A stretch of 64,000 nucleotides of DNA from Rhodococcus oxybenzonivorans (GTDB lineage: Bacteria; Actinomycetota; Actinomycetes; Mycobacteriales; Mycobacteriaceae). Shown one piece after another: positions 1 to 64,000 of this stretch (position 1 is the stretch's first letter; each line of letters starts with the position of its first letter). The translations under genes were made by a program, and so were the position numbers. The notes beneath the pieces are model-generated. The model made no database searches. It saw only the letters and a program-made list of their open reading frames with translations, and had not been told where the DNA came from. Where the stretch lies: contig NZ_CP021354.1 in the NCBI RefSeq assembly GCF_003130705.1, positions 310,001 through 374,000 on the forward strand. The letters run 5' to 3'.

Positions 1-54
1 GACCTTGTCGAGATCGCTCGCCGTCAGCGTCAGGATCGGATGGGGTGCGCTCAT
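1..54 (-). CDS. 5' end of a gene leaving the window (N-terminal 18 residues)
   Basis: Only the first 18 codons lie in the window, reading MSAPHPILTLTASDLDKV from an ATG at 54-52. The ATG overlaps the stop codon of the upstream dioxygenase gene as ATGA, so the two are translationally coupled and probably act together. The opening ILTLTASDL is reminiscent of ornithine-cyclodeaminase-type proteins, but 18 residues cannot support a family call. The start and coupling are solid; the function is unknown. Confidence 0.6.
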   Translation of the reverse strand, partial: MSAPHPILTLTASDLDKV

Positions 55-1097
55 CGGCTCGCGCTCCTGACGGAGTAGATCGGATGAACTCCCGACGGGT
101 CGACGACGTCCTCACCGTACCCGTCCTCGAAGTCCTCGGCGGGGGGTCGATGCCGGCCCGGGACCCGCACGTTGATGCGCTTGAGCCACCGGTCCGTGCC
201 GTCGTAGCGGGGTGTGAAGGGAACCCGCCCGTGCACTATGACGTCGTTGTCGATCATCAGCACCTCCCCGGCGTCGAGGGAGATCGTGCGGGCATGGCGT
301 GCGAGTTCGTCGGACAGTCGGGCGTAGGCGCGCCGATACCGTTCGGGAGCCGTGCCGAGTGGCGTGTAGGCCGGATCGTAACGCAGGCACAGCCCGTCCT
401 CACCGACCCAGAGTGTCGGCAGCGCAAGAGCATTGGCGCCGGGTACTGCCGTGGGCACGCCCGCCGCCGGGTTGGTCTCGTAGGAGGCGTCCGGAAGGAT
501 CGGCACCGTGGCGCTGGCGAGTTCGACGAACTCGGCAGGTTCGAGTTCCACTTCCCGGACCGAGGAGATGGTCGTGCCGATCCGGTCGTGATTACGCATC
601 CCGCCGAGCAGAAGGAAGTGGCACCGGCCCGGGTGGAATGCGTCCTCGGTGTGCGGTTCGAGCAGGACGGTACTGCTCGCCCCCGTCTGTTCCGTCTCGT
701 GTCCCGGAGACGGCACGATGTTGTTGACCAGGCGACCCTCCTGCTGGCCGGACCACCCGAAGGGGGCGCCGACGACATGCGCGAGCAGCAGCATCAGCAC
801 GTCCCACTCGGCCGTCCGGTGGGGGTCCACGTCGTTCCATCGCGCGGGGGTGGGACCGATTGCCCGATCGTCGATCTCGAACCCGGACAGCACCTGGAAT
901 CCGAGCCCGCGCGGCTCCATCGCGCACGCCTCGCGGACCTCGGCGGGCAGCGTTCTCGCGATGTCCGCTGCCTCACCGATCAGATCGGGATTGTCGACGG
1001 TGCCGTAAGCCGACACCACCGCCGCGAGAAGGTCTGCAGTGGCCGCCGCTCCGGCAACCGAGATGGCACGCGTGGTCAGTGTTGATGCTGTGGGCAT
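51..1097 (-). CDS. Fe(II)/2-oxoglutarate-dependent oxygenase, clavaminate synthase/VioC-like
   Basis: This 348-residue protein belongs to the TauD-like branch that holds asparagine and arginine 3-hydroxylases and clavaminate synthase. It carries the facial-triad motif H-T-E in LEPHTEDAFHP near residue 148, with the family-typical DAFHP after it. The distal His is in VIVHGRVPF near residue 300, followed by an Arg-rich RYDGTDRWLKRINV segment for 2-oxoglutarate binding. Family knowledge suggests it hydroxylates a free or carrier-bound amino acid, often for a peptide natural product or siderophore. It shares an ATGA overlap with the next gene downstream. A sequence resembling an iron box lies about 100 bp upstream. 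The substrate cannot be read from the sequence. Confidence 0.85.
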   Translation of the reverse strand: MPTASTLTTRAISVAGAAATADLLAAVVSAYGTVDNPDLIGEAADIARTLPAEVREACAMEPRGLGFQVLSGFEIDDRAIGPTPARWNDVDPHRTAEWDVLMLLLAHVVGAPFGWSGQQEGRLVNNIVPSPGHETEQTGASSTVLLEPHTEDAFHPGRCHFLLLGGMRNHDRIGTTISSVREVELEPAEFVELASATVPILPDASYETNPAAGVPTAVPGANALALPTLWVGEDGLCLRYDPAYTPLGTAPERYRRAYARLSDELARHARTISLDAGEVLMIDNDVIVHGRVPFTPRYDGTDRWLKRINVRVPGRHRPPAEDFEDGYGEDVVDPSGVHPIYSVRSASR

Positions 1098-1198
1098 GGA
1101 GTATCCAACTTTCGGTCAGACGATCGAGAACCGTCGTTGCTGAGAAGAAAGTGTTGTGTGAGTGCGAGATTCGAAAAGGCTCACGGCCGGAATCAGTG

Positions 1199-1217
1199 TA
1201 TGGGAAGGCTAACCTCA
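1199..1217. promoter_or_regulatory. Candidate iron box (DtxR/IdeR-type) upstream of the dioxygenase
   Basis: The 19 bp here contain AGGCTAACCT and match the actinobacterial iron-box consensus, as I recall it (TTAGGTTAGGCTAACCTAA), at 14 of 19 positions. The site lies in the 229-bp gap before the dioxygenase gene, about 100 bp from its start. One half is strong and the other weak. Nothing else gene-like was seen between 1098 and 1326. Confidence 0.4.
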
Positions 1218-1326
1218 TTTTAGGCCAACCGAAACCTTCTGTGCGACAGATCACACTACTGGACGGATTAGCGTATTCCTATGTGGCAGTGTGCTTTAAC
1301 GATTGATTACCTTCGGATTCGACGGG

Positions 1327-2742
1327 TCAGCGCAGCCGGTCGGCCGCGGCGTATGAACCGGATTCGACTACCCGTCCGTCGTCGATCACGAGTACGTCCC
1401 GACAGTATCGGGCCGCGAGTTCCAGATCGTGAGTGATCACAATCAAGCTCGTATGTCGCTCGTGCATCGTCCCGCGAAGCACATCCATAACGGACTGCGC
1501 GGTAGCGGCATCGAGCGCCGATGTCACCTCGTCGCAGATCAGGACGTCGGGTTCTGCAGCCAGTGCGCGCGCGATCGAAATGCGTTGGCGCTGACCGCCG
1601 GAAAGTTCGGAAGGGTAACGAGCGGCGAATGCCCCGGTGAGCCCCACGGTGGCGAGCAGCGCGGTGACCGTGCTGTCGAGGTGGGCCCTCCCGCGGACAC
1701 CCCGACGCCGCAGGGGGCGGGCGAGGGTATGTCCCACGGTGTGAGCGGGATTGAGTGTCGACAGCGGGTTCTGCGGGATGAGCTGTATCCGGCCGCGCAG
1801 CGACCGTGGCCGGCGGGCGATCGGAAGTCGGAGCGGTGCCTCGTGAAGCCGCATCGTTCCGGTCGCGGCCGATTCGAGGCCGGCGAGCACCCGCGCCAAA
1901 GTCGTTTTCCCGGCTCCTGATTCGCCGAGAACTGCGGTCGCCTCACCCGGGTGGACCGAGAGATCCACACCCGCCAGAACAGCTCTACCGCCACGGACGA
2001 GACCGAGGCCGGATGCGGACAGCACGGCGGAACCGCGTGGAGTCTCTGCCGTCGTGGCAGTGGTGTGCACCCTGGTGGTGACGGGGACGCCCAGGTGCAC
2101 GGTGTGATCCGCGAGTTCGTGCAAGATCGTGGTGTCGTGACCGGACACCGCGACTGCGACACCGGTGTCGGCGAGACGGCGCAGGACGTCGGCGACTTCG
2201 CGCCGCACACGCCCGTCCAATCCGGCGAACGGTTCGTCGACAAGGAGTACGTCGACACCTCGTATCAGGGCCCGTGCGAGCGCCACCCGCCGCTGCTGGC
2301 CGCCCGAGAGGGCGCCCGGACGGCGATGCAGAACCGAGGCGGGTAACTGCACACGCTCCAGGACGCGGGCCGGTTTGTCGGGGTCGCGGGTGGCGGCGAC
2401 TTCGCGGAGCAGCGCGCCTACTCGCATGGTGGGGTTCAGGGCCGATCCGGGATCCTGTCCCACGAAAGCCAGGTGTGCCCGGCGGAGTCGGCGCAGGGGT
2501 TCGGGCTCCATCGTCAGTACGTCGTGCCCCAGTACTCGGAGGCTGCCGGACTCGCGGCGGGCTCCGGCCGGAAGGTATCCGACGATTGCCTGCAGGAGTG
2601 TTGTTTTCCCCGATCCGGATTCACCGGTGATTGCGGTGACCGTGCCGGGGCGCAGGGTGATCGACCCGCCCTGCAAGAGCGGCGCCGCCGTGCCGGCGGC
2701 GGTGATGGTCAGGTGTTCGGCGACCACTGCCGGATCCGTCAT
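1327..2742 (-). CDS. ABC importer ATPase, two fused ATP-binding domains (dipeptide/nickel type)
   Basis: This 471-residue protein is a tandem fusion of DppD-like and DppF-like ATPases. Domain 1 has Walker A GESGSGKTT, signature LSGGQQRR and Walker B VLLVDEP. Domain 2 has GESGAGKTT, LSGGQRQR and VLICDE. It energises the importer encoded just upstream. The start chosen (MTDPAVV, ATG at 2742) overlaps the stop of the permease gene as ATGA; longer in-frame versions upstream would only read through the permease gene. The second domain has V instead of P after the Walker B DE. It is the last gene of a four-gene operon. The same window has a second importer with unfused ATPases at 11380-13411. Confidence 0.92.
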   Translation of the reverse strand: MTDPAVVAEHLTITAAGTAAPLLQGGSITLRPGTVTAITGESGSGKTTLLQAIVGYLPAGARRESGSLRVLGHDVLTMEPEPLRRLRRAHLAFVGQDPGSALNPTMRVGALLREVAATRDPDKPARVLERVQLPASVLHRRPGALSGGQQRRVALARALIRGVDVLLVDEPFAGLDGRVRREVADVLRRLADTGVAVAVSGHDTTILHELADHTVHLGVPVTTRVHTTATTAETPRGSAVLSASGLGLVRGGRAVLAGVDLSVHPGEATAVLGESGAGKTTLARVLAGLESAATGTMRLHEAPLRLPIARRPRSLRGRIQLIPQNPLSTLNPAHTVGHTLARPLRRRGVRGRAHLDSTVTALLATVGLTGAFAARYPSELSGGQRQRISIARALAAEPDVLICDEVTSALDAATAQSVMDVLRGTMHERHTSLIVITHDLELAARYCRDVLVIDDGRVVESGSYAAADRLR

Positions 2743-3545
2743 ACCTGCACCCCCTGCCGGCCGGTCCGGGCGGCGGCGATGGCGAGATTGACGCTGACCG
2801 CGAGCAGCCCGATCGCGAGGCTGGGTGCGAGAACCGACCACGGGTTGAGCAGGGCCCCGGAGCTGTTCTCCCGCACCATCAGAGCCCAGTTGGAATCCCC
2901 GAGCGCCGTCGGCAACTGGAGGAACGCGGCAGTACTCACGAGGTACATCGCCTCCACGAAGCGGAGGCCGAGCTGGGTGGTCACCGTGATACGCAGGTTC
3001 GGGAGTACCTCGCGGAAGACGAGATACGCAAGGCGCTCGCCACTCGCGGCGGCGACTTCGATGTATCCCGATGCGGCGACACCACTGGCGGCGGCGGCGA
3101 AAACCCGCGCGGTGTAGGGCGTACCGACGACCACTGCGATCAGGACCAGGCCGGCGGCGCCCGAGCTCGGCCACGACAGCATCACGAGCAGGATCGCGAG
3201 GATCGGCGGAAGCAGCATCAGGGCGTCGGTGGACCGTTCGATGATTGCGCCGACCCGGGGCCGCAGAGCCGCAACGGTACCGATGACGGCCGCCAGCGCC
3301 GTGACGAGGACGGCGATCACCGCGGCGAGCACGAGCAGTCCCCACCCCCCGACGAGGAGGTGCGTCAAGACGTCCTGGCCGAGGTGATCAGTGCCCAATG
3401 GCGCCGCCGTAGACGGCTCGGCGTAGGGAATGTCGACACCGGCGTCCACCGCGTGCGGTGCGAGGAAGGGGCCGAGTACCGCCAGCGCGATGACGGCGGC
3501 AGCGGGCAGCGCGAGCAGCGCAGGACGCATCCAGGGCCGGCTCAT
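2739..3545 (-). CDS. ABC importer permease, DppC family
   Basis: This 268-residue inner-membrane permease has about six hydrophobic segments. It also has the family signature stretch near GTDHLGQDV and the EAA-like cytoplasmic loop around ASGYIEVAAASGERLAYLVFREVLPN. It pairs with the DppB-type permease encoded immediately upstream. The start MSRPWMRP at 3545 overlaps the previous stop (ATGA); an ATG 21 bases earlier is possible but would lie inside the preceding gene. The transported substrate is unknown; the dipeptide/nickel family also carries opines, metallophores and oligosaccharides. Confidence 0.9.
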   Translation of the reverse strand: MSRPWMRPALLALPAAAVIALAVLGPFLAPHAVDAGVDIPYAEPSTAAPLGTDHLGQDVLTHLLVGGWGLLVLAAVIAVLVTALAAVIGTVAALRPRVGAIIERSTDALMLLPPILAILLVMLSWPSSGAAGLVLIAVVVGTPYTARVFAAAASGVAASGYIEVAAASGERLAYLVFREVLPNLRITVTTQLGLRFVEAMYLVSTAAFLQLPTALGDSNWALMVRENSSGALLNPWSVLAPSLAIGLLAVSVNLAIAAARTGRQGVQV

Positions 3546-4546
3546 GCGCGCCCCCGGACCGACCACGCGCGCAACAGGTCCGCGGCCAGCAGTACACAGG
3601 TGATTGCGGCACCGGTCAGTGCGACCACCGAGGCGACCAGTGCCGCGTCACGGTCGGCGACCGAACCGGACAGGACGGAGCCGATGCCGGGATAGTTGAA
3701 GATCGTTTCGACGACCAGCGCGCCCCCGAGCAGCATTCCGACGGAGGTGGCCAGGGAGGTGGCGATGGTCGGAAGCGCGATCGGCAGGATATGGCGTAGC
3801 AGTACGTGCCGGTGGGGCAGGCCGTCGAGGACGGCGGCGAGCACGTGTGGCGCCTGCGCGGCCTCGTGCAGGGCTGCACGCGTCACCCGAATGTTCCACC
3901 CGGACTGAGGGATTGCCAGTGCGATGACGGGCAGCACCAGCATGGAGGAGTCCAGGGGGCCGCCTGCCGAATCGGTGATCGTCACGGCCGGAAACCAGCC
4001 GGTTCCCAGCGAGAAGGCAAGGACGAGCAGGGTGGCGATGACGAATTCGGGAACCGCGATCACCATCGTGGTGGCCGGTGACAGGACGCGGGCGCCGGCA
4101 CTGCGCGGGCGCAACGCCCACAGAGCACCACCGAGCAGCGCCGCCATGGTGGTCAGGGCCAGTGCGAGCCCCCCGAGCAGCAACGTGCTCGGGAATGTGG
4201 ACGCGAGTATCTCGGTGATCGGGGTGCCACGCACCGTGGTTCCGAGGTCACCCGTGAGCAGCCCCTTGAACCAGATCAGGAATCGCACCGGCAGTGCCCG
4301 GTCGAGTCCCAGCGACTGCTCGGCAGCCGAGATCTGTTCCTCGGTGGCATCACGGCCGAGGGCTGCGCGCGCCGCGCTTCCCGGGAGGAGATCGATGGCG
4401 ACGAACACGAGGACCAGGACGAGTACCAGGATCGACACCCGTTGGGCGAGCACCACCGAGACCCGCGTCCCGAAGGTGGTGAACCGACGGGCGTCGGCCG
4501 CCACGACTGTGGCGGCCGACGTGGCCGTGGTGGTGGACTCGCTCAA
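3542..4546 (-). CDS. ABC importer permease, DppB family
   Basis: The reading frame is open from 4651, but the upstream part lies inside the binding-protein gene. The best start is TTG at 4546, which overlaps the previous stop as TTGA and gives MSESTTTATS and 334 residues, a normal DppB length. The protein has a first membrane helix near residue 35, a periplasmic segment with DLGTTVRGTPITE typical of DppB proteins, and the EAA loop LHEAAQAPHVLAAVLDGLPH. The C-terminal VETIFNYPGIGSVL motif is diagnostic of the family. It forms the channel with the DppC-type subunit. Confidence 0.88.
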   Translation of the reverse strand: MSESTTTATSAATVVAADARRFTTFGTRVSVVLAQRVSILVLVLVLVFVAIDLLPGSAARAALGRDATEEQISAAEQSLGLDRALPVRFLIWFKGLLTGDLGTTVRGTPITEILASTFPSTLLLGGLALALTTMAALLGGALWALRPRSAGARVLSPATTMVIAVPEFVIATLLVLAFSLGTGWFPAVTITDSAGGPLDSSMLVLPVIALAIPQSGWNIRVTRAALHEAAQAPHVLAAVLDGLPHRHVLLRHILPIALPTIATSLATSVGMLLGGALVVETIFNYPGIGSVLSGSVADRDAALVASVVALTGAAITCVLLAADLLRAWSVRGRA

Positions 4547-6069
4547 CTCGACAGCCAGGTCTTTTCCAGTTGTACGCGTCCGTATCCGCCGAGTTGGGGC
4601 AGGCCCTGCACCTTCGAGGAGGCGACGTCGACTCCGTCGGCCATGCCCCACACCAGGTAACCGCCTCGTGCGTATTCGATCTCCTGCAGAGTGCGACTCG
4701 CCTTGGCGTAGGTGTCGTCGTCAGGAGCCGCCAGCGCCTCGAGGTAGGCGGCGTCGAACTCGGGATCGCGGAACCCGGATTCGTTCCACTTGGTGCCCGA
4801 ATACATCACCTTGCTGGCGAAGAAGATGACGGAGTCGTTGGTGCCCCAGTTCGCCGTGTACAGCGGAGCCTTCAGCCAGGTTTCGTCGTAGAACACGTTG
4901 GCATCCTGCGTGACCACGTCGATCGTCACACCGATGTCCCGGGCCTGGGTGGAGAACAGCTTGGCGGAGTCGACCTCGCCTGCCGCTTCCTCCTTGGTGA
5001 AGAGGGTGTACGTCTGGCCGGTATCGAAGCCGGCCTCGCGGAGCAGCTGCTTCGCCTTCTCGATATCGCGGCTGCGCTGTTTCAGCGACCAGTCGTAGGT
5101 GGGATCGCCGGTGCCCAGCACGTCGTTGGCGACGGTGCCGTACCCGGACGTCACCTGCTTGACCATGGCGTCCCTGTCCACGGCGAGTCGAAGTGCCTCA
5201 CGCACCCGGGGATCGGCGAACGGACCGTCGGACGTGCGCATGACGATGGGGATCACGACGTCGTTGGGACGGCGCACCACCGTGAGGTTGTCGCGCCCGT
5301 CGGCGGTGCGGCCCGCCACGGCTCCGACGTTGGAAGCGAGGTCGATCTGCTGAGCAATCACCGCGTTGGCCATCGCCGTGGTGCTGTCGAAGCGCGTCAC
5401 CTCGATGGCCTCGAGGAGCGGGGTGCCGCCGTGCCAGTTCTCGTTGCGCACCAGGCGCGCGTTCCCGTCGCGGTACGACTCCAGCTTGAACGGTCCCGTA
5501 CCCACCGGCGTGGTGAAGTCAGTGGTGTCCTTCTTCACGACGAACGTCATCAACCGCAGCAGGAGGGGAAGCTCGCGGTTCGGTGCGGCGGTGGTGATCA
5601 CGACGGCCGAGGGGCCGTCGGAGACGATGTCCTCCACGGAAGCAACAGGAACCTTGGTCTCGCCGGCGATTTCTCGCAGGCGCCGCAGCGACCACACCGC
5701 GTCCTCGGAGGTCACCGGTGTTCCGTCGTGGAACGTCGCGCCCTCGGCGAGCGTGAACTTCCACTTGCGGAGATCCTCGAGCTGAGTCCATTCGGACGCC
5801 AGGCGCGGTGCCACGTTGGGGTTTTCGCCGGGGACGGTGAGTGCGTCGTATACCAGCGAGGTGATCAAGAAGTCGCTGTCATTGCTCAGCGTCTGATGGG
5901 GGTCGCGTTCGATCTTCGACGGCTGTCCCAGTGCGCCGACCCGCAACGTGCCACCCGAACTGGGATTTCCGGATCCATCCGAAGACTCGGAGGAACTACA
6001 GGCAGCAAGGGCGATCAACGCCGTCGTGCCGAGTCCGGCAGAGATGAATTGCCGACGGGAGAAAGTCAC
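4543..6069 (-). CDS. Extracellular solute-binding lipoprotein, family 5 (DppA/OppA-like)
   Basis: This 508-residue protein is the first gene of the operon. Its N-terminus MTFSRRQFISAGLG looks like a twin-arginine signal, and the lipobox LAAC places the lipid-modified Cys at residue 24. A Ser/Gly linker follows. The mature part shows family-5 features such as EWTQLEDLRKWKFTLAEGATFHDGTPVTSEDAVWSL written across residues 90-125. The protein captures the substrate outside the membrane and hands it to the permeases. Possible ligands are peptides, opines or metallophores; a nearby iron-box-like sequence makes a metal-related ligand worth testing. Confidence 0.9.
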   Translation of the reverse strand: MTFSRRQFISAGLGTTALIALAACSSSESSDGSGNPSSGGTLRVGALGQPSKIERDPHQTLSNDSDFLITSLVYDALTVPGENPNVAPRLASEWTQLEDLRKWKFTLAEGATFHDGTPVTSEDAVWSLRRLREIAGETKVPVASVEDIVSDGPSAVVITTAAPNRELPLLLRLMTFVVKKDTTDFTTPVGTGPFKLESYRDGNARLVRNENWHGGTPLLEAIEVTRFDSTTAMANAVIAQQIDLASNVGAVAGRTADGRDNLTVVRRPNDVVIPIVMRTSDGPFADPRVREALRLAVDRDAMVKQVTSGYGTVANDVLGTGDPTYDWSLKQRSRDIEKAKQLLREAGFDTGQTYTLFTKEEAAGEVDSAKLFSTQARDIGVTIDVVTQDANVFYDETWLKAPLYTANWGTNDSVIFFASKVMYSGTKWNESGFRDPEFDAAYLEALAAPDDDTYAKASRTLQEIEYARGGYLVWGMADGVDVASSKVQGLPQLGGYGRVQLEKTWLSS

Positions 6070-6409
6070 GTGTGCACACCTTCGAGTTCAACGAACACCA
6101 ACAAAGCATGGAATGCATAACCTAACTTGTCGGTGCCTGTAAACAGGACGGTGTTTCCGGCGGGATGCGCCGCCGGGATCTCGCATGGGTGCAGTCGCGA
6201 CTGTTTCGGGTGCGCCCCCCAGTCCGTCGACGCAACGCGATGCCTGGCTGAGCGGGAAAAATCCCGAACGGCGTTCAAGTCGCGTACGAAAACTGGACGA
6301 GTGACAAGTTATGTCGGCCCGGACATCGACTGTGAGGGAACTCACAGCCCTCGACTTCGGTCGGCGGAAACCGAGACTTCGGCATTCCGTAAACCCGGTA
6401 GCCGGTGAC
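6070..6409. other. Intergenic region, 340 bp
   Basis: This is the promoter region of the ABC operon reading left. The dehydrogenase gene at 6410 also reads left and ends here. Apart from the iron-box-like site at 6107-6125, I see no reading frame with a credible protein and no strong hairpin terminator. Confidence 0.6.
6107..6125. promoter_or_regulatory. Candidate iron box upstream of the ABC operon
   Basis: On the minus strand the sequence begins TTAGGTTA, a perfect half-site of the recalled DtxR/IdeR consensus, and matches 12 of 19 positions overall. It lies about 40 bp upstream of the binding-protein start, where a repressor would block transcription. The second half is poor, so this is tentative. 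Confidence 0.35.
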
Positions 6410-7420
6410 TCAGCGGGCGAGTACCTTCGGCTGCACCACCGGGGTGGTCAGTGTGCCCGAGGTGAGGAAGTCGTCGAGGTTGCGCAACGTGAGCGCCTCC
6501 ATGGCGGCTCGGGTTTCGACGGTGCCGCTCCCGACGTGGGGAAGGAGGACGACGGTGTCGAGGGCCAGCAGCGCCTCGGGAGTGTGCGGCTCGTCGGTGA
6601 ATACGTCGAGACCCGCCCCCGCCAGGCGTCGTTCGGTGAGCAACTCGACGAGTGCCTCTTCGTCCACGACCGTGCCGCGGGCAACGTTGATCAGATAGCC
6701 GTCGGGACCGAGCGCCTCGAGCGCGGCGCGGTCGACGAGCTTCTCGGTGCCCCGACCTCCGGCCGCTGCCACCACCAGTACATCGACTCCCGCGGCGAGT
6801 TTCACAACCGAATCGACATACGTGTACGCAGAGCCGGGCACCTCGTGCCGGTTGTGGTACGAGATCGAGCAACCGAATCCTTCGAGTCGGGTGGCGATCG
6901 CCGAGCCGATTCTCCCCAGCCCCACGATGCCGACGCGGGTGCCGCTCACCTTGCGGGTCAAAGGGAAGTTGCCGTCCACGGGCCACCGCCCCGCTCGCAC
7001 GTAGCGGTCAGCGGCCGAGAACCCTCGAAGGGTGTCGATCAGCAGTCCGACGGCGGTGTCGGCAACGCAGTCGGTGAGCACGTCCGGAGTGTTGCTCACG
7101 CCGATGCCGCGTTCCTCGGCGAGCGCGACATCTGTTGTGTCGTAACCGACTCCGAAGTGTACGATCGCCCCGAGGCGGGGGAGGGCGGTCATCAACGTCG
7201 CATCGACTCCGGTCCGGCCGGATGTGACCACCGCAGTGACGGACTCGGCGTGCTCGCGCAGGAAATTCGACCGCCCGTCGCCCATGGGCAGGTCGAGTGC
7301 GTTGTACCGCTCCGTGAGCGTCGCCGCGAGGGAGGGCTTCAGCGGTCCGACCATCAGCACTCCGCCGAGGTGAACATCCTGCGCCGCAATCGAATTCGGA
7401 GAAGTCTCTGCCGTCGCCAT
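6410..7420 (-). CDS. D-isomer-specific 2-hydroxyacid dehydrogenase (glyoxylate/hydroxypyruvate reductase-like)
   Basis: This 336-residue NAD(P)-dependent oxidoreductase reduces 2-oxo acids to D-2-hydroxy acids or the reverse. The Rossmann motif VGLGRIGSA lies near residue 155. The catalytic Arg is in NVARGTVVDEEAL, the Glu in the DEP segment and the His in LLPHVGSG. The chosen start MATAETSPN at 7420 has a strong GAGGAGGA ribosome site 7-8 bases upstream; the longer frame to 7588 lacks one. It is divergent from the importer operon at 7785 and shares a 9-bp motif in its promoter with the glucarate dehydratase gene. It probably handles a hydroxypyruvate- or tartronate-like intermediate, but the substrate is inferred. 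Confidence 0.88.
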   Translation of the reverse strand: MATAETSPNSIAAQDVHLGGVLMVGPLKPSLAATLTERYNALDLPMGDGRSNFLREHAESVTAVVTSGRTGVDATLMTALPRLGAIVHFGVGYDTTDVALAEERGIGVSNTPDVLTDCVADTAVGLLIDTLRGFSAADRYVRAGRWPVDGNFPLTRKVSGTRVGIVGLGRIGSAIATRLEGFGCSISYHNRHEVPGSAYTYVDSVVKLAAGVDVLVVAAAGGRGTEKLVDRAALEALGPDGYLINVARGTVVDEEALVELLTERRLAGAGLDVFTDEPHTPEALLALDTVVLLPHVGSGTVETRAAMEALTLRNLDDFLTSGTLTTPVVQPKVLAR

Positions 7421-7784
7421 TCGGTCCTCCTCGCACGAGGTGGAGCGAGTCTCCACGCATCGGGATACTCGAACGTTAAGCCGGGTCCCAATGCCTGTCC
7501 AACACGTAAATAACATGGACCGATACCGAAACGGCATGATTGACGGCCTCTCTGGCGACGGTAAGGGGGAGCGCCACCGGATATCCACCGGTCACGGGCC
7601 TGCCCGGGGGTGATCGCAGTCTCCTCGGCGGACGTCGTGTGACGGGGCTCACCTGGCCTTTTGGCGCGGCAACCTCGACTTACCGCTGTTGACGCTGTTC
7701 CGGGCCGCTTCTAGCGTGTGTCTACCGTCACAGACGGGCCCTCTTCATTCGCGGACAGTCGCGACACATCCTACGGAGGACACC
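7421..7784. other. Divergent promoter region, 364 bp
   Basis: This region separates the dehydrogenase gene (leftward) from the second importer operon (rightward). It holds the TGTCCAACA site at 7496-7504 and the ribosome site TACGGAGGA just before 7785. No other gene or strong inverted repeat was seen. Confidence 0.55.
7496..7504. promoter_or_regulatory. Candidate GntR-family operator TGTCCAACA
   Basis: On the minus strand this reads TGTTGGACA, fitting the GntR/FadR-type pattern GT-N3-AC. The identical 9-mer occurs at 13476-13484 before glucarate dehydratase. It lies 76-84 bp upstream of the dehydrogenase start. Confidence 0.35.
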
Positions 7785-9365
7785 ATGAGCCCTGCACGTT
7801 CGTTGCAGCAGGGAACCCGTTACCGCGCCGCCATTGCAGCCACAGCCGCGATGACGGTGTCGGCGCTGGCCGCCGGCTGCTCAGTGGCCAATTCGAACCA
7901 CAGCGATGCCGCCAGCCCCGACACGCTGCGCATCGTGCTCCCCCAGGAGCCGCCCACGCTCGAACCCTGCGACGCGTCCCTCACCTCGACCGGTGTCGTG
8001 GTGCGGTCGAACATCACCGAACCCCTGGTCGAGCGCAATGCCGACACGGGAGACCTCGAACCGAAACTCGCCGAGTCCTGGGAGCAGACGTCCGGGAACG
8101 TGTGGACGTTCCGCATCCGCCCCGGCGTGACGTTCAGCGACGGCAGCGTGTTCGACGCCGCGGACGCCGCCTTCTCGATCGACCGGGCCGTCAACTCCAC
8201 CATCGGCTGCGATGTGGACGGGTACGTCTTCGGTGACGACCCGCTGGTGGTCGCGGCGGTCGACCCCGGAACGGTAACGGTGACGACGCCCACCGCCGAT
8301 CCCATCCTTCCGCTGCGGATCTCGTTCGTGGAGATGGTGCCCACCACCACGGACGCGCAGGACAAGGTGCGGGAACCCATCGGAACGGGTCCATACCGGG
8401 TGGACTACTGGGACCACGGCCAGCGCCTGTCGCTGGTCCGGAACGACACCTACTGGGGTTCGGTGCCCGAGTATGCGCGCGCGATCTACCAGTGGCGCAC
8501 CGAGGGCAGTGTGCGCGCCGCCATGGTCACCAACGACGAGGCGGAACTCGCCACCTATCTTGGCCCGGAAGACGGGGCGGGCGACCTGGGGGTCGCGTAC
8601 CCCAACAACGAGACGACGGCGCTGCGGATGCAGGCGAACGAACCGCCGCTCGACGACTACCGCATCCGCGAGGCGATCGACTACTCCGTCAACCGCAGCG
8701 GCATCGTCAAGGCGCTCTTCCAAGGGCTCGGCGATCCGGCAGCGCAGCTGGTCGGCAGCAGCATCGTCGGATTCGATCCGGCTCTGCAGCCCACACCGTA
8801 CGACCCCGGCCGGGCGGCCGCCCTCGTCGCCGAGGCGAAGGCCGACGGCGTCCCGGTCGACAAGGAAATTCGGTTGATCGGCCGCACCGGTCAGTTCCCG
8901 AAGATCAACGAGACCATCGAGGCCATCCAGAACGCGCTCAGCGAGGCGGGTCTCAACGTCAAGATCGAGATGATGGACACGGCCGGGCAGATGCAGTACC
9001 AGATCCGCCCGTTTCCCGACGCCGGTCCGGTGCTGCTGATGATTCAGCACGGCAACCAGGCGGGTGACGCGCAGTTCACCGTCGACCAGTACATGCGCAG
9101 TGACGGTTACCAGAGCTATTTCGGCACAAACACATACGACGCTCGGATCGACGCGGCCGAAGAGCTCGTCGGGGACGCCCGCCAGGACGCCTTCGCGGCG
9201 GTTCTCGCGGACGAACCGACAGAGCTCCGCCAGTTCGCGTACATCGCACACATGAATGCGGTGCTCGCCAAGTCACCGTCCGTCCGGTACGAGCCGAACT
9301 CGGCGACGGGAGACGAGATGCGCTTGAGCGAGATGACCCGCGCCGACACCGATGCGAGCAGTTAA
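7785..9365 (+). CDS. Extracellular solute-binding lipoprotein, family 5
   Basis: This 526-residue binding protein of a dipeptide-type importer has an N-terminal signal peptide with lipobox LAAGC and lipid-modified Cys at residue 32. Family-5 landmarks include EPPTLEPCDAS, LAESWEQTSGNVWTFRIRPGV and the GTGPYRVDYWDHGQRL segment. The start MSPARSL at 7785 is preceded by the ribosome site CGGAGGA; the longer frame from 7689 is not favoured. It heads a five-gene importer operon that runs into glucarate dehydratase. That context suggests a sugar acid or oligouronide-like ligand rather than a peptide, though this is inference. Confidence 0.9.
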   Translation: MSPARSLQQGTRYRAAIAATAAMTVSALAAGCSVANSNHSDAASPDTLRIVLPQEPPTLEPCDASLTSTGVVVRSNITEPLVERNADTGDLEPKLAESWEQTSGNVWTFRIRPGVTFSDGSVFDAADAAFSIDRAVNSTIGCDVDGYVFGDDPLVVAAVDPGTVTVTTPTADPILPLRISFVEMVPTTTDAQDKVREPIGTGPYRVDYWDHGQRLSLVRNDTYWGSVPEYARAIYQWRTEGSVRAAMVTNDEAELATYLGPEDGAGDLGVAYPNNETTALRMQANEPPLDDYRIREAIDYSVNRSGIVKALFQGLGDPAAQLVGSSIVGFDPALQPTPYDPGRAAALVAEAKADGVPVDKEIRLIGRTGQFPKINETIEAIQNALSEAGLNVKIEMMDTAGQMQYQIRPFPDAGPVLLMIQHGNQAGDAQFTVDQYMRSDGYQSYFGTNTYDARIDAAEELVGDARQDAFAAVLADEPTELRQFAYIAHMNAVLAKSPSVRYEPNSATGDEMRLSEMTRADTDASS

Positions 9366-9397
9366 CCCCTCTCCCCAGCCCACCCGGAGGAATCCTG

Positions 9398-9430
9398 ATG
9401 TCCCGATCGATACCGTCCGAAAGGCGGTGA
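9398..9430 (+). CDS. Possible 10-residue leader ORF (MSRSIPSERR)
   Basis: An ATG at 9398 follows a very good ribosome site (CGGAGGAATCCTG) and opens a 10-codon frame ending at TGA 9428-9430, three bases before the GTG start of the permease gene. The permease GTG itself has only a weaker site (AAAGGCGG) that lies inside this mini-ORF. Translation of the mini-ORF could feed ribosomes to the permease start. It may also simply mean that the true start region has been misread. Confidence 0.35.
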   Translation: MSRSIPSERR

Positions 9431-9433
9431 CCC

Positions 9434-10360
9434 GTGTTCGCATTCCTGCGTCGACGCGTGTACACCAGTCTCGTTCCACTGCTCGTCGTGCTGTTCGGTG
9501 TGTTTCTCCTCGCCCGTCTCACCGGTGATCCGACCAACCTGTACCTGCCGGTGTCGGCCACACCCGATCAGCGGGCGGAGTTCGCCGCCGAGAACGGTCT
9601 GGACAAGCCGGTCCTGAGCCAGATGCTCGACTACCTCTCCGGGGTCATCCACCTCGACTTCGGTGAGTCGCTGCGGACGGGCGAATCCGCCGCCGCCATG
9701 GCGCTCCGGGCCTTCCCCGCCACCCTCCAGCTCGCGTTCTTCACCATGCTGCTGGCGGTGATCGGTGCGGTCGTGATCGGGTGCTGGGCCGCGTACCGGC
9801 CCAACTCGCCGGCCGACCGGGTGTCGAGCCTGCTGTCGATGACCGCCGCCAGCATCCCCGACTTCTGGTTCGCCATCACCGGCGTGTGGATCTTCGCCGT
9901 GGTGCTCGGCGTGCTCCCCACATCGGGAACGGGCAGTGCCCTGTCGTGGATCCTGCCGATCGCCACGCTGCTGATCCGACCGCTCGGCGTGCTCACCCAG
10001 GTAGTGCGCGGTGCGATGGTGTCCGCGCTCTCCGCACCATACGTACGTCTTGCCCGCAGCAAAGGCGCTGGCGACCTGCGGGTGGTCACCCACCATGCGC
10101 TGCGCAACGCGGCCGCACCCGCGCTCACGGTGGCCGGCGACCTCACCGTCGGCCTGGTCAACGGCGCCGTGGTGGTCGAGGCGATCTTCGGGTGGCCCGG
10201 CATCGGCAAGCTGATGATCGACGCGATTCTGCAGCGCGACTTCGCGGTGCTGCAGGCCGCGGTCCTCGTCACCGCGGTCAGCATCTTCGTGCTCAACATC
10301 CTGATCGACGCCGGGTATGCGCTTCTCGACGCGCGTGTCCGCGAGAAGTCCAAGGTCTAG
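9434..10360 (+). CDS. ABC importer permease, DppB family
   Basis: This 308-residue permease starts at GTG 9434 (MFAFLRRRVYTSLVPLL). It has an N-terminal membrane helix, the periplasmic HLDFGESLRTGESAAAM segment typical of DppB proteins, and about six membrane spans. The C-terminal motif VVEAIFGWPGIGKLMIDAI identifies the family. It is the second gene of the operon, 68 bp after the binding protein, with a short ORF in the gap that may couple translation. Confidence 0.92.
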   Translation: MFAFLRRRVYTSLVPLLVVLFGVFLLARLTGDPTNLYLPVSATPDQRAEFAAENGLDKPVLSQMLDYLSGVIHLDFGESLRTGESAAAMALRAFPATLQLAFFTMLLAVIGAVVIGCWAAYRPNSPADRVSSLLSMTAASIPDFWFAITGVWIFAVVLGVLPTSGTGSALSWILPIATLLIRPLGVLTQVVRGAMVSALSAPYVRLARSKGAGDLRVVTHHALRNAAAPALTVAGDLTVGLVNGAVVVEAIFGWPGIGKLMIDAILQRDFAVLQAAVLVTAVSIFVLNILIDAGYALLDARVREKSKV

Positions 10361-10372
10361 GAGGCCGCCGAC

Positions 10373-11383
10373 ATGTCCATCGACAACCCTCCCCGGGTGG
10401 ACGAGCCCACCGCAGTCCCGTTGCCGAGCGAACCGGCCCCGACCGCACCCGGCAGGCGGGAGAAACCGGCGGCAGGAAAGATGCCGCTGTGGCGGCTGCT
10501 GCTGCGTGACCGGATGGCCACGGTGGCCGCGGCGATCCTCGTCATCGTGTTCCTGGTGGCCGTCTTCGGTCCCTGGCTGGTCGGCGACGCGGCCACGGAC
10601 CAAAACCTCGAGAAATCCACCCTCGCGCCCTTCGACGTGACCAACGGCTGGATGAACATCCTCGGCACCGATCCGCTCGGCCGCAGCATGCTCGCCCGGC
10701 TCGTCGTCGCGTGCCGCACCACTCTTCTCGTGGCACTACCCGCGGTCGCGCTGTCCTGCGTCATCGGCTCGTTGGTCGGCATGTGGGCCGGTTACCACCG
10801 CGGATGGCGTGAGACGACGGCGATGCGAGTCGCCGACGTCATCATGAGCTTCCCCTCCCTGCTGATGGCCGTGGTGGTGTTGTACGTCTTCTCACCGAGT
10901 GCGGCGAACATCGTTCTGGTGCTGGCGATTACCCGCATTCCGATCTACCTGCGCACGGCCCGTGCCGAGTCGGCAGAACTGCAGAGCCGGTTGTTCGTCG
11001 ACGCCGCAAGGACTTTCGGTGCTCGCAGCGGAGCAATCATCCGCCGGCACGTGTTCCCGATCCTCCTGCCGACTCTCCTCACCGTCGCGACCCTCGACTT
11101 CTGCTACGTGATGCTCGCCGAATCGTCACTGAGCTTCCTCGGCATCGGCATTCAGCCACCGGACATCAGCTGGGGCCTCATGGTGTCGCAGGGCCGCACG
11201 TACCTGCAGACCGCGTGGTGGCTGTCGTTCTTCCCCGGTCTGGCCATCGTGATCACGACGGTGTCAGCCACCGTACTGGCGGCGTGGGCGCGCATCGCCA
11301 CCGACCCGGGCCAGCGCTGGCGCCTGACCGTGCCCCGCTCGCGCCGTTCGCGCCTTCTCCCCACCCGAAAGGTTGTCTCATGA
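10373..11383 (+). CDS. ABC importer permease, DppC family
   Basis: This 336-residue permease has an unusually long, Pro-rich cytoplasmic N-terminus of about 40 residues before its first membrane helix. Family marks are NILGTDPLGRSMLARLV and the C-terminal SSLSFLGIGIQPPDISWG. It pairs with the DppB subunit encoded 12 bp upstream. Its stop overlaps the start of the next ATPase gene (ATGA). Confidence 0.92.
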   Translation: MSIDNPPRVDEPTAVPLPSEPAPTAPGRREKPAAGKMPLWRLLLRDRMATVAAAILVIVFLVAVFGPWLVGDAATDQNLEKSTLAPFDVTNGWMNILGTDPLGRSMLARLVVACRTTLLVALPAVALSCVIGSLVGMWAGYHRGWRETTAMRVADVIMSFPSLLMAVVVLYVFSPSAANIVLVLAITRIPIYLRTARAESAELQSRLFVDAARTFGARSGAIIRRHVFPILLPTLLTVATLDFCYVMLAESSLSFLGIGIQPPDISWGLMVSQGRTYLQTAWWLSFFPGLAIVITTVSATVLAAWARIATDPGQRWRLTVPRSRRSRLLPTRKVVS

Positions 11384-12408
11384 GCGCACCCGCAGCAGCC
11401 GTCGAATCTCCCGAGGTCGCAGAGACCGACCGTGTGGCCCTCCAGGTCTCGGATCTGACCGTCGACCTGCGTACCCCCGCAGGGACCGTCCGGGCCGTCG
11501 ACACGGTGTCGTTCACCGCCCGCCGTGGTGAAACGCTCGCCCTGCTGGGCGAATCCGGGTGTGGCAAATCGATGACCGCCCAGGCACTCGTCGGTCTGCT
11601 CGAGCCGATCGCGGACATCACCAGCGGTTCGGTGCGCCTCGGGGAGGTGGACCTCGTCACCGCAAACACCAAGACCCGCCGCGCCCTGGCCGCCACCGAA
11701 CTCGCCATCGTCTTCCAGGACGCCCTGACCGCGCTGAACCCGGTCTACACCGTCGGTAAGCAACTGGCAGAGCCGTTTCGGCTCCACCGCGGTATGACGG
11801 CCAAACAGGCTCGCCGGGAAGCGATCGCCTTGATGCGCCGGGTGGGCATCCCCGAACCCGACTCCCGCGCCGACTCGTACCCGCACCAGTTCTCCGGGGG
11901 CATGCGCCAACGACTGCTGATCGCCATGGCCGTCGCGCTCAGCCCGTCGGTACTGCTCGCCGACGAGCCGACCACCGCGTTGGACGTCACCGTGCAGGCA
12001 CAGATCATGTCCCTGCTGCGCGACCTGCGCAGCGAACACGACATGGCGGTCGTCCTCATCACCCACGACCTCGCTCTCGTCGCCGAGGAAGCCGACCGCG
12101 TCGCAATCATGTACGCCGGTAACGTGGTCGAGACCGGCCCGGTGTCCGAGGTATTCGCCCATCCGCGCCACCCGTATACCAAGGGCCTACTCGATTCGGT
12201 CCCGGTGCGCGCGGTGCGCGGAGAGGATCTGAAGTCCATCGGCGGAACCCCGCCGGACCTGCATTCCATTCCCTCGGGCTGTGTCTACCAGGCCCGGTGC
12301 CCGCTGACCCGCGATCTCTGCCGCACAACCCGGCCGCCGCTCGAGAAGGTCCGAGGAGCCGGTCGTCGATCCGCATGTCATTTCCCCGAGGAGGTAACCG
12401 GTGTCTGA
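11380..12408 (+). CDS. ABC importer ATPase, DppD/OppD family
   Basis: This 342-residue ATPase has Walker A GESGCGKSM, the Q-loop VFQDAL, signature FSGGMRQR and Walker B VLLADEPTTALD. The C-terminal OppD extension contains the Cys cluster CVYQARCPLTRDLC...C seen in family members, probably binding an iron-sulfur cluster. Start ATG 11380 overlaps the DppC stop. The Walker A of this family is usually GESGSGKS; Cys replaces Ser here, as in many actinobacterial members. Confidence 0.93.
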   Translation: MSAPAAAVESPEVAETDRVALQVSDLTVDLRTPAGTVRAVDTVSFTARRGETLALLGESGCGKSMTAQALVGLLEPIADITSGSVRLGEVDLVTANTKTRRALAATELAIVFQDALTALNPVYTVGKQLAEPFRLHRGMTAKQARREAIALMRRVGIPEPDSRADSYPHQFSGGMRQRLLIAMAVALSPSVLLADEPTTALDVTVQAQIMSLLRDLRSEHDMAVVLITHDLALVAEEADRVAIMYAGNVVETGPVSEVFAHPRHPYTKGLLDSVPVRAVRGEDLKSIGGTPPDLHSIPSGCVYQARCPLTRDLCRTTRPPLEKVRGAGRRSACHFPEEVTGV

Positions 12409-13411
12409 GTCGATACTCGAGGTGCGGGGGCTGACCAAAACTTTCAAGGTCCCCGCCAACAAGGCAGGCAAGAACCAGCTACGCGCTCTCGACGGCATCC
12501 ACCTCGACCTGGCTCGCGGTGAGACTCTCGGCCTGGTGGGCGAATCCGGTTGTGGCAAGTCCACTCTGGCCCGCACATTGATGATGCTCGAGCGCCCGGA
12601 CTCCGGTTCGGTGACGTGGGACGGGGTCGACCCGTTCTCGCTGCGGGGCAAGGATCTGCTGGCCCTGCGCCGCCGCGTGCAGATGGTGTTCCAGGATCCG
12701 TACGCCTCGCTGAACTCCCGCATGTCGGCGGGCGAGATCATCGCCGAACCGTGGCGAACCCACAAGAATCTGTACAAGTCGGGTCGGGACCGCACCGCAC
12801 GGGTGCGGGAACTGCTGCAGCTCGTCGGGCTGCGGGCGAGTGACGAGAACCGGTATCCGCAGGAGTTCTCCGGCGGGCAGCGTCAGCGGCTCGGAATCGC
12901 ACGCGCCCTGGCACTGAACCCGAGCGTCGTCATCTGCGACGAACCGGTGTCGGCACTCGACCTCTCGGTCCAGGCTCAGGTGCTGAACCTGCTGGGCGAT
13001 CTGCAGAAGCAACTCGGGATCTCGTACGTGTTCATCTCCCACGACCTGTCCGTGGTCCGGCACGTCGCCGATCGGGTGGCGGTGATGTACCTGGGGCGCA
13101 TCGTGGAGACGGGTGCGACGGACGCCGTCTTCGACCGTCCCGCCCACCCGTACACGGAGGCGCTGATGTCCGCGGCGCCCAAGCTGGACGCCGCCTCGCG
13201 GAAACACCGGATCATTCTCGACGGCGAGGTGCCCTCGCCGCTGAACCCGCCGTCCGGCTGCCGGTTCCGCACTCGCTGCGCCCACGCGACCGACATCTGC
13301 GCGAGCACGATCCCTCCGAAGGCCGTGGACGCGCGAGAGGCACACCACATCGCCGAATGTCACCATCCCCGCGGTCGTGCGGAACTGGGCATGCCCCTCG
13401 CGGTCGGGTGA
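12401..13411 (+). CDS. ABC importer ATPase, DppF/OppF family
   Basis: This 336-residue partner ATPase has Walker A GESGCGKST, Q-loop MVFQDPYASLN, signature FSGGQRQR and Walker B VVICDEPVSALD. The C-terminal extension again has clustered cysteines (CRFRTRCAHATDIC). It begins at GTG 12401, overlapping the DppD gene by 8 bp, so the two ATPases are likely made in equal amounts. It closes the importer operon; the next gene, glucarate dehydratase, follows after 144 bp with its own candidate operator. Confidence 0.93.
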   Translation: MSESILEVRGLTKTFKVPANKAGKNQLRALDGIHLDLARGETLGLVGESGCGKSTLARTLMMLERPDSGSVTWDGVDPFSLRGKDLLALRRRVQMVFQDPYASLNSRMSAGEIIAEPWRTHKNLYKSGRDRTARVRELLQLVGLRASDENRYPQEFSGGQRQRLGIARALALNPSVVICDEPVSALDLSVQAQVLNLLGDLQKQLGISYVFISHDLSVVRHVADRVAVMYLGRIVETGATDAVFDRPAHPYTEALMSAAPKLDAASRKHRIILDGEVPSPLNPPSGCRFRTRCAHATDICASTIPPKAVDAREAHHIAECHHPRGRAELGMPLAVG

Positions 13412-13441
13412 TTTTCGCCGGCCGGGGACGACAGCTGAGGT

Positions 13442-13458
13442 GATGCACGATGTGCATC
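13442..13458. promoter_or_regulatory. Palindrome GATGCAC-N3-GTGCATC upstream of gudD
   Basis: This perfect inverted repeat with 7-bp arms sits about 100 bp upstream of the glucarate dehydratase start, just before the TGTTGGACA site. It could be a second regulator site or an end-of-operon structure; no T-run follows, so termination is less likely. Confidence 0.4.
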
Positions 13459-13475
13459 GATCGATGCTCAACAAG

Positions 13476-13484
13476 TGTTGGACA
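13476..13484. promoter_or_regulatory. Candidate GntR-family operator TGTTGGACA
   Basis: Same 9-mer as at 7496-7504, flanked here as AAG-TGTTGGACA-CGT. It lies about 75 bp upstream of gudD and would let one GntR-type regulator, not present in the window, control both ends of the cluster. Confidence 0.35.
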
Positions 13485-13555
13485 CGTATCGATGGCCGCC
13501 CATACGATTCTTGTGAGCCGCGTCACCGGCGGTCTCGTGCTTCGAAAGGTAGGGA

Positions 13556-14896
13556 ATGAGAACAGCCGACACCCCGGTCGTCACCGACATGCGTGTGGTC
13601 CCGATTGCAGGCCGAGACAGTATGTTGCTGAACCTCTCCGGCGCGCATGCCCCGTACTTCACCCGCAACCTGGTGATCCTCACCGATTCCGACGGCAACG
13701 TCGGCGTGGGAGAGGTACCCGGCGGTGAACCGATCCGGCGCACCCTCGAGGACGCCCGCTTGATCGTGACGGGTCGCAGCATCGGCGAGTACAACGCCGT
13801 CCTCGCCGACATGCGCCGGACGTTCGCGGATCGCGACGCCGCCGGACGCGGCAATCAGACCTTCGACCTGCGCGTGGCGATTCACGCCGTGACCGCGGTC
13901 GAGTCGGCCCTGTTGGATCTCCTCGGCAGGCACCTCGGTGTCCCGGTCGCGGGCCTGCTCGGTGACGGCAAGCAACGGGACCGCGTACAGGCGCTCGGCT
14001 ACCTCTTCTTCATCGGCGATCGGACGGCGACCGACCTCGACTACCTGTCCGGTGAGGGCGAGTCCGACGAGTGGTTTCGTCTGCGGCACGAGGAAGCCCT
14101 GACCCCGGAGGCGATCGTCCACCTCGCCGAGGCGGCCCATGCGCGTTACGGTTTCGAGGATTTCAAGCTGAAGGGTGGGGTGCTCGCCCCGCGCGAAGAG
14201 GCGGCGGCGGTGACCGCGCTGGCCGAACGGTTCCCGTCCGCGCGCATCACGCTCGACCCCAACGGCGGCTGGTTGCTGGCAGAGGCGATCGAGACGTGCC
14301 GGGGATTGCGTGACGTCCTCGCGTACGCGGAGGATCCGGTGGGTCCCGAGGGCACCTTCTCCGGCCGTGAAGTGATGAGTGAATTCAAGCGGGCAACCGG
14401 ACTGCCGACGGCCACGAACATGATCGCCACCGACTGGCGGGAGTTGGGCCACACCATCCGCTCAGGAGCCGTCGACATTCCCCTGGCCGACCCACATTTC
14501 TGGACGATGGCGGGTTCGGTTCGGGTGGCGCAACTGTGCGACGCCTGGGGGCTGACATGGGGGTCGCATTCCAACAATCACTTCGACGTCTCCCTCGCCA
14601 TGTTCACCCATGTGGCAGCGGCCGCGCCCGGTGACATCACCGCCATCGACACGCACTGGATCTGGCAGGACGGTCAGCGGATCACGAAGGCGCCGTTCGC
14701 CATCGAGGACGGATACCTGACCGTGCCGACCACGCCCGGTCTCGGCGTGGAGCTCGACATGGATCGGGTGGAGGCGGCGCACGAACTCTATCTCCGTGAA
14801 GGTCTGGGCGCCCGCGACGATTCGGTGGGCATGCAGTTCCTCGTGCCGGACTGGACTTTCGACAGCAAGCGGCCCGCACTGGTACGCGGCCGGTGA
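13556..14896 (+). CDS. gudD: Glucarate dehydratase
   Basis: This 446-residue enolase-superfamily enzyme has exactly the usual GudD length. It dehydrates D-glucarate (and often L-idarate) to 5-dehydro-4-deoxyglucarate. The first base pair of lysines is K204-L-K206 in FKLKGG, the metal ligands lie in LDPNGGW, YAEDP and ATNMIATDW, and the second base is H338 in SHSNNHFD. A ribosome site AAAGGTAGGGA precedes the ATG. The gene overlaps the next by GTGA. The usual downstream enzymes (dehydratase/decarboxylase to 2-oxoglutarate semialdehyde) are not adjacent, so the rest of the pathway must lie elsewhere, or a different route through the neighbouring D-hydroxyacid dehydrogenase is used. Confidence 0.93.
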
Positions 14897-15873
14897 AGAT
14901 TGTCGTCGGCGACCGGAACCTGCTGCCACACAAGGATCTGTTCGAATCCGGCCTGCCGTCCGGGGCTTTCGTGTCCTGGCATCAGAGGTTCGACGAACCG
15001 CTGATTGTCACCGATGTGTCCGACGCCGACGTGTACGTGGGTGGCAGGTTCACCGCCGCGATGGCCGCCGCCGCACCGAAACTCCGTCTGGTGCACGTAG
15101 CAGGCGCGGGTACCGACAAGGTCGACTTCGACACCCTCCCCGCTGATACTTTGGTGGCCAACACCTTTCATCACGAAGATTCCATCGCCGAATACATCGT
15201 GTCGGCGGCGGTTCTGCTGCGACGCGGACTTCTCGATCAGGATCGTTCACTGCGCGGCGACCGATGGGCCAGCTCTGTTTACGACGACGCGATCCCGCAG
15301 CCGGCGTCGATGCACGACGCCCGCATCGGATTCGTCGGGTTCGGTCACATCGGCAGGCGGTCGTGGAACCTGCTTCGGGCATTCGGTTCGTCCGGCAGCG
15401 CCGTCACCGGCCGGGGACGTGTCGACGCCGGTGCGGAAGGACTCGTGTGGGCGGGCGACCACTCGTCGCTGCTGCGGCTGATGTTCGAGTCCGACATCGT
15501 GGTGGTGTCGGCGCCGCTGAACTCCGCGACCCGCGGGATGATCGGCACCGCGGAATTGGCCGCACTGGGAGCCGGTGGTGTGCTGATCAACGTCGCCCGC
15601 GGCCCGCTGATTCGGGAACGGGCGCTCTACGACGCTCTCGCGACGGGCGTCATCGCCTCGGCGGCGGTAGACGTCTGGTACGCCGACCCCGACCCGAACG
15701 GTCGAGGTGCCCCGGCCGCGCACCCGTTCCGGGAACTGCGCAACCTTCTCATGACACCGCATTCGTCCGGCGTCACCCGGCACACCTTCGTCGGACGAGT
15801 CCGGGATATCACCGACAACATCCGCCGGCTCGACGCCGGGCAGACCGTTCTGCGCACCGTCCGCCCCGGTTAG
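14893..15873 (+). CDS. D-2-hydroxyacid dehydrogenase family protein
   Basis: This 326-residue NAD-dependent dehydrogenase is coupled to gudD by a GTGA overlap (GTG start 14893). The nucleotide-binding motif is GFVGFGHIG, the catalytic Arg is in [13 protein letters not shown] and the catalytic His is in MTPHSSG. At the position where most relatives have Glu in an EP motif, this protein has ADPDP, so the acid partner of the His may be Asp. It probably acts on a hydroxy or keto acid of the sugar-acid pathway. It is only distantly related to the dehydrogenase at 6410. Confidence 0.85.
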
Positions 15874-15879
15874 CGTCCG

Positions 15880-16020
15880 TCAATAGTTACCGCAGGTTTC
15901 GGCGATCGTCAGCGCCTTCGCGCGCCACTCGACGGCCGGTCCCTCGGTCGGGACGGTGTCCAGCCGCCTCTTCAGCTGCGGGTGCGCGTCGAGGACGCGC
16001 CCGCGACCATTGCCGACCGA
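15880..16020 (-). pseudogene. C-terminal remnant of a haemophore-related (MHB) secreted protein
   Basis: The last ~38 codons of a minus-strand frame read VLDAHPQLKRRL...IAETCGNY and end at a stop at 15880. The DAHP motif and the CGNY end after a single Cys are typical of the actinobacterial haemophore haem-binding family, whose members usually end CHNY. The N-terminus with its signal peptide and first Cys is missing; the reading frame runs straight into the transposase remnant at about 16028. The gene appears to have been destroyed by the insertion. Confidence 0.6.
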
Positions 16021-16024
16021 TCGG

Positions 16025-16388
16025 TCAAGAGCGTGTCTCTTGTGGGGAGCTTCTTGAAGGAGGGTAAGTGCGGCGGCGAGGTGTAGGAAGCCGGCGAAGT
16101 GTTCGCCGTGGCGCTCGTAGCGGATGGTCATGCGCCGGTAGCCGGTGAGCCAGGCGCATGGTGCGTTCGATCTTCCATCGGTACCGGCCGAGGCGATCGT
16201 TTTGCTCGATGCCGCGGCGGGCGATCCGCAGGATGATGCCTCGTTCGCGCAGCCACCGTCGGTGAATGTCGTAGTCGTAGCCCTTGTCGGCGCGAAGCTT
16301 TCCCGGCTTGCATCGGCGCGGTCCGCGCCCGAGACTTCACGCCCGGAATCGCTGCCACCAATGAAAGGGCGACGCCGGCGGTCGAGGT
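16025..16388 (-). mobile_element. IS5-type transposase remnant, frameshifted
   Basis: Two overlapping minus-strand frames together give the C-terminal half of an IS5-family (DDE) transposase. One frame reads GKLRADKGYDYDIHRRWLRERGI...RYRWKIERTM; the other continues with LTGYRRMTIRYERHGEHFAGF and FLHLAAALTLL. The frame changes near 16150-16165. The N-terminal half with the first catalytic Asp is absent. A likely terminal repeat (GAGCGTGTCTCTTG) lies at about 16029. The element is dead and marks a deletion or insertion scar between the haemophore and excalibur remnants. Confidence 0.75.
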
Positions 16389-16390
16389 TC

Positions 16391-16503
16391 TCATTCACAC
16401 GCGACGCCGTTGTCGTCGCGATCGAGCTCCGATCGATCGATAACCGGGGACATAGAGCGGCGCTGCATCAGCGGCACGCGCATCCGCGCACTTCGAGTAG
16501 TAC
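16391..16503 (-). pseudogene. Excalibur calcium-binding domain, frameshifted by a 4-bp repeat
   Basis: In the minus strand one frame gives YYSKCADARAADAAPLYVPG followed by YRS, and a second frame gives ELDRDDNGVACE and a stop at 16391. Joined, they form a complete excalibur domain, with its DxDxDGxxCE calcium-binding end. The frame is lost at 16430-16443, where GATC is repeated; removing one ATCG unit restores the frame. Upstream coding sequence toward 16570 is Gly/Cys-rich and unclear. Either a recent inactivation by slippage or a sequencing slip would explain it. Confidence 0.6.
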
Positions 16504-16671
16504 GCACTGGTGCAGCAGCCTCCGGACCCCCGCACTCCACGATGTAACCGAGCGCGGCCCGGATGGCGCTCCACCGCGACGGCTGCTGAGTCGTCTCCCT
16601 AGACGCCGTCATCGAGGCGGCTCGGGTGAAACGGGCATATCGGGAGTGGCAGCTGAGCCTAGACTCCGAAG

Positions 16672-17067
16672 ATGGTGCGCAACGCGAAGGCCGCACGTCA
16701 GCAGCCCACCGATCAGCGTTCGGCGTTCGACAGGTTCGTGGAGCAGATCGAAGTCCGGGTCAGCCAGGCGCCGTTCTTCGGGGTCTGCGCCGGAGTGGTC
16801 GCGCTGTGGGTCGTCAGCATTCCGCTCTGGAAGGACCTTCACGAGTGGCAGATCGCCATCCACACCGTCGGCGCCGTCTTCACGTTGCTCCTCGTGGTCC
16901 TGCTCGAGAATGCCAGCCGCCGCGCCACGGAGGCTCTGCAGGAGAAGCTGAACGTCATCGCCGAGGCGCTCGCCGCCCTGCTCGATTCCTCCGCCCAGGA
17001 CAACCCCGAGCTGAAGAAGGTGGAGGAGAAGTTGCGGGAGGCTGTCGGGCTCGAAGACCGGCACTAG
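16672..17067 (+). CDS. Low-affinity iron permease family protein
   Basis: This 131-residue membrane protein has two hydrophobic helices (about 37-55 and 66-85). The second is followed by the family-typical ENASRRATEALQEKLN, close to the iron-permease (PF04120) pattern of WQ..I.T..T...F....LQN...RDT.A...KL. The C-terminal half is a charged helix. Bacterial members are small, and a transport role has not been firmly shown for this family as far as I know. It stands alone between the scarred region and gabD2. Confidence 0.7.
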   Translation: MVRNAKAARQQPTDQRSAFDRFVEQIEVRVSQAPFFGVCAGVVALWVVSIPLWKDLHEWQIAIHTVGAVFTLLLVVLLENASRRATEALQEKLNVIAEALAALLDSSAQDNPELKKVEEKLREAVGLEDRH

Positions 17068-17147
17068 CCATCCGCCCCTGTGACTTGGCACACCAAGCAG
17101 GTAGGTTATGTGTAACCGCAAAAACTACTAACCAGTAGGGGTACGAA

Positions 17148-18701
17148 ATGCCTGTTCCGTCCGCCGCCACATTCGCGCGGCTCGCCGATCTCATCGCCAT
17201 CCCGGATGCGGCGGATCGTCCGACGCGTTCCGTCGTCGAGGCATTCACGGGTAAGGAACTGGCGACCGTCCCGATCGGTACCGCCCAGGATGCCGTGGAC
17301 GCCATCGCTCGTGCCCGGGTCGCGCAGAAGGACTGGGCACAGCGGCCGGTCACCGAACGGGCCGCCATCTTCCACCGGTACCGCGAACTGGTGCTCGAGC
17401 ACCGCGACGCCCTGATGGACATGGCGCAGGCAGAGACCGGGAAATCCCGCACGGCCGCCCAGGAGGAGATCCTCGACATCTCGATGACGGCCCGCCACTA
17501 CGCGCGCGTCGCACCGAAGCTGCTCCGCCCCCGCCGCGTCTCCGGGATGCTGCCGGTGCTCACCAAGACCGTGGTGCGGTACCAGCCCAAGGGCGTCGTC
17601 GGCGTCATCTCTCCCTGGAACTACCCGATGACCCTCGCAGTGTCCGACGCCGTCGCGGCCCTCCTCGCCGGCAATGCGGTGGTGCTCAAGCCGGACAGTC
17701 AGACGCCGTACTGCGCGCTGGCCTGCGTCGACCTGCTCTACAAGGCGGGACTCCCGCGTGACCTGTTCGCCGTGGTCCCCGGGCCGGGCTCGGTCGTCGG
17801 CACGGCGCTCGTCGAGAACACCGAGTACGTGATGTTCACGGGGTCCTCGCAGACCGGGCAGCTCCTCGCCGAGCAGGCCGGTCGCCGGCTCATCGGTTTC
17901 TCCGCAGAACTCGGGGGCAAGAACCCGATGATCGTCACGGCCGGTGCCAACCTCCGCGAGGTCACCGATGCCGCCGTGCGCGCCTGCTACTCGAACTCCG
18001 GTCAGCTGTGCATCTCGATCGAGCGCATCTACGTGGAAGAATCCATCGCCCCCGAGTTCACCCGCATGTTCGGTGAGCGGGTGCGCAACATGTCACTGGG
18101 CGCCGGCTACGACTTCGGCATCGAAATGGGCAGCCTGGTGTCGGAGGCGCAGGTGAAGGCGGTGTCCAGCCACGTCGACGACGCCGTGGTCAAGGGTGCC
18201 ACCGTGGTGGCCGGCGGCAAGGCGCGCCCCGATCTCGGACCGCTGTTCTACGAGCCGACCGTCCTCACCGGGGTTCCCGAGGACGCCGAATGCTACCGCG
18301 AGGAAACGTTCGGACCGCTGGTGTCGGTGTACCCGGTGGCGAATGTCGACGAGGCGATCGAACGTGCCAACGACACCGAATACGGGCTCAACGCCAGCGT
18401 GTGGGCGGGAACCAAGGCGGAGGGTGAGGCCATCGCGGCGCGCATCCACGCCGGAACGGTCAATGTCGACGAGGGCTATGCCCCCGCCTGGGGCAGCACC
18501 GGCGCGCCGATGGGTGGGATGGGAGTGTCCGGGGTCGGGCGCCGCCACGGTGCGGACGGGCTCCTCAAGTACACCGAACCTCAGACCATCGCCACCACCC
18601 GTCTTCTCAATCTCGGCGGACCGCGCGGATTGCCGCCCAAGGTGTGGGCCAAGATCATGCCACCGTTCGTGAAGGCGCTGCAGTACGTGCCGGGACGCTG
18701 A
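17148..18701 (+). CDS. gabD2: Succinate-semialdehyde dehydrogenase, GabD2 type
   Basis: This 517-residue aldehyde dehydrogenase has length and motifs matching the mycobacterial GabD2 group. It oxidises succinate semialdehyde to succinate with NAD(P)+. Visible motifs are VISPWNYPMT for the cofactor pocket, FTGSSQTGQ, the catalytic Glu in SAELGGKNPM and the catalytic Cys in NSGQLCISIERI. In M. tuberculosis GabD2 is linked to an alternative route from 2-oxoglutarate to succinate. It is monocistronic, with an 80-bp upstream gap. Confidence 0.88.
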   Translation: MPVPSAATFARLADLIAIPDAADRPTRSVVEAFTGKELATVPIGTAQDAVDAIARARVAQKDWAQRPVTERAAIFHRYRELVLEHRDALMDMAQAETGKSRTAAQEEILDISMTARHYARVAPKLLRPRRVSGMLPVLTKTVVRYQPKGVVGVISPWNYPMTLAVSDAVAALLAGNAVVLKPDSQTPYCALACVDLLYKAGLPRDLFAVVPGPGSVVGTALVENTEYVMFTGSSQTGQLLAEQAGRRLIGFSAELGGKNPMIVTAGANLREVTDAAVRACYSNSGQLCISIERIYVEESIAPEFTRMFGERVRNMSLGAGYDFGIEMGSLVSEAQVKAVSSHVDDAVVKGATVVAGGKARPDLGPLFYEPTVLTGVPEDAECYREETFGPLVSVYPVANVDEAIERANDTEYGLNASVWAGTKAEGEAIAARIHAGTVNVDEGYAPAWGSTGAPMGGMGVSGVGRRHGADGLLKYTEPQTIATTRLLNLGGPRGLPPKVWAKIMPPFVKALQYVPGR

Positions 18702-18777
18702 CTTTCGCCCCGGGGTGGTCGTTTACCCACCCTGGGGCGCCTGTCGCCGGTGAATTCCCGGGTGGAGGCTGTGGGTG

Positions 18778-19905
18778 ATGGTTACACCCGCGGAGGCGCC
18801 CCTCATGAATTCTCGGCCGACACCAGCCGAACACCCCTGCCCTGGCATCCAGCGTGAGAACGTGGAGTTCTCCTCCGGCGGACAGCGCTGCGTCGCCTGG
18901 CTCTATCGCCCCCCATCGCCCACCTCGGCGGCGCTTCCGTGTGTCGTGCTGGCGCACGGCTGGAGCGGCGTGCGTGAACAACGACTCGACGCGTACGCCG
19001 AGCGGTTCGCGACCGCGGGATTCGCGGTACTGGTATTCGACTACCGCTACTTCGGTGCCAGCGAAGGGGAACCCCGGCAACTCCTCGACCTCGACAGTCA
19101 GCTCGTCGACTGGGCCAGCGCTCTCGACTACGTGCGCAGCCGTCCCGAGATCGACCCCGACCGCATCGCGATCTGGGGCACCTCGCTGGCCGGCGGTCTC
19201 GTCCTGACGACGGCCGCGCGGGATCACCGGGTGGCGGCCGTGGTGTCGCAGGTGCCGTACGTCGACGGGCTGACGAACCTTCGCAGGCTCGGCATCGCGG
19301 GGTTGGCCCGCATGTCGGTGGCCTACCTGCGGGATCGGCTCGCGCAGTTACGACGTCGGCCGCCGCACATGTTCCCCGTCGTCGGGCCGCCGGGGTCGTT
19401 CGCGGCCATCACCACCCCCGATGCGGAGGCGGGATATCGCGCCATGGACCCGCCCGGTTCGACGTGGCGCAACGAAACTCCCGGACGCGTCGCGTTGCAG
19501 GCGGCGCTCTACCGGCCGACGAGGGCGGTCGCGCAGATCGGTTGTCCGGTCTTCTTCGCCATCGCCGACAACGACGTTGTCACCTTCACGCGTAGCGCTC
19601 GGAAGGCCGCGGCCAAGACCCCGGATGCCGAGGTACGCGAGTACCCGGGCGGTCACTTCGACGTCTACTTCGGTGAGCTCTTCGAGAAGGTGGTGGCCGA
19701 CCAGATCGAATTCCTGATCCGCACTGTGGGCGAGGGCCGGCCGCCGACCGTCTCGGAGCTCCTCAGACCCGGCCGAACACTGCCGGCCGCTTCTCCTGGA
19801 ATGCCGCAACGCCTTCCGCGAAGTCGGGCGCGGCGAGCAGCACTTCCTGTCCCGTGCGCTCGCGGGCACAGGCGCTGTCGAGTTCGGTCAGCGTGGCATC
19901 GTTGA
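18778..19905 (+). CDS. Alpha/beta hydrolase
   Basis: This serine hydrolase of about 375 residues belongs to the dienelactone-hydrolase-like or S15-like type. The oxyanion segment is VLAHGWSGVREQR, the nucleophile is in IWGTSLAGG, the acid is in IADNDVV and the His is in GGHFDVYFG. Three starts are credible: GTG 18775, ATG 18778 (both behind GGAGG) and ATG 18805 (also behind GGAGG). The fold should end near FLIRTVGEG, but the frame runs on for about 55 Pro/Arg-rich residues, overlapping the convergent crotonase gene by 143 bp. The tail is probably unstructured. The substrate is unknown. Confidence 0.8.
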   Translation: MVTPAEAPLMNSRPTPAEHPCPGIQRENVEFSSGGQRCVAWLYRPPSPTSAALPCVVLAHGWSGVREQRLDAYAERFATAGFAVLVFDYRYFGASEGEPRQLLDLDSQLVDWASALDYVRSRPEIDPDRIAIWGTSLAGGLVLTTAARDHRVAAVVSQVPYVDGLTNLRRLGIAGLARMSVAYLRDRLAQLRRRPPHMFPVVGPPGSFAAITTPDAEAGYRAMDPPGSTWRNETPGRVALQAALYRPTRAVAQIGCPVFFAIADNDVVTFTRSARKAAAKTPDAEVREYPGGHFDVYFGELFEKVVADQIEFLIRTVGEGRPPTVSELLRPGRTLPAASPGMPQRLPRSRARRAALPVPCARGHRRCRVRSAWHR

Positions 19906-20548
19906 CGGCGTCTTTGGTGAGGTGGAAGGCCTGCGGCGGTCCGTCGGCGAGATGTCGGGTCAGGGCATCCACCGAGTCGGCGAACTCGTCGTCGGAATAG
20001 ACGTCCGAGATCAAACCGGCGTCGAGGGCCTCCCTTGCCGGAAGACGTTCGGCCAGTAGGGCCATCCGCATGGCGCGGGCTCGGCCGATCGATGCGGCGA
20101 CGAGGGCGGTGGCGCCTCCGTCCGGCATCAGACCCACCTTCGTGAACGCCAGTAGGAAGTAGCTCGATTCGGTAGCGACAACGAGATCGCAGGCCAGCGC
20201 GAGGGAGACCCCGACACCGGCTGCCGGACCGTTGACGGCGCCGATCACGGGACAGGGGAACGCCCGGACCGCGGCGACGACGCGATTGGCGGCGTCGATC
20301 GTGGCGGTGGACGGTGGGCCCGACACGTCGGGACTCGTTACCAGGTCGGCGCCCGTGCAGAACGCCCGGCCTGCCCCGGTGAGGACGGCAACCCGCACCT
20401 CGGCGTCACCCGAAAACTTGTCCAACGCGTCCGCAACGGCATCGAGTGTTTCGGTGGTGACGGCATTCATGCGGGAGGGCCGGTCGAGCGTGATGCGGAG
20501 GACGCCGTTGTCGACGGTCGTGTCCACACCGGGTAGGTCGGAAGTCAT
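19763..20548 (-). CDS. Enoyl-CoA hydratase/isomerase family (crotonase fold)
   Basis: This 261-residue crotonase has the oxyanion-hole segments GAGRAFCTGADL and GPAAGVGVSLALACD. The usual first catalytic Glu is replaced in GVGVSLALACD, while the second region reads KVGLMPDGGA. That resembles PaaG-like isomerases, in which an Asp at PDGG acts, rather than true hydratases. ATG 20548 overlaps the stop of the oxidoreductase gene, so these two form a leftward operon divergent from the crotonase at 21683. Confidence 0.88.
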   Translation of the reverse strand: MTSDLPGVDTTVDNGVLRITLDRPSRMNAVTTETLDAVADALDKFSGDAEVRVAVLTGAGRAFCTGADLVTSPDVSGPPSTATIDAANRVVAAVRAFPCPVIGAVNGPAAGVGVSLALACDLVVATESSYFLLAFTKVGLMPDGGATALVAASIGRARAMRMALLAERLPAREALDAGLISDVYSDDEFADSVDALTRHLADGPPQAFHLTKDAVNDATLTELDSACARERTGQEVLLAAPDFAEGVAAFQEKRPAVFGRV

Positions 20549-21534
20549 GAGGGTCCTTCGGTGTCGTGGGGGAGGAGGGACAGCGCGATTTTGCCTGCGG
20601 CCGATCGGGTTTCGAGGGCGCGCAGGGCGTCGGCAGCGTGTTCGAACGCATAGATGGTGGGTTCGGTGATCTGCAGTGCACCGGATTCGAGCAGCGGTTC
20701 CAGGGCGGCCCACTGCCGCTTCGTGTAGCCGGGATCGGTGCGCACGTACTCGGCCCACCCGGCTCCGAGGACCGAGATATTTCGGAGAAGAAGGCGATTG
20801 ACCTTGACCGTGGGGATCTCGCCGCCGGTGAAACCGAGGACCATGAGTCGCCCGTTGGGGGCGAGGCTGCGCAGACTGTCGGTGAACCGGTCGCCGCCTA
20901 CCGGGTCGAGGATGATGTCGACTCCGCGGCCGCCGGTGATTTCCCGGGCACGGTCTTTCCACCCGTCGAGGAGGACGACGTGGTCGGCGCGGTGGGCCTT
21001 CGCGATGCTGGCCTTCTCCTCGGTGCTGACCACGGCGATCGTCTCGAGTCCCAGAGCGGCCGCCACCTGAAGTGCGGCCACCCCGACACCCCCGGCGGCG
21101 CCATGGACCAGAACCGTTTCGCCGGCGCGGAACCGCGCGCGCTCGTCCAGGGCGAAGTGCACGGTGAGGTAGTTCAGGAGAAAACCGGCGCCGGCTTCGA
21201 GCGACACCGAGTCGGGCAACGGAAACACGGAGTGGGGTTCCACGGCCACGGTCTGCTGCCACGCGCCACCGGAGGCGAGTACCGCCACCCGCTGTCCGGC
21301 GCGAAAACCGCTGTCCTCCGGAGCTTCTCGTACCACTCCGGCGCCCTCGACACCGAGCACGCACGGAAGGTCGCGCACCACCTGGTAGCTGCCCGTGGTC
21401 TGCAAAAGGTCGGGAAAGGCCACCCCGGCGGCGTGCATATCGACGACGACGAGACCGGATCCGTCGGGTTCGTCGATCTCGGCGAGCCGGACACCGCTCG
21501 GTCCGGATTGAACAGTCAGTTGCTGGGCATACAC
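20545..21534 (-). CDS. NADPH:quinone oxidoreductase-like zinc-free MDR protein
   Basis: This 329-residue medium-chain dehydrogenase/reductase lacks zinc-site cysteines. It has the NADPH-binding motif VHGAAGGVGVAALQVA and a quinone-reductase type N-terminus. The start is GTG 21534 (VYAQQLTV), placed by the ribosome site GGAGGAGA; longer frames begin inside the operator region. It may reduce a 2-enoyl-CoA or quinone. Its place beside crotonases and a thiolase suggests acyl-CoA metabolism. Confidence 0.87.
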   Translation of the reverse strand: MYAQQLTVQSGPSGVRLAEIDEPDGSGLVVVDMHAAGVAFPDLLQTTGSYQVVRDLPCVLGVEGAGVVREAPEDSGFRAGQRVAVLASGGAWQQTVAVEPHSVFPLPDSVSLEAGAGFLLNYLTVHFALDERARFRAGETVLVHGAAGGVGVAALQVAAALGLETIAVVSTEEKASIAKAHRADHVVLLDGWKDRAREITGGRGVDIILDPVGGDRFTDSLRSLAPNGRLMVLGFTGGEIPTVKVNRLLLRNISVLGAGWAEYVRTDPGYTKRQWAALEPLLESGALQITEPTIYAFEHAADALRALETRSAAGKIALSLLPHDTEGPS

Positions 21535-21582
21535 GTGGCGATCTCCTCCGTCGGTCCCTGGACTATCCATACCAGACGCAAC

Positions 21583-21600
21583 TTAACGTGCGCTAGGTAA
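21583..21600. promoter_or_regulatory. TetR-type operator candidate, copy 1
   Basis: The sequence TTAACGTGCGCTAGGTAA is an imperfect palindrome around GCGC (pattern TTANC-NN-GCGC-NN-GNTAA). It lies 49 bp upstream of the leftward GTG 21534. It shares TTAACG-N-GCG-N-T with the copy at 21641. Confidence 0.5.
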
Positions 21601-21640
21601 AGCTGGCCATTGACCGTGCCCCGTCGCCATGGTACTAACT

Positions 21641-21658
21641 TTAACGAGCGATCAGTAA
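21641..21658. promoter_or_regulatory. TetR-type operator candidate, copy 2
   Basis: TTAACGAGCGATCAGTAA, with symmetry TTANNGANCGNTCNNTAA, lies 25 bp before the rightward crotonase start at 21683. Two copies in one divergent promoter region would let a single TetR protein, probably the one at 24632, control both directions. Confidence 0.5.
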
Positions 21659-21682
21659 TCATGCGCGAGTCGGAGGGTGAGA

Positions 21683-22483
21683 GTGCCGGAAATGACGGAG
21701 ACGACGGAGGCAGCCGCATTGTGGGAGCGGCGCGGAGGCATCGGCATCATCACGCTGAACCGCCCCAAGGCGCTCAACGCGGTGAACGGCGCATTGTCGA
21801 CCGCGGTGGGCAATCTGCTCGAGCAGGCCGAGAACGACCCGGAGGTGCGGGTCGTCGTGATCACCGGGTCGGGTCGCGCGTTCTGCGCAGGCGCGGACCT
21901 GAAGGAACTTTCCGTCGGTAAGGCCATCTCCGCGGACGGGCATCCGGAGTGGGGTTTCGCCGGATACGCGCAGCACTGGATCAGCAAGCCGACCATCGCC
22001 GCGGTCAACGGGTTCGCCCTGGGCGGTGGCACCGAACTGGTGCTGGCCAGTGACCTCGCGGTCGTCGATGAAGGGGCGGCCCTCGGGTTGCCCGAGGTCA
22101 AGCGCGGATTGTTCGCGGCGGCGGGCGGGGTGATCCGTCTGCAGCAGCAGATTCCGAAGAAGGTCGCGCTGGAGATCGCGCTCACCGGCGAGCCGATCAC
22201 CGCGGCGCAGGGCAAGGAATTGGGCCTGGTCAACCGGGTCGCCCCGGCCGGCACCGCACTCGACGTCGCGCTCGAACTCGCCGAGCAGATCGCCGCGAAC
22301 GCGCCGCTGTCTGTGCGCGAATCGAAGGCGATGATCCACCGGACCGCCACCGAAGACGACTGGGGCGACCGGGCGTGGGAGGCGAACAACGCCGCGCTCG
22401 CCGTCGTGTTCTCCAGCGCGGACGCCAAGGAAGGGCCCACCGCGTTCGCCGAGAAACGCCAGCCGGTGTGGCAGGGCCGCTGA
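21683..22483 (+). CDS. Enoyl-CoA hydratase (crotonase family)
   Basis: This protein of about 266 residues has both catalytic acids of classical hydratases: Glu in GGGTELVLASD and Glu in ALGLPEVKRG. The oxyanion segments GSGRAFCAGADL and FALGGG are also present. Such an enzyme adds water to a trans-2-enoyl-CoA. GTG 21683 is best spaced (6 bases) from CGGAGG; ATG 21692 is an alternative. It is the first rightward gene of an acyl-CoA cluster, separated from the thiolase by a strong hairpin. Confidence 0.9.
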   Translation: MPEMTETTEAAALWERRGGIGIITLNRPKALNAVNGALSTAVGNLLEQAENDPEVRVVVITGSGRAFCAGADLKELSVGKAISADGHPEWGFAGYAQHWISKPTIAAVNGFALGGGTELVLASDLAVVDEGAALGLPEVKRGLFAAAGGVIRLQQQIPKKVALEIALTGEPITAAQGKELGLVNRVAPAGTALDVALELAEQIAANAPLSVRESKAMIHRTATEDDWGDRAWEANNAALAVVFSSADAKEGPTAFAEKRQPVWQGR

Positions 22484-22500
22484 ATGTGCCCTTCGCGCCT

Positions 22501-22540
22501 GTGAGTACTTCTTAACCGCGGGCGGTTAACAAGTACTCAC
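22501..22540. repeat. Dispersed palindrome, copy 1 (bidirectional terminator-like)
   Basis: Arms GTGAGTACTT-c-TTAACCGC and the complement meet around a central GG, giving 18 paired bases. It lies 17 bp after the crotonase stop. Three related copies occur in the window (27465, 60063, 61064). Its position and strength suggest termination or transcript stabilisation. There is no long T-run. Confidence 0.75.
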
Positions 22541-22553
22541 GGCACCAGAACTC

Positions 22554-22587
22554 GGCCCGGTGTTCTGTCGACCCCGGACACCGGGCC
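22554..22587 (+). terminator. Hairpin with following T-run before the thiolase gene
   Basis: Arms GGCCCGGTGT and ACACCGGGCC (10 bp) enclose a 14-base loop. Five T residues come 9 bases later, and the thiolase ribosome site follows. It may be a second terminator after the palindrome or an attenuator in the thiolase leader. Confidence 0.45.
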
Positions 22588-22623
22588 ACCACCACTTTTT
22601 CTCCTCCTCGAAAGGGAACTCTC

Positions 22624-23817
22624 ATGACCAACGCTGTCATCGTGGACGTCGTCCGCCTCGCCTCCGGTAAGGGCAAGCCGGGCGGCGCCCTGTCCGGCAC
22701 CCACCCGGTCGAACTCCTCGCGCACGTCCTACGCAGCCTCGTCGAGCGCAACGGCATCGACCCCGCGCAGGTCGACGACGTCATCGGCGGCTGCGTCGGA
22801 CAGGCCGGCGAGCAGGCCCTCAACATCTCCCGCACCGCGGTGCTGTCGGCCGGCTTCCCCGAGTCGGTCCCGGCCACCACCATCGACCGCCAGTGCGGCT
22901 CGAGCCAGCAGGCGGCGCACTTCGCTGCGCAGGGCGTCATCGCCGGCGCCTACGACATCGTGATCGCCGCGGGCGTCGAGTCGATGTCCCGCGTGCCGAT
23001 GGGCACGACGACCCTCGGGCAGGACACGTCCGGCCCGGGCATCGCGGCCCGCTACCCCGAGGGCCTGGTCAACCAGGGCATCTCCGCCGAACTGATCGCC
23101 GCGAAGTGGAAGTTCGACCGCGACGCCCTCGACGCCTACTCGGCCGAGTCGCATCGCCGCGCCGCCGAGGCCGCCGCGAAGGGGCTGTTCGACAAGGAGA
23201 TCCTGCCGATCGACGTCACCAACGCGGCCGGTGAGACGGTGACGCACCTCGTCGACGAGACCGTGCGCGCCTCGACCACGGCAGAGGGGCTGTCCGGGCT
23301 CAAGTCGTCGTTCTACTCCGAGAAGTACGCGGCCCGGTTCCCCGAGGCGCAGTGGCACATCACCCCCGGTAACTCGTCCCCGCTGACCGACGGTGCGTCC
23401 GGTGCCCTGATCATGAGTGAGGAGATGGCCGCCAAGCTGGGCCTGACGCCGCGGGCGCGGTTCCACTCGTTCTCCGTTGCCGGCGACGACCCGGTCTTCA
23501 TGCTCACCGCTCCGATCCCGGCGACGAAGAAGATCCTCGCGAAGTCGGGGCTGAGCATCGACGACATCGACGCCTACGAGGTCAACGAGGCGTTCGCCCC
23601 GGTGCCGCTGGCGTGGGCGCACGAGTTCGGTGCCGACCCGGCCAAGCTGAACCCCCGCGGCGGTGCGATCGCCCTCGGCCACGCGCTCGGCTCCTCGGGC
23701 ACCCGCCTGCTCGGCACGCTGGTCAACCAGCTCGAGGCCACCGGCGGACGCTACGGCCTGCAGACGATGTGCGAGGGCGCGGGCATGGCCAACGCCACCA
23801 TCATCGAACGCATCTGA
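22624..23817 (+). CDS. Acetyl-CoA acyltransferase (thiolase)
   Basis: This 397-residue thiolase cleaves 3-oxoacyl-CoA with CoA. The nucleophile is C91 in DRQCGSSQQ, the His is H353 in LGHALGSSG and the second Cys is C383 in [10 protein letters not shown]. In most thiolases the last motif reads CIGGGMG, so the active-site loop differs slightly. The sequence also has VNEAFA, typical of the family. It is followed closely by an SDR, TetR, nitronate-monooxygenase-like and acyl-CoA dehydrogenase genes, which together could perform a complete beta-oxidation turn. Confidence 0.92.
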
Positions 23818-23858
23818 TCACCGTTTCTGACCACCCCTGCAATTTCGAAAGGCACAAC

Positions 23859-26280
<2,422 letters not shown>

Positions 26281-26301
26281 TCGAATCCTAGGAGAGAGAC
26301 C

Positions 26302-27453
26302 ATGCAGCGCACCATCTTCGAGAAGGATCACGAGGCGTACCGGGAAACCGTGCGCGAGTTCCTCGCCCGGGAGATCGAGCCCCACTACGAACGGTGGGAG
26401 TCCGACAAGCTGATCGACCGATCGGCGTGGCTCGCGGCCGGCAAGTCCGGCCTCGTCGGGCTCGGTGCGCCGGAGGAGTTCGGCGGCTCCGGCGTCAGCG
26501 ACTACCGTTTTCGGTACGTCGTCGCCGAGGAAATCGCCCGCACCGCGACGACGTCATTCGGTTCGGGCCTCAGCGTGCACGACGACATCGTCATCCCATA
26601 CATCGTGAACCTCGGCACCGACGAGCAGAAGCAGCGGTGGCTGCCCGGCATGGCCGCGGGTGAGCTGATCGGCGCGATCGCGATGACCGAGCCAGGCGCC
26701 GGCAGCGACCTGCAGGGCGTGAAGACCACCGCAGTGCGGGACGGTGACGAGTGGGTGATCAACGGCCAGAAGACGTTTATCACCAACGGTATCCACTCCG
26801 ATCTCGTCATCGTCGTCGCCCGCACCGACCCGAACGCCGGTTCCAAGGGGTTCTCGCTCTTCGTCGTCGAGCGGGGCATGCCCGGCTTCGGTCGTGGTCG
26901 CAAGCTGCACAAGGTCGGACTGGCCGGTCAGGACACGGCGGAGCTCGTGTTCGAGGACGTGCGGGTGCCCGCGATCAATCTGCTCGGCACCGAGGGGCGC
27001 GGCTTCGTCCATCTCATGGAAAACCTGCCACTCGAGCGTATTTCGATCGCGGTCAACGCAATAGCCGCGGCGAAGGCGGCATACCAGTGGACCAGGGACT
27101 ACGTGTTCGAGCGCAAGGCGTTCGGCAAGCCGATCGGCGATCTGCAGAATACCCGGTTTGCGCTGGCGGAGATGATCACCGAGATCGAGGTGACCGAATC
27201 CCACATCGACCGGTGCGTACTCGCCTTGAACGCAGGTGAACTCACCGCCGTCGACGCGTCGAAGGGCAAGTGGTGGGCCAGTGAACTACAGAAGCGAGTG
27301 GTCGACCGCTGCGTCCAGCTGCACGGCGGCTACGGGTACATGATGGAGTACCCCATCGGCCGCGCGTACGTCGACAGCCGTATCCAGACGATCTACGGCG
27401 GAACCACCGAGATCATGAAGGAAATCATCGGGCGCGATATCGCGTCACAGTAG
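26302..27453 (+). CDS. Acyl-CoA dehydrogenase, LCAD/IVD-type active site
   Basis: This 383-residue FAD enzyme forms a 2,3-double bond in an acyl-CoA. FAD-binding marks are AMTEPGAGSD and RKAFGKPIGDLQ. The catalytic Glu of the medium-chain type is missing: the motif reads IYGGTTEI with Gly366. E245 in LPLERIS occupies the position used as base by long-chain and isovaleryl-CoA dehydrogenases. So the active-site layout is of the LCAD/IVD kind. It begins the beta-oxidation turn completed by the hydratase, SDR and thiolase upstream. Confidence 0.92.
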   Translation: MQRTIFEKDHEAYRETVREFLAREIEPHYERWESDKLIDRSAWLAAGKSGLVGLGAPEEFGGSGVSDYRFRYVVAEEIARTATTSFGSGLSVHDDIVIPYIVNLGTDEQKQRWLPGMAAGELIGAIAMTEPGAGSDLQGVKTTAVRDGDEWVINGQKTFITNGIHSDLVIVVARTDPNAGSKGFSLFVVERGMPGFGRGRKLHKVGLAGQDTAELVFEDVRVPAINLLGTEGRGFVHLMENLPLERISIAVNAIAAAKAAYQWTRDYVFERKAFGKPIGDLQNTRFALAEMITEIEVTESHIDRCVLALNAGELTAVDASKGKWWASELQKRVVDRCVQLHGGYGYMMEYPIGRAYVDSRIQTIYGGTTEIMKEIIGRDIASQ

Positions 27454-27464
27454 GCGGCTCCGCC

Positions 27465-27512
27465 GCCTGTGAGTGGTTAACGAGTCTCTGGACTCCTTAA
27501 CCACTCACAGGC
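27465..27512. repeat. Dispersed palindrome, copy 2, between convergent genes
   Basis: GCCTGTGAGTGGTTAA and its exact complement flank a nested GAGTC-tctg-GACTC stem, giving a near-perfect hairpin over 48 bp. It sits exactly between two convergent genes (stops at 27453 and 27522), the ideal place for a bidirectional terminator. The arm start CTGTGAGT and the TTAAC are shared with the other copies. Confidence 0.8.
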
Positions 27513-27521
27513 GCGAAGCGC

Positions 27522-28481
27522 CTAGAGCAGGCGGGACTTCGCGTCGGCGTACTCCCGAGTGAGCCGCTCGACAACCTCGGCTGCCGGGAGGACTGCGTCT
27601 ACCGCGCCGATTCCCTGACCGGCACCCCAGATGTCGCGCCACGCCTTGGACTCCGACTTTTCGTTGGTGCCGAAATCCATTGCGCTCGCATCCGACACCG
27701 GGAGGGTTGCGGGATCGTATCCGGCCGCTTCGATGCTGCCGCGGAGGTAGTTGCCGTGCACGCCGGTGAAGAGGTTGGAGTAGACGATGTCCGAGGCGGT
27801 GGAGTCGACGATCATCTGCTTGTAGGCGGCGTCGGCGTTAGCCTCCTCGGTGGCGATGAAGGCGGATCCGATGTAGGCGAGGTCGGCGCCGGCGGCTTGT
27901 GCGGCGAGTACGGAACGTCCGTGGGCGATCGAGCCGGACAGCAACACGGGGCCATCGAACCATTCGCGGATTTCCTGCAGCAACGCGAACGGCGACTGGG
28001 TGCCTGCGTGTCCGCCCGCACCCGCGGCGACGGCGATCAGGCCGTCGGCACCTTTCTCGACGGCCTTCTTCGCGAACCTGTTGTTGATGACGTCGTGCAG
28101 GACGATGCCGCCGTAGGAATGGACGGCGTCGTTGACGTCGGTGCGGGCGCCGAGGGAGGTGATGACGATCGGGACCTCGAACTCGACGACGGTGGCGAGG
28201 TCCTCGTCGAGCCGGTCATTGCTCTTGTGGACGATCAGGTTCACCGCGTAAGGGGCGGACGGCGACTCCGGGTTGTTGGCGTCGTGCTTAGCGAGCTCTT
28301 CGGTGATGCGGGTGAGCCACTCCCGCAGTACCGGCTGCGGCCGCGCGTTGAGGGACGGGAACGAGCCCACCACGCCCGAGGTGCACTGGGCGATCACCAG
28401 GTCGGGACCGGACACGATGAACATCGGCGAGGCCACGACGGGCAGGCGCAACCGGTCTCGGAGAATGGGGGACAGGCTCAT
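27522..28481 (-). CDS. Nitronate monooxygenase family flavoprotein (second copy)
   Basis: This 319-residue FMN TIM-barrel protein has the N-terminal LPVVASPMFIVSGPDLV, an internal AGAGGHAGTQSPFALL and the GADLAYIGSAFIATEE phosphate site. HAGTQ includes the His that serves as base in class I nitronate monooxygenases. The protein at 25297 instead has [10 protein letters not shown] there, so both keep a His. The gene is convergent with the acyl-CoA dehydrogenase and followed upstream by a SnoaL-like gene on the same strand, 23 bp away. Confidence 0.85.
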   Translation of the reverse strand: MSLSPILRDRLRLPVVASPMFIVSGPDLVIAQCTSGVVGSFPSLNARPQPVLREWLTRITEELAKHDANNPESPSAPYAVNLIVHKSNDRLDEDLATVVEFEVPIVITSLGARTDVNDAVHSYGGIVLHDVINNRFAKKAVEKGADGLIAVAAGAGGHAGTQSPFALLQEIREWFDGPVLLSGSIAHGRSVLAAQAAGADLAYIGSAFIATEEANADAAYKQMIVDSTASDIVYSNLFTGVHGNYLRGSIEAAGYDPATLPVSDASAMDFGTNEKSESKAWRDIWGAGQGIGAVDAVLPAAEVVERLTREYADAKSRLL

Positions 28482-28504
28482 GAAAGCTCCTTGCTGTGGG
28501 GGTT

Positions 28505-28909
28505 CTACGACTGGGAGAGCTGGGCGGCCATCAGCGGAATGAGCGCTTGCAGACCTTTCACCGGGCGGACCATCACTGTGAACGACGTGATCTGGTCGTT
28601 GTCATTCCAGTGCACTATGTCGACGCCGTGCACATGGACGCCGTCGAGTTCGGTGGCGAATTCGAGGACGGCGGAGCGGTCGCCGTACCACTCCTCGCGG
28701 TAGTGGAAGCCGGTGCCGGTGAACACCGTGAGTGCCGCGCGCAGGTACGCGAGGACCTTGGCTTTTCCTTCTTGCGGTGTGAACACGGCGGGGGAGGAGA
28801 ACACCGCGTCTTCCGCGATCAGGGCGTCGAGGGCGCCCAAGTCGTGGTTGTCGACCACCTGGTGCCAGCGGGTGACGACGCGCGGGGCTACTGGGAGTGC
28901 GGCGTTCAT
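28505..28909 (-). CDS. SnoaL-like/nuclear transport factor 2-fold protein
   Basis: This 134-residue protein has the NTF2-like pattern: an N-terminal helix (VVTRWHQVVDNHDLGALDALIAEDAVFSSP over residues 10-40) and conserved FEYREEWYGDRS-like and HGVDIVHWNDNDQI strands. Such proteins act as small hydratases, isomerases or binding proteins for CoA or steroid-like substrates. ATG 28909 has no clear ribosome site; a TTG at 28930 is the alternative. The operator-like palindrome at 28932 lies directly upstream, so transcription may start very near the gene. Confidence 0.75.
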   Translation of the reverse strand: MNAALPVAPRVVTRWHQVVDNHDLGALDALIAEDAVFSSPAVFTPQEGKAKVLAYLRAALTVFTGTGFHYREEWYGDRSAVLEFATELDGVHVHGVDIVHWNDNDQITSFTVMVRPVKGLQALIPLMAAQLSQS

Positions 28910-28931
28910 CCGGCCAGCATGACACGCCAAC

Positions 28932-28949
28932 TGAACGAGCGCTAGAACG
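28932..28949. promoter_or_regulatory. TetR-type operator candidate, copy 3
   Basis: TGAACGAGCGCTAGAACG resembles the two sites at 21583 and 21641 (shared AACG-A/T-GCG-N-T core) and is symmetric around AGCGCT. It lies just upstream of the SnoaL-like gene and so would bring the 28.9-27.5 kb leftward pair into the same regulon. Confidence 0.45.
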
Positions 28950-28955
28950 GATCCG

Positions 28956-29663
28956 TCACACGGGCTCGAGCAGTTCGGGTCCGTTGTTGCGCGGGGAGTT
29001 GACGGCGGTACTTACCTCGTATGGCTCGAGACGGGGCTCGGGAATCGACGCGATCAGTGCATCGACCTGTTCGCGCTCGGTCAGGGTGGGGTCGAGCCAG
29101 TGTTCCTGGAAGCTAGGTGGCAGGACCACCGGTGAACGGTCGTGAATGTGGCCGAGGACGTCGGTGGCCTGGGTGGTGAGCACCGTGGTGGTCCAGAGCC
29201 ACCTGTTCGGGTCGCCCTCCGGAAGGGAGGGGTCGGGCCACAGTTCGTAGAGGCCGGCCATCGCCAGCACCCCGTCGCCGTGCAGGAAGTACGGGATCTT
29301 GGTGCCGTCGTCTCGCTTCAACCACTCGTAGTAACCGTCGGCGGGAATGATGCAGCGCCGTCGGGCGGCGGCCTTCCGAAATGCGGGCTTCTCCGTGATC
29401 GACTCGGATCTGGCATTGATGAGTTTGTTGCCGATCTTCACGTCCTTCGCCCACGGCGGCACCAGCCCCCACTTCGCAGTCCGGAGCTGACGGACGGGGT
29501 CGGCGTCGGGTTCGGCACGCGGCGGGCGTTCCAGCACGACCCGGACCTGCTGGGTGGGAGCGACGTTGTAGGACGGACCCAGCTCCTCACCGACGATCTC
29601 GGCGACCTCGAAGATGGACCGCAGTTCCTTGTCCGTGGTGGTGCTGGCGTACCGTCCGCACAC
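28956..29663 (-). CDS. SOS response-associated peptidase (SRAP/YedK/HMCES)
   Basis: This 235-residue protein crosslinks to abasic sites in single-stranded DNA through its N-terminal Cys. The start must be GTG 29663 because that places Cys at residue 2 (VCGRYAS), which is essential in the family. Other active-site pieces are NARSE, the Glu in ADGYYEW and the His in GHIHDRSPVVLP. Longer upstream in-frame starts would hide the Cys and are rejected. Confidence 0.93.
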   Translation of the reverse strand: MCGRYASTTTDKELRSIFEVAEIVGEELGPSYNVAPTQQVRVVLERPPRAEPDADPVRQLRTAKWGLVPPWAKDVKIGNKLINARSESITEKPAFRKAAARRRCIIPADGYYEWLKRDDGTKIPYFLHGDGVLAMAGLYELWPDPSLPEGDPNRWLWTTTVLTTQATDVLGHIHDRSPVVLPPSFQEHWLDPTLTEREQVDALIASIPEPRLEPYEVSTAVNSPRNNGPELLEPV

Positions 29664-29795
29664 TTTCGGTCTCCTCGCTCGGGTTCTCGCCCCGGTCCGC
29701 GAGCCGCGATGAGTTTTCCTCGGCCCGGCAGTCTGTCTTTTCGAGGGAACGGAACACGCTCCCCACCCCGTCACCTTCTACCTTCGGAGATCGCC

Positions 29796-30245
29796 ATGAC
29801 CTCGACACCACATTCCACCGCAAAGACCGCCGGACCGCTTCGTTCTGCCGAGAACGCGGCGCCGGTCGGGCGTAAGGCGAGGATCGCCGGGCTGATCATC
29901 ACCGGTCTGGTCACCGCTTTTCTGCTTTTCGACGCGATCATCCACATCGCGAACATTCAGTCCGTTCGCGACGCGATGGCCGAACTCGGTTTCGACGAGA
30001 ACATTGCCGTCGTGATCGGAATCGTGATGTTGGTCTGCCTCGTGCTGTACCTGGTTCCGGCGACGAGCATTCTCGGTGCCGTCCTCCTGACCGGATATCT
30101 CGGCGGCGCGGTGGCGACCAACATGCTCACCGAGCAACCGCTGTTCAGCACCATTCTGTTCCCCGTCTACGTCGGCATCTTCGTGTGGGGCGGGCTGTGG
30201 CTGCGCGACGCAGGGGTCCGTACGATCATGCCGATCCGGCGTTGA
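29796..30245 (+). CDS. DoxX-like membrane protein
   Basis: This 149-residue protein has four predicted membrane helices. The first helix carries FLLFDAIIHI, followed by a loop with SVRDAMAELGF and LVPATSILGAVLLTGYLGGAVATNM over the next helices. The pattern is that of the DoxX-like family. The biochemical role of these small membrane proteins is poorly known. ATG 29796 follows TCGGAGA. It is divergent from the SRAP gene. Confidence 0.8.
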   Translation: MTSTPHSTAKTAGPLRSAENAAPVGRKARIAGLIITGLVTAFLLFDAIIHIANIQSVRDAMAELGFDENIAVVIGIVMLVCLVLYLVPATSILGAVLLTGYLGGAVATNMLTEQPLFSTILFPVYVGIFVWGGLWLRDAGVRTIMPIRR

Positions 30246-30267
30246 GGGGTCGGCAGGGTTGGAGTGC

Positions 30268-30807
30268 GTGGGAACGATCACGGCCGTGAGCCGGAGCGGC
30301 GGGCACTCGTTCAGCAAGTCGAACGAGAGCGCCGTCCACCTGCTCGCCGGACTCGGTGTGGACGGTGACGCTCACCAGGGCGTCACCGCCCGACACCGTT
30401 ACCGGATGCGGCGTGATCCCACGCAGCCGAATCTGCGGCAGGTGCACCTCATGCACGCCGAGTTTCTCGACGAGTTGAACTCCCTCGGCTTCGAGGTCCA
30501 GGCCGGTCAGCTGGGCGAGAACATCACCACCCGCGGTATCGACCTGCTCGCATTGCCGACAGGAACTCGTCTTCACCTGGGCGCGCGGGCGGTGGTGGAA
30601 GTGACGGGTCTGAGGAATCCGTGCAAGCAGATCGAGGCGTTCCGCGCAGGTCTCCTGTCGCACACGGTGGACCGGGACGTGAACGGCACGATTGTCCGCA
30701 AGTCGGGCATCATGTCGATCGTCCTCGAAGGCGGCGACGTCCGGCCCGGCGACGCCATTTCCCTCGAGTTACCGCCCGAGCCGCACAGGCCACTCGCGCC
30801 GGTGTGA
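30268..30807 (+). CDS. MOSC domain protein
   Basis: This protein of about 179 residues is a stand-alone MOSC domain, related to the C-terminus of molybdenum cofactor sulfurases and to YiiM-type proteins. The conserved Cys is in GLRNPCKQIEAF, and the loop QLGENITTRGIDLLALP is typical. Members reduce N-hydroxylated compounds or carry sulfur. The start is GTG 30268 (MGTITAVSRS) or TTG 30259. The 3' end overlaps the convergent gene at 30769 by 39 bp. Confidence 0.85.
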   Translation: MGTITAVSRSGGHSFSKSNESAVHLLAGLGVDGDAHQGVTARHRYRMRRDPTQPNLRQVHLMHAEFLDELNSLGFEVQAGQLGENITTRGIDLLALPTGTRLHLGARAVVEVTGLRNPCKQIEAFRAGLLSHTVDRDVNGTIVRKSGIMSIVLEGGDVRPGDAISLELPPEPHRPLAPV

Positions 30808-31386
30808 CTTCGAGCGTCGCCGGACTTTCTGCAGGACGCCCGTCACGGCGTAGGCGACGCCGGCTGCGGACAGTACCCAGGGCGCCGCGACGATGAACGG
30901 GTCCATCCACTGGTGGTTCAGGTCGACGCGTTTCTTCCCGAGCCGGGACGACACACCGTGATGGGAAAGCTCGCTGCGAATGCCCGTCTGGGTGATGGGG
31001 TTGTCGGGATGCAGGGTCGCAAACGAGACCAGGTGGCTCTCCAGTGCATCAACCCGGTCGGCGGCCAGCAGAATGAGCCAGTGCGCAGCCCGGCCCTCGC
31101 TGTATCGGAACGCGAATTTCCGCATGGCGCCGGAGAGGCCCTTGGGAGGACACGAGGTGCCGAATACGGGTGTCAGGAATTGATGCCCGATCGACCGCTC
31201 ACGCGGCCACTTCTCCTCCTGGCACTCCGGGAAATCCCAGTGGGCGCCCGTCGCGCCGGGGTCGAAACGCTCCTTCGGTACCGCGGGCCGGTCCTTGGGG
31301 TCGAGGTCCACACCCCAACCCGGAATGCGCGCGCGTAGTTCGTCGCTCGTCAGTGGACGCTTCGGTGTCTCGGCTGTATAGGCCAT
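30769..31386 (-). CDS. Conserved hypothetical protein with C-terminal membrane segment
   Basis: This 205-residue protein starts MAYTAETPKRPLTSDELRA at 31386. The first 150 residues are soluble and polar, with a Cys pair (PECQEEKW and GTSCPPKGLSG). A single hydrophobic stretch, IVAAPWVLSAAGVAYAVTGVL, lies near residues 165-185, followed by a basic tail, suggesting a tail-anchored protein. It follows the broken alcohol dehydrogenase by 20 bp on the same strand, so the two were probably an operon. I do not recognise its function. Confidence 0.65.
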   Translation of the reverse strand: MAYTAETPKRPLTSDELRARIPGWGVDLDPKDRPAVPKERFDPGATGAHWDFPECQEEKWPRERSIGHQFLTPVFGTSCPPKGLSGAMRKFAFRYSEGRAAHWLILLAADRVDALESHLVSFATLHPDNPITQTGIRSELSHHGVSSRLGKKRVDLNHQWMDPFIVAAPWVLSAAGVAYAVTGVLQKVRRRSKSHRREWPVRLGR

Positions 31387-31406
31387 GATCAGGTCCTCCT
31401 CGTCGA

Positions 31407-32584
31407 TCAGCCGGCGTTCGGCACGATGGCCGGTTTGATGCAGTTGTCGAGCTTGGCCGAGAAGATGTGGTAGGCGTCGGCGATATGCTCGAGCGGAATG
31501 CGATGCGTGACAATATCGTTGGGCTTCAGGTAACCGTTGCGAATGTGCTCGAACAGGCGGGGCCACTGGCGTTTCACGGGGCACTGGTTCATGCGAAGCG
31601 TCAGCCCCTTGTTCAGCGCATCACCGAACTTGACGGCACTGAACATCGGACCGTAGGCGCCCATCACGGAAACCGTCCCGCCCTTCCTGACGGAATCGAT
31701 CGCCCAGTTGAGGGCAATCGGGGAACCGCCCTGCAGCTTGAACTTGGCGGCCGTGACGTGTTGAAGGAAGTTGCCGTCGGCCTCGGCACCGACGGCGTCG
31801 GCGGCCACATCGGCCCCGAGATGGTCGGTGTCTTCTTCATGTGGACCACGATGTCGGCGTAGTCGGCGAAGTTGTAGGTCTCGGCGTGTGCGAACGTGCG
31901 AGCCTTCTCCAGTCGGTACTCGAGGTGATCGATCACGATCACTCGCCCGGCACCCATGAGCCAGGACGACTTGGCCGCGTACAGCCCGACCGGCCCCGCT
32001 CCGAACACCACGACGGTGTCGCCTTCGACGATGTCGCCGAGTTGTGCACCGAAGTAGCCGGTGGCGAGGGCGTCGGTGAGGAGTAGCGCGTCCTCGTCGT
32101 CCATCCATTCGGGGATTTTGGCGGGGCCCACGTCGGCGAACGGCACGCACCCGAACTCCGCTTGTCCACCGTCGTAGCCACCGCACGTGTGGGAGTACCC
32201 GTAGATGCCGCCCACAGCGGTGGCGTTCGGGGTCACGTTGTGACAGTTCGAGTAGAGGCCGCGTGCGCAGAAGTAACACGAACCGCAGTACACGTTGAAC
32301 GGGACCATCACCCGGTCGCCGCGCTGCACGTTCTGTACCGACGGGCCGACCTCCTCGACGACGCCGATGAACTCGTGGCCGAACGTCATGCCGACCCGGG
32401 TGTCGGGCATCATGCCGTGGTACAGATGCAGGTCCGATCCGCAGATCGCGGCCAATGCCACCCGCACGATCGCGTCGTTGGGGCAAGTACCGCGTCGGCC
32501 CGAACAAAACACGTGGCGCGGCGGGGCGGCCCAGCGTTCACGGTGGGTGAATGGATGTGAACAACGTGTTTCTTCTAAAGTCAA
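31407..32584 (-). pseudogene. Zinc-dependent alcohol dehydrogenase, truncated and frameshifted
   Basis: Two minus-strand frames together give a glutathione-independent formaldehyde dehydrogenase-like zinc MDR protein. The 5' part has ICGSDLHLYHG, FGHEF, the structural-zinc Cys set YCGSCYFCARGLYSNC and the Rossmann motif GAGPVGL. The 3' part runs from DHLGADVAADAVG to IVPNAG. The frame breaks at 31828-31831, where an AC dinucleotide is duplicated (AAGAAGACACC instead of AAGAAGACC). The first ~25 residues expected before DAIVRV are also unrecognisable and no good start codon is present. Two lesions argue for a real pseudogene over a sequencing slip. Confidence 0.8.
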
Positions 32585-32617
32585 GGGTTGACGGATGTCT
32601 TGTGCGTGAGATTACAT

Positions 32618-32645
32618 CTTAGCGGTAAGCCTTTGAGGGCTTAAG
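32618..32645. promoter_or_regulatory. TTAGCGCTAA-type operator, copy 1 (MFS-ALDH operon)
   Basis: CTTAGCGGT and GGCTTAAG form imperfect inverted arms across 28 bp, 31-58 bp before the MFS gene. The layout, including TTGAG between the arms, matches the copies at 35621 and 55257. Confidence 0.6.
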
Positions 32646-32676
32646 TAAATGCCTCGACACAACCCTGAGGATGCTC

Positions 32677-34053
32677 ATGACGACGGTATCGCCCGCCATG
32701 GCTGCCACAGCTGAGATGATCAGCGCCCGCCTCGAACGCCTGCCCATGAGCAGGTGGCACATCAAGGCGCGCGTCATCGTCGGAGCCGTCACGTTCTTCG
32801 ACGGATTCGACCAGCTGATGATCGCCTACTCGCTTCCCGTTCTCACTCCCAAGTGGAACCTCACTCCGTCCTCGATCGCCTGGGTCATCGCGATCGGCGG
32901 TATCGGCATGCTGGTCGGCGCACTCGCCGGCGGCTGGTTCGCCGACCGCGTCGGACGCCTCAACGTCATCATCGCCTCACTCGCCCTGTATGCGGTGATG
33001 AGTCTCGGGATGGCGTTCACCGACAGCCTGATGCTGTTCCTCGTCTTCCGATTCGTGCAGGGTATCGGCCTCGGCGCCGAAGTCCCGGTGGCTGCAAGCT
33101 ACATCGGCGAGATCACCAAGGCCCACAAACGAGGACGCTTCGTCCTCCTCTACGAGGTCATCTTCCCCGTCGGCCTCGTCATGTCGGCCGTCGTGTCGGC
33201 CTGGGTGGTGCCGAACTTCGGCTACAAGATCCTGTTCGCCCTCGGCGCGCTGCCCATCCTTCTGCTGCCGTTGCTGTGGAAACTCCCGGAATCGCCGCGC
33301 TGGCTGGCCTCCCGCGGACGCTTCGAAGACGCGAACAAGGCGATGACGCAGATCGAACGTGAGATCACCGACAGGTACGGCAAGACTCTGCCTACCCCGC
33401 AACCGCTGCCCGCTGTCGCGGTCGACGTCCGCCGCGGCCGGTTCATCGAAGCTTTCCAGGGCGTCTACCTGCGCCGCACGCTGATGCTCGCCGCGATCTG
33501 GGGATGCGCCTACTTCGTCAATTACGGCATCGCCTCCTGGCTGCCGTCGCTCTACCACTCCGCGTTCGACGTCAGCGTCGACACGGCGCTGCATTACAGC
33601 ATTGTCACCAGCGTCGCCGGTCTGCTCGGCTGTGTCCTCGTCGCGTTCCTCATCGACAACCTCGGACGCCGCATCTGCATCACCGCATCGATGGTCCTGT
33701 GCTCGTCGCTGCTGTTCCTGCTGGCCGCGACCGGTGCGGACACCGCAACCAAGGTGCTGTTCTGGTCTGCCGGATCCGCCCTGTTCGTCTTCGCCGTCAA
33801 CATGGCGCTGTACGTCTACACCGCCGAGCTGTATCCCACCCGGATGCGGGCCATCGGCTGCGCCATCGGCGGCGCAAGCGGTCGCCTCGGCATCATCGTC
33901 GGACCGCTGGTCGTCGGCGCCATCCTCGGCGGCGGCGGCTCCCTCACCATGGTCTTCGGAATGTTCGCGGCCGTGGCCCTGATCGGTGCCCTCGTGGTCG
34001 GCTTCTTCGCCGTCGAAACCCGCGAGAAGACCCTCGAGGAGATTTCACAGTGA
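32677..34053 (+). CDS. MFS transporter, aromatic-acid/sugar-porter-like
   Basis: This secondary transporter of about 458 residues has 12 predicted membrane helices. The loop motif GGWFADRVGR lies between helices 2 and 3, RFVQGIGLGAEVPVAASYIGE over helices 4-5, PESPRWLASRGR in the central loop and YTAELYPTRMRA in the second half. The pattern is close to proton symporters for aromatic acids and related carboxylates. ATG 32677 lies 6 bases after GAGG; ATG 32671 is alternative. It is coupled by GTGA to the aldehyde dehydrogenase. It probably imports the substrate of the catabolic operon downstream. Confidence 0.88.
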   Translation: MTTVSPAMAATAEMISARLERLPMSRWHIKARVIVGAVTFFDGFDQLMIAYSLPVLTPKWNLTPSSIAWVIAIGGIGMLVGALAGGWFADRVGRLNVIIASLALYAVMSLGMAFTDSLMLFLVFRFVQGIGLGAEVPVAASYIGEITKAHKRGRFVLLYEVIFPVGLVMSAVVSAWVVPNFGYKILFALGALPILLLPLLWKLPESPRWLASRGRFEDANKAMTQIEREITDRYGKTLPTPQPLPAVAVDVRRGRFIEAFQGVYLRRTLMLAAIWGCAYFVNYGIASWLPSLYHSAFDVSVDTALHYSIVTSVAGLLGCVLVAFLIDNLGRRICITASMVLCSSLLFLLAATGADTATKVLFWSAGSALFVFAVNMALYVYTAELYPTRMRAIGCAIGGASGRLGIIVGPLVVGAILGGGGSLTMVFGMFAAVALIGALVVGFFAVETREKTLEEISQ

Positions 34054-35558
34054 CCGCTCTCGACTTCCGTGAAGCGACGCTGCCGTTCGCTCCGATCGCC
34101 GATCGCATCTTCGTCGGCGGAACTTGGCGGCAGGGGACCGGGCCGGCCTTCGAGGTCACCGACCCGTCCACCGGCGAGGTCCTGCAGGTCGTGCACCAGG
34201 CGACGACCACCGACGTCGACGAGGCGGTCCGTCGGGGTCGCGCCGCCGCCGAGGACCCAGCCTGGCGCAGCCTGCTGCCGCATCAGCGGGCGAAGTTCCT
34301 GCACCGCATCGCCGACGCGATCGAGGCGAACACATCCCGGCTGGCACTGTTGCAGAGCTACAACACGGGCAAGACCGTCGCGGAAACCACTGCGCTGGTC
34401 GGCAGTGCCGCGGGTACGTTCCGGTACTTCGCTGCGGTCCTCGAGACCGCCGACGAAGACCTGACCACGCCGCGCGGCAACTACCTCACGATGAGCGTCC
34501 ACGAACCCATCGGCGTGATCGGTGCCATCGCGCCCTGGAACTCGCCGGTGGCCAGCGACGCCCAGAAGATCGCGCCCGCCCTCGCCGCGGGCAACGCCGT
34601 CGTCCTCAAGCCCGCCGAGTGGACACCGCTGGTGTCGCTGGAACTGGCTCGAATTCTCGACGAGACCGGCCTGCCCGCCGGACTGCTGTCGGTGCTCCCG
34701 GGGAAGGGCTCGGTGGTCGGTGACGCGATCGTCCACCACCCCGGTGTCGGGAAAGTGACGTTCACCGGCGGCACCAACACCGGCCGCGCCATTGCCCATG
34801 CCGCGGCCGAGAAGTTGATGCCCGTCTCGCTCGAGCTGGGCGGTAAGTCGCCGACCATCGTGCTGGACGACGCCGACATCGACGCGGCGGTCAACGGCGT
34901 GATGTACGGGATCTTCTCGTCGACCGGGCAGAGCTGCATCGCCGGATCCCGGTTGTTCGTCGACCGCCGGATCTACGAGGAGTTCCTCGCGAAACTGGTG
35001 GCCAAGACGCAGCGACTGCGACTCGGTCCCAGCCGTGACCCCGACACCCAGGTGGGACCGATGGTGCACCGCAAGCACCGCGACAGCGTCGCCGCATACG
35101 TCGACCTCGCTCGCGAAGAGGGCGGACGAGTGCTGTGCGGCGGGGCGATCCCCGACGACGAACGGCTCCGCGACGGCGCGTACTACCTGCCGACGATCAT
35201 CGACGGGCTCCCCAACACGTCACGCACGTGTCAGGAGGAGATTTTCGGGCCGGTGCTGGTGGTCCTGCCGTTCGACGGTGAGGCCGATCTGGTGGCACAG
35301 GCTAATGATTCGGTGTTCGGGCTGGCGTCGGGAATCTGGACCGGCGACTATCGCCGGGCCTGGAAACTCGCCCGCCGACTACAGGCCGGGACGGTGTGGA
35401 TCAACACCTACAAACAGTTCAGCATCTCCACGCCGTTCGGCGGCGTCAAGGAAAGCGGGCTGGGAGTCGAGAAGGGGCGCAGCGGTATCGCCGCCTACTC
35501 GCGGCAGAAGAGCATCTACTGGGGCCTCGACGAAGAACCCAACCCGTGGGCTGATTGA
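34050..35558 (+). CDS. Aldehyde dehydrogenase
   Basis: This 502-residue NAD(P)-dependent enzyme starts at GTG 34050, overlapping the MFS stop. Motifs are IAPWNSPVASDAQKIAPAL for the cofactor pocket, FTGGTNTGR, catalytic Glu in LELGGKSP and catalytic Cys in STGQSCIAGSR. It may oxidise the aldehyde released by the ThDP-dependent decarboxylase-like enzyme encoded at 39455. The exact aldehyde is not known. Confidence 0.9.
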   Translation: MTALDFREATLPFAPIADRIFVGGTWRQGTGPAFEVTDPSTGEVLQVVHQATTTDVDEAVRRGRAAAEDPAWRSLLPHQRAKFLHRIADAIEANTSRLALLQSYNTGKTVAETTALVGSAAGTFRYFAAVLETADEDLTTPRGNYLTMSVHEPIGVIGAIAPWNSPVASDAQKIAPALAAGNAVVLKPAEWTPLVSLELARILDETGLPAGLLSVLPGKGSVVGDAIVHHPGVGKVTFTGGTNTGRAIAHAAAEKLMPVSLELGGKSPTIVLDDADIDAAVNGVMYGIFSSTGQSCIAGSRLFVDRRIYEEFLAKLVAKTQRLRLGPSRDPDTQVGPMVHRKHRDSVAAYVDLAREEGGRVLCGGAIPDDERLRDGAYYLPTIIDGLPNTSRTCQEEIFGPVLVVLPFDGEADLVAQANDSVFGLASGIWTGDYRRAWKLARRLQAGTVWINTYKQFSISTPFGGVKESGLGVEKGRSGIAAYSRQKSIYWGLDEEPNPWAD

Positions 35559-35620
35559 GCGACCCGCTCGTAGATAGGGCGTACAGAAAAATCTCCCACC
35601 AGCTCTGTACGGCCCAATAC

Positions 35621-35647
35621 TTTAGCGCTAAGATATTGAGACCTAAG
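35621..35647. promoter_or_regulatory. TTAGCGCTAA-type operator, copy 2 (ring-cleavage operon)
   Basis: TTTAGCGCT and AGACCTAAG are arms with a 9-bp spacer, 17 bp before the dioxygenase start. Just upstream, GTACAGA (35581) and TCTGTAC (35604) make another inverted repeat. The spacing of the arms is identical to the copy at 55257. Confidence 0.65.
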
Positions 35648-35663
35648 CAACTGGAGGCACGCG

Positions 35664-36593
35664 ATGAATCAACCCATAGCCCGGCTGCGGTGCCTGCGCT
35701 CCGTGGAGCTGCGGACGCAAGCCAGCACGGAATCCACCGAGTTCTATTCGGAGGTCTGGGGCCTTCGTGTTGTCGATCAGGGTGCGACCGGTGCCTGGCT
35801 GCGGGGAACCGGTGAGCACCACCACGCGCTGCAGCTCACCCAGGCCGAGCGGAACGGCCTCGGCCGCATCACCTTCGCAGTCGCCACACCCGCAGAGGTC
35901 GACGAGGCCGCCCGCCGACTCGAGTCCTGGGGTGTGCCGATCGTCAGCGGGCCGGGCCCCGTCGACGACCTCGGTGGTGGATACGGTGTGAGCCTCGTCG
36001 ACCCCGAAGGTCGCGTCGTCGAGCTGCTCGCCGATGCGCTGGCGGTCCCGAAGCTCGGCCGGGAGGACGCCGTCCCGGTGGGCGTCACGCACGTCGTCCT
36101 CAACACCGTCGACATCGACGCCGCGGTGAAGTTCTACTGCGACGTCCTGGGCATGCGGGTCTCCGACTGGTCCGAGCACCAGATGGCGTTCCTTCGCTGC
36201 AACACCGACCATCACAGCATCGCGTTCAACCAGGCCGAGTGGACGTCGGTGAATCACGTCGCCTACGAGATGCCCACCGTCGACCACTTCATGCGCGGCA
36301 TCGGGCGGCTTCGGCACCACGGCACCGTGCCGCTGTGGGGTCCCGGCAAGCATGGCCCCGGCGACAACACCTTCTCGTACTTCGCCGACCCGGCGGGGCT
36401 GGTGTGCGAGTACACCTCCGGCATCGCGCAGGTCGACGAGGACCGGTGGCTGTGCAAGGTGTGGCGACGGGTGCCCGAACTCTCCGACCTGTGGGGCACC
36501 GCGGGCCCGCCGTCCAAGCAGGTCCGCGACCACATGGCCGGCATCCCCGACCCCGGCGCGTTCGAGCGGTTCGACCTCGGGCGGGCGTCGTGA
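35664..36593 (+). CDS. VOC-family extradiol-type ring-cleavage dioxygenase
   Basis: This 309-residue protein has two vicinal-oxygen-chelate modules, as in type I extradiol dioxygenases. Probable iron ligands in the C-terminal module are His in GVTHVVLNT, His in SVNHVAYEM and Glu in LVCEYTSG. The N-terminal module has lost its ligands, as is normal. By family, it would open a catechol-like or hydroxylated heteroaromatic ring next to a hydroxyl group. The family also includes non-dioxygenases. ATG 35664 follows TGGAGG. It heads an operon of at least seven genes. Confidence 0.8.
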   Translation: MNQPIARLRCLRSVELRTQASTESTEFYSEVWGLRVVDQGATGAWLRGTGEHHHALQLTQAERNGLGRITFAVATPAEVDEAARRLESWGVPIVSGPGPVDDLGGGYGVSLVDPEGRVVELLADALAVPKLGREDAVPVGVTHVVLNTVDIDAAVKFYCDVLGMRVSDWSEHQMAFLRCNTDHHSIAFNQAEWTSVNHVAYEMPTVDHFMRGIGRLRHHGTVPLWGPGKHGPGDNTFSYFADPAGLVCEYTSGIAQVDEDRWLCKVWRRVPELSDLWGTAGPPSKQVRDHMAGIPDPGAFERFDLGRAS

Positions 36594-37372
36594 CGCACGT
36601 CGTCGAATCCGGTTCCGGCCCCGCACTGCTGATGCTGCACGGCATCGGTGGCAGTGCAGACAGTTTCGCACCGCAGTTCGACGAACTGTCGGACTCGCTG
36701 CGACTGCTGGCCTGGGACGCTCCCGGGTACGGCCGCAGCGAGGACCCGGGCCGTCCGTTCGACCTCGACGACTACGCCGACGCAGCGGCCGACGTGATCC
36801 GCGACCGCTGCGGTGATGCTGGGGCACACGTCCTGGGTATGTCGTGGGGCGGGGTGATCGCGACCCGCATCGCCCTGCGTCATCCCGACCTCGTGCGAAG
36901 CCTCCTGCTCGGCAGTTCGACCGTCGGTTCGGGGGCCGACGGCGAGACTGCCGGCCGGATGCGGACCCGGGCTGCAACGCTTGCTCAGCAAGGCGCCGAA
37001 GCCTTTGCGGGGGAACGCGCCCCACGCCTGTTGTCCGGAACGGCCGGCGCCGAACTGACCGCGAAGGCCACGGCGATCATGGCCGCGTCGATCCGGCTCC
37101 CCGGCTACGGGTACGCCGCCGACTCCATGGCAGCCACCGATCACACCGCCGACCTCGCGAAGATCGACATCCCGACCCTGGTCCTGAGTGGAGACGAGGA
37201 CACCGTGACGGGAATTCCTGCGAGCCAGGTGCTGGCGGGCGGTATTCCGGGCGCCGTTTTCGTGACCGTCAGGGGTGCAGGACATCTCGCGAACCAGGAG
37301 CGACCGGACGCGTTCAACGCCTGGGTCGAGTCCTTCATTTTCATCACCGAACGCCTACGCAACCACCTCTAG
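36590..37372 (+). CDS. Alpha/beta hydrolase (ring-fission product hydrolase-like)
   Basis: This 260-residue hydrolase starts at GTG 36590, overlapping the dioxygenase stop. The oxyanion motif is MLHGIGGS, the nucleophile Ser is in LGMSWGG, the acid is in SGDEDTV and the His is in GAGHLANQE. The size and its coupling to an extradiol dioxygenase fit a meta-cleavage product hydrolase or enol-lactone/amide hydrolase. The sequence alone does not tell which. Confidence 0.87.
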   Translation: MTHVVESGSGPALLMLHGIGGSADSFAPQFDELSDSLRLLAWDAPGYGRSEDPGRPFDLDDYADAAADVIRDRCGDAGAHVLGMSWGGVIATRIALRHPDLVRSLLLGSSTVGSGADGETAGRMRTRAATLAQQGAEAFAGERAPRLLSGTAGAELTAKATAIMAASIRLPGYGYAADSMAATDHTADLAKIDIPTLVLSGDEDTVTGIPASQVLAGGIPGAVFVTVRGAGHLANQERPDAFNAWVESFIFITERLRNHL

Positions 37373-37386
37373 AGAAGGAGCACGAC

Positions 37387-37893
37387 ATGACACTCGACTA
37401 CGGCACCGCCGACCTGAAGGAATTCACCGATTCGCTGATCCTGACCCGTGGCTCCCGCCACGAGGACTGGGACACCCTGGGCTTCCAGGCCAAGGCCGGT
37501 GACCAGTTCAAGCGCGCACAGATCCGCTACGTCGGTTCCGGAGCCACCGGGAACCACGACAACGACAACCGGACCATCCCGTCGCGCGGATTCACCTTCT
37601 CCAACATGCTCCTTCCCCCTGGCGCCGAGGGTCCCGAGCACACCCACCACGACGCCGAGGAAGCCTTCTTCGTCCTCGAGGGCGAGGTGGAGGTCGGTGT
37701 TCACCGCGACGGCAAGGTGGAGAAGCGCACCCTCGGCTACCGAGACATGATCGTCGTCCCGGCCGGGGTTCCGCGCAGCTTGAAGAATAATGGCGACAAG
37801 GACGCCCTGTTCTGCGTCATCATCGGCGCGCAGAAGCCGCAGATCCCGACGTACCCCGAGACGTCGGCCATGCACGGTGTGACACGGGACTGA
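37387..37893 (+). CDS. Cupin-domain protein
   Basis: This 168-residue single-cupin protein has the metal-binding motif 1 EHTHHDAEEAFFVLEGEVEVG (His, His, Glu) around residues 82-102. Motif 2 is weak: GYRDMIVVPAGVPRSLKNNG has no His after PAGVP, where most metal cupins have one. It may be an isomerase, a dioxygenase-like enzyme or a ring-fission product tautomerase. ATG 37387 follows AGAAGGAG. Confidence 0.8.
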   Translation: MTLDYGTADLKEFTDSLILTRGSRHEDWDTLGFQAKAGDQFKRAQIRYVGSGATGNHDNDNRTIPSRGFTFSNMLLPPGAEGPEHTHHDAEEAFFVLEGEVEVGVHRDGKVEKRTLGYRDMIVVPAGVPRSLKNNGDKDALFCVIIGAQKPQIPTYPETSAMHGVTRD

Positions 37894-37895
37894 TC

Positions 37896-38645
37896 GTGAA
37901 TCTCGACGGGAAATCCATCGTCGTCACCGGTGCCGGGCGCGGCCTCGGTCTGGCCATCGCCCGCCGGCTCGGTGAGGACGGCGCCGATCTGTGGCTCGCC
38001 GACATTCGCGAAGACTGGGGAGAGTCGGCGGTGGAGAGCCTGCGCGCCGACGGCGTGAAGGCACAGTTCGTCCACGTCGATCTGTGCGACGCCGAAGCCG
38101 TCTCCGCAATGGCCGCCACCGTGACCTCCGGTGGCCCTCTGTACGGGCTCGTCAACAACGCGGCCCTCGCGGATGGAGTGGGCGGCAAACCGATTCACGA
38201 ACTCGACATCGACGAGTGGGACAAGGTGCTGGGCGTCAACCTGCGCGGCACCTTCCTCGTGAGCAGGGCGATCATTCCCGCCATCATCGGGAACGGAGGC
38301 GGACGAGTCGTCACCATCGGCTCCGACGCCGCCCTGTACGGCTCACCCCGTCTTGCGCACTACATCGCCTCCAAGGGTGGGGTGGCCGCCCTCACCCGGG
38401 CCATGTCACGCGACCTCGGCCCGCACGGCATCACCGTCAACACCGTCTCGCCCGGTCTGACCGAAAGCGAATCGGCGCAGAAGGTTCCGGAGCACCGGCA
38501 CGAGCTGTACCGCCTCAACCGGGCACTCGAGCGGCCGCAGCAACCGTCCGATCTGGTCGGCGCCGTCGCGTTCCTGATGGGGCCCGAGGCGTCGTACATC
38601 ACCGGTCAGCAACTCGTCGTCAACGGCGGATTCGTCCTGCACTAG
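37896..38645 (+). CDS. SDR-family oxidoreductase
   Basis: This 249-residue short-chain dehydrogenase starts at GTG 37896, three bases after the cupin gene. It has TGAGRGLG for cofactor binding, Asp in WLADIREDW (suggesting NAD+), NNAA, the catalytic Ser in TIGSDAALYGS and YIASK. The end VNGGFVLH is typical. With the next gene it makes a pair of SDRs that could successively oxidise alcohols of a dihydrodiol or side chain. Confidence 0.88.
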   Translation: MNLDGKSIVVTGAGRGLGLAIARRLGEDGADLWLADIREDWGESAVESLRADGVKAQFVHVDLCDAEAVSAMAATVTSGGPLYGLVNNAALADGVGGKPIHELDIDEWDKVLGVNLRGTFLVSRAIIPAIIGNGGGRVVTIGSDAALYGSPRLAHYIASKGGVAALTRAMSRDLGPHGITVNTVSPGLTESESAQKVPEHRHELYRLNRALERPQQPSDLVGAVAFLMGPEASYITGQQLVVNGGFVLH

Positions 38646-38661
38646 AGAAGGGGACCACGTC

Positions 38662-39444
38662 GTGGACCTGCAACTGAAAGACCGCACCTACCTGGTGACC
38701 GGCGGAAGCTCGGGAGTCGGGCTCGCCACCGTCGCGATGCTGCTCGAGGAGGGTGCCAACGTCGTCACCTGCGCGCGCGACCGCGACCGGCTCGACTCCG
38801 TCATCGCACCGCTGCCCGGCAGCGACCGCGTTCTCACCGCGTCCTGTGACGTGCGGGACCCGGCCGCGGTCGCCGCACTCGTCGAGGCGGGGGTCGAGCG
38901 GTTCGGCGGCCTCGACGGTCTGGTCAACAACGCAGGCAAGTCCCGCATGGTCCCGCGCGGTGAGGCGACCCTCGACGACTGGCGCGACGAACTCGACCTC
39001 AAGTTCTCCAGCGTCCTCAACACCGTCGAGGCCGCCCTGCCACTGCTGCGCAAGTCCGACGCCGCGGCCATCGTCAACATCTCGGCGGTGCTCGCGCGGC
39101 AGCCCGAGCCGCGGCTGGTCACCACCAGCGCCGCCCGGGCCGGACTGCTGAACCTCAGCAAGTCGCTGTCGCTGGAACTCGCGGCCGACGGCATCCGCGT
39201 CAACTCGGTGTCGTTGGGACTGGTCGACACCGGCCAGTGGCGGCGCCGCTACGAGGAATCCGGCACCGACGCCACCTTCGCCGAATGGGAGGCGGAGATC
39301 GCCCAGGACCGCGGCATCGGACTCGGCCGGTTCGGCCGCGCCGACGAGGTGGCGGCCATGATCGTGACCCTGCTGTCTCCCCGCTCGTCCTATGTGACGG
39401 GCACCAGCCTCGACGTCTGCGGAGGCGTCGCCCGTTATGTCTGA
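38662..39444 (+). CDS. SDR-family oxidoreductase
   Basis: This 260-residue enzyme has GGSSGVGLA for cofactor binding, NNAGKS and a catalytic region reading NISAVLARQPEPRLVTTSAARAG. The usual YxxxK is replaced here: T-T-S-A-A-R occupies the place of Y-S-A-S-K. An atypical SDR lacking Tyr/Lys could be a non-catalytic or altered enzyme. GTG 38662 follows AGAAGGGG. The stop lies within the start region of the ThDP enzyme. Confidence 0.82.
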   Translation: MDLQLKDRTYLVTGGSSGVGLATVAMLLEEGANVVTCARDRDRLDSVIAPLPGSDRVLTASCDVRDPAAVAALVEAGVERFGGLDGLVNNAGKSRMVPRGEATLDDWRDELDLKFSSVLNTVEAALPLLRKSDAAAIVNISAVLARQPEPRLVTTSAARAGLLNLSKSLSLELAADGIRVNSVSLGLVDTGQWRRRYEESGTDATFAEWEAEIAQDRGIGLGRFGRADEVAAMIVTLLSPRSSYVTGTSLDVCGGVARYV

Positions 39445-39454
39445 GAGGAACACC

Positions 39455-41086
39455 ATGTCCGTAGGAAATGGCGGCGACCTGCTCGTCCAGGTGCTGCGCG
39501 AGGCCGGTGTCGACACCGTGTTCGGCATCGTGAGCGTCCACAATCAGCCCCTGGTGCAGGCGGTCAGCAAGCACCTGCGGTTCGTGCCGGTCCGGCACGA
39601 GGCCACCGCGGTCAGCGCGGCCGACGGGTATGCCCGGGCCACAGGCGGACTCGGCTGCGCCCTCACGAGCACCGGCACCGGTGCTGGCAACGCGGCCGGC
39701 TCGCTGATCGAATCGCTCAGTGCCGGTACGTCGGTGCTGCATGTGACGGGCAACGTCGAGAGCCGGTACCTCGGCTCGGGTCGCGGATTCATCCACGAGA
39801 CCAAGGATCAGCTGGGGATGCTGACGGCGACGTCGAAGCATGCCGCCACCATCCTCGACACCGACAGTGCGGGAAAGACGCTGCGGGAGGCGGTCGCCCA
39901 GGCTCTGGCAACGCCCGGCGGACCGGCGAGCATCGAGTGGCCGATCGACCTCCAGTACGCCGAGCACGACATCGACGTGGTCGAGCAGGTGTCGGAGAGC
40001 GTCCGGACCCCCGACGCCGACGAACTCGCCGCGGCACGGTCGTTGTTGGCTGCGGCCGAGCGCCCCGTCATCTGGGCCGGCGGCGGTGTCGCACGAGTCG
40101 GTGCCGAGCTGACCGAGCTGGTGGAGCTGTGGGGAGTCCCGTTGCTCACCAGCAACTCCGGGCGCGGCGCCGTGCCCGAGGACCATCCACTGTGCATCGG
40201 CAACTACGGCAACACGCCGGTGGGCCGGGAACTCCTCCAGGACGCCGACCTGCTGCTGTCGCTGGGAACCCACTTCCGGTCCAACGAGACCGGCGACTAC
40301 TCCATGCCCGTTCCCGCCGTGCACGTGCAGGTGGACGTCGATGCCGCCGCGCTCGGCCGCGTGTACCCCGCACAGGCCGGGGTAACCGCCGAGATCGGAA
40401 CGTTCCTTCGGGCACTCACCGATCTGGCTCCGGTCGACGCCGCCTGGACCGAACGTGCCCGCACCACCCGCGAACTCGTCCGCAGCAAGCAGCGCGCCGG
40501 ACTCGGCGATCACGCCGTGCTGTGCGACGCAGTGCGTGCCGCGTTCCCGCAGGATTCCGTCATCGCCCGTGACGTCACCATTGCGTCGAGTTCCTGGGGC
40601 AACCGGCTGCTGCCGATGTTCGACCCCAAGTCCAACGTCTTCCCCCGCGGCGGTGGCATCGGGCAGGGTCTGGGCATGGCCATCGGTTCCGCATTGGCCG
40701 ACGAAACCCGGCCCACCCTGGCGCTCGTCGGCGACGGCGGCCTGGCCGTCCACTTCGGCGAGATCCTCACCATGGCGCAGGAGAAGCCGTGGCTGGTGCT
40801 GCTCGTGTTCAACGACGGCGGCTACGGCGTGCTCCGCAACATGCAGAAGGGCGGGGGTGACGACACCTACGCGGTCGACCTCGTCACGCCCGACTTCCCG
40901 CTGCTCGCCCAGTCGATCGGGGTGCCGTACCTGCGGATCGGCGGTGCCGAAGAGGCCCATGCCGTGCTCGCGGACGCGGTCTCGCGGCAGGCGCCGGTGA
41001 TCGTCGAGGTGGATCTCGCCGCGTACGGCGACATGCCCGCGCCATTCACGCCTCCCGTCACAGTGCCCGGAAAGGATGCGAAATGA
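39455..41086 (+). CDS. ThDP-dependent enzyme, benzoylformate decarboxylase/acetolactate synthase-like
   Basis: This 543-residue thiamine-diphosphate enzyme has the activating Glu in VRHEATAVSAADGYAR and the ThDP/Mg motif GDGGLAVHFGEILT...VFNDGGYG. The substrate would be a 2-oxo acid, decarboxylated to an aldehyde or ligated to a second carbonyl. It has no clear FAD-binding segment, which favours decarboxylase over acetolactate synthase. ATG 39455 follows AGAGGAAC; ATG 39437 is also in frame. Its aldehyde product could be used by the dehydrogenase at 34050. Confidence 0.87.
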   Translation: MSVGNGGDLLVQVLREAGVDTVFGIVSVHNQPLVQAVSKHLRFVPVRHEATAVSAADGYARATGGLGCALTSTGTGAGNAAGSLIESLSAGTSVLHVTGNVESRYLGSGRGFIHETKDQLGMLTATSKHAATILDTDSAGKTLREAVAQALATPGGPASIEWPIDLQYAEHDIDVVEQVSESVRTPDADELAAARSLLAAAERPVIWAGGGVARVGAELTELVELWGVPLLTSNSGRGAVPEDHPLCIGNYGNTPVGRELLQDADLLLSLGTHFRSNETGDYSMPVPAVHVQVDVDAAALGRVYPAQAGVTAEIGTFLRALTDLAPVDAAWTERARTTRELVRSKQRAGLGDHAVLCDAVRAAFPQDSVIARDVTIASSSWGNRLLPMFDPKSNVFPRGGGIGQGLGMAIGSALADETRPTLALVGDGGLAVHFGEILTMAQEKPWLVLLVFNDGGYGVLRNMQKGGGDDTYAVDLVTPDFPLLAQSIGVPYLRIGGAEEAHAVLADAVSRQAPVIVEVDLAAYGDMPAPFTPPVTVPGKDAK

Positions 41087-42213
41087 CCACGGTCGCAGTG
41101 TGCGGTGGCGGAATCGGGGGATTGGCCACGGCCATCGCTCTCCGCGAGCTCCGTCTCGATGTCACCGTGTACGAGCAGACGAAGCAGTTCGCGCGCGTCG
41201 GCGCCGACATCAACCTCACCCCGAACGCGGTCCGCGCACTCGACGGACTGGGCGTCGGTGCAGAAATCCGCGAGTCCGCGGCCCGGCCCCAGTTCCGGCT
41301 CAGCCGAACCTGGGACACCGGAGTCGAAACCTCGCGGCTACCGATGGGTGATACAGCGGAACAGCAGTACGGTGCACCGCAGTTGACGATGCACCGCGGC
41401 GACCTCATGACTGCCCTCGAGAATCGGCTGCCCCCGGGCGTCGTGGAAATGGGCCGGCGGGTCAGCGGCGTCGGCGACGGACGGATCGAATTCACTGACG
41501 GCAGTAAGGCTTCCGCAGATGTGATCGTGGGTGCCGACGGTATCCACTCCGCGGTCCGGACCGCTCTTCTCGGACAGGAGCGACCGACGTTCACCGGAGT
41601 CGTGGCTTTCCGTGCCGTCGTCCCCACCGAACGCGTCGGTGAACTCCCGAACCTCGACTGCTTCACCAAGTGGTGGGGGCCGGATTCGTCGACGCAGATC
41701 GTCACCTTCCCCCTCAACCAAGGCAAGGACATCTTCGTCTTCGCCACCTGCGGTCAGGAGGAGTGGACCGAGGAATCCTGGACCACCCCGGGTTCGGTCA
41801 CGGAGCTGCAAGACCTCTACCGCGGCTTCCACCCCGACGCACGAGCCCTGCTCGACGCCTGCGACGACGTCCTGAAATCGGCTCTCTACGTGCGTGACCC
41901 GCTGGAGTCGTGGACGGACGGAACCTCGGTGCTCCTCGGCGACGCGGCACATCCGATGATGCCATTCATGGCACAGGGCGCCGGCATGGCCATCGAAGAC
42001 GCCGTGGTACTGGCCCGCTGCCTCGGCATGTTCGACGAACCCGCGGTCGCGCTGCAGACCTACCAGCACACCCGCCTGCAGCGCACCTCACGCATCCAGC
42101 GCGGCTCCCGGTCCAACGAATGGCTGAAGGTCGCAGGCAACGGCGACTGGGTCTACGAATACGACGCCTGGAGGGTGCCGCTCGAGCCGGCCACCATGCG
42201 GGCAGGAGCGTGA
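41083..42213 (+). CDS. FAD-dependent aromatic monooxygenase, 6-hydroxynicotinate 3-monooxygenase (NicC)-like
   Basis: This 376-residue class A flavoprotein hydroxylase has the dinucleotide motif GGGIGGLA, GADGIHSAVR and the flavin GDAAHPMMPFMAQGAGMAIED written near residues 285-305. Side features recall NicC: THE/TMHRGDLMTAL, the FTKWWGPDSS segment and the end DWVYEYDAWRVPLEP. NicC converts 6-hydroxynicotinate to 2,5-dihydroxypyridine. Salicylate-type hydroxylases are the alternative. ATG 41083 overlaps the previous stop. It suggests that the pathway goes through a hydroxylated ring acid, possibly with loss of the carboxyl group. Confidence 0.85.
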   Translation: MTTVAVCGGGIGGLATAIALRELRLDVTVYEQTKQFARVGADINLTPNAVRALDGLGVGAEIRESAARPQFRLSRTWDTGVETSRLPMGDTAEQQYGAPQLTMHRGDLMTALENRLPPGVVEMGRRVSGVGDGRIEFTDGSKASADVIVGADGIHSAVRTALLGQERPTFTGVVAFRAVVPTERVGELPNLDCFTKWWGPDSSTQIVTFPLNQGKDIFVFATCGQEEWTEESWTTPGSVTELQDLYRGFHPDARALLDACDDVLKSALYVRDPLESWTDGTSVLLGDAAHPMMPFMAQGAGMAIEDAVVLARCLGMFDEPAVALQTYQHTRLQRTSRIQRGSRSNEWLKVAGNGDWVYEYDAWRVPLEPATMRAGA

Positions 42214-43362
42214 ATGGAAACATCACGACGGCACCAGATCTCCAGACGCGGTGCACTGGCTCTGCTCGGTTCGGCTGCGGCGGCCGTCGCAGCGACGAGT
42301 TGTGCGTCACACACCTCGGACGCGCAGCCGAGTGGTGCGACACCACCGGACGCCTACGAGCTGTCCGGCGACGTCGACGGATACACGACGAAGCTAATTA
42401 TGCTGGGAACAGCGGCGGGTCCCATTGCGGTACCCGGGCGTAGCGGCACAGCCAGCGTGCTCGTCGTCGGCGACAGACCGTATCTCATCGATGCGGGTCC
42501 GTGGTCGAGTCGAAAGTTGATCCAGGCAGGTATCGATGCGGATTCTCTGGGTGGAGTGTTCATCACACACATGCACAGCGATCACATTGCGGACCTGTTC
42601 AACGTCTTCTGGCTCCCGGGCGGCACTCCGTCGTACACCTTCCGCAACGTCGTGCCGGTGTACGGCCCTGGGTCGGCGGGAAAGCTGCCCGTCCCGCGTG
42701 GTGGCGCGAGCATTCCCGTCCAGAGTCCCGGTGCACCGGCTCCTGGCCTGACCCAGCTGTTCTCCGGAGTGCTCGACGCGTTCGCCTACGACATCAATAT
42801 TCGCAATGCCGAGAAGGGTGCGCAGTCCGACTACGGGCAGCGGCTCGCCCTGCACGACGTACTGCCCCCGGTGTCGGCTGGGGCGTCCGCCGACAACACG
42901 TCACCGGACATGGAGCCGTTCCCCGTATTCGAAGACGACCGGGTGCGTGTCACCGCGACCCTGGTCCCGCACGGGCCCGTCTTCCCGTCGTACGCGTACC
43001 GTTTCGACACGGAGGATGGAGCGGTGACGTTCTCCGGTGATACCGCGAAGTCACCCAACGTCGTTCGGCTCGCGACGGGATCCGACATCCTGGTCCACGA
43101 GGTGATCGACGTCGATTTCTACGCCGCCACCTCCGGTCCCGCCCTCGTCGAGCACATGATTCACGCACACACCACCGCTCAGGACGTAGGACGTGTCGCG
43201 GCCGAAGCAGGAGTCCGCCAGGTGGTGCTGTCGCACATCGGACCGGGCGACCCCCGTCAGGTCACCGACGATCAATGGACCAGCGGCGTGTCATCGACGT
43301 ATTCCGGCACCGTGACCGTCGGGCACGATCTGGTGCAGGTCGGCGTGGGGCAGCGTCGCTGA
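42214..43362 (+). CDS. Exported metallo-beta-lactamase-fold hydrolase
   Basis: This 382-residue protein begins directly after the monooxygenase stop. The signal peptide has twin arginines at 11-12 (ISRRGALAL) and a lipobox-like TSC with Cys30, so it is probably a Tat-exported lipoprotein. The zinc motif HMHSDH lies near residue 120, the bridging Asp in FSGDTAKSP and the last His in VLSHIGPGD, all as in RNase Z/arylsulfatase-like MBL enzymes. It may hydrolyse a lactone, sulfate or phosphoester outside the cell. Location at the operon end suggests a first, extracellular step. Confidence 0.82.
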   Translation: METSRRHQISRRGALALLGSAAAAVAATSCASHTSDAQPSGATPPDAYELSGDVDGYTTKLIMLGTAAGPIAVPGRSGTASVLVVGDRPYLIDAGPWSSRKLIQAGIDADSLGGVFITHMHSDHIADLFNVFWLPGGTPSYTFRNVVPVYGPGSAGKLPVPRGGASIPVQSPGAPAPGLTQLFSGVLDAFAYDINIRNAEKGAQSDYGQRLALHDVLPPVSAGASADNTSPDMEPFPVFEDDRVRVTATLVPHGPVFPSYAYRFDTEDGAVTFSGDTAKSPNVVRLATGSDILVHEVIDVDFYAATSGPALVEHMIHAHTTAQDVGRVAAEAGVRQVVLSHIGPGDPRQVTDDQWTSGVSSTYSGTVTVGHDLVQVGVGQRR

Positions 43363-43389
43363 GCGATTCTTGTCTGCCGCCCTGCCCTC

Positions 43390-44139
43390 TCACAACAGGA
43401 CGGCGGCGATTTCCCCGGCTGTGACGCGGGCGAGTTCCACGAAGAACGGTATGCGCTGGTCGATCATGAGTTCGGTGGGTCCGCGCAGTCCGAGAGCGAA
43501 CCGGACGACTCCGTCGGAGTCGCGAATCGGCAACCCTATGGTGCGGAAGTCGGGGGTCAGCTCCTCGTCGTTGAAACCGTAGCCACGCTCACGGGTGCGG
43601 TGCAGTTCCTCTCGAATTCCGGCGACGTCCGTAATAGCGCGGGACGTGGTGGCCGTCCGCGGTAGCGAGGCGAGTTCGGCGTCGTCGGTGTCCGACCACG
43701 CGAGGAACACCTTGCCCAAGGCGCTGGCGTGCAAGGGAAGCCGAACACCCTGCAGCACATGCCCGTCACTTTCCCGCCACCGGCTGAAGCCCAAGAGCAC
43801 GACGTCGTGACCGTGCCGCATGGCCAGTGAGGCGGACGCCCCCGTGGTGGCCGCCAACTGCTCGAGATAGGGCTCGGACAGGTAGATGCGGTGCTGCCGG
43901 TAAGAGATGTGACCGTACGCGGCCAGGGCACTTCCCAGGCGGTACCGGCCCGACGTCGCATCCTTGTCGAGGAAGCCGGCATCGACCAGGGACTGGAGCA
44001 GGCGATGGGTGGTGCTCACTGCGAGGTCCTGGCGTTTGGCGATCTCCGAGACGCCCAGCTCCTCACCCCCACCGAAACAGGAGAGCATCGTCAGGGCCCG
44101 CGACACCGTCCGAACTCCCACAGCACGTGAGTCGGTCAC
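43390..44139 (-). CDS. IclR-family transcriptional regulator
   Basis: This 249-residue regulator has a winged HTH (TVSRALTMLSCFGGGEELGV and AVSTTHRLLQSLVDAGFL in the first 60 residues) and a C-terminal IclR effector domain. The start is GTG 44139, set by GAAAGGACC. It is divergent from the organosulfur operon and convergent with the metallo-hydrolase. It likely controls the 44378-52047 operon through the TTTCCG palindrome between them. Confidence 0.9.
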   Translation of the reverse strand: MTDSRAVGVRTVSRALTMLSCFGGGEELGVSEIAKRQDLAVSTTHRLLQSLVDAGFLDKDATSGRYRLGSALAAYGHISYRQHRIYLSEPYLEQLAATTGASASLAMRHGHDVVLLGFSRWRESDGHVLQGVRLPLHASALGKVFLAWSDTDDAELASLPRTATTSRAITDVAGIREELHRTRERGYGFNDEELTPDFRTIGLPIRDSDGVVRFALGLRGPTELMIDQRIPFFVELARVTAGEIAAVLL

Positions 44140-44190
44140 CAAAGGTCCTTTCGTCGGCCGGAACGGCGTCCCGGGCAGAAGGCACCATAC

Positions 44191-44207
44191 TTTCCGCCTG
44201 CCGGAAA
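44191..44207. promoter_or_regulatory. Palindrome TTTCCG-N5-CGGAAA, candidate IclR operator
   Basis: Perfect 6-bp arms with a 5-bp spacer lie 52 bp upstream of the IclR gene and 170 bp before the binding-protein gene. Two further TTTCCG half sites occur at about 44259 and 44278, in the same divergent promoter region. Confidence 0.5.
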
Positions 44208-44377
44208 ACGGCGGGCCTCGCGTGTGCCGAATGTCCAGCGCACGCCGGTGAACTGGGTTTCCGGGACTTGTCAAGGTTTCCGATCTGTAGAAAACAAACA
44301 GGAGGAAATCGGGGGCGGGGGACATAGCGTCAACGGTCGTCACACCTGACGATTCATCCGTTGAAGGAGTTCCCCAC

Positions 44378-45412
44378 ATGTCCCGCTTACGTCGACTGCC
44401 ACGAGCCGCCGCCGCGCTCGCCATGATCCCGCTGGCCGGGTTGGCGGTGGCGTGTGGTTCTTCCGAGGAGCCCGGAGGAGCCAGTGCCGGTGCGGACGTC
44501 ACTCTGAAGGTCTTCGATCCGGGCAACTCGGGCGCCATCGCTGTCGGAAAGCGCGACGGAACCTACGACGATGCCCTTGCATCACTCGGTGCGAAGATCG
44601 AATGGGTCAAGACCACACCCGGATTCAGTTCCAACCTCAAACTTTTCAACACCGGTGAACTCGACATCCAGACCGGCGCGTACAGCCCGGTGGTGGGGGC
44701 GCTGTCCAAGGATGTGGGGGTGCGGATCTTCGCGACCTCCGACCCGTACAACAAGGATCAGGCAGGCATCATCGCCCGGCCCGAATCCGGGATCAGGACG
44801 GTCGCGGATCTCGCCGGGAAGCGGATCGCGGTGAACCCCGCCGGTAAGGGCGAGTACATCACCCTGAAGGCGCTGACCCAGGCGGGTGTTCCTATCGACT
44901 CCGTCGAGCGGGTGCCGTTGCAGCAGGCCGACGCCGCGTCGGCGTTCTCCACCGGGCAGGTCGACGCCTGGGCGTCGTTCCTGATCCCGTACCAGGAGGC
45001 GAAGGCGAAGGGGGCGGTCGAAATCGTCACCGAAGCGGGCATCGGCTCGGTGGACAGCACCATCATCGCCGGCCGTACCGAGGTGCTCGAGGAACATCCC
45101 GAGGAGGTCGCGAAGTTCCTCGAAGTGACGCAGCAGCTCACGGAGAAGCAGCGCCAGGATCCTGCGTCATTCGAGAACGTGTTCGAGAAGACCGGGCCGC
45201 GGGCGCTGTCGGGTCAGCGACTCGACGACGCGATCGAGTTGGGCGGCCGCATCACCAACTTCCGGTACCCGACGGCGGCCGATGCCGCCGACCTGGAGTC
45301 CATCGCGGCGTTGTTCGCCGAGAACGGAGTCATTCAGCGGCCGCTGAAGGGCAGTGACGTCATCTTCGATCTCCCTGCCGCACTCGACAGCGCGTCGGCC
45401 GAGGGTAAGTGA
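44378..45412 (+). CDS. ABC sulfonate-type substrate-binding lipoprotein (SsuA/TauA-like)
   Basis: This 344-residue protein has a signal peptide and lipobox AVAC with Cys26. The mature domain has the NMT1/SsuA pattern: LFNTGELDIQTGAYSPVVGAL, AGIIARPESGIRTVADLAGKRIAVNPAGKGEYITLKAL across residues 125-165 and QVDAWASFLIPYQ. It presents an organosulfur-type ligand to the permease. ATG 44378 follows GAAGGAG. First gene of an eight-gene operon with overlapping ends. Confidence 0.87.
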   Translation: MSRLRRLPRAAAALAMIPLAGLAVACGSSEEPGGASAGADVTLKVFDPGNSGAIAVGKRDGTYDDALASLGAKIEWVKTTPGFSSNLKLFNTGELDIQTGAYSPVVGALSKDVGVRIFATSDPYNKDQAGIIARPESGIRTVADLAGKRIAVNPAGKGEYITLKALTQAGVPIDSVERVPLQQADAASAFSTGQVDAWASFLIPYQEAKAKGAVEIVTEAGIGSVDSTIIAGRTEVLEEHPEEVAKFLEVTQQLTEKQRQDPASFENVFEKTGPRALSGQRLDDAIELGGRITNFRYPTAADAADLESIAALFAENGVIQRPLKGSDVIFDLPAALDSASAEGK

Positions 45413-46269
45413 GTTCGGTGGTGACCCTGACGGAACCCGCGCGCGACACGGCGCCGGGAACCCTGACACTGGAGACACCCCGCTATCGCCGCACCCGGGA
45501 ACGGCCCCGGTGGATCTCGATCCCCCTCCGATTCCTCGTCCCCGCGCTGCTCGTGGCCGGGTGGTGGATCGGGTCTTCCACCGGCATCCTCAGCCCCGAG
45601 ATCCTCGCCGGACCGCCTGCGGTGTGGCTGGCCTTCGCGGAGCTGTACGAGTCGGGCCAGCTACTCGACTTCGGGATCGCGTCGCTGCAACGCGCGGCGC
45701 TGGGTGTGGGCTGCGGCGTCGTCATCGGGCTCGTGCTCGGAGTGCTGTCCGGACTCTCCGCACTCGGTGAGGAGCTCATCGACTCCACGATGCAGATCAA
45801 CCGGGCGGTGCCGTTCCTTGCGCTCGTTCCGCTGTTCATCGCGTGGTTCGGCATCGACGAGACGTTCAAGGTCGTCCTCATCACCGTGGCAACCCTTGCT
45901 CCGATGTACGCGTACACCTACCTCGGAGTGCGCGGCGTCGACCGCAAGATGGTCGAGGCCGCCCGCGGGTTCGGGCTCACCGGCGGGCGGCTGGTGTTCG
46001 GCGCAATCCTGCCGACCGCACTGCCAGGAGTGTTGATGGGGCTGCGTATCTGCCTGTCGCTCAGCATCACCGGGCTCATCGCCGCCGAACAGGTGGGCAC
46101 CCGCGAAGGGATCGGGTACCTCGTCACCCTCGCGCAGGAATACAACCGCACCGACTACATGGTTCTGTGCATCGTGTTGTATGCGGTTCTCGGGTTGATC
46201 TTCGACGCCGTCGTCCGGGTGATCGAGAAGTTCGCGATGCCGTGGCGGCAACTGTCGGTGACCCGATGA
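45409..46269 (+). CDS. ABC sulfonate-type permease (SsuC-like)
   Basis: This 286-residue inner-membrane protein starts at GTG 45409 (GTGA overlap). It has a long cytoplasmic N-terminus, about six helices, and the EAA loop VEAARGFGLTGGRLVFGAILPTALPG near residues 180-205 that docks the ATPase. Typical SsuC/TauC family member. Confidence 0.9.
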   Translation: MSSVVTLTEPARDTAPGTLTLETPRYRRTRERPRWISIPLRFLVPALLVAGWWIGSSTGILSPEILAGPPAVWLAFAELYESGQLLDFGIASLQRAALGVGCGVVIGLVLGVLSGLSALGEELIDSTMQINRAVPFLALVPLFIAWFGIDETFKVVLITVATLAPMYAYTYLGVRGVDRKMVEAARGFGLTGGRLVFGAILPTALPGVLMGLRICLSLSITGLIAAEQVGTREGIGYLVTLAQEYNRTDYMVLCIVLYAVLGLIFDAVVRVIEKFAMPWRQLSVTR

Positions 46270-47072
46270 ACACCACAGAGGCGCCGTTGCCGCCGCTCGC
46301 CCCCCGCGAACGCACCGCCACCACCGCAGCGGAACGACGAGCCGGGTCCCCACTTGCCGTGTCGCTGAAGGGAGTGCGGAAGTCGTTCGGCGACAAGCAC
46401 GTACTCGCCGGAATCGACCTCGAGATCACCCGCGGCGAGTTCGTGGTCCTGCTCGGCCCGAGCGGTACCGGCAAGACGACACTCCTGCGACTGCTCTCGG
46501 GACTCGAGCCGCCGGACAGCGGCGACGTTCTGGTGCCGCGGCAACGCACGGTGGTGTACCAGGAACCGCGCTTGATCCCCTCCAAGCGTGTCCTGGCGAA
46601 TGTGTCGGTCGGGCAACGTCGGTCACGCGTCACCCGCGAAAACGCCCAGCGTGCGCTGGCCGAAGTCAATCTCGGCGACAAACAGCGAGCCTGGCCCGCC
46701 ACCCTGTCCGGCGGCGAAGCGCAACGGGTCGCACTCGCCCGTGCCCTGGTCCGCGAACCAGAACTGCTGCTACTCGACGAGCCCTTCGCCGCGCTCGACG
46801 CGCTGACCCGGTTACAGATGCAGGACCTCGTCGGCGACCTGGTGGCCCGTCACCGCCCGGCCGTTCTGCTCGTCACGCACGACGTCGACGAAGCGGTGCG
46901 CTTGGCCGACCGGGTACTGATCCTCGACAACGGCGGCTTCGCGGTGGACGTCGACATCGACCTCCCGCGTCCGCGGGACAGAAACGATCCCGACTCGCTC
47001 CGCTACCGCGCGACCTTCCTCGCCCAACTGGGAGTGGGACGCCATTCCCCACCAGATAAGGACAACTCATGA
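46266..47072 (+). CDS. ABC sulfonate-type ATPase (SsuB-like)
   Basis: This 268-residue ATPase has Walker A GPSGTGKTT, Q-loop VVYQEPRLIP, signature LSGGEAQR and Walker B LLLLDEPFAALD. The start ATG 46266 overlaps the permease stop. It completes a sulfonate/taurine-type importer. Confidence 0.92.
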   Translation: MNTTEAPLPPLAPRERTATTAAERRAGSPLAVSLKGVRKSFGDKHVLAGIDLEITRGEFVVLLGPSGTGKTTLLRLLSGLEPPDSGDVLVPRQRTVVYQEPRLIPSKRVLANVSVGQRRSRVTRENAQRALAEVNLGDKQRAWPATLSGGEAQRVALARALVREPELLLLDEPFAALDALTRLQMQDLVGDLVARHRPAVLLVTHDVDEAVRLADRVLILDNGGFAVDVDIDLPRPRDRNDPDSLRYRATFLAQLGVGRHSPPDKDNS

Positions 47073-48112
47073 CTGTGACGACCGGAACTGCGCTCGACAC
47101 CCTCTGGTACACCCGCTGCCCGGTACCCACGGCGAGCGGCCTCGCGAACAATCTCGGCTGGCTCGGCCGGACCGCGGACGCCGCCGGAGTCGAATTCGGT
47201 GTCCTGCAGGACGCTGGTCCCGAACTGGCCGTGCGACATTTCGATCACCGACTGCCGGGCCTCATCCGGGAAGGCGGCAACGTGCCGGCCCTCGCCGCAC
47301 GCGCCGAAGGTTCACCGACCCGGCTGATCGGACTCACCTGGATCGACGAGGCGCAGGCGATTCTCGTGCGCCCGGAGTCCGGTATCCGCGCGGCCGCCGA
47401 GCTGGCCGGGCTGCGCGTCGGCATCCCCGCCTGGGCCGCCGACCGGGCACGGAGCTTCCCGCGTGCGATGGCACTGCACGGCGTCGCCTCCGCGCTGCGC
47501 CTCGGCGGGCTCTCCTTCGCAGACGTAAAGCTCGTGGAGGTTGCGACGACGGCGGCTCCGCAGGTGCGCACCGCCAATCCCGACCGCAACACCACCTGGG
47601 GCATCGAGTCGCTGCTGGCGGGTGATGTCGATGCCGTGTACGTCAAGGGCGCCCGCGCCCAGGACGTGGCTCGGCAGCACGGGCTGGTCGTCGCGGTCGA
47701 CCTCGATTCCACTGCCACGCTGCGGGATCGGGTGAACAATGGCACCCCACGCCCGGTCACCGTGCACGCCGACCTCCTCGAACACCGCCCCGACATCGTG
47801 ATCGGCTTCCTCGCCGAGAGCCTGCGTGCCGCGGACTGGGCGGCGGCGAACGTGGAACAGGTACGTGCCGTCTTCCAGACCGAGACACAGTCCGGACCGG
47901 AAGGCGTCGTCGCGGCGTACGGCGAGAACTTCCACGAAGGGCTCCACCTGAACCTGTCCGAGGAGCGGGTCGACCTTCTCGGCGTCCAGAAACAGTTCCT
48001 GTACGCCCACGGCTTCCTCGCCAGGGATTTCGACCTCGAATCCTGGGTGTCGCGCGAACCCCTCGAGCAGGCCAACGCGCAGCTCGCCGCGGAGAAGGAG
48101 CCCACGACGTGA
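47069..48112 (+). CDS. DszB-like desulfinase (aryl sulfinate desulfinase homologue)
   Basis: This 347-residue protein has the SsuA/NMT1 binding-protein fold but no signal peptide, as expected of an intracellular enzyme. Its start resembles DszB, the 2-(2'-hydroxyphenyl)benzenesulfinate desulfinase: TLWYTRCPVPTA parallels the TLTYSNCPVP recalled for DszB. The three DszB catalytic residues Cys27, His60 and Arg70 have counterparts Cys17, His57 (RHFDH) and Arg67 (IREGGNVPAL), with His-Arg spacing of 10 in both. It is coupled by ATGA to the ATPase and by GTGA to the monooxygenases. I infer a C-S bond cleavage of a sulfinate; a plain binding protein is the alternative. Confidence 0.7.
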   Translation: MTVTTGTALDTLWYTRCPVPTASGLANNLGWLGRTADAAGVEFGVLQDAGPELAVRHFDHRLPGLIREGGNVPALAARAEGSPTRLIGLTWIDEAQAILVRPESGIRAAAELAGLRVGIPAWAADRARSFPRAMALHGVASALRLGGLSFADVKLVEVATTAAPQVRTANPDRNTTWGIESLLAGDVDAVYVKGARAQDVARQHGLVVAVDLDSTATLRDRVNNGTPRPVTVHADLLEHRPDIVIGFLAESLRAADWAAANVEQVRAVFQTETQSGPEGVVAAYGENFHEGLHLNLSEERVDLLGVQKQFLYAHGFLARDFDLESWVSREPLEQANAQLAAEKEPTT

Positions 48113-49209
48113 CGGACTTCTACTGGGAGTTACCGTCCCGCGGTGACGGGCGCCGGGTCGCATCCGGGCTGAACACTCGTGGCGGGTTCGGGGCCGATCG
48201 TCCGGTGACGGTCGCCACCGATCCTCGTCCGGGCAAGCTCGGCCCCTTCGACGAACTCGCCCAGGTGATCCACGCCGCGGAATTGTCGGGAGTCGACGGA
48301 GTGATCGCTCCCTACGACCCGTCGGGTGAAGAATCCTGGGTGGTGGCCGCGGCGGCACTGCGGCAGACCCGGCACGCGCGGGTCGCGGTCGAATTCCATC
48401 CCGCCTTCGGCACTCCGGTGTACGCGGCGAAGATGTCCGCGACCCTGCAGAGGCTTTCCGGTGGACGGCTCGAGTGGCGACTGAAGGTCGGGACCGACCC
48501 GGCCGACGCCCGCGCTCGCGGCGACCGGGTGACGGGTCGGAACCGGTACGCGCGTGCGGACGAGTTCCTGACCGTGGCTCGCGGTGTGTGGAATGACAGC
48601 GAGGTCCTTCCGGGCGGATTCGGCGGCACCGGATACGACTTCGCCGGAAACCACTACGACGTGATCGACGGCGGATTCCGCGGCATCCTCTCCGGGCTTC
48701 CCTTCCCCGTCGTACACCTCACCGGGAATTCGGACGAGGCTGTGAGGTTGTCTGCCAAGCACGGTGACGTCCACCAATTCATGCTGACCGACACCGGGTA
48801 CGAGACGTCCGCGCGCACCCTGGCCGACCGTGCACTCGAGCAGGGCAGGTCGGTGCGAAAGCTGTTGCGGCTGCCGATCATTGCGCGTGAGACGACGGAC
48901 GAGGCGTGGGCGCGCGTCGAGCGGCTGTGGCGGGAGGCGCACCCGGACGGTGTGAGCGGCGACAGCCGCGCTCTCGCACGCGAGAACTCCCAGTGGTCGG
49001 GGTTCGACCGCCTCGGCTACGACCAGCCCATCGGCCTGATCGGCAGCTATGAGGACGTGGCCCGCGAGTTGTCGTCGTTCCGGGATATCGACGGCTTCGT
49101 CCTCACCGGCCGACCACACATCGAGGAACTTCACCGTGCGGGCGAACACCTGCTCCATCTCGTCGACCCCGCCGGACGCACCCTCGCCGGTCAGGAGGTA
49201 CACGCATGA
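48109..49209 (+). CDS. LLM-class flavin-dependent monooxygenase (sulfonate/sulfone monooxygenase-like)
   Basis: This 366-residue bacterial-luciferase-like TIM barrel starts at GTG 48109. Features are a start MTDFYWELPSRGDG, YAAKMSATLQRLSGGRLEWRLKVG and LIGSYEDVARELSSFRDIDGFVLTG toward the end. It would use reduced flavin and oxygen to insert oxygen next to sulfur. It pairs with the related enzyme downstream. No flavin reductase gene is in the operon, so FMNH2 must come from elsewhere. Confidence 0.87.
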   Translation: MTDFYWELPSRGDGRRVASGLNTRGGFGADRPVTVATDPRPGKLGPFDELAQVIHAAELSGVDGVIAPYDPSGEESWVVAAAALRQTRHARVAVEFHPAFGTPVYAAKMSATLQRLSGGRLEWRLKVGTDPADARARGDRVTGRNRYARADEFLTVARGVWNDSEVLPGGFGGTGYDFAGNHYDVIDGGFRGILSGLPFPVVHLTGNSDEAVRLSAKHGDVHQFMLTDTGYETSARTLADRALEQGRSVRKLLRLPIIARETTDEAWARVERLWREAHPDGVSGDSRALARENSQWSGFDRLGYDQPIGLIGSYEDVARELSSFRDIDGFVLTGRPHIEELHRAGEHLLHLVDPAGRTLAGQEVHA

Positions 49210-50360
49210 GTATCGACTTCTACTGGCGCATAGGCATGGAGGGCGACCACGCGTCACTGCGCACGCCGCGTCGCTACAACCGTGGCGATGCGGGCGGATA
49301 CGGTCCCGGCAACATCGCGCCGGCGATTCGGAACGGTGAACTCGACGGCTACGGGTACATCGACCACATGGCGGCCGTGGCGAAGGCGTCCGAGTCTGCC
49401 GGCTTTCTCGGCGGGCTGCTGCCGTCGTTCCCCATGACGGACGATCCGTGGGCCACAGCGGCCGCGCTGGCCGCCGAGACCACCACGTACCGTTTCATGG
49501 TCGCCTTCCAGCCCGGTTTCCTCCACCCCCTGCAAGCGGCGAGGATGTCGGCGAGCCTGCAGCGGGCCACCGGTGGGCGACTGGTCTACAACATCATCAG
49601 CGGCGGTGGCGGCGCCCCGCAATTGTGGTGGGGTGACAAGGTCGATCACGACGACCGCTACACCCGGACCTCGGAGTTCCTCGACGTGCTCCGGGGCGTG
49701 TGGGACGGACGTCCGTTCGATTTCGACGGCCGCTTCTTCCGCACGGAAGGCGCCGCCCTGCCACCCGGCCTCGCCGGTCAACCGTTTCCCGAGGTGTACT
49801 TCTCCGGTTCCTCCGGCGCCGCGGTGGCTGCCGCGGGACGGCACGCGGACTACTACCTCTCCTGGCTCGAGCCGTACGCCGACCTGCGAGCCAAGTTCGA
49901 CGGTGTGCGTGAGCATTCCGCGAAGCTCGGCCGCACACCGAAGTTCGCGGTGCGCATCGACGTCGTCGCTCGTCACACCGAGGAGGCCGCCTGGGCCGAG
50001 ATCGAGAAGGGCTGGGCGTTCGTCGACAAGGGTGCCGCCGACCGTGCGGCGCAGGGTGATTCCGTCGGTGCGGCCCGTATCAAGGGGTGGGTGCCCGAAC
50101 ACATCACCGGGTACCGCGATCTCGAAGTTCAGCCGAACGTGTGGTGTGGGTTCAGCCTCATCCGCGGCGGCCCGGCCTTCGGACTGGTCGGCAGCTACGA
50201 ACAGGTCGCCGAACGTCTCGACGAACTGCGTGAGCTCGGCGTGGACGCCTTCATCCTGGCCGGCAACCCTCACCTCGAGGAGGCATACCGCGTCGGTGAA
50301 GAAGTTCTTCCCCTCCTGCAACGCCAACCACTTCCCATTTTCGGACAGGACACACCATGA
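49206..50360 (+). CDS. LLM-class flavin-dependent alkanesulfonate monooxygenase (SsuD-like)
   Basis: This 384-residue enzyme looks more like classic SsuD than its upstream neighbour: MSIDFYWRIGMEGDH, GFLGGLLPSFPMTDDPW, LQRATGGRLVYNIISGGG and GPAFGLVGSYEQVAERLDELRELGVDAFILAG, all close to SsuD blocks. It would release sulfite from a sulfonate. ATG 49206 overlaps the previous stop. Confidence 0.88.
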   Translation: MSIDFYWRIGMEGDHASLRTPRRYNRGDAGGYGPGNIAPAIRNGELDGYGYIDHMAAVAKASESAGFLGGLLPSFPMTDDPWATAAALAAETTTYRFMVAFQPGFLHPLQAARMSASLQRATGGRLVYNIISGGGGAPQLWWGDKVDHDDRYTRTSEFLDVLRGVWDGRPFDFDGRFFRTEGAALPPGLAGQPFPEVYFSGSSGAAVAAAGRHADYYLSWLEPYADLRAKFDGVREHSAKLGRTPKFAVRIDVVARHTEEAAWAEIEKGWAFVDKGAADRAAQGDSVGAARIKGWVPEHITGYRDLEVQPNVWCGFSLIRGGPAFGLVGSYEQVAERLDELRELGVDAFILAGNPHLEEAYRVGEEVLPLLQRQPLPIFGQDTP

Positions 50361-51064
50361 CTACAACCGAGCATCGCGTGAACTCCGAGGTCACCACCTT
50401 CGTGGAGGCAGCGAGGCGCGCCGCGGACAAGGCTTTCGCCGTATTCCGGAGCACCGGTACCGTGTCGGCCAACGGCACCGTCAATTTCGTCGAACGGGTC
50501 CCGGGCACCGAGATCGCCGTCGCGCTGAACGATCCCGGCCCGTGGGCTGATGATCCCCACGTGTCACCGGTCGTGGCGACCTTCGACGGTGACGTGCTGT
50601 CGGGTAACGGTTCTGCCGGATTCGTCACCGGCTACGCCGCCGTCTTCCGGCAGCATCCCGAGATCACCAGCGTCGTCCACATCCACACACCGTGGCTCGG
50701 CGGCTGGGCGCAAACCCACCGCACCTTGCCGATCCGGTACGCCGCGTCACAGCGACTGACGCTCTCGCGGGAGATTCCGCCGCACATCGATCGTTCGCAG
50801 TCGGCGGGCGACTTCATCCTCGAGCGCCTGCAGGACGACCCGGACCTCGTGGCCATCTTCGAGGCCAACGGCGGTGTCAACGTGATCGGCCGCAACGGCC
50901 TGCTCGAGCTCGCAAAATTCGTCGTTCTCCTCGAAGAAGGCGCACAATTCCAGGCAATCGCCGAATCTCTCGGCGGTTCGGTCGAATTCGACCCCTCGAA
51001 CCTCGCCGTGCAGTGGGGACGCTCGGGGCTCGCCGACGAGGCCCGCCGGCGCGGCCTCCTCTGA
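50357..51064 (+). CDS. Class II aldolase/adducin family protein
   Basis: This 235-residue protein has the class II aldolase fold. Zinc ligands are probably in SVVHIHTPW (His-x-His), and a further His is expected near IPPHIDRS. The FVTGYAAVFRQHPEITS segment is typical. Family members cleave or epimerise sugar-phosphate-like substrates or decarboxylate and dehydrate hydroxy acids. In this operon it may process the carbon skeleton left after desulfonation. ATG 50357 overlaps the previous stop. Confidence 0.82.
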   Translation: MTTTEHRVNSEVTTFVEAARRAADKAFAVFRSTGTVSANGTVNFVERVPGTEIAVALNDPGPWADDPHVSPVVATFDGDVLSGNGSAGFVTGYAAVFRQHPEITSVVHIHTPWLGGWAQTHRTLPIRYAASQRLTLSREIPPHIDRSQSAGDFILERLQDDPDLVAIFEANGGVNVIGRNGLLELAKFVVLLEEGAQFQAIAESLGGSVEFDPSNLAVQWGRSGLADEARRRGLL

Positions 51065-52047
51065 TGTCCTCACCTTCCCCAAATCGAACAGAACAGGCAA
51101 CGGCCATGACAGTCCGTGTCGGATACTTCCCGCACAATAACTCGCTTTTCGTGCTGCGGCACACAGGAATCCTCGAGCGTCGGCTACCCGACGTCGAATG
51201 GGTGGATCTGCGCAACCTTCCGTCGAAGCCGCCCGTCGATCCCACCAACGCCCTTCCGACCCTGCATTCCGACTGGCTGTTCGAGGACGGCGGCTACGAC
51301 GTCATCGGCACCGGATTCACCCCGCCGATCACCGGCCTGGCGCACGACCGCGACCTCGTCTACATCGGCATCTCCGGGCCCCGCGTCGAAAACGGCCGCC
51401 TCGTCGTGAAGGCGGAGTCCGGCATCGACGCCGTCGAGGATCTTCGCGGAAAGCGCGTCGGCATCGCACACGGCTCATGGCAGACGACGCTGCTCCTGTT
51501 CGCGCTCGACCGGGCCGGGCTCACCTGGTCCGACATCGTTCCCGTTGACACCGACGTGCGCGGAGGCGGAGGCGAACTCGTCAGCGGAACCATCGATGCG
51601 TGGGTCGGCGCATACCCGGGGCTGGCGGAGATCGAAGCCGAGCACGCACTGCGCACGCTCGTCGAAACGGACGGACTCTTCAGCCACCCCTCGCTGTGGT
51701 TCACCCGCCGCGCCTTCGCGGAAAACAACGCCGAGCAGCTGCGGGCCGTCGTCGAGGCGCTGCAGGAGTCGGACGCCTGGATCGAGGCACACACGCGCGA
51801 AGCGGCGCAGTTCTTCGTCGACGACGTCGAGCGGCGTGGCGGCACCGCCAGTCTCGATGCCTGGGAAGCGGCGCTGCGCGGCCGGCCCTTCGGCATCCAC
51901 CCGGTGACCGACGAATTCCTGGACGAACAGCAACACGCCGCCGACCTCCTGCTGGCCAACGGACTCCTCCCGCGGTCGATCCGGGTCCGCGACGCCGTGG
52001 TACCGGAGATCGGCGAGTTGGTCACCGCCGATCGCGCCGCCGTGTAG
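51064..52047 (+). CDS. SsuA/NMT1-like protein without signal peptide
   Basis: This 327-residue protein has the binding-protein fold (GISGPRVENGRLVVKAESGIDAVEDLRGKRVGIAHGSWQ over residues 110-150; SGTIDAWVGAYPG). It has no signal peptide and no Cys in the position used by DszB. The start is ATG 51064 (one base overlap, TGATG) or ATG 51106. Either it is exported by an unseen route, or it is a cytoplasmic ligand-binding protein or enzyme relative. It is the last gene of the organosulfur operon. Confidence 0.75.
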   Translation: MSSPSPNRTEQATAMTVRVGYFPHNNSLFVLRHTGILERRLPDVEWVDLRNLPSKPPVDPTNALPTLHSDWLFEDGGYDVIGTGFTPPITGLAHDRDLVYIGISGPRVENGRLVVKAESGIDAVEDLRGKRVGIAHGSWQTTLLLFALDRAGLTWSDIVPVDTDVRGGGGELVSGTIDAWVGAYPGLAEIEAEHALRTLVETDGLFSHPSLWFTRRAFAENNAEQLRAVVEALQESDAWIEAHTREAAQFFVDDVERRGGTASLDAWEAALRGRPFGIHPVTDEFLDEQQHAADLLLANGLLPRSIRVRDAVVPEIGELVTADRAAV

Positions 52048-52157
52048 GCGGGGCTCCCGCGGCCAAGGGTCCGCGACTCGTGCGGTTCCCTTGTCTCCGC
52101 GGACGGGGAGGGGGAGGGTGGTGTTCCAGGACACCGTCACCCTTGCGGAGGCCGGAC

Positions 52158-52892
52158 ATGGACACCACGATCACCGAGATCGCACCCGACATCTACCGCA
52201 TGTCGACGTACATCGACGACGCGAACCTGATCATGAACCAGTTCCTCGTCGACGGTGAGGAACCGCTGCTCTTCCACACCGGACAGCGGTTCCTCTTCCC
52301 CTCGGCATCCGAGGCGGTCGCTCGGCTGATCCCACTCGACCGATTGCGATGGATCACGTTCGGCCACGTCGAGGCCGACGAGTGCGGCGCGATGAACTCG
52401 TGGCTCGGGGTTGCGCCGCACGCCGAGGTCGCACATGGGGCGATGGGCTGCTTCGTGCAGGTGAACGACCTGGCCGACCGTATGCCTCGGCCCCTCGACG
52501 ACGGCGACGTCCTCGAGACGGGGACGCGGCGGGTGCGCCACATCGACACCCCGCATGTCCCGCACGGTTGGGATGCGGGACTCATGTTCGAGGAGACGAC
52601 GTCGACCCTGTTCTGTGGAGATTTGTTCACCGCGTTCGGTCATCATCCCGCCCTGACCGAAGAGGAGTTGCTCGGTCCGGCGCTGGACGGTGAGGACAAC
52701 GGGAGGGCGACGTGCCTGACACCGGCGCTCGAACCGACCATCCGCGCATTGGCGGACCTCGAACCCTCAACCCTGGCACCTATGCATGCACCGGCCTTCA
52801 CCGGCGACTGCGTCCAGGCGCTGCACGACCTCGCTTCCGCCTACGAGCAACGGTTCGAAGCCGAACGCGAACGGTACGCCGGCCGGCACTGA
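52158..52892 (+). CDS. MBL-fold protein of the oxygen-binding di-iron (ODP/FprA) type
   Basis: This 244-residue protein has the HxExD metal motif in GHVEADE, near residue 68, rather than the HxHxDH of hydrolases. Further ligands appear in PHVPHGWDAG, FCGDLF and APMHAPAF. This set is that of the flavo-di-iron MBL domain, but without the flavodoxin domain. Such stand-alone proteins are thought to sense or reduce O2 or NO. It stands alone, 110 bp after the organosulfur operon and 132 bp before katE. Confidence 0.75.
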   Translation: MDTTITEIAPDIYRMSTYIDDANLIMNQFLVDGEEPLLFHTGQRFLFPSASEAVARLIPLDRLRWITFGHVEADECGAMNSWLGVAPHAEVAHGAMGCFVQVNDLADRMPRPLDDGDVLETGTRRVRHIDTPHVPHGWDAGLMFEETTSTLFCGDLFTAFGHHPALTEEELLGPALDGEDNGRATCLTPALEPTIRALADLEPSTLAPMHAPAFTGDCVQALHDLASAYEQRFEAERERYAGRH

Positions 52893-53024
52893 CCCCCGCG
52901 TCCTAGGGGCGCGGGCAGCGGATGGGTTGCGCGGCTCCCGTCTGGGCACTCTGCATCGAGAGCGGCGCCGTACAACAGCGATGCGGCACCGGCCTTGCTC
53001 GAGCGACAGCGAAGGGGAACTTAC

Positions 53025-55166
53025 GTGTCCGAGAAGAAGCCGTTGATCCCAGGAACACCCGGATCGGGAACACCGTCGGTCGACGAGCCGACCGAGCCCA
53101 GAGAGCCGCTTCCACCGAAGTCCGATCAGCGGTCGCCTGCATTGCGGACCGCGACGGGTGAGCCCGTCAAGGGTGCGGAGACGGCGAGGGGACAGAAGGG
53201 CGAGTACCTCACGACCGCGCAGGGGGCGCGTCTGTACGACACGGACCACTCGCTCAAAGCGGGGAAGCGGGGACCGACCCTCCTTCAGGATCACCATCTG
53301 CGGGAAAAGATCACACACTTCGATCACGAACGGATTCCCGAGCGGGTGGTCCACGCCCGGGGCGCTGCTGCGCACGGTGTGTTCCGCGGCTACGGCGCCG
53401 CCGAGCCGATCAGTAAGGCCGCATTCCTCGGCAAAGACGTCGAAACTCCCGTCTTCGTCCGGTTCTCGACTGTTCTCGGCTCGCGTGGTTCGGCAGACGC
53501 CGTCCGGGACACCCGCGGTTTCGCCACCAAGTTCTACACCAGCGAGGGCACCTTCGACCTGGTGGGCAACAACATTCCGGTCTTCTTCATCCAGGACGGA
53601 ATCAAGTTCCCGGACATCATTCACGCCGGCAAACCGCATCCCGACCGCGAGATACCGCAGGCCCAGAGCGCCCACGACACCTTCTGGGACTTCGTGTCCC
53701 TCCACACCGAGGCGACGGCGCACACGCTGTGGAACATGTCCGACCGGGGCATCCCGCGGTCGTATCGGATGATGGAAGGCTTCGGTGTCAACACCTTCCG
53801 CATGATCAATGCAGACGGCGAAAGCACTCTGGTGAAGTTCCACTGGAAGCCGAAGCTTGGCGTGCACTCGCTGGTCTGGGAGGAAGCGCAGATCATCAAC
53901 GGCATGGACCCCGACTTCCATCGACGCGATCTGGCCGATGCGATCGAAGCCGGTGCCTACCCGCAGTGGGAACTGGGAATCCAGGCGTTCCCGGACACTC
54001 CCGACCAGATGTTCGATGGAATCGACCTCCTCGACCCCACGAAGATCGTGCCGGAAGAATTGGCTCCGGTGCAGCCGATCGGCGTCATGACGTTGACGGC
54101 GAACCCGACCAACTTCTTCGCCGAGACGGAGCAGGTGGCGTTCCATCCCGGCCACCTCGTTCCCGGCATCGACGTGACCGACGATCCGCTGCTGCAGGCC
54201 CGGTTGTTCTCGTATCTCGATACACAGATCAGCCGGCTCGGTGGCCCGAACTTCGGGCAGATACCGATCAACCGTCCCCACACCGAGGTCAACGACATGC
54301 TGCGCGACGGCATGCACCAGACGGGAGTGCACCCCGGGGTCGCGCCGTACCGGCCCAATTCGCTCGACGGGGGATGCCCGTTCCTGGCCGGAGCAGACAC
54401 CAGCGCCTTCGTCGAGGTGCCGGTGCCGATGCCGGAGTCGACGAAACTCCGGGGCGCCCCCGCGAGTTACGACGACCACTTCTCGCAGGCCCGGCTCTTC
54501 TACGCCAGCCTCACCGACATCGAACGCGCCCACGTCGCGCAGGCGTACACGTTCGAACTGGGGAAGTGCTACGAGCAGGCCATCAAGGAGCGGACACTCC
54601 GCGTTCTCGCCGAGATCGATACCGGCCTGTGTGCGGAGGTCGCTGCCGGCCTCGGACTCCCGGCCCCCGAGCCGACCGTCGCCCACGAGGCGCCGCCGAT
54701 CGTCAGCCCCGCGCTGTCCCAGGTGGGCGCCGAGTGGCCGGTCGACGGCCGGATCATCGGCATCGTCGCGGACGAGACGTCGGACCTCGCCGAGGTGGCC
54801 GCAGCCGTGAAGACGATCGATGCGGGCGGGATGGTTCCGCTGGTCATCGGACCCCACGGCGGTGAACTCGGGTCGGGGAAGGAGGCGGTACCGGTGTCGC
54901 GCACGTTCCTGACGATGCGTTCGGTGGAATTCGACGCGATCCTCCTCGCCGCATCCCCGTCCGATCCTCGGTTGCTGGTGCTCGTCTCCGAGGCATTCCG
55001 TCACTGCAAGGCGATCGGCGGGTGGCCTGCCGGCCGCGATCTGCTCGTCGGCGCCGGCATCTCGGCCGATGCTCCCGGAATCGTCGTGGCGGACGAGACC
55101 GAGGGGCTGCTCGACGGCATGACGACGCTGATGCGGTCGCACCGGGTGTGGGAGCGGACCGTCTGA
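53025..55166 (+). CDS. katE: Monofunctional large-subunit catalase (HPII type)
   Basis: This 713-residue haem catalase converts hydrogen peroxide to water and oxygen. The distal His is in [11 protein letters not shown], the Asn in [17 protein letters not shown] and the proximal Tyr in RLFSYLDTQ. The C-terminal part (from about residue 565, [17 protein letters not shown]) is the flavodoxin/GATase-like extension of large catalases. The GTG start at 53025 has the site GAAGGGGA; a TTG 30 bases earlier is in frame but lacks one. It is followed by a strong terminator. Oxygenase-rich surroundings make peroxide defence plausible. Confidence 0.93.
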
Positions 55167-55181
55167 TCGACAGCAGTACCA

Positions 55182-55209
55182 GGTGACCCGGCCCTACGGC
55201 CGGGTCACC
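55182..55209 (+). terminator. Perfect 12-bp hairpin after katE
   Basis: GGTGACCCGGCC and GGCCGGGTCACC enclose the loop CTAC, 16 bp after the katE stop. There is no T-run beyond TTCGTT, but the stem is long and perfect. Confidence 0.75.
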
Positions 55210-55256
55210 GTTCGTTCGTAGGAACGAAATTCCTGCAACTGTGGCGCACGATACAT

Positions 55257-55283
55257 CTTAGTGCTAAATTATTGAGCACTAAG
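55257..55283. promoter_or_regulatory. TTAGCGCTAA-type operator, copy 3 (Rieske operon), best palindrome
   Basis: CTTAGTGCT and AGCACTAAG are perfect 9-bp arms around a 9-bp spacer, 25 bp before the reductase start. This is the clearest copy of the shared motif. Confidence 0.7.
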
Positions 55284-55307
55284 GAAATGCCGAGTGCAGG
55301 AGTATCG

Positions 55308-56267
55308 ATGACAACAGACGCAGACACCATCCCCATGATGGTCCGTCAGATGCGGGTCGAGTCCTCGGGCGTCGTCTCGCTCCGCCTCGAACGGCCCGAC
55401 GGCGGGGCCGTCCACGAGTGGACCCCGGGTGCCCATCTGGATCTGCACCTGGGCGGCGGCACCGTGCGGCAGTACTCCCTCTGCGGCGATCCCGACGACA
55501 AGACCGGATACCGAGTCGCGGTCCTGCACGAGGCACACGGTCGCGGCGGGTCCCGGCACATTCACGAGACGCTGCGTCCCGGCGACACCGTTCCGGTGAG
55601 CCCACCGCGAAACAACTTCGAATTCCTTCCCTCTCCCCGCTACCTGTTCGTCGCCGGTGGAATCGGAATCACACCGCTCCTCGCAATGATCGGCGAAGCC
55701 ACGCGGATGGGCGCCGCCTGGGAACTGCACTACGGCGGACGCTCCCGCGCGTCGATGGCATTCCTCGACGAACTGTCCGCGCACGGCGAACGGGTGCAGG
55801 TCGTCACCGAAGACGTGGACGGCATCCTCGACCTGAACGCTCTCCTCGGCGAGGTTCGCGATAACACCCTCGTCTACGCGTGCGGACCCGAAGGCCTGCT
55901 CGCCGCCATCGAGAACGTCGCCTCCGCGTGGCCCGAAGGGTCCATTCAGCTCGAACGTTTCAAAGCCAAGGAAATACCCGCCGACACGCTGGCCGGTGAC
56001 CGGCCGGTCCGGGTCGTCTGCGAGCGGTCGGGCATCTCCACCACCGTCGCCGCCGACAGGACCGTCCTCGACGCGCTCGAGGAAGCCGGTGTCGACGTCC
56101 CCAACTCGTGCCGGGAAGGCATCTGCGGTACCTGCGAAACCCGTGTCCTGTGCGGCACCCCCGATCACCGTGACTCGCTGCTCTCGAGCGCCGAGCAGGA
56201 GTCCGGCACAACCATGATGATCTGCGTTTCCCGCGCCCGCTCCGACGAGCTGGTGCTGGACCTCTAG
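55308..56267 (+). CDS. Oxygenase reductase, phthalate-dioxygenase-reductase type
   Basis: This 319-residue electron-transfer protein has an FMN-binding RQYSLC motif near residue 60, an NAD-binding domain with VAGGIGITPLL and YACGPEGLL, and a C-terminal plant-type [2Fe-2S] ferredoxin (CREGICGTCETRVLCGTP...C). It carries electrons from NADH to the Rieske oxygenase encoded at 56498. ATG 55308 follows CAGGAG. First gene of the operon. Confidence 0.92.
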   Translation: MTTDADTIPMMVRQMRVESSGVVSLRLERPDGGAVHEWTPGAHLDLHLGGGTVRQYSLCGDPDDKTGYRVAVLHEAHGRGGSRHIHETLRPGDTVPVSPPRNNFEFLPSPRYLFVAGGIGITPLLAMIGEATRMGAAWELHYGGRSRASMAFLDELSAHGERVQVVTEDVDGILDLNALLGEVRDNTLVYACGPEGLLAAIENVASAWPEGSIQLERFKAKEIPADTLAGDRPVRVVCERSGISTTVAADRTVLDALEEAGVDVPNSCREGICGTCETRVLCGTPDHRDSLLSSAEQESGTTMMICVSRARSDELVLDL

Positions 56268-56279
56268 AAGGGAAGAACC

Positions 56280-56495
56280 ATGAGTCTTTACCTGCAACCG
56301 CGGCAGGCCGGCACCACGGGCCCCACTCCGTACGAGCTCAAGCTTGCCGGTGCCATCGAAGAGGTCTTCGGTACCGGTGTGCACCACCTCGAGGGATTGG
56401 TGAAGGGGCTGAACGACCTCGGTATCTGCAGCCCGACTGGGGAACCGTGGACCCCCGACACGTTCACAGACGAGATGCGACGGATGGCGGCCTGA
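56280..56495 (+). CDS. 71-residue recombinase-HTH-like small protein between reductase and oxygenase
   Basis: This 71-residue protein ends LVKGLNDLGICSPTGEPWTPDTF, resembling the short helical segment of the serine-recombinase domain that reads G....G..W....... A well-placed AAGGGAAGAACC precedes the ATG, and the stop lies two bases before the oxygenase start, so it is surely translated. It has no catalytic domain of a recombinase. It may be a small accessory or stabilising subunit of the oxygenase, or a stray regulator. Function unknown. Confidence 0.75.
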   Translation: MSLYLQPRQAGTTGPTPYELKLAGAIEEVFGTGVHHLEGLVKGLNDLGICSPTGEPWTPDTFTDEMRRMAA

Positions 56496-56497
56496 AC

Positions 56498-57529
56498 ATG
56501 GTGAATCGACTGAACAAGACGGCACTGACCAGCGACGAGATCTTCGCCACCGGCATGCGGAACCAATGGCACGCGGTCTGTCCCTCGGACTTCGTCGCGC
56601 GCGGCGACATGAAGAAGGTGCGACGCCTCGGCGAGGACTGGCTTCTCTTCCGTCAGTCCGACGGAAGCCTCCGCATGCTCGCCGACAGGTGCCCGCACCG
56701 CGGAGCGCCGCTGTCGCAGGGACAGCACCTCGGCGACCGGGTCGCCTGCAAATATCACGGGGTCCAGGTCGACGTCGGCGGAACCGTCGTGTCCGTGCCG
56801 GGAATGCCCGGGTGCAATCTCGAGGGAAAGCGGCTCGTCACCAGCCTCCCGGTGCGTGAGGTGGCCGGCGCAGTCCTGGCATGGTTCGGCACGGATCCGG
56901 ACGCCGAACCGGGTCCCCTCGACCTCCCCGAACGCCTGGTGGACGACGGTATTTCCCGTTTCCTCTGCTACGCCGAATGGAAGGCGCCCTGGCGCTTCAC
57001 CCTCGAGAACCTGCTCGATCCGATGCACGGCGCGTTCCTGCACCGCGAGTCGCATTCGATGTTCGGCGGGGAAACGTCCGCCAAGTTCCGCATCCGGGAA
57101 ACCGATCGCGGGTTCTTCTTCGAGAAGACCGATCAGCGCGGCGTGAACTTCGACTGGGTCGAATTCTGCCGGACCGGAGTCGACTGGGTCGACCTGGAAA
57201 TCCCGTACCCGCCCACCGCAGGCCCCGGCGGATCGTTCGGCATCGTCGGGATGGGAACGCCCATCGACGCCGAGACCACCGCCGTCTTCTTCTGGCGGTA
57301 CCGCCGGGTGGAGGGCTGGGAGCGCGACGTCTGGCGCTTCCTCTACCGCACGAAACTCGAGGAGCGGCACTGGGCGGTTCTCGAACAGGACCGGGTCATG
57401 CTCGAGGCGATGGCCGCCGACGCCGACCAGGCCGAGAACCTCTACCAGCACGACCTCGGGGTCATTCGCCTGCGCCGTCTCTACCGGAGCCAGGCCGCAG
57501 CGCAGGCGGAGGCGCTCGCTGGAGCGTAA
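56498..57529 (+). CDS. Rieske non-haem iron oxygenase, alpha subunit
   Basis: This 343-residue oxygenase has the Rieske cluster ligands CPHRG (C-x-H) and CKYHG (C-x2-H) in the first third. The mononuclear iron site is in NLLDPMHGAFLH, with the Asp/His-x4-His pattern, and an acidic third ligand downstream. The size and single-subunit arrangement fit VanA-like or ketosteroid-hydroxylase-like oxygenases that hydroxylate or demethylate. It works with the reductase at 55308. ATG 56498 is placed by the two-base gap to the small gene. The substrate is unknown. Confidence 0.92.
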   Translation: MVNRLNKTALTSDEIFATGMRNQWHAVCPSDFVARGDMKKVRRLGEDWLLFRQSDGSLRMLADRCPHRGAPLSQGQHLGDRVACKYHGVQVDVGGTVVSVPGMPGCNLEGKRLVTSLPVREVAGAVLAWFGTDPDAEPGPLDLPERLVDDGISRFLCYAEWKAPWRFTLENLLDPMHGAFLHRESHSMFGGETSAKFRIRETDRGFFFEKTDQRGVNFDWVEFCRTGVDWVDLEIPYPPTAGPGGSFGIVGMGTPIDAETTAVFFWRYRRVEGWERDVWRFLYRTKLEERHWAVLEQDRVMLEAMAADADQAENLYQHDLGVIRLRRLYRSQAAAQAEALAGA

Positions 57530-57538
57530 GGTCGCGCG

Positions 57539-57563
57539 GGTTGACTTGAATGAAGTGTCAACC
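57539..57563. promoter_or_regulatory. Inverted repeat GGTTGAC-N11-GTCAACC before the TetR gene
   Basis: Perfect 7-bp arms directly after the oxygenase stop and 9 bp before the TetR start. It is a likely autoregulatory site of that TetR protein. Confidence 0.5.
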
Positions 57564-57571
57564 AAGAATGT

Positions 57572-58237
57572 GTGACGGCCGACACGTCGGGAGCCGGCCG
57601 GTACGAGGAGGCGCGAGCGGTGCACGAAAACGACGGCGTTGCGGATCGGTGTGCGTTGATCGAGGTGGCGGGTCGTTGCTTCGCGGAGCTCGGATACGAC
57701 AAGACCACGGAGGCGGTCATCGCGGAGAACGCCGGCAGGTCGGTGACAGACTTCCGTCGGCACTTCCGGTCCACGAAGGACGCATTTCATGCGGTGGCCG
57801 CCGCCGTGTTCGAGAAGTTCCTCGAAGCGCAGCGCACCGCGGTACCGCCGGACGCGGACCCTCGTACCGTCCTGGGCGCGGCCACTGCCGCATTCATCGA
57901 CACCGTCTACAGCGTCGGCCGGCTCTTCACCGTCATCGAAGCGCGGGCGGCCGTCGACCCCGTGGTCGGTGAGCAGCTGTCGCAGGCGCACACCCGGATC
58001 CTGGCCCGGTACACCCGCTTCATCGAAAGGCTGGACGAGGCCGGGATCGCACGGCCCTGCGCCGAGGCCGCCCAGCTCGCCCGCAAGCTGTCGGATGCGC
58101 AGTGGCGGGGAGCCGCCCACCTGATCGGCGCCTCCCCGGACGAGCAACGTCGGTTCATCGTCGAGATGACGGCGGCAGCCGAACGCTTCATCGGATTCGA
58201 CTGCGACACCGAACTCGTCGAGAGGCCGGCCTGCTGA
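57572..58237 (+). CDS. TetR-family transcriptional regulator
   Basis: This protein of about 221 residues starts at GTG 57572 or GTG 57620. The HTH spans LGYDKTTEAVIAENAGRSVTDFRRHFRSTKDAF near residues 40-72; the DFRRHFRS tail replaces the usual LYYHFPS. The remainder is an effector domain. It lies between the Rieske operon and the MarR gene and probably regulates itself through the repeat at 57539. Confidence 0.85.
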   Translation: MTADTSGAGRYEEARAVHENDGVADRCALIEVAGRCFAELGYDKTTEAVIAENAGRSVTDFRRHFRSTKDAFHAVAAAVFEKFLEAQRTAVPPDADPRTVLGAATAAFIDTVYSVGRLFTVIEARAAVDPVVGEQLSQAHTRILARYTRFIERLDEAGIARPCAEAAQLARKLSDAQWRGAAHLIGASPDEQRRFIVEMTAAAERFIGFDCDTELVERPAC

Positions 58238-58273
58238 ACCAGGTCCCCAGGTGAGGGACGTCTGGTTGTCTCC

Positions 58274-58801
58274 CTAGGTGAGGGGCGTCTGGTTGTCGAC
58301 GATCGAATGTTCGAGTTTGCGGAGCAGTTCCGCGAGTGACGCCTGATCCTTCGCGGACATACCACTGAGAATTCGCGCCTCGTTCGCGAAGTGGGCCTCC
58401 GCCACCTTCTCGATCACCCGAAGGCCCTCGTCGGTGAGCTGTGCGTACACGATCCGGCGGTCTTCGGCGTCCCGCTCACGCTCGACGAGACCCGCCTTCT
58501 CCAGCCGGTCGACCCGAAGGGTCACGCCCCCGGTGGTCACGAGAGCGGACTCCGCCAACTGCCCGGACGTCATCCGGTAGGGCGGACCCGAACGCCGCAG
58601 CGCGGCGAGCACATCAAACGACGCCATGTTGATGCCGTGCTCTTCGAACACGACAGCCAGCGAGGCCTGGTAACGCAGGTACGAACGGTGCAAGCGGCCC
58701 AGAACCTTCAGTGGACTCACATCCAGCTCAGGCCACTGGTGCGCCCACTGATCGACGATGTCGTCGACGGCGTCACGGTCGGGAACCGGGCGTTGCGTCA
58801 C
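58274..58801 (-). CDS. MarR-family transcriptional regulator
   Basis: This 175-residue regulator starts at GTG 58801 (CAGGAGG upstream). The winged helix is in MTSGQLAESALVTTGGVTLRVDRLEKAGLVERERDAEDRRIVYAQLTDEG across residues 95-145, with the wing Asp-Arg-Arg typical of MarR proteins. It is the best candidate to bind the CTTAGYGCT palindromes at 32618, 35621, 55257 and 59345, and to respond to an aromatic acid. That link is inference from proximity only. Confidence 0.9.
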   Translation of the reverse strand: MTQRPVPDRDAVDDIVDQWAHQWPELDVSPLKVLGRLHRSYLRYQASLAVVFEEHGINMASFDVLAALRRSGPPYRMTSGQLAESALVTTGGVTLRVDRLEKAGLVERERDAEDRRIVYAQLTDEGLRVIEKVAEAHFANEARILSGMSAKDQASLAELLRKLEHSIVDNQTPLT

Positions 58802-58810
58802 CGGGGCGCC

Positions 58811-58835
58811 TCCTGAACTTTGTGGGTCCTGAACT
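58811..58835. repeat. Direct repeat TCCTGAACT x2 before the MarR gene
   Basis: Two identical 9-mers at 58811 and 58827, 16 bp apart, overlap the ribosome site and leader of the MarR gene. They could be a control site but could also be chance. Confidence 0.3.
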
Positions 58836-58940
58836 GTTGAGTCCCAAGGTATCGGATTGTCGGGAGGAGGGGACGCGCCGCGGGTCCCCGTCCGGTGTGT
58901 CGAGGACGGGGACCCGCGGTCGTCTGGTCGGGGGAGTGGC

Positions 58941-59306
58941 TCAGCGGCCACCGACTGCGGCGACGGCGTCGATCTCCGCGATCGCGCCGTACGGGAGGCT
59001 ACTCACCTCGAGGAAGGTGCGGGCTGGGCGCGGCTCGTCGAAGATGCGCTCGAACTGCCGGTTGGCCTCTTCACGCAGGGTCAGGTCGGTGACGTAGTAG
59101 GTCAGCTTCACGACGTCCTGAAGCTGACCACCCACGGTGGCGAGGCGATCGACCATCCGGTCCACGGCGGCGTCGAGAGCTTCGGTGCGCCCGGGTACGG
59201 CAACGCCCTCGGCGTCGACGGACAGGGCACCCGAAACGAAGGCCAACCCTCCGGCGACCACGGCCGGGCTGTAGGGGTGATGGGCGGAGACTTCAGTCAT
59301 GGACAT
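58941..59306 (-). CDS. RidA family enamine/imine deaminase
   Basis: This 121-residue protein has the RidA fold, with the conserved Arg in RPARTFLEVSSLPYG and the Glu in IAEIDAVA at its C-terminus. RidA proteins hydrolyse enamines and imines to ketones and ammonia; one branch includes 2-aminomuconate deaminases of aromatic pathways. A CTTAGCGCTAAA site lies 39-50 bp upstream. Its place next to the MarR gene suggests that it handles a nitrogen-containing intermediate of the pathway. Confidence 0.87.
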   Translation of the reverse strand: MSMTEVSAHHPYSPAVVAGGLAFVSGALSVDAEGVAVPGRTEALDAAVDRMVDRLATVGGQLQDVVKLTYYVTDLTLREEANRQFERIFDEPRPARTFLEVSSLPYGAIAEIDAVAAVGGR

Positions 59307-59344
59307 GGGGACTCGCTTTCGAAGTAGGCGTCGACTCAGTATAT

Positions 59345-59356
59345 CTTAGCGCTAAA
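59345..59356. promoter_or_regulatory. TTAGCGCTAA-type operator, copy 4 (RidA gene)
   Basis: The minus strand reads TTTAGCGCTAAG followed by ATATACTGAG, nearly repeating the first half of the copy at 35621. The second arm is weak here. Confidence 0.55.
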
Positions 59357-59408
59357 CTAATTGGCAGGTCCGGCGAATGAAGACCCCTCCTGCGGGTACT
59401 CGACCCGC

Positions 59409-60053
59409 ATGCCACGAGCCACGAAACAGTCGGCAGCGCCGTTCGTGCCCGACACCGTCGACCTAGACGCGTTGTCGGACGCCGCCGGCGGATGCCGCGG
59501 CTGCGATCTCTACCGCGACGCCGAGCAAACCGTCTTCGGCGCCGGCAAGCGCTCCGCCCGGATGATGCTCATCGGCGAACAACCGGGTGATCAGGAGGAC
59601 CGCGCGGGGCAACCGTTCGTCGGGCCCGCGGGCAAGCTGCTGAACAAGGCCCTCGAAGCGGCGGGCATCGACCGGGATCTCACCTACGTCACCAACGCGG
59701 TCAAGCACTTCAAGTACGTACCCGCCGAACGCGGTCAGCGCCGCATCCACAAGAAGCCGAACCGCACCGAGATCGTGGCGTGCAGGCCGTGGCTCGTCGC
59801 CGAGCTGCACGCGGTACAGCCCGATGTCCTGGTGTGCCTCGGCGCCACCGCCGCCCAGGCGCTGCTCGGACCGTCGTTCCGGCTCACCACGCATCGCGGG
59901 GAGCGGCTGCATCTCGACGGTGAAGTGGACGTCGCCGGCGATCCCGACGTCTTCGTCACCATCCACCCGTCCGCCGTCCTGCGCGGACCGGATCGGGACG
60001 AGGCGTTCTCCGGACTCGTCGAGGACTTGAAGAAGGCAGCCCTTGCCCTGTGA
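59409..60053 (+). CDS. Uracil-DNA-binding glycosylase-like protein UdgX
   Basis: This 214-residue protein belongs to the family-4-like UDG group. The first motif is GEQPGDQEDRAGQPFVGPAG, and the second is HPSAVLRG. The loop RGQRRIHKKP carries the RRIH His that, in UdgX, becomes covalently linked to DNA at uracil. Cysteines (CRGC...C...C) fit an iron-sulfur cluster. ATG 59409 is chosen (MPRATKQSAAP). It gives protection or signalling at uracils in DNA. Confidence 0.9.
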   Translation: MPRATKQSAAPFVPDTVDLDALSDAAGGCRGCDLYRDAEQTVFGAGKRSARMMLIGEQPGDQEDRAGQPFVGPAGKLLNKALEAAGIDRDLTYVTNAVKHFKYVPAERGQRRIHKKPNRTEIVACRPWLVAELHAVQPDVLVCLGATAAQALLGPSFRLTTHRGERLHLDGEVDVAGDPDVFVTIHPSAVLRGPDRDEAFSGLVEDLKKAALAL

Positions 60054-60062
60054 GGCCCTGCG

Positions 60063-60102
60063 GTGAGTACTTATTAACAACCCGTTGTCGATAAGTACTC
60101 AC
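60063..60102. repeat. Dispersed palindrome, copy 3
   Basis: GTGAGTACTTAT and its complement, with ACAAC/GTTGT inside and a CC centre, form a 20-bp stem with one mismatch. It begins 9 bp after the UdgX stop and ends 33 bp before the next gene. Confidence 0.8.
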
Positions 60103-60135
60103 AGGGGTAGGCGAGCGACCGCCCCGCGAGACAAC

Positions 60136-61083
60136 ATGGTGGTTATGACGAATCCGAATCAGACCATGAAGGCCGTCTCCTACTCCTCCTACGGTGGTCC
60201 CGACGTACTCGAAGTGGTCGATGTTCCCGTTCCGGAACCCACGGGGAATCAGGTGCGCCTCGCTGTCCGCGCCGCCGGGGTGAACCCGATCGACTGGAAG
60301 GTGCGGTCGGGTTCGATGGCCGAGGTGATGTCGGTGCAGTTCCCGAAAATTCCAGGCAGTGAGGTGGCCGGCGTCGTCGATGCCGTCGGTCCGTCTGCGA
60401 CCGGGGCTGTGGTCGGGGACGAAATGTTCGGCTGGTCCGACACCGACGGTTACGCCGACTACGTGCTCGCCACCGTCATCGTTCCTAAACCGCGCGAATT
60501 GAGCTGGACGGACGCCGTCACGATTCCCGTGGCCGGGGAAGCCGCCGATCGCGGACTGCGACTACTCGACCTGCGTGAGGGTGAGACACTTCTGGTGAAC
60601 GGGGCGTCGGGAACAGTCGGAACCCTGGCCGTGCAATTGGCTCGGCAACGAGGAGTCACGGTGATCGGCACCGCCAGCGAACGCCACCATGACGCACTCC
60701 GAGCACTGGACGTCGTCCCGACGACCTACGGTGACGGCTTGGCCCAGCGGGTGCGCGAACTCGCACCGCAAGGTGTCGACGCCGTCCTCGATGCCGGAGT
60801 CGGGGGGCTGCCGGCCGCAGTCGAGCTGCGCGGCGGTACCGAGCGGATCGTGACGTTGTCCGACGGGGCGGCCTTCGAGCTCGGTATCACCTTCTCCTCC
60901 GGCACCTCCGACGACTGGAGCGCCGAAATCCTGCGACGCCTCGGTAGTGCGGCCGCGGACGGAGCACTGGCACTGCCACCCGCCCGCACCTTTGCCCTCG
61001 CCAGTGCTGCGGACGCCCATCGTGAGGGTGAGAAGGGCGGCAGCCGGGGGAAGCTCGTTCTGACCCCTGTGAGTACTTATTAA
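60136..61083 (+). CDS. NADPH:quinone oxidoreductase-like MDR protein
   Basis: This 315-residue zinc-free medium-chain reductase has GYADYVLATVIVPKP and the cofactor motif VNGASGTVGTLAVQLA. The substrate is a quinone or an enone. Start ATG 60136 or 60145. Its last five codons (PVSTY and the stop) lie inside the palindrome at 61064, which shows that the palindrome has become part of the gene. Confidence 0.88.
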   Translation: MVVMTNPNQTMKAVSYSSYGGPDVLEVVDVPVPEPTGNQVRLAVRAAGVNPIDWKVRSGSMAEVMSVQFPKIPGSEVAGVVDAVGPSATGAVVGDEMFGWSDTDGYADYVLATVIVPKPRELSWTDAVTIPVAGEAADRGLRLLDLREGETLLVNGASGTVGTLAVQLARQRGVTVIGTASERHHDALRALDVVPTTYGDGLAQRVRELAPQGVDAVLDAGVGGLPAAVELRGGTERIVTLSDGAAFELGITFSSGTSDDWSAEILRRLGSAAADGALALPPARTFALASAADAHREGEKGGSRGKLVLTPVSTY

Positions 61084-61113
61084 CAACGGGTTGTTAATAA
61101 GTACTCACAGGGG
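61064..61113. repeat. Dispersed palindrome, copy 4, perfect 23-bp stem
   Basis: The arm from 61064 to 61086 (CCCCTGTGAGTACTTATTAA then CAA) is perfectly complementary to 61091-61113 around the loop CGGG, followed by more G. It spans the stop codon of the preceding gene and lies just before the convergent copD stop at 61119. It is the best-preserved copy. Confidence 0.9.
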
Positions 61114-61118
61114 GGGGG

Positions 61119-62057
61119 TCAGGCAGTGGTGGCGAGGGCGGCAGCGAGACCGAAGGCCACCGCCATCGCCACCACCTCGACTGCGGCGCGCCGCAAGGAG
61201 TCGTCTGCGCTCATCCGATGCGCGGCGGCTCGGCCCACCCAGGTGCGGCGCCACCACCACCCCAGTGCGAGCAGTGCCGCGAGCACCACGGCCTTGGCGA
61301 CCACGATGCGACCGTAGCCGGTGTCGGTCAGGGCCGACACCCCGCCCAACCGGACAGCCGCGTCCACGACACCGGTCAGGGTGAGCAGACACACGCACCA
61401 CACCGCGCCGTCCGAGTACCGGGGCAGCCACCTCGACCAGTCACCCCGTGAGCGCAGCGTCAATGCCATGGCGGTCAGCAGGCCGAACCAGGTGGCGGCT
61501 GCCAGGGCGTGAACGGCGTCGAGTACCGAACCGAGGACCTGCTGCGACATGTGCCCGGTGACCGGGCGCGCGACGATGGCGAAGGCCGTCAGGACAGCGA
61601 CCGCAACGGGAAGACGAGCCCCGGGATGCCGAAACGCGAACAGCGACCATGCGGTGACTGCGGCCGTGCACGCGAAGACGGCGAGGTCGATACGTCCGGC
61701 GCTGATGTCGGTGACGTAGGCACCGAACCGGCCGACCGTCAACCCGGACAGCGGGAGGGCGTCGGCTTCCGCCGCCGTCATGGCGAACACGACCGCCTCG
61801 GCGGCCATCCACGATCCGGCCACGGCCGTCAACAGTCGCCACAGGTTGGCGTCCTGCACGAGGGGTCGGCTGTCGGTCCGGCCCCACCACCCGAGTGCGG
61901 CCAGTCCCAGGACCACCGACCCCAGGATCAAGCACAGAGCCCGGACAGCGCTCGACGGGCTGGGGTCTTCCGGTCGAGCCAGCGCCCACCCACCGGCAAC
62001 ACCCACGAGCGAGGTGGGCACGGCGAACAGCAGCCACCACTGCCGCGCCGTGCCCAC
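61119..62057 (-). CDS. CopD-family copper import/resistance membrane protein
   Basis: This 312-residue protein has about eight membrane helices, with family-typical VTGHMSQQVLGSVLDAVHALAAATWFGLLTAMAL in the centre; His residues there may pass copper. The start is GTG 62057, five bases after the copC stop. It works with CopC and YcnI to move copper across the membrane. Confidence 0.85.
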   Translation of the reverse strand: MGTARQWWLLFAVPTSLVGVAGGWALARPEDPSPSSAVRALCLILGSVVLGLAALGWWGRTDSRPLVQDANLWRLLTAVAGSWMAAEAVVFAMTAAEADALPLSGLTVGRFGAYVTDISAGRIDLAVFACTAAVTAWSLFAFRHPGARLPVAVAVLTAFAIVARPVTGHMSQQVLGSVLDAVHALAAATWFGLLTAMALTLRSRGDWSRWLPRYSDGAVWCVCLLTLTGVVDAAVRLGGVSALTDTGYGRIVVAKAVVLAALLALGWWWRRTWVGRAAAHRMSADDSLRRAAVEVVAMAVAFGLAAALATTA

Positions 62058-62062
62058 CGTGC

Positions 62063-62596
62063 TCAGTTCCGCTCGCGCGGTGTGCGGAGCGCGAACCACA
62101 GCCCGGCACCGAACACGAGCACACCCGCGGCGACGAACGGCCACAACGGGATGCCTCCGGAGCCCGAATCACCTGAACTGTCGGCGGCGGCGCCCGGTGT
62201 GCCCGACCCCGCCTGGGTGAGCGTGAATGTTCGGGTTCCGCTCACCGGATGTCCGTCGGCGGAGGTGACGCGGAAGGCGATGGTGTAGTCACCGGCCTGG
62301 CCCAGTTCACCGAGCTCCGCGCTCACGGTGGCCCCTTCGACCGAGGGGTCGCCCTTGGTCCACAGGTTGCCGTCGGGGCCCACCACGGTGAGCGACGCGA
62401 ACGACTCCTGCAGCGCCTCGTTGAACGTGACACTCACCCGTTCGGGCGCTGCCGCGATCTGTGCACCGTTCTCCGGGTTGGAACTGAGTACCACCGAATG
62501 GGCGGTGGCGGAGCCGACACCGATCATGCTCGCCAACATCGCCAGCAGTCCGACGGCGATCACCTTCATCGAGGTGAGCGTTGCGCGCGCCTTCAT
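62063..62596 (-). CDS. CopC-domain copper-binding secreted protein
   Basis: This 177-residue protein has a signal peptide ending SATA, so mature CopC starts with His (HSVVLSSNPENG), the classical copper ligand. TSADGHPVSGTRTF carries the second His. A C-terminal linker and a membrane helix (IPLWPFVAAGVLVFGAGLWFAL over residues 146-167) anchor it. It overlaps ycnI by ATGA. Confidence 0.92.
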   Translation of the reverse strand: MKARATLTSMKVIAVGLLAMLASMIGVGSATAHSVVLSSNPENGAQIAAAPERVSVTFNEALQESFASLTVVGPDGNLWTKGDPSVEGATVSAELGELGQAGDYTIAFRVTSADGHPVSGTRTFTLTQAGSGTPGAAADSSGDSGSGGIPLWPFVAAGVLVFGAGLWFALRTPRERN

Positions 62597-63258
62597 GAGC
62601 GACGACTTCGAACCAGTGCGCCGAGACCGAGGGCCGCACCGAGCGCGCCGAGGACGAGCCCGACACCACCCAACCAACGGGCGGTGTCGTCGGTTCCCTG
62701 GGCCGCCAACTCGTGGTCGTCACCCGACGAGGACACGGCGTCGTGGCTGCCGTCTTCCCCGCTGGAGGCCGCGAGGGTGAGCGTGGGTGCCGGCTTGTCC
62801 GGTTCGGCACCATCCGGGCCGGCGGGCTGATCCCAGTTGACGACGTTGCCGTCGCTGTAGGTCTGTGCTGCCGGGAACGACACCTCGTCCTGTTCGGGCA
62901 GCGGTCCGGCCGACAGCACGAATTGCTGGAACTGGCCGGGTGCCACCCCGACACCGGGATCGGCCGTCCACGTCACCGAGGTCGCGAGCTTGGAACCCGG
63001 GTCCTTGGCGACGACGGCCGTCCAGCCCGGCAGCGGTTCGGTGCGAGCGGATTTGAGGCCCGGAAGTGTCACAGTGAGCGCGGTGGTGGAAGCCGTTTCG
63101 GATTCGGTAGGCACCCGGAACGTCAGGACGGAGTAGCCGCCCTGCTCGGCGCCTGGAGCCGCGACCGTCACGTGTGCGGCGGCAACACCGGCCGTGAGCA
63201 ACATGGCACCACCGGCGGCGCCGGCGGTGAAAAGGGCACGCGAAACTAGGGAGTTCAT
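62593..63258 (-). CDS. YcnI/DUF1775 copper-associated secreted protein
   Basis: This 221-residue protein has a signal peptide ending VAAA, so the mature protein begins HVTVAAPGAEQGG, a Cu-binding His as first residue. SWTADPGVGVAPGQFQQFVLSAGPLP and VVNWDQ are typical of DUF1775. A C-terminal membrane helix follows a Ser/Asp-rich linker. First gene of the three-gene copper operon. Confidence 0.9.
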   Translation of the reverse strand: MNSLVSRALFTAGAAGGAMLLTAGVAAAHVTVAAPGAEQGGYSVLTFRVPTESETASTTALTVTLPGLKSARTEPLPGWTAVVAKDPGSKLATSVTWTADPGVGVAPGQFQQFVLSAGPLPEQDEVSFPAAQTYSDGNVVNWDQPAGPDGAEPDKPAPTLTLAASSGEDGSHDAVSSSGDDHELAAQGTDDTARWLGGVGLVLGALGAALGLGALVRSRRS

Positions 63259-63303
63259 CGAAACAAGGTCCTTACTGGTCTGAAGGCGAAGTGAGATGAA
63301 GGT

Positions 63304-63822
63304 TCAGACCAGAACAGGGGGACCGCGACGGGAGATGCTCGCTCGGAGTAGTGCGTCGACGGGGTTTCTGCGGGGGACGGGGTGAGGGAGCGCAGCAGCG
63401 ACCGCGACGGGTCGAGGCTCCCCGCGTAACACCACCCGCCATACGTGGACCAGCGAACGGTAGAGCCGTTCGGCGCTGGCAATGAGCAACGCGCAGACGA
63501 CGGTGGCGGCTGCGTGCGCCAGCAGCATCGGTGCAGCGGGGAGAACTGCGTGCACGTGTGCTGTGGCTGCGAGCGTGAGGTGGCCGGCGACCTGTCCGAA
63601 ACCGAGCGCGCCGAGAAGGGCCGAGCTGCTGTGGAAACGCGGCGGCAGGTTCGCGGTGATCGCGCCCACGCCGCTACAGGCGAGGAGCAGCAACGTCAGT
63701 GCTGCCGATGCGGGAAATCCGCCCCCACCCGCGCCGTGCGCCGCGACCGCGAGACCGGCCGAAAGCGCACCGACGGCCGCGCCTCTGAGGGTGGCGGTCG
63801 CGTCGGAGCGGGCGGGGGACAT
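63304..63822 (-). CDS. Membrane protein of unknown function
   Basis: This protein of about 172 residues starts at ATG 63822 (MSPARSDATATLRG). It has four or five hydrophobic stretches and a His-containing AHAAATVVCALL helix, then a basic C-terminus (RRNPVDALLRASISRRGPP). It lies upstream of ycnI on the same strand, so it may belong to the copper operon. I do not recognise a family. A start at 63882 would overlap the next gene. Confidence 0.6.
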   Translation of the reverse strand: MSPARSDATATLRGAAVGALSAGLAVAAHGAGGGGFPASAALTLLLLACSGVGAITANLPPRFHSSSALLGALGFGQVAGHLTLAATAHVHAVLPAAPMLLAHAAATVVCALLIASAERLYRSLVHVWRVVLRGEPRPVAVAAALPHPVPRRNPVDALLRASISRRGPPVLV

Positions 63823-63841
63823 GAAAGTGCGTCGAAGTCGG

Positions 63842-64000
63842 TCAGCGCACGCCGAGGCGGGCGAGGAGATCCGCTTCGACACCGTCGAGTTCGGACGAGA
63901 TGGCCTGGTGAGCGGCCTTCCGGCGCGCCTGGGGCATTTGCTCCGCCGCGCGGACGGCGGTATTCAGATCGCCGAGGCGTTCGCGGATTGCGCCGGCGAA
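63842..64000 (-). CDS. C-terminal end of a gene entering the window
   Basis: A minus-strand frame without start in the window ends at 63842-63844 and codes for at least 52 residues (FAGAIRERLGDLNTAVRAAE...). The remainder is charged and helical, ending DLLARLGVR. It overlaps nothing and is 19 bp from the membrane protein start. No family is recognised. Confidence 0.6.
   Translation of the reverse strand, partial: FAGAIRERLGDLNTAVRAAEQMPQARRKAAHQAISSELDGVEADLLARLGVR

Follow-up and report, generated by a model that had tools for sequence, protein, structure and literature searches.

Genes and sites of the cluster

The window, i.e. the whole stretch of 64,000 nucleotides of DNA from the soil bacterium Rhodococcus oxybenzonivorans that was analysed, contains a set of catabolic genes accompanied by a short repeated element. 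As the first-pass annotation had reported, this element can be read directly at positions 32618, 35621, 55257 and 59345. The genes and candidate sites are as follows:

32618..32644, plus strand: two-box operator of the MFS-ALDH unit, CTTAGCGGTAAG-CCT-TTGAGGGCTTAA (boxes 32618-32629 and 32633-32644)
32677..34053, plus: MFS transporter (nearest NCBIfam model aromatic acid/H+ symporter, below cut-off)
34056..35558, plus: aldehyde dehydrogenase (ALDH)
35621..35647, plus: two-box operator of the ring-cleavage operon, TTTAGCGCTAAG-ATA-TTGAGACCTAAG
35664..36593, plus: VOC-type extradiol dioxygenase (EDO)
36590..37372, plus: alpha/beta hydrolase (ABH)
37390..37893, plus: cupin protein (CUP)
37896..38645, plus: SDR oxidoreductase 1 (SDR1)
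38662..39444, plus: SDR oxidoreductase 2 (SDR2; NCBIfam PRK07062, above cut-off)
39437..41086, plus: ThDP-dependent enzyme (NCBIfam PRK07064, above cut-off)
41083..42213, plus: FAD monooxygenase (FMO), absent from most homologous loci
42214..43362, plus: metallo-beta-lactamase-fold protein (MBL)
43390..44151 (start approximate), minus: IclR-type regulator, without a site and outside the regulon
44378..52047, plus: inserted block (NMT1-type ABC transport, two luciferase-like monooxygenases, class II aldolase), outside the regulon
52158..52892, plus: ODP-type metallo-beta-lactamase protein
55257..55283, plus: two-box operator of the Rieske operon, CTTAGTGCTAAA-TTA-TTGAGCACTAAG, with the greatest symmetry of the sites
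55308..56267, plus: ferredoxin reductase (FDR) with NAD and 2Fe-2S domains
56498..57529, plus: Rieske oxygenase, with CPH..CKYH cluster and DPMHGAFLH motifs (first alignment row)
57572..58237, plus: TetR-like protein (23.8 bits, cut-off 24), matched in the close Rhodococcus group only
58274..58801, minus: MarR-family regulator, candidate repressor of the four units
58941..59306, minus: RidA-family protein
59345..59356, minus: single-box operator of ridA(-marR), CTTAGCGCTAAA, 38 bp upstream of ridA

Homologue searches for the cluster proteins returned generic names only. Residues H143, H198 and E249 of EDO align with H155, H214 and E267 of homoprotocatechuate 2,3-dioxygenase, which we take to be metal ligands; we likewise assume that the FDR layout is VanB-like and that the two Rieske oxygenase motifs carry their usual meaning.

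The locus had been described as four scattered operons united in one regulon. The regulon is strongly supported, but what look like scattered operons belong to a single cluster that insertions have divided: in Rhodococcus sp. ARC_M6 the units lie mostly in one compact cluster. The inserted block is also present in R. tibetensis, the fetched stretches of the other close relatives giving a generic ABC ATPase match only, and the ODP-type gene, which stands apart in R. oxybenzonivorans, follows the ring-cleavage operon in seven of ten relatives. No site was found in front of the NMT1/luciferase-like block, the IclR gene or the catalase gene.

The two-box element and its distribution

The element consists of two 12-bp near-palindromes (boxes) of the type CTTAGYGCTAAG, with centres 15 bp apart. 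It had been proposed to have two 9-bp arms, which are exact at 55257 (1 match) but inexact elsewhere, and we describe it instead as two dimer-sized boxes. The ridA site has one good box only, of the CTTAGYGCTAAG type, in agreement with the partial site noted earlier; ridA lies, however, on the minus strand, and the same site also precedes a plus-strand UdgX gene. We rejected UdgX as a regulon member, as in four of nine close relatives the 10-mer is kept without an adjacent UdgX match. The sites are indeed close upstream of start codons, at 32 (or 26) bp for MFS, 16 bp for EDO, 24 bp for the reductase and 38 bp for ridA, which corrects the earlier range of 17-60 bp. Candidate -10 and -35 elements could be guessed at these promoters, and differ from one promoter to another.

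Within the window, TTAGYGCT-N9-AGCRCTAA with up to 3 mismatches gave 3 matches against 0.12 expected, a number reached in none of 100 shuffles, and TTAGCGCTAA with up to 2 mismatches was not enriched (7 against 4.58 expected; at least 7 in 20 of 100 shuffles). In the 8.01-Mb genome, TTAGYGCTAA occurs in 3 places, a count not above that of the backward-pattern control (4 per strand). All 3 places are inside the cluster, so that the case for the sites is carried by position, pairing and conservation, and not by count. The genome was also searched with a degenerate 26-mer built from the three two-box sites (up to 3 mismatches). Apart from these sites, it recovered only two readings of them that were shifted or on the opposite strand; the control gave none. 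With a stricter 27-mer and the same mismatch limit, two of the sites were recovered, along with one place unrelated to them.

Each of the four sites is conserved in nine close relatives and can still be recognised in ARC_M6; the 32618 site was found in 11 of the 11 Rhodococcus-group genomes compared, its own included, the ARC_M6 copy having diverged. Across 28 genomes of the genus, the 10 with a close cluster have 30 of their 31 places within it, three per genome, and 14 genomes without a Rieske homologue gave 14 places.

Homologous clusters in other actinobacteria have the two-box form as well, and 15 bp is clearly the favoured spacing there. When 58 actinobacterial loci were kept out of matrix building and spacings of 10 to 40 were scored, the mean top two-box score was 19.8 at 15 bp and at most 9.6 at any other spacing, against 0.7 for 17 proteobacterial loci and a mean of 3.2 (maximum 9.9) for 200 permuted matrices. 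The form was not found in these 17 proteobacterial clusters, where no two-box score exceeded 6.8. Low best scores were also obtained for five Nocardia loci with a linked MarR gene (7.7-11.7) and for loci L085, L097, L099, L101, L113 and L120 (below 7). Match location alone was rejected as weak evidence, because AT-rich promoters attract permuted matrices too: promoter windows drew the top matches in 26-50 of the 58 loci at other spacings, and with permuted matrices in a mean of 14.5 and a maximum of 43 of 58 (4.1 by area). It is the score at 15 bp that discriminates.

A repeat of this kind might simply be a shared core-promoter motif kept by descent, with no operator function, since TAANNT in several sites could be a -10 element and the sites overlap likely core promoters. 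The two-fold symmetry, the favoured 15-bp pairing, the restriction to one cluster in 8 Mb and a placement relative to likely promoter elements that differs between MFS and EDO make this very improbable. One regulon, as first proposed from the shared sites, is strongly supported by their restriction to the cluster, their conservation and their recurrence in other genera.

The candidate regulator

The 58274..58801 protein carries a MarR winged-helix domain above the Pfam cut-offs (MarR_2, 58.2 bits, cut-off 27; MarR, 51.4 bits, cut-off 24.6). Of 63 actinobacterial loci, 59 have a MarR gene with the cluster: the match lies within the locus in 38, and for 21 of the 25 others it was found by genome search, the remaining 4 being outside that search. 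In two of those 21 (G125 and G126) the assignment is by a cluster-type ALDH gene beside marR and not by contig. Some MarR-like or unlinked dimeric factor other than this one could bind the boxes, the linked MarR acting elsewhere, and MarR paralogues (38-53% identity) do exist in many of the genomes. We regard this as unlikely, as in 26 of 26 actinobacterial genomes searched it is the linked gene that matches best (G125 and G126 being linked via the adjacent ALDH only), and the marR or ridA promoter itself bears boxes in the Rhodococcus group and in Nocardia and Nocardioides loci, in front of ridA-marR or marR. Three Nocardioides marR-MFS regions bear CTAAGCACTTAACGATTAAGCACTTAG or close variants, and the palindromic site at 59345-59356, before a putative ridA-marR transcript with a gap of 139 bp between the genes, is kept in relatives. 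No equally strong MarR match was found in nine proteobacterial genomes searched (best 4.6e-33).

Recognition-helix residues of MarR change together with a box position. An A/T at position 3/10 of one box or both occurs at 9 of the 11 distinct best sites whose MarR has SSAG at residues 89-92, at 1 of 30 where it has TTGG and at none of the 5 where these residues are different. As few lineages are involved (Streptomyces, Nocardioides), this may reflect one ancestral change.

Two further regulators are encoded at the locus. The TetR-like protein of the Rieske operon lies inside the regulon and is matched in nine of nine close relatives, and TetR proteins also bind palindromes, some as two dimers. 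We nevertheless consider it quite unlikely to bind the boxes: it is matched in only 4 of 80 loci, the ARC_M6 cluster keeps the sites with no TetR match, and it is 70-75% identical in eight close relatives, compared with 92-96% for MarR. Control by the IclR-type protein (43390 to about 44151), as presumably in the proteobacterial versions, is suggested by its position between the operons in R. oxybenzonivorans and by IclR genes in seven of seven annotated proteobacterial clusters read; however, an IclR match among the relatives fetched occurs in R. tibetensis only, in the same block, and 13 of the 17 proteobacterial loci devoid of two-box scores above 6.8 have one, so that this role is hardly credible. 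Co-occurrence thus disfavours both proteins, whose genes do not track the sites, and points to MarR as the best candidate, as anticipated in the first-pass annotation.

We therefore prefer a model, considered highly probable on sequence grounds, in which a MarR-family repressor controls four units through CTTAGYGCTAAG boxes: MFS-ALDH, EDO-ABH-CUP-SDR1-SDR2-ThDP-FMO-MBL, reductase-Rieske(-TetR) and ridA(-marR). One MarR dimer would bind each 12-bp near-palindrome CTTAGYGCTAAG, with two dimers side by side, 15 bp apart, at three promoters; since the sites cover the core promoter, RNA polymerase would be blocked. Binding of the substrate or an intermediate would release MarR from the DNA, and ridA transcription would read through into marR. 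Through this DNA switch, which many other actinobacteria also carry, a single MarR-type repressor most likely governs the induction of an as yet unassigned pathway that degrades an aromatic acid, probably one with nitrogen.

MarR contains W19, D63, R96 and R108, a W/D/R/R pattern that we take to be the ligand site of the urate-responsive (HucR-like) MarR subfamily. D63, R96 and R108 align with positions 73, 106 and 118 of 5dd8 (5dd8 and 2fbk presumably being HucR), W19 falling outside that alignment. Among 93 sequences with 47% identity or more, some of them sharing a genome, 86 have WDRR, 6 WGRR and 1 RDRR. No purine-degradation families are annotated in the regulon, and urate is not assumed as the ligand.

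Related systems and the encoded pathway

The regulon is well supported and of an ordinary kind; what makes it interesting is the unassigned pathway. CouR of Rhodococcus jostii RHA1, a MarR-family protein from the same genus, represses an aromatic-acid pathway, acting at four promoters through inverted repeats over a core promoter element (a cATTGA-N5-TCAATg box over the -35) and released by a pathway metabolite, p-coumaroyl-CoA (PMC4737184); metabolite release is what we propose here. The present system differs in its two CTTAGYGCTAAG boxes and its other genes, with no acyl-CoA synthetase among the annotated regulon genes, and the CouR box pattern is absent from its sites; it would work like CouR but is no member of that regulon. 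MarR proteins of the HucR/PecS type resemble the present one in an N-terminal helix with a conserved Trp and in the use of more than one palindromic site per promoter region, PecS differing in an AT-rich 18-bp consensus site beside the divergent efflux gene pecM (PMC6391409).

The auxin loci iac and iad also have MarR regulators of aromatic catabolism. Auxin degradation of the iad type uses a Rieske enzyme; the extradiol dioxygenase, ThDP enzyme and RidA set the present cluster apart, as judged by gene content. The lum lumichrome cluster of Nocardioides simplex similarly applies Rieske, extradiol and thiamin-dependent steps to an N-heterocycle, but with an alpha/beta Rieske enzyme and separate ferredoxin, P450, xanthine oxidase and a two-protein ThDP enzyme (PMC12746152). 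Because these enzymes differ, a lumichrome pathway was rejected: judged by annotations, the regulon genes include no lum-type P450, xanthine oxidase or alpha/beta Rieske.

The genes would encode aromatic-acid uptake, Rieske hydroxylation, extradiol ring cleavage, ThDP-dependent C-C cleavage, aldehyde oxidation and imine/enamine nitrogen removal, and the conserved core limits the range of likely substrates to aromatic acids, probably ones that contain nitrogen. The classical bacterial kynurenate route proceeds through 7,8-dioxygenation, diol dehydrogenation, extradiol cleavage, reduction, 2-oxo-acid decarboxylation and aldehyde oxidation. As judged from the chemistry of the enzyme families, these steps match, in order, Rieske, SDR, EDO, SDR, ThDP enzyme and ALDH. 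We tentatively suggest that the cluster serves kynurenate or a close quinoline-carboxylate, although the odds favour another substrate. Rieske and reductase would dihydroxylate the benzo ring, and SDR1 would make the catechol, which EDO would cleave, leaving the pyridine ring with a 2-oxo-acid side chain. SDR2 would then reduce this product, the ThDP enzyme would decarboxylate it and ALDH would oxidise the aldehyde; CUP, the hydrolase and RidA would split the pyridine ring and release its nitrogen, and MarR would sense the acid in its HucR-like pocket. In sister clusters the counterpart of RidA is aspartate-dehydrogenase-like, a label taken from record annotation or, for ORFs at other loci, from how the sequence looks.

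Linkage to tryptophan 2,3-dioxygenase (PF03301), which would be supportive but is not required, was rejected: of 44 genomes with the cluster, 29 have matches, but no match lies within 20 kb of a fetched locus. For the proteobacterial genomes contig identity was left out of account, and in G135 a match would lie at about 24 kb from the edge of the locus, were both on one contig. The cluster had been called an undescribed catabolic system, which it may be: among the papers listed from the open-licence literature, none matched the motif by title, or the gene set by title or abstract opening (kynurenate genes lying outside this search), and none was found there naming 8YLF; its gene content does resemble the kynurenate route.

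These results define a candidate regulator-operator pair, common to several actinobacterial genera, for one catabolic gene set, which in Acinetobacter, Klebsiella, Caballeronia and Novosphingobium records is also found with IclR genes. The operator could be used at once as a reporter for finding the inducer. To our knowledge, the enzyme activities of the kynurenate route lack any assigned genes; should the kynurenate reading be true, the cluster would provide them, and would link soil and host-associated bacteria to the removal of a tryptophan metabolite.

A doubled near-palindrome before the operons

The first-pass annotation had placed an element with two arms and a spacer before several operons. 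We read its four sites directly and found their positions to be correct and the element repeated before the operons, although it is better described as two copies of a 12-bp near-palindrome, CTTAGYGCTAAG, separated by 3 bp (27 bp in total, 15 bp centre to centre). The doubled form precedes the MFS, extradiol-dioxygenase and ferredoxin-reductase genes, and one copy lies upstream of ridA on the minus strand. Since marR lies downstream of ridA on the same strand, after a 139-bp gap, this single site probably serves marR as well. Divergent from ridA is a gene for a UdgX-type uracil-DNA binding protein (window 59409-60053; TIGR03914 above cut-off).

The boxes overlap the likely core promoters. In the Nocardioides extradiol-dioxygenase promoter (locus L077), TTGACA-N18-TAAATA, they cover the spacer, the -10 and the region after it, and in the MFS promoter of the present genome TTGACG-N18-TTACAT abuts the first box; these positions would be compatible with repression. 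For the pairing of palindromic sites within one promoter region, PecS is a precedent (PMC6391409). Upstream of the MFS operator there is also an inverted repeat, GTCAAGGGTTGAC (window 32580-32592), containing a -35-like TTGAC. Nine close relatives share it, several Nocardia loci have a similar version, and a second factor may bind there.

Restriction to the cluster and conservation of the spacing

Within the window (310001-374000 on contig 1 of a genome of 8,014,224 bases), TTAGYGCT-N9-AGCRCTAA with up to three mismatches gave three matches against 0.12 expected. With a matrix trained on the three two-box sites themselves, these sites score 30.6-35.9, against a best score of 13.6 among 200 first-order Markov random sequences of 64 kb. 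The genome-wide motif check suggested earlier, run as pattern searches, located TTAGYGCTAA at three places, every one within the cluster. A degenerate 26-mer derived from the same three sites (up to three mismatches) returned from the whole genome only those sites and overlapping or opposite-strand readings of them, and a 27-mer, at the same tolerance, recovered two of them plus an unrelated position (2,244,031). As a plain count the 10-mers are not enriched, either in the genome, where a control pattern gives 4 per strand, or in the window; their remarkable feature is position, not number.

The host belongs to the Rhodococcus opacus/jostii group, as judged from the nearest named relatives in the Rieske protein search (R. 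tibetensis, 97% identity; R. opacus, 95%; R. wratislaviensis and R. jostii, 94% each). In a 28-genome search of the genus, the ten genomes with a close cluster have three in-cluster 10-mer places each, with one extra place elsewhere in one of them; the more distant relative Rhodococcus sp. ARC_M6 has two in the cluster and one elsewhere, none occurs in the three genomes whose only cluster is a distant one, and 14 places were counted in the 14 genomes for which the Rieske search gave no homologue. In each of two Rhodococcus genomes without the cluster, G014 and G017, two TTAGTGCTAA sites stand 1.5 kb from one another and may mark the regulon of a related MarR protein:

Locus L061, positions 6484 and 8029: TTAGTGCTAA site pair
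Locus L062, positions 7121 and 8666: TTAGTGCTAA site pair

In this genome and ten others the boxes are kept while their flanks drift, upstream of the MFS, extradiol-dioxygenase, reductase and RidA genes. Those of ARC_M6 are altered yet readable (e.g., CTAAGCCCTAAG-TGA-TTGAGCGCTTAG upstream of the MFS gene), its second extradiol-dioxygenase box being poor. A matrix built only from this genome, nine close relatives and ARC_M6 was tested on other loci found via the Rieske protein. The top two-box match lay inside a target promoter window for 19 of 23 loci, where area alone predicts 1.2. The counts were 22 of 35 (2.3 expected) among more distant actinobacterial loci and 2/17 (0.65 expected) among proteobacterial ones; with widened windows, the actinobacterial figure was 43/58 (4.1 expected). 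Location alone is a weak test, because permuted matrices (mean 14.5, maximum 43 of 58) and other spacings (26-50 of 58) also reach promoter windows. The strong test of the two-box form is the score, which over the 58 actinobacterial loci, sharing ancestry and thus not 58 independent trials, is 19.8 at 15 bp and at most 9.6 at every other distance from 10 to 40, compared with a mean of 3.2 and a maximum of 9.9 for 200 permuted matrices and 0.7 in proteobacterial loci. A minority scores low: five Nocardia loci (L095, L100, L107, L111 and L122) give 7.7-11.7, and six loci (L085, L097, L099, L101, L113 and L120) fall below 7. In five Nocardia genomes with a low two-box cluster score (L204-L208), one lone box (score 16.3; CTTAGCGGTAAG or its complement) lies about 0.25 kb downstream of the linked marR.

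The candidate regulators

Three regulator candidates lie within the window:

43390 to about 44151, minus strand: IclR-type regulator
57572-58237, plus strand: TetR-like regulator
58274-58801, minus strand: MarR regulator

The TetR-like gene is matched in 4/80 loci and has no match in the ARC_M6 cluster, though the sites persist there, and the IclR gene is matched only in R. tibetensis among the relatives fetched; both are disfavoured as the regulator. Of 63 actinobacterial loci, 38 contain a MarR match. Among the remaining 25, a genome search covered 21 (all but L097, L101, L108 and L118), together with five loci that have the match inside, and all 21 gave a strong match, either adjoining the MFS gene at matching coordinates or no more than about 11 kb from the cluster on a contig of equal size; in genomes G125 and G126 it stands beside a cluster-type aldehyde dehydrogenase gene, on a contig not matched to the cluster's. 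No comparable match was found in nine proteobacterial genomes (one weaker match, 4.6e-33).

Residues 89-92, which by comparison with known MarR structures should open the recognition helix, read TTGG in the majority of proteins, with SSAG in those of Streptomyces and Nocardioides. An A/T at box position 3/10 occurs in 9/11 distinct best sites belonging to the SSAG group, 1/30 of the TTGG group and 0/5 of the others (MarR proteins at least 47% identical; sites with scores of at least 14). Because residues and box position change together, direct contact between them is suggested, with the reservation that few lineages are involved. In some Nocardia genomes (L146, L147 and L149) another MarR paralogue, sharing 51-53% identity with the window protein, adjoins marR tail to tail, and reductase- or Rieske-like matches lie close by.

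The MarR domain of the proposed repressor is well above cut-off, and its best structure matches by sequence are the MarR proteins 8ylf and 8ylh, followed by 8ylm, 5dd8 and 2fbk, the last two presumably HucR. A Trp-Asp-Arg-Arg pattern, which we take to be that of urate-binding MarR proteins, is present in the window protein and in 86/93 relatives; its retention suggests a planar, acidic ligand and does not make urate that ligand. We consider this MarR protein the likely repressor of the regulon. The nearest working precedent is CouR of R. jostii, a MarR repressor acting at four promoters through inverted repeats (PMC4737184).

Cluster layout and proposed chemistry

The units sit within one 20-kb stretch in seven of ten relatives (G018, G001, G005, G015, G019, G024 and G021), while G006, G020 and G023 have a gap or other genes ahead of the reductase gene, a catalase gene in the case of G020, G023 and the present genome. 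An IclR, NMT1-type transport and luciferase-like monooxygenase block lies between the operons here and in R. tibetensis (G020); neither these genes nor the catalase genes carry a site. In the window this insertion (44378-52047, IclR gene adjoining) encodes ABC transport, luciferase-like monooxygenases and a class II aldolase, and it is a candidate separate catabolic system.

The MFS transporter comes nearest to the aromatic-acid symporters, with a score short of the model's cut-off. In the Rieske protein the motifs for its cluster and its iron are present, and His143, His198 and Glu249 of the extradiol dioxygenase align with His155, His214 and Glu267 of homoprotocatechuate 2,3-dioxygenase. In seven annotated proteobacterial regions (Acinetobacter, three Caballeronia strains with four regions, Klebsiella and Novosphingobium), Rieske, SDR, cupin, alpha/beta hydrolase, ThDP, MFS and IclR genes are always present, aldehyde dehydrogenase, VOC/glyoxalase protein and aspartate dehydrogenase in 6/7 (the remaining region ends first) and RidA in 1/7. 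An eighth region, without annotation and outside these seven, is a Streptomyces chartreusis linear plasmid record (L213) with Rieske (75.5%) and ThDP (63%) homologues about 1.2 kb apart, so the cluster can sit off the main chromosome.

The ThDP enzyme and aldehyde dehydrogenase, acting after extradiol cleavage, would suit a product whose second ring bears a 2-oxo-acid side chain, and RidA or aspartate dehydrogenase would fit nitrogen release. The order proposed here (Rieske, extradiol cleavage, ThDP, aldehyde dehydrogenase) is the step order of the classical kynurenate route. Tryptophan dioxygenase has matches in 29 of 44 cluster-bearing genomes, none within 20 kb of a fetched locus (for the proteobacteria by coordinates, whatever the contig), so it is from chemistry alone that the kynurenate proposal is drawn, and it is retained as the more novel, less likely reading.

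That the scattered operons sharing the palindrome form one regulon, as first proposed, with a real operator, is well supported by genome restriction, conservation and the spacing score, all read from sequence. The system would be a new MarR-controlled aromatic catabolic regulon, and its widespread, unassigned pathway is the part worth experiment.
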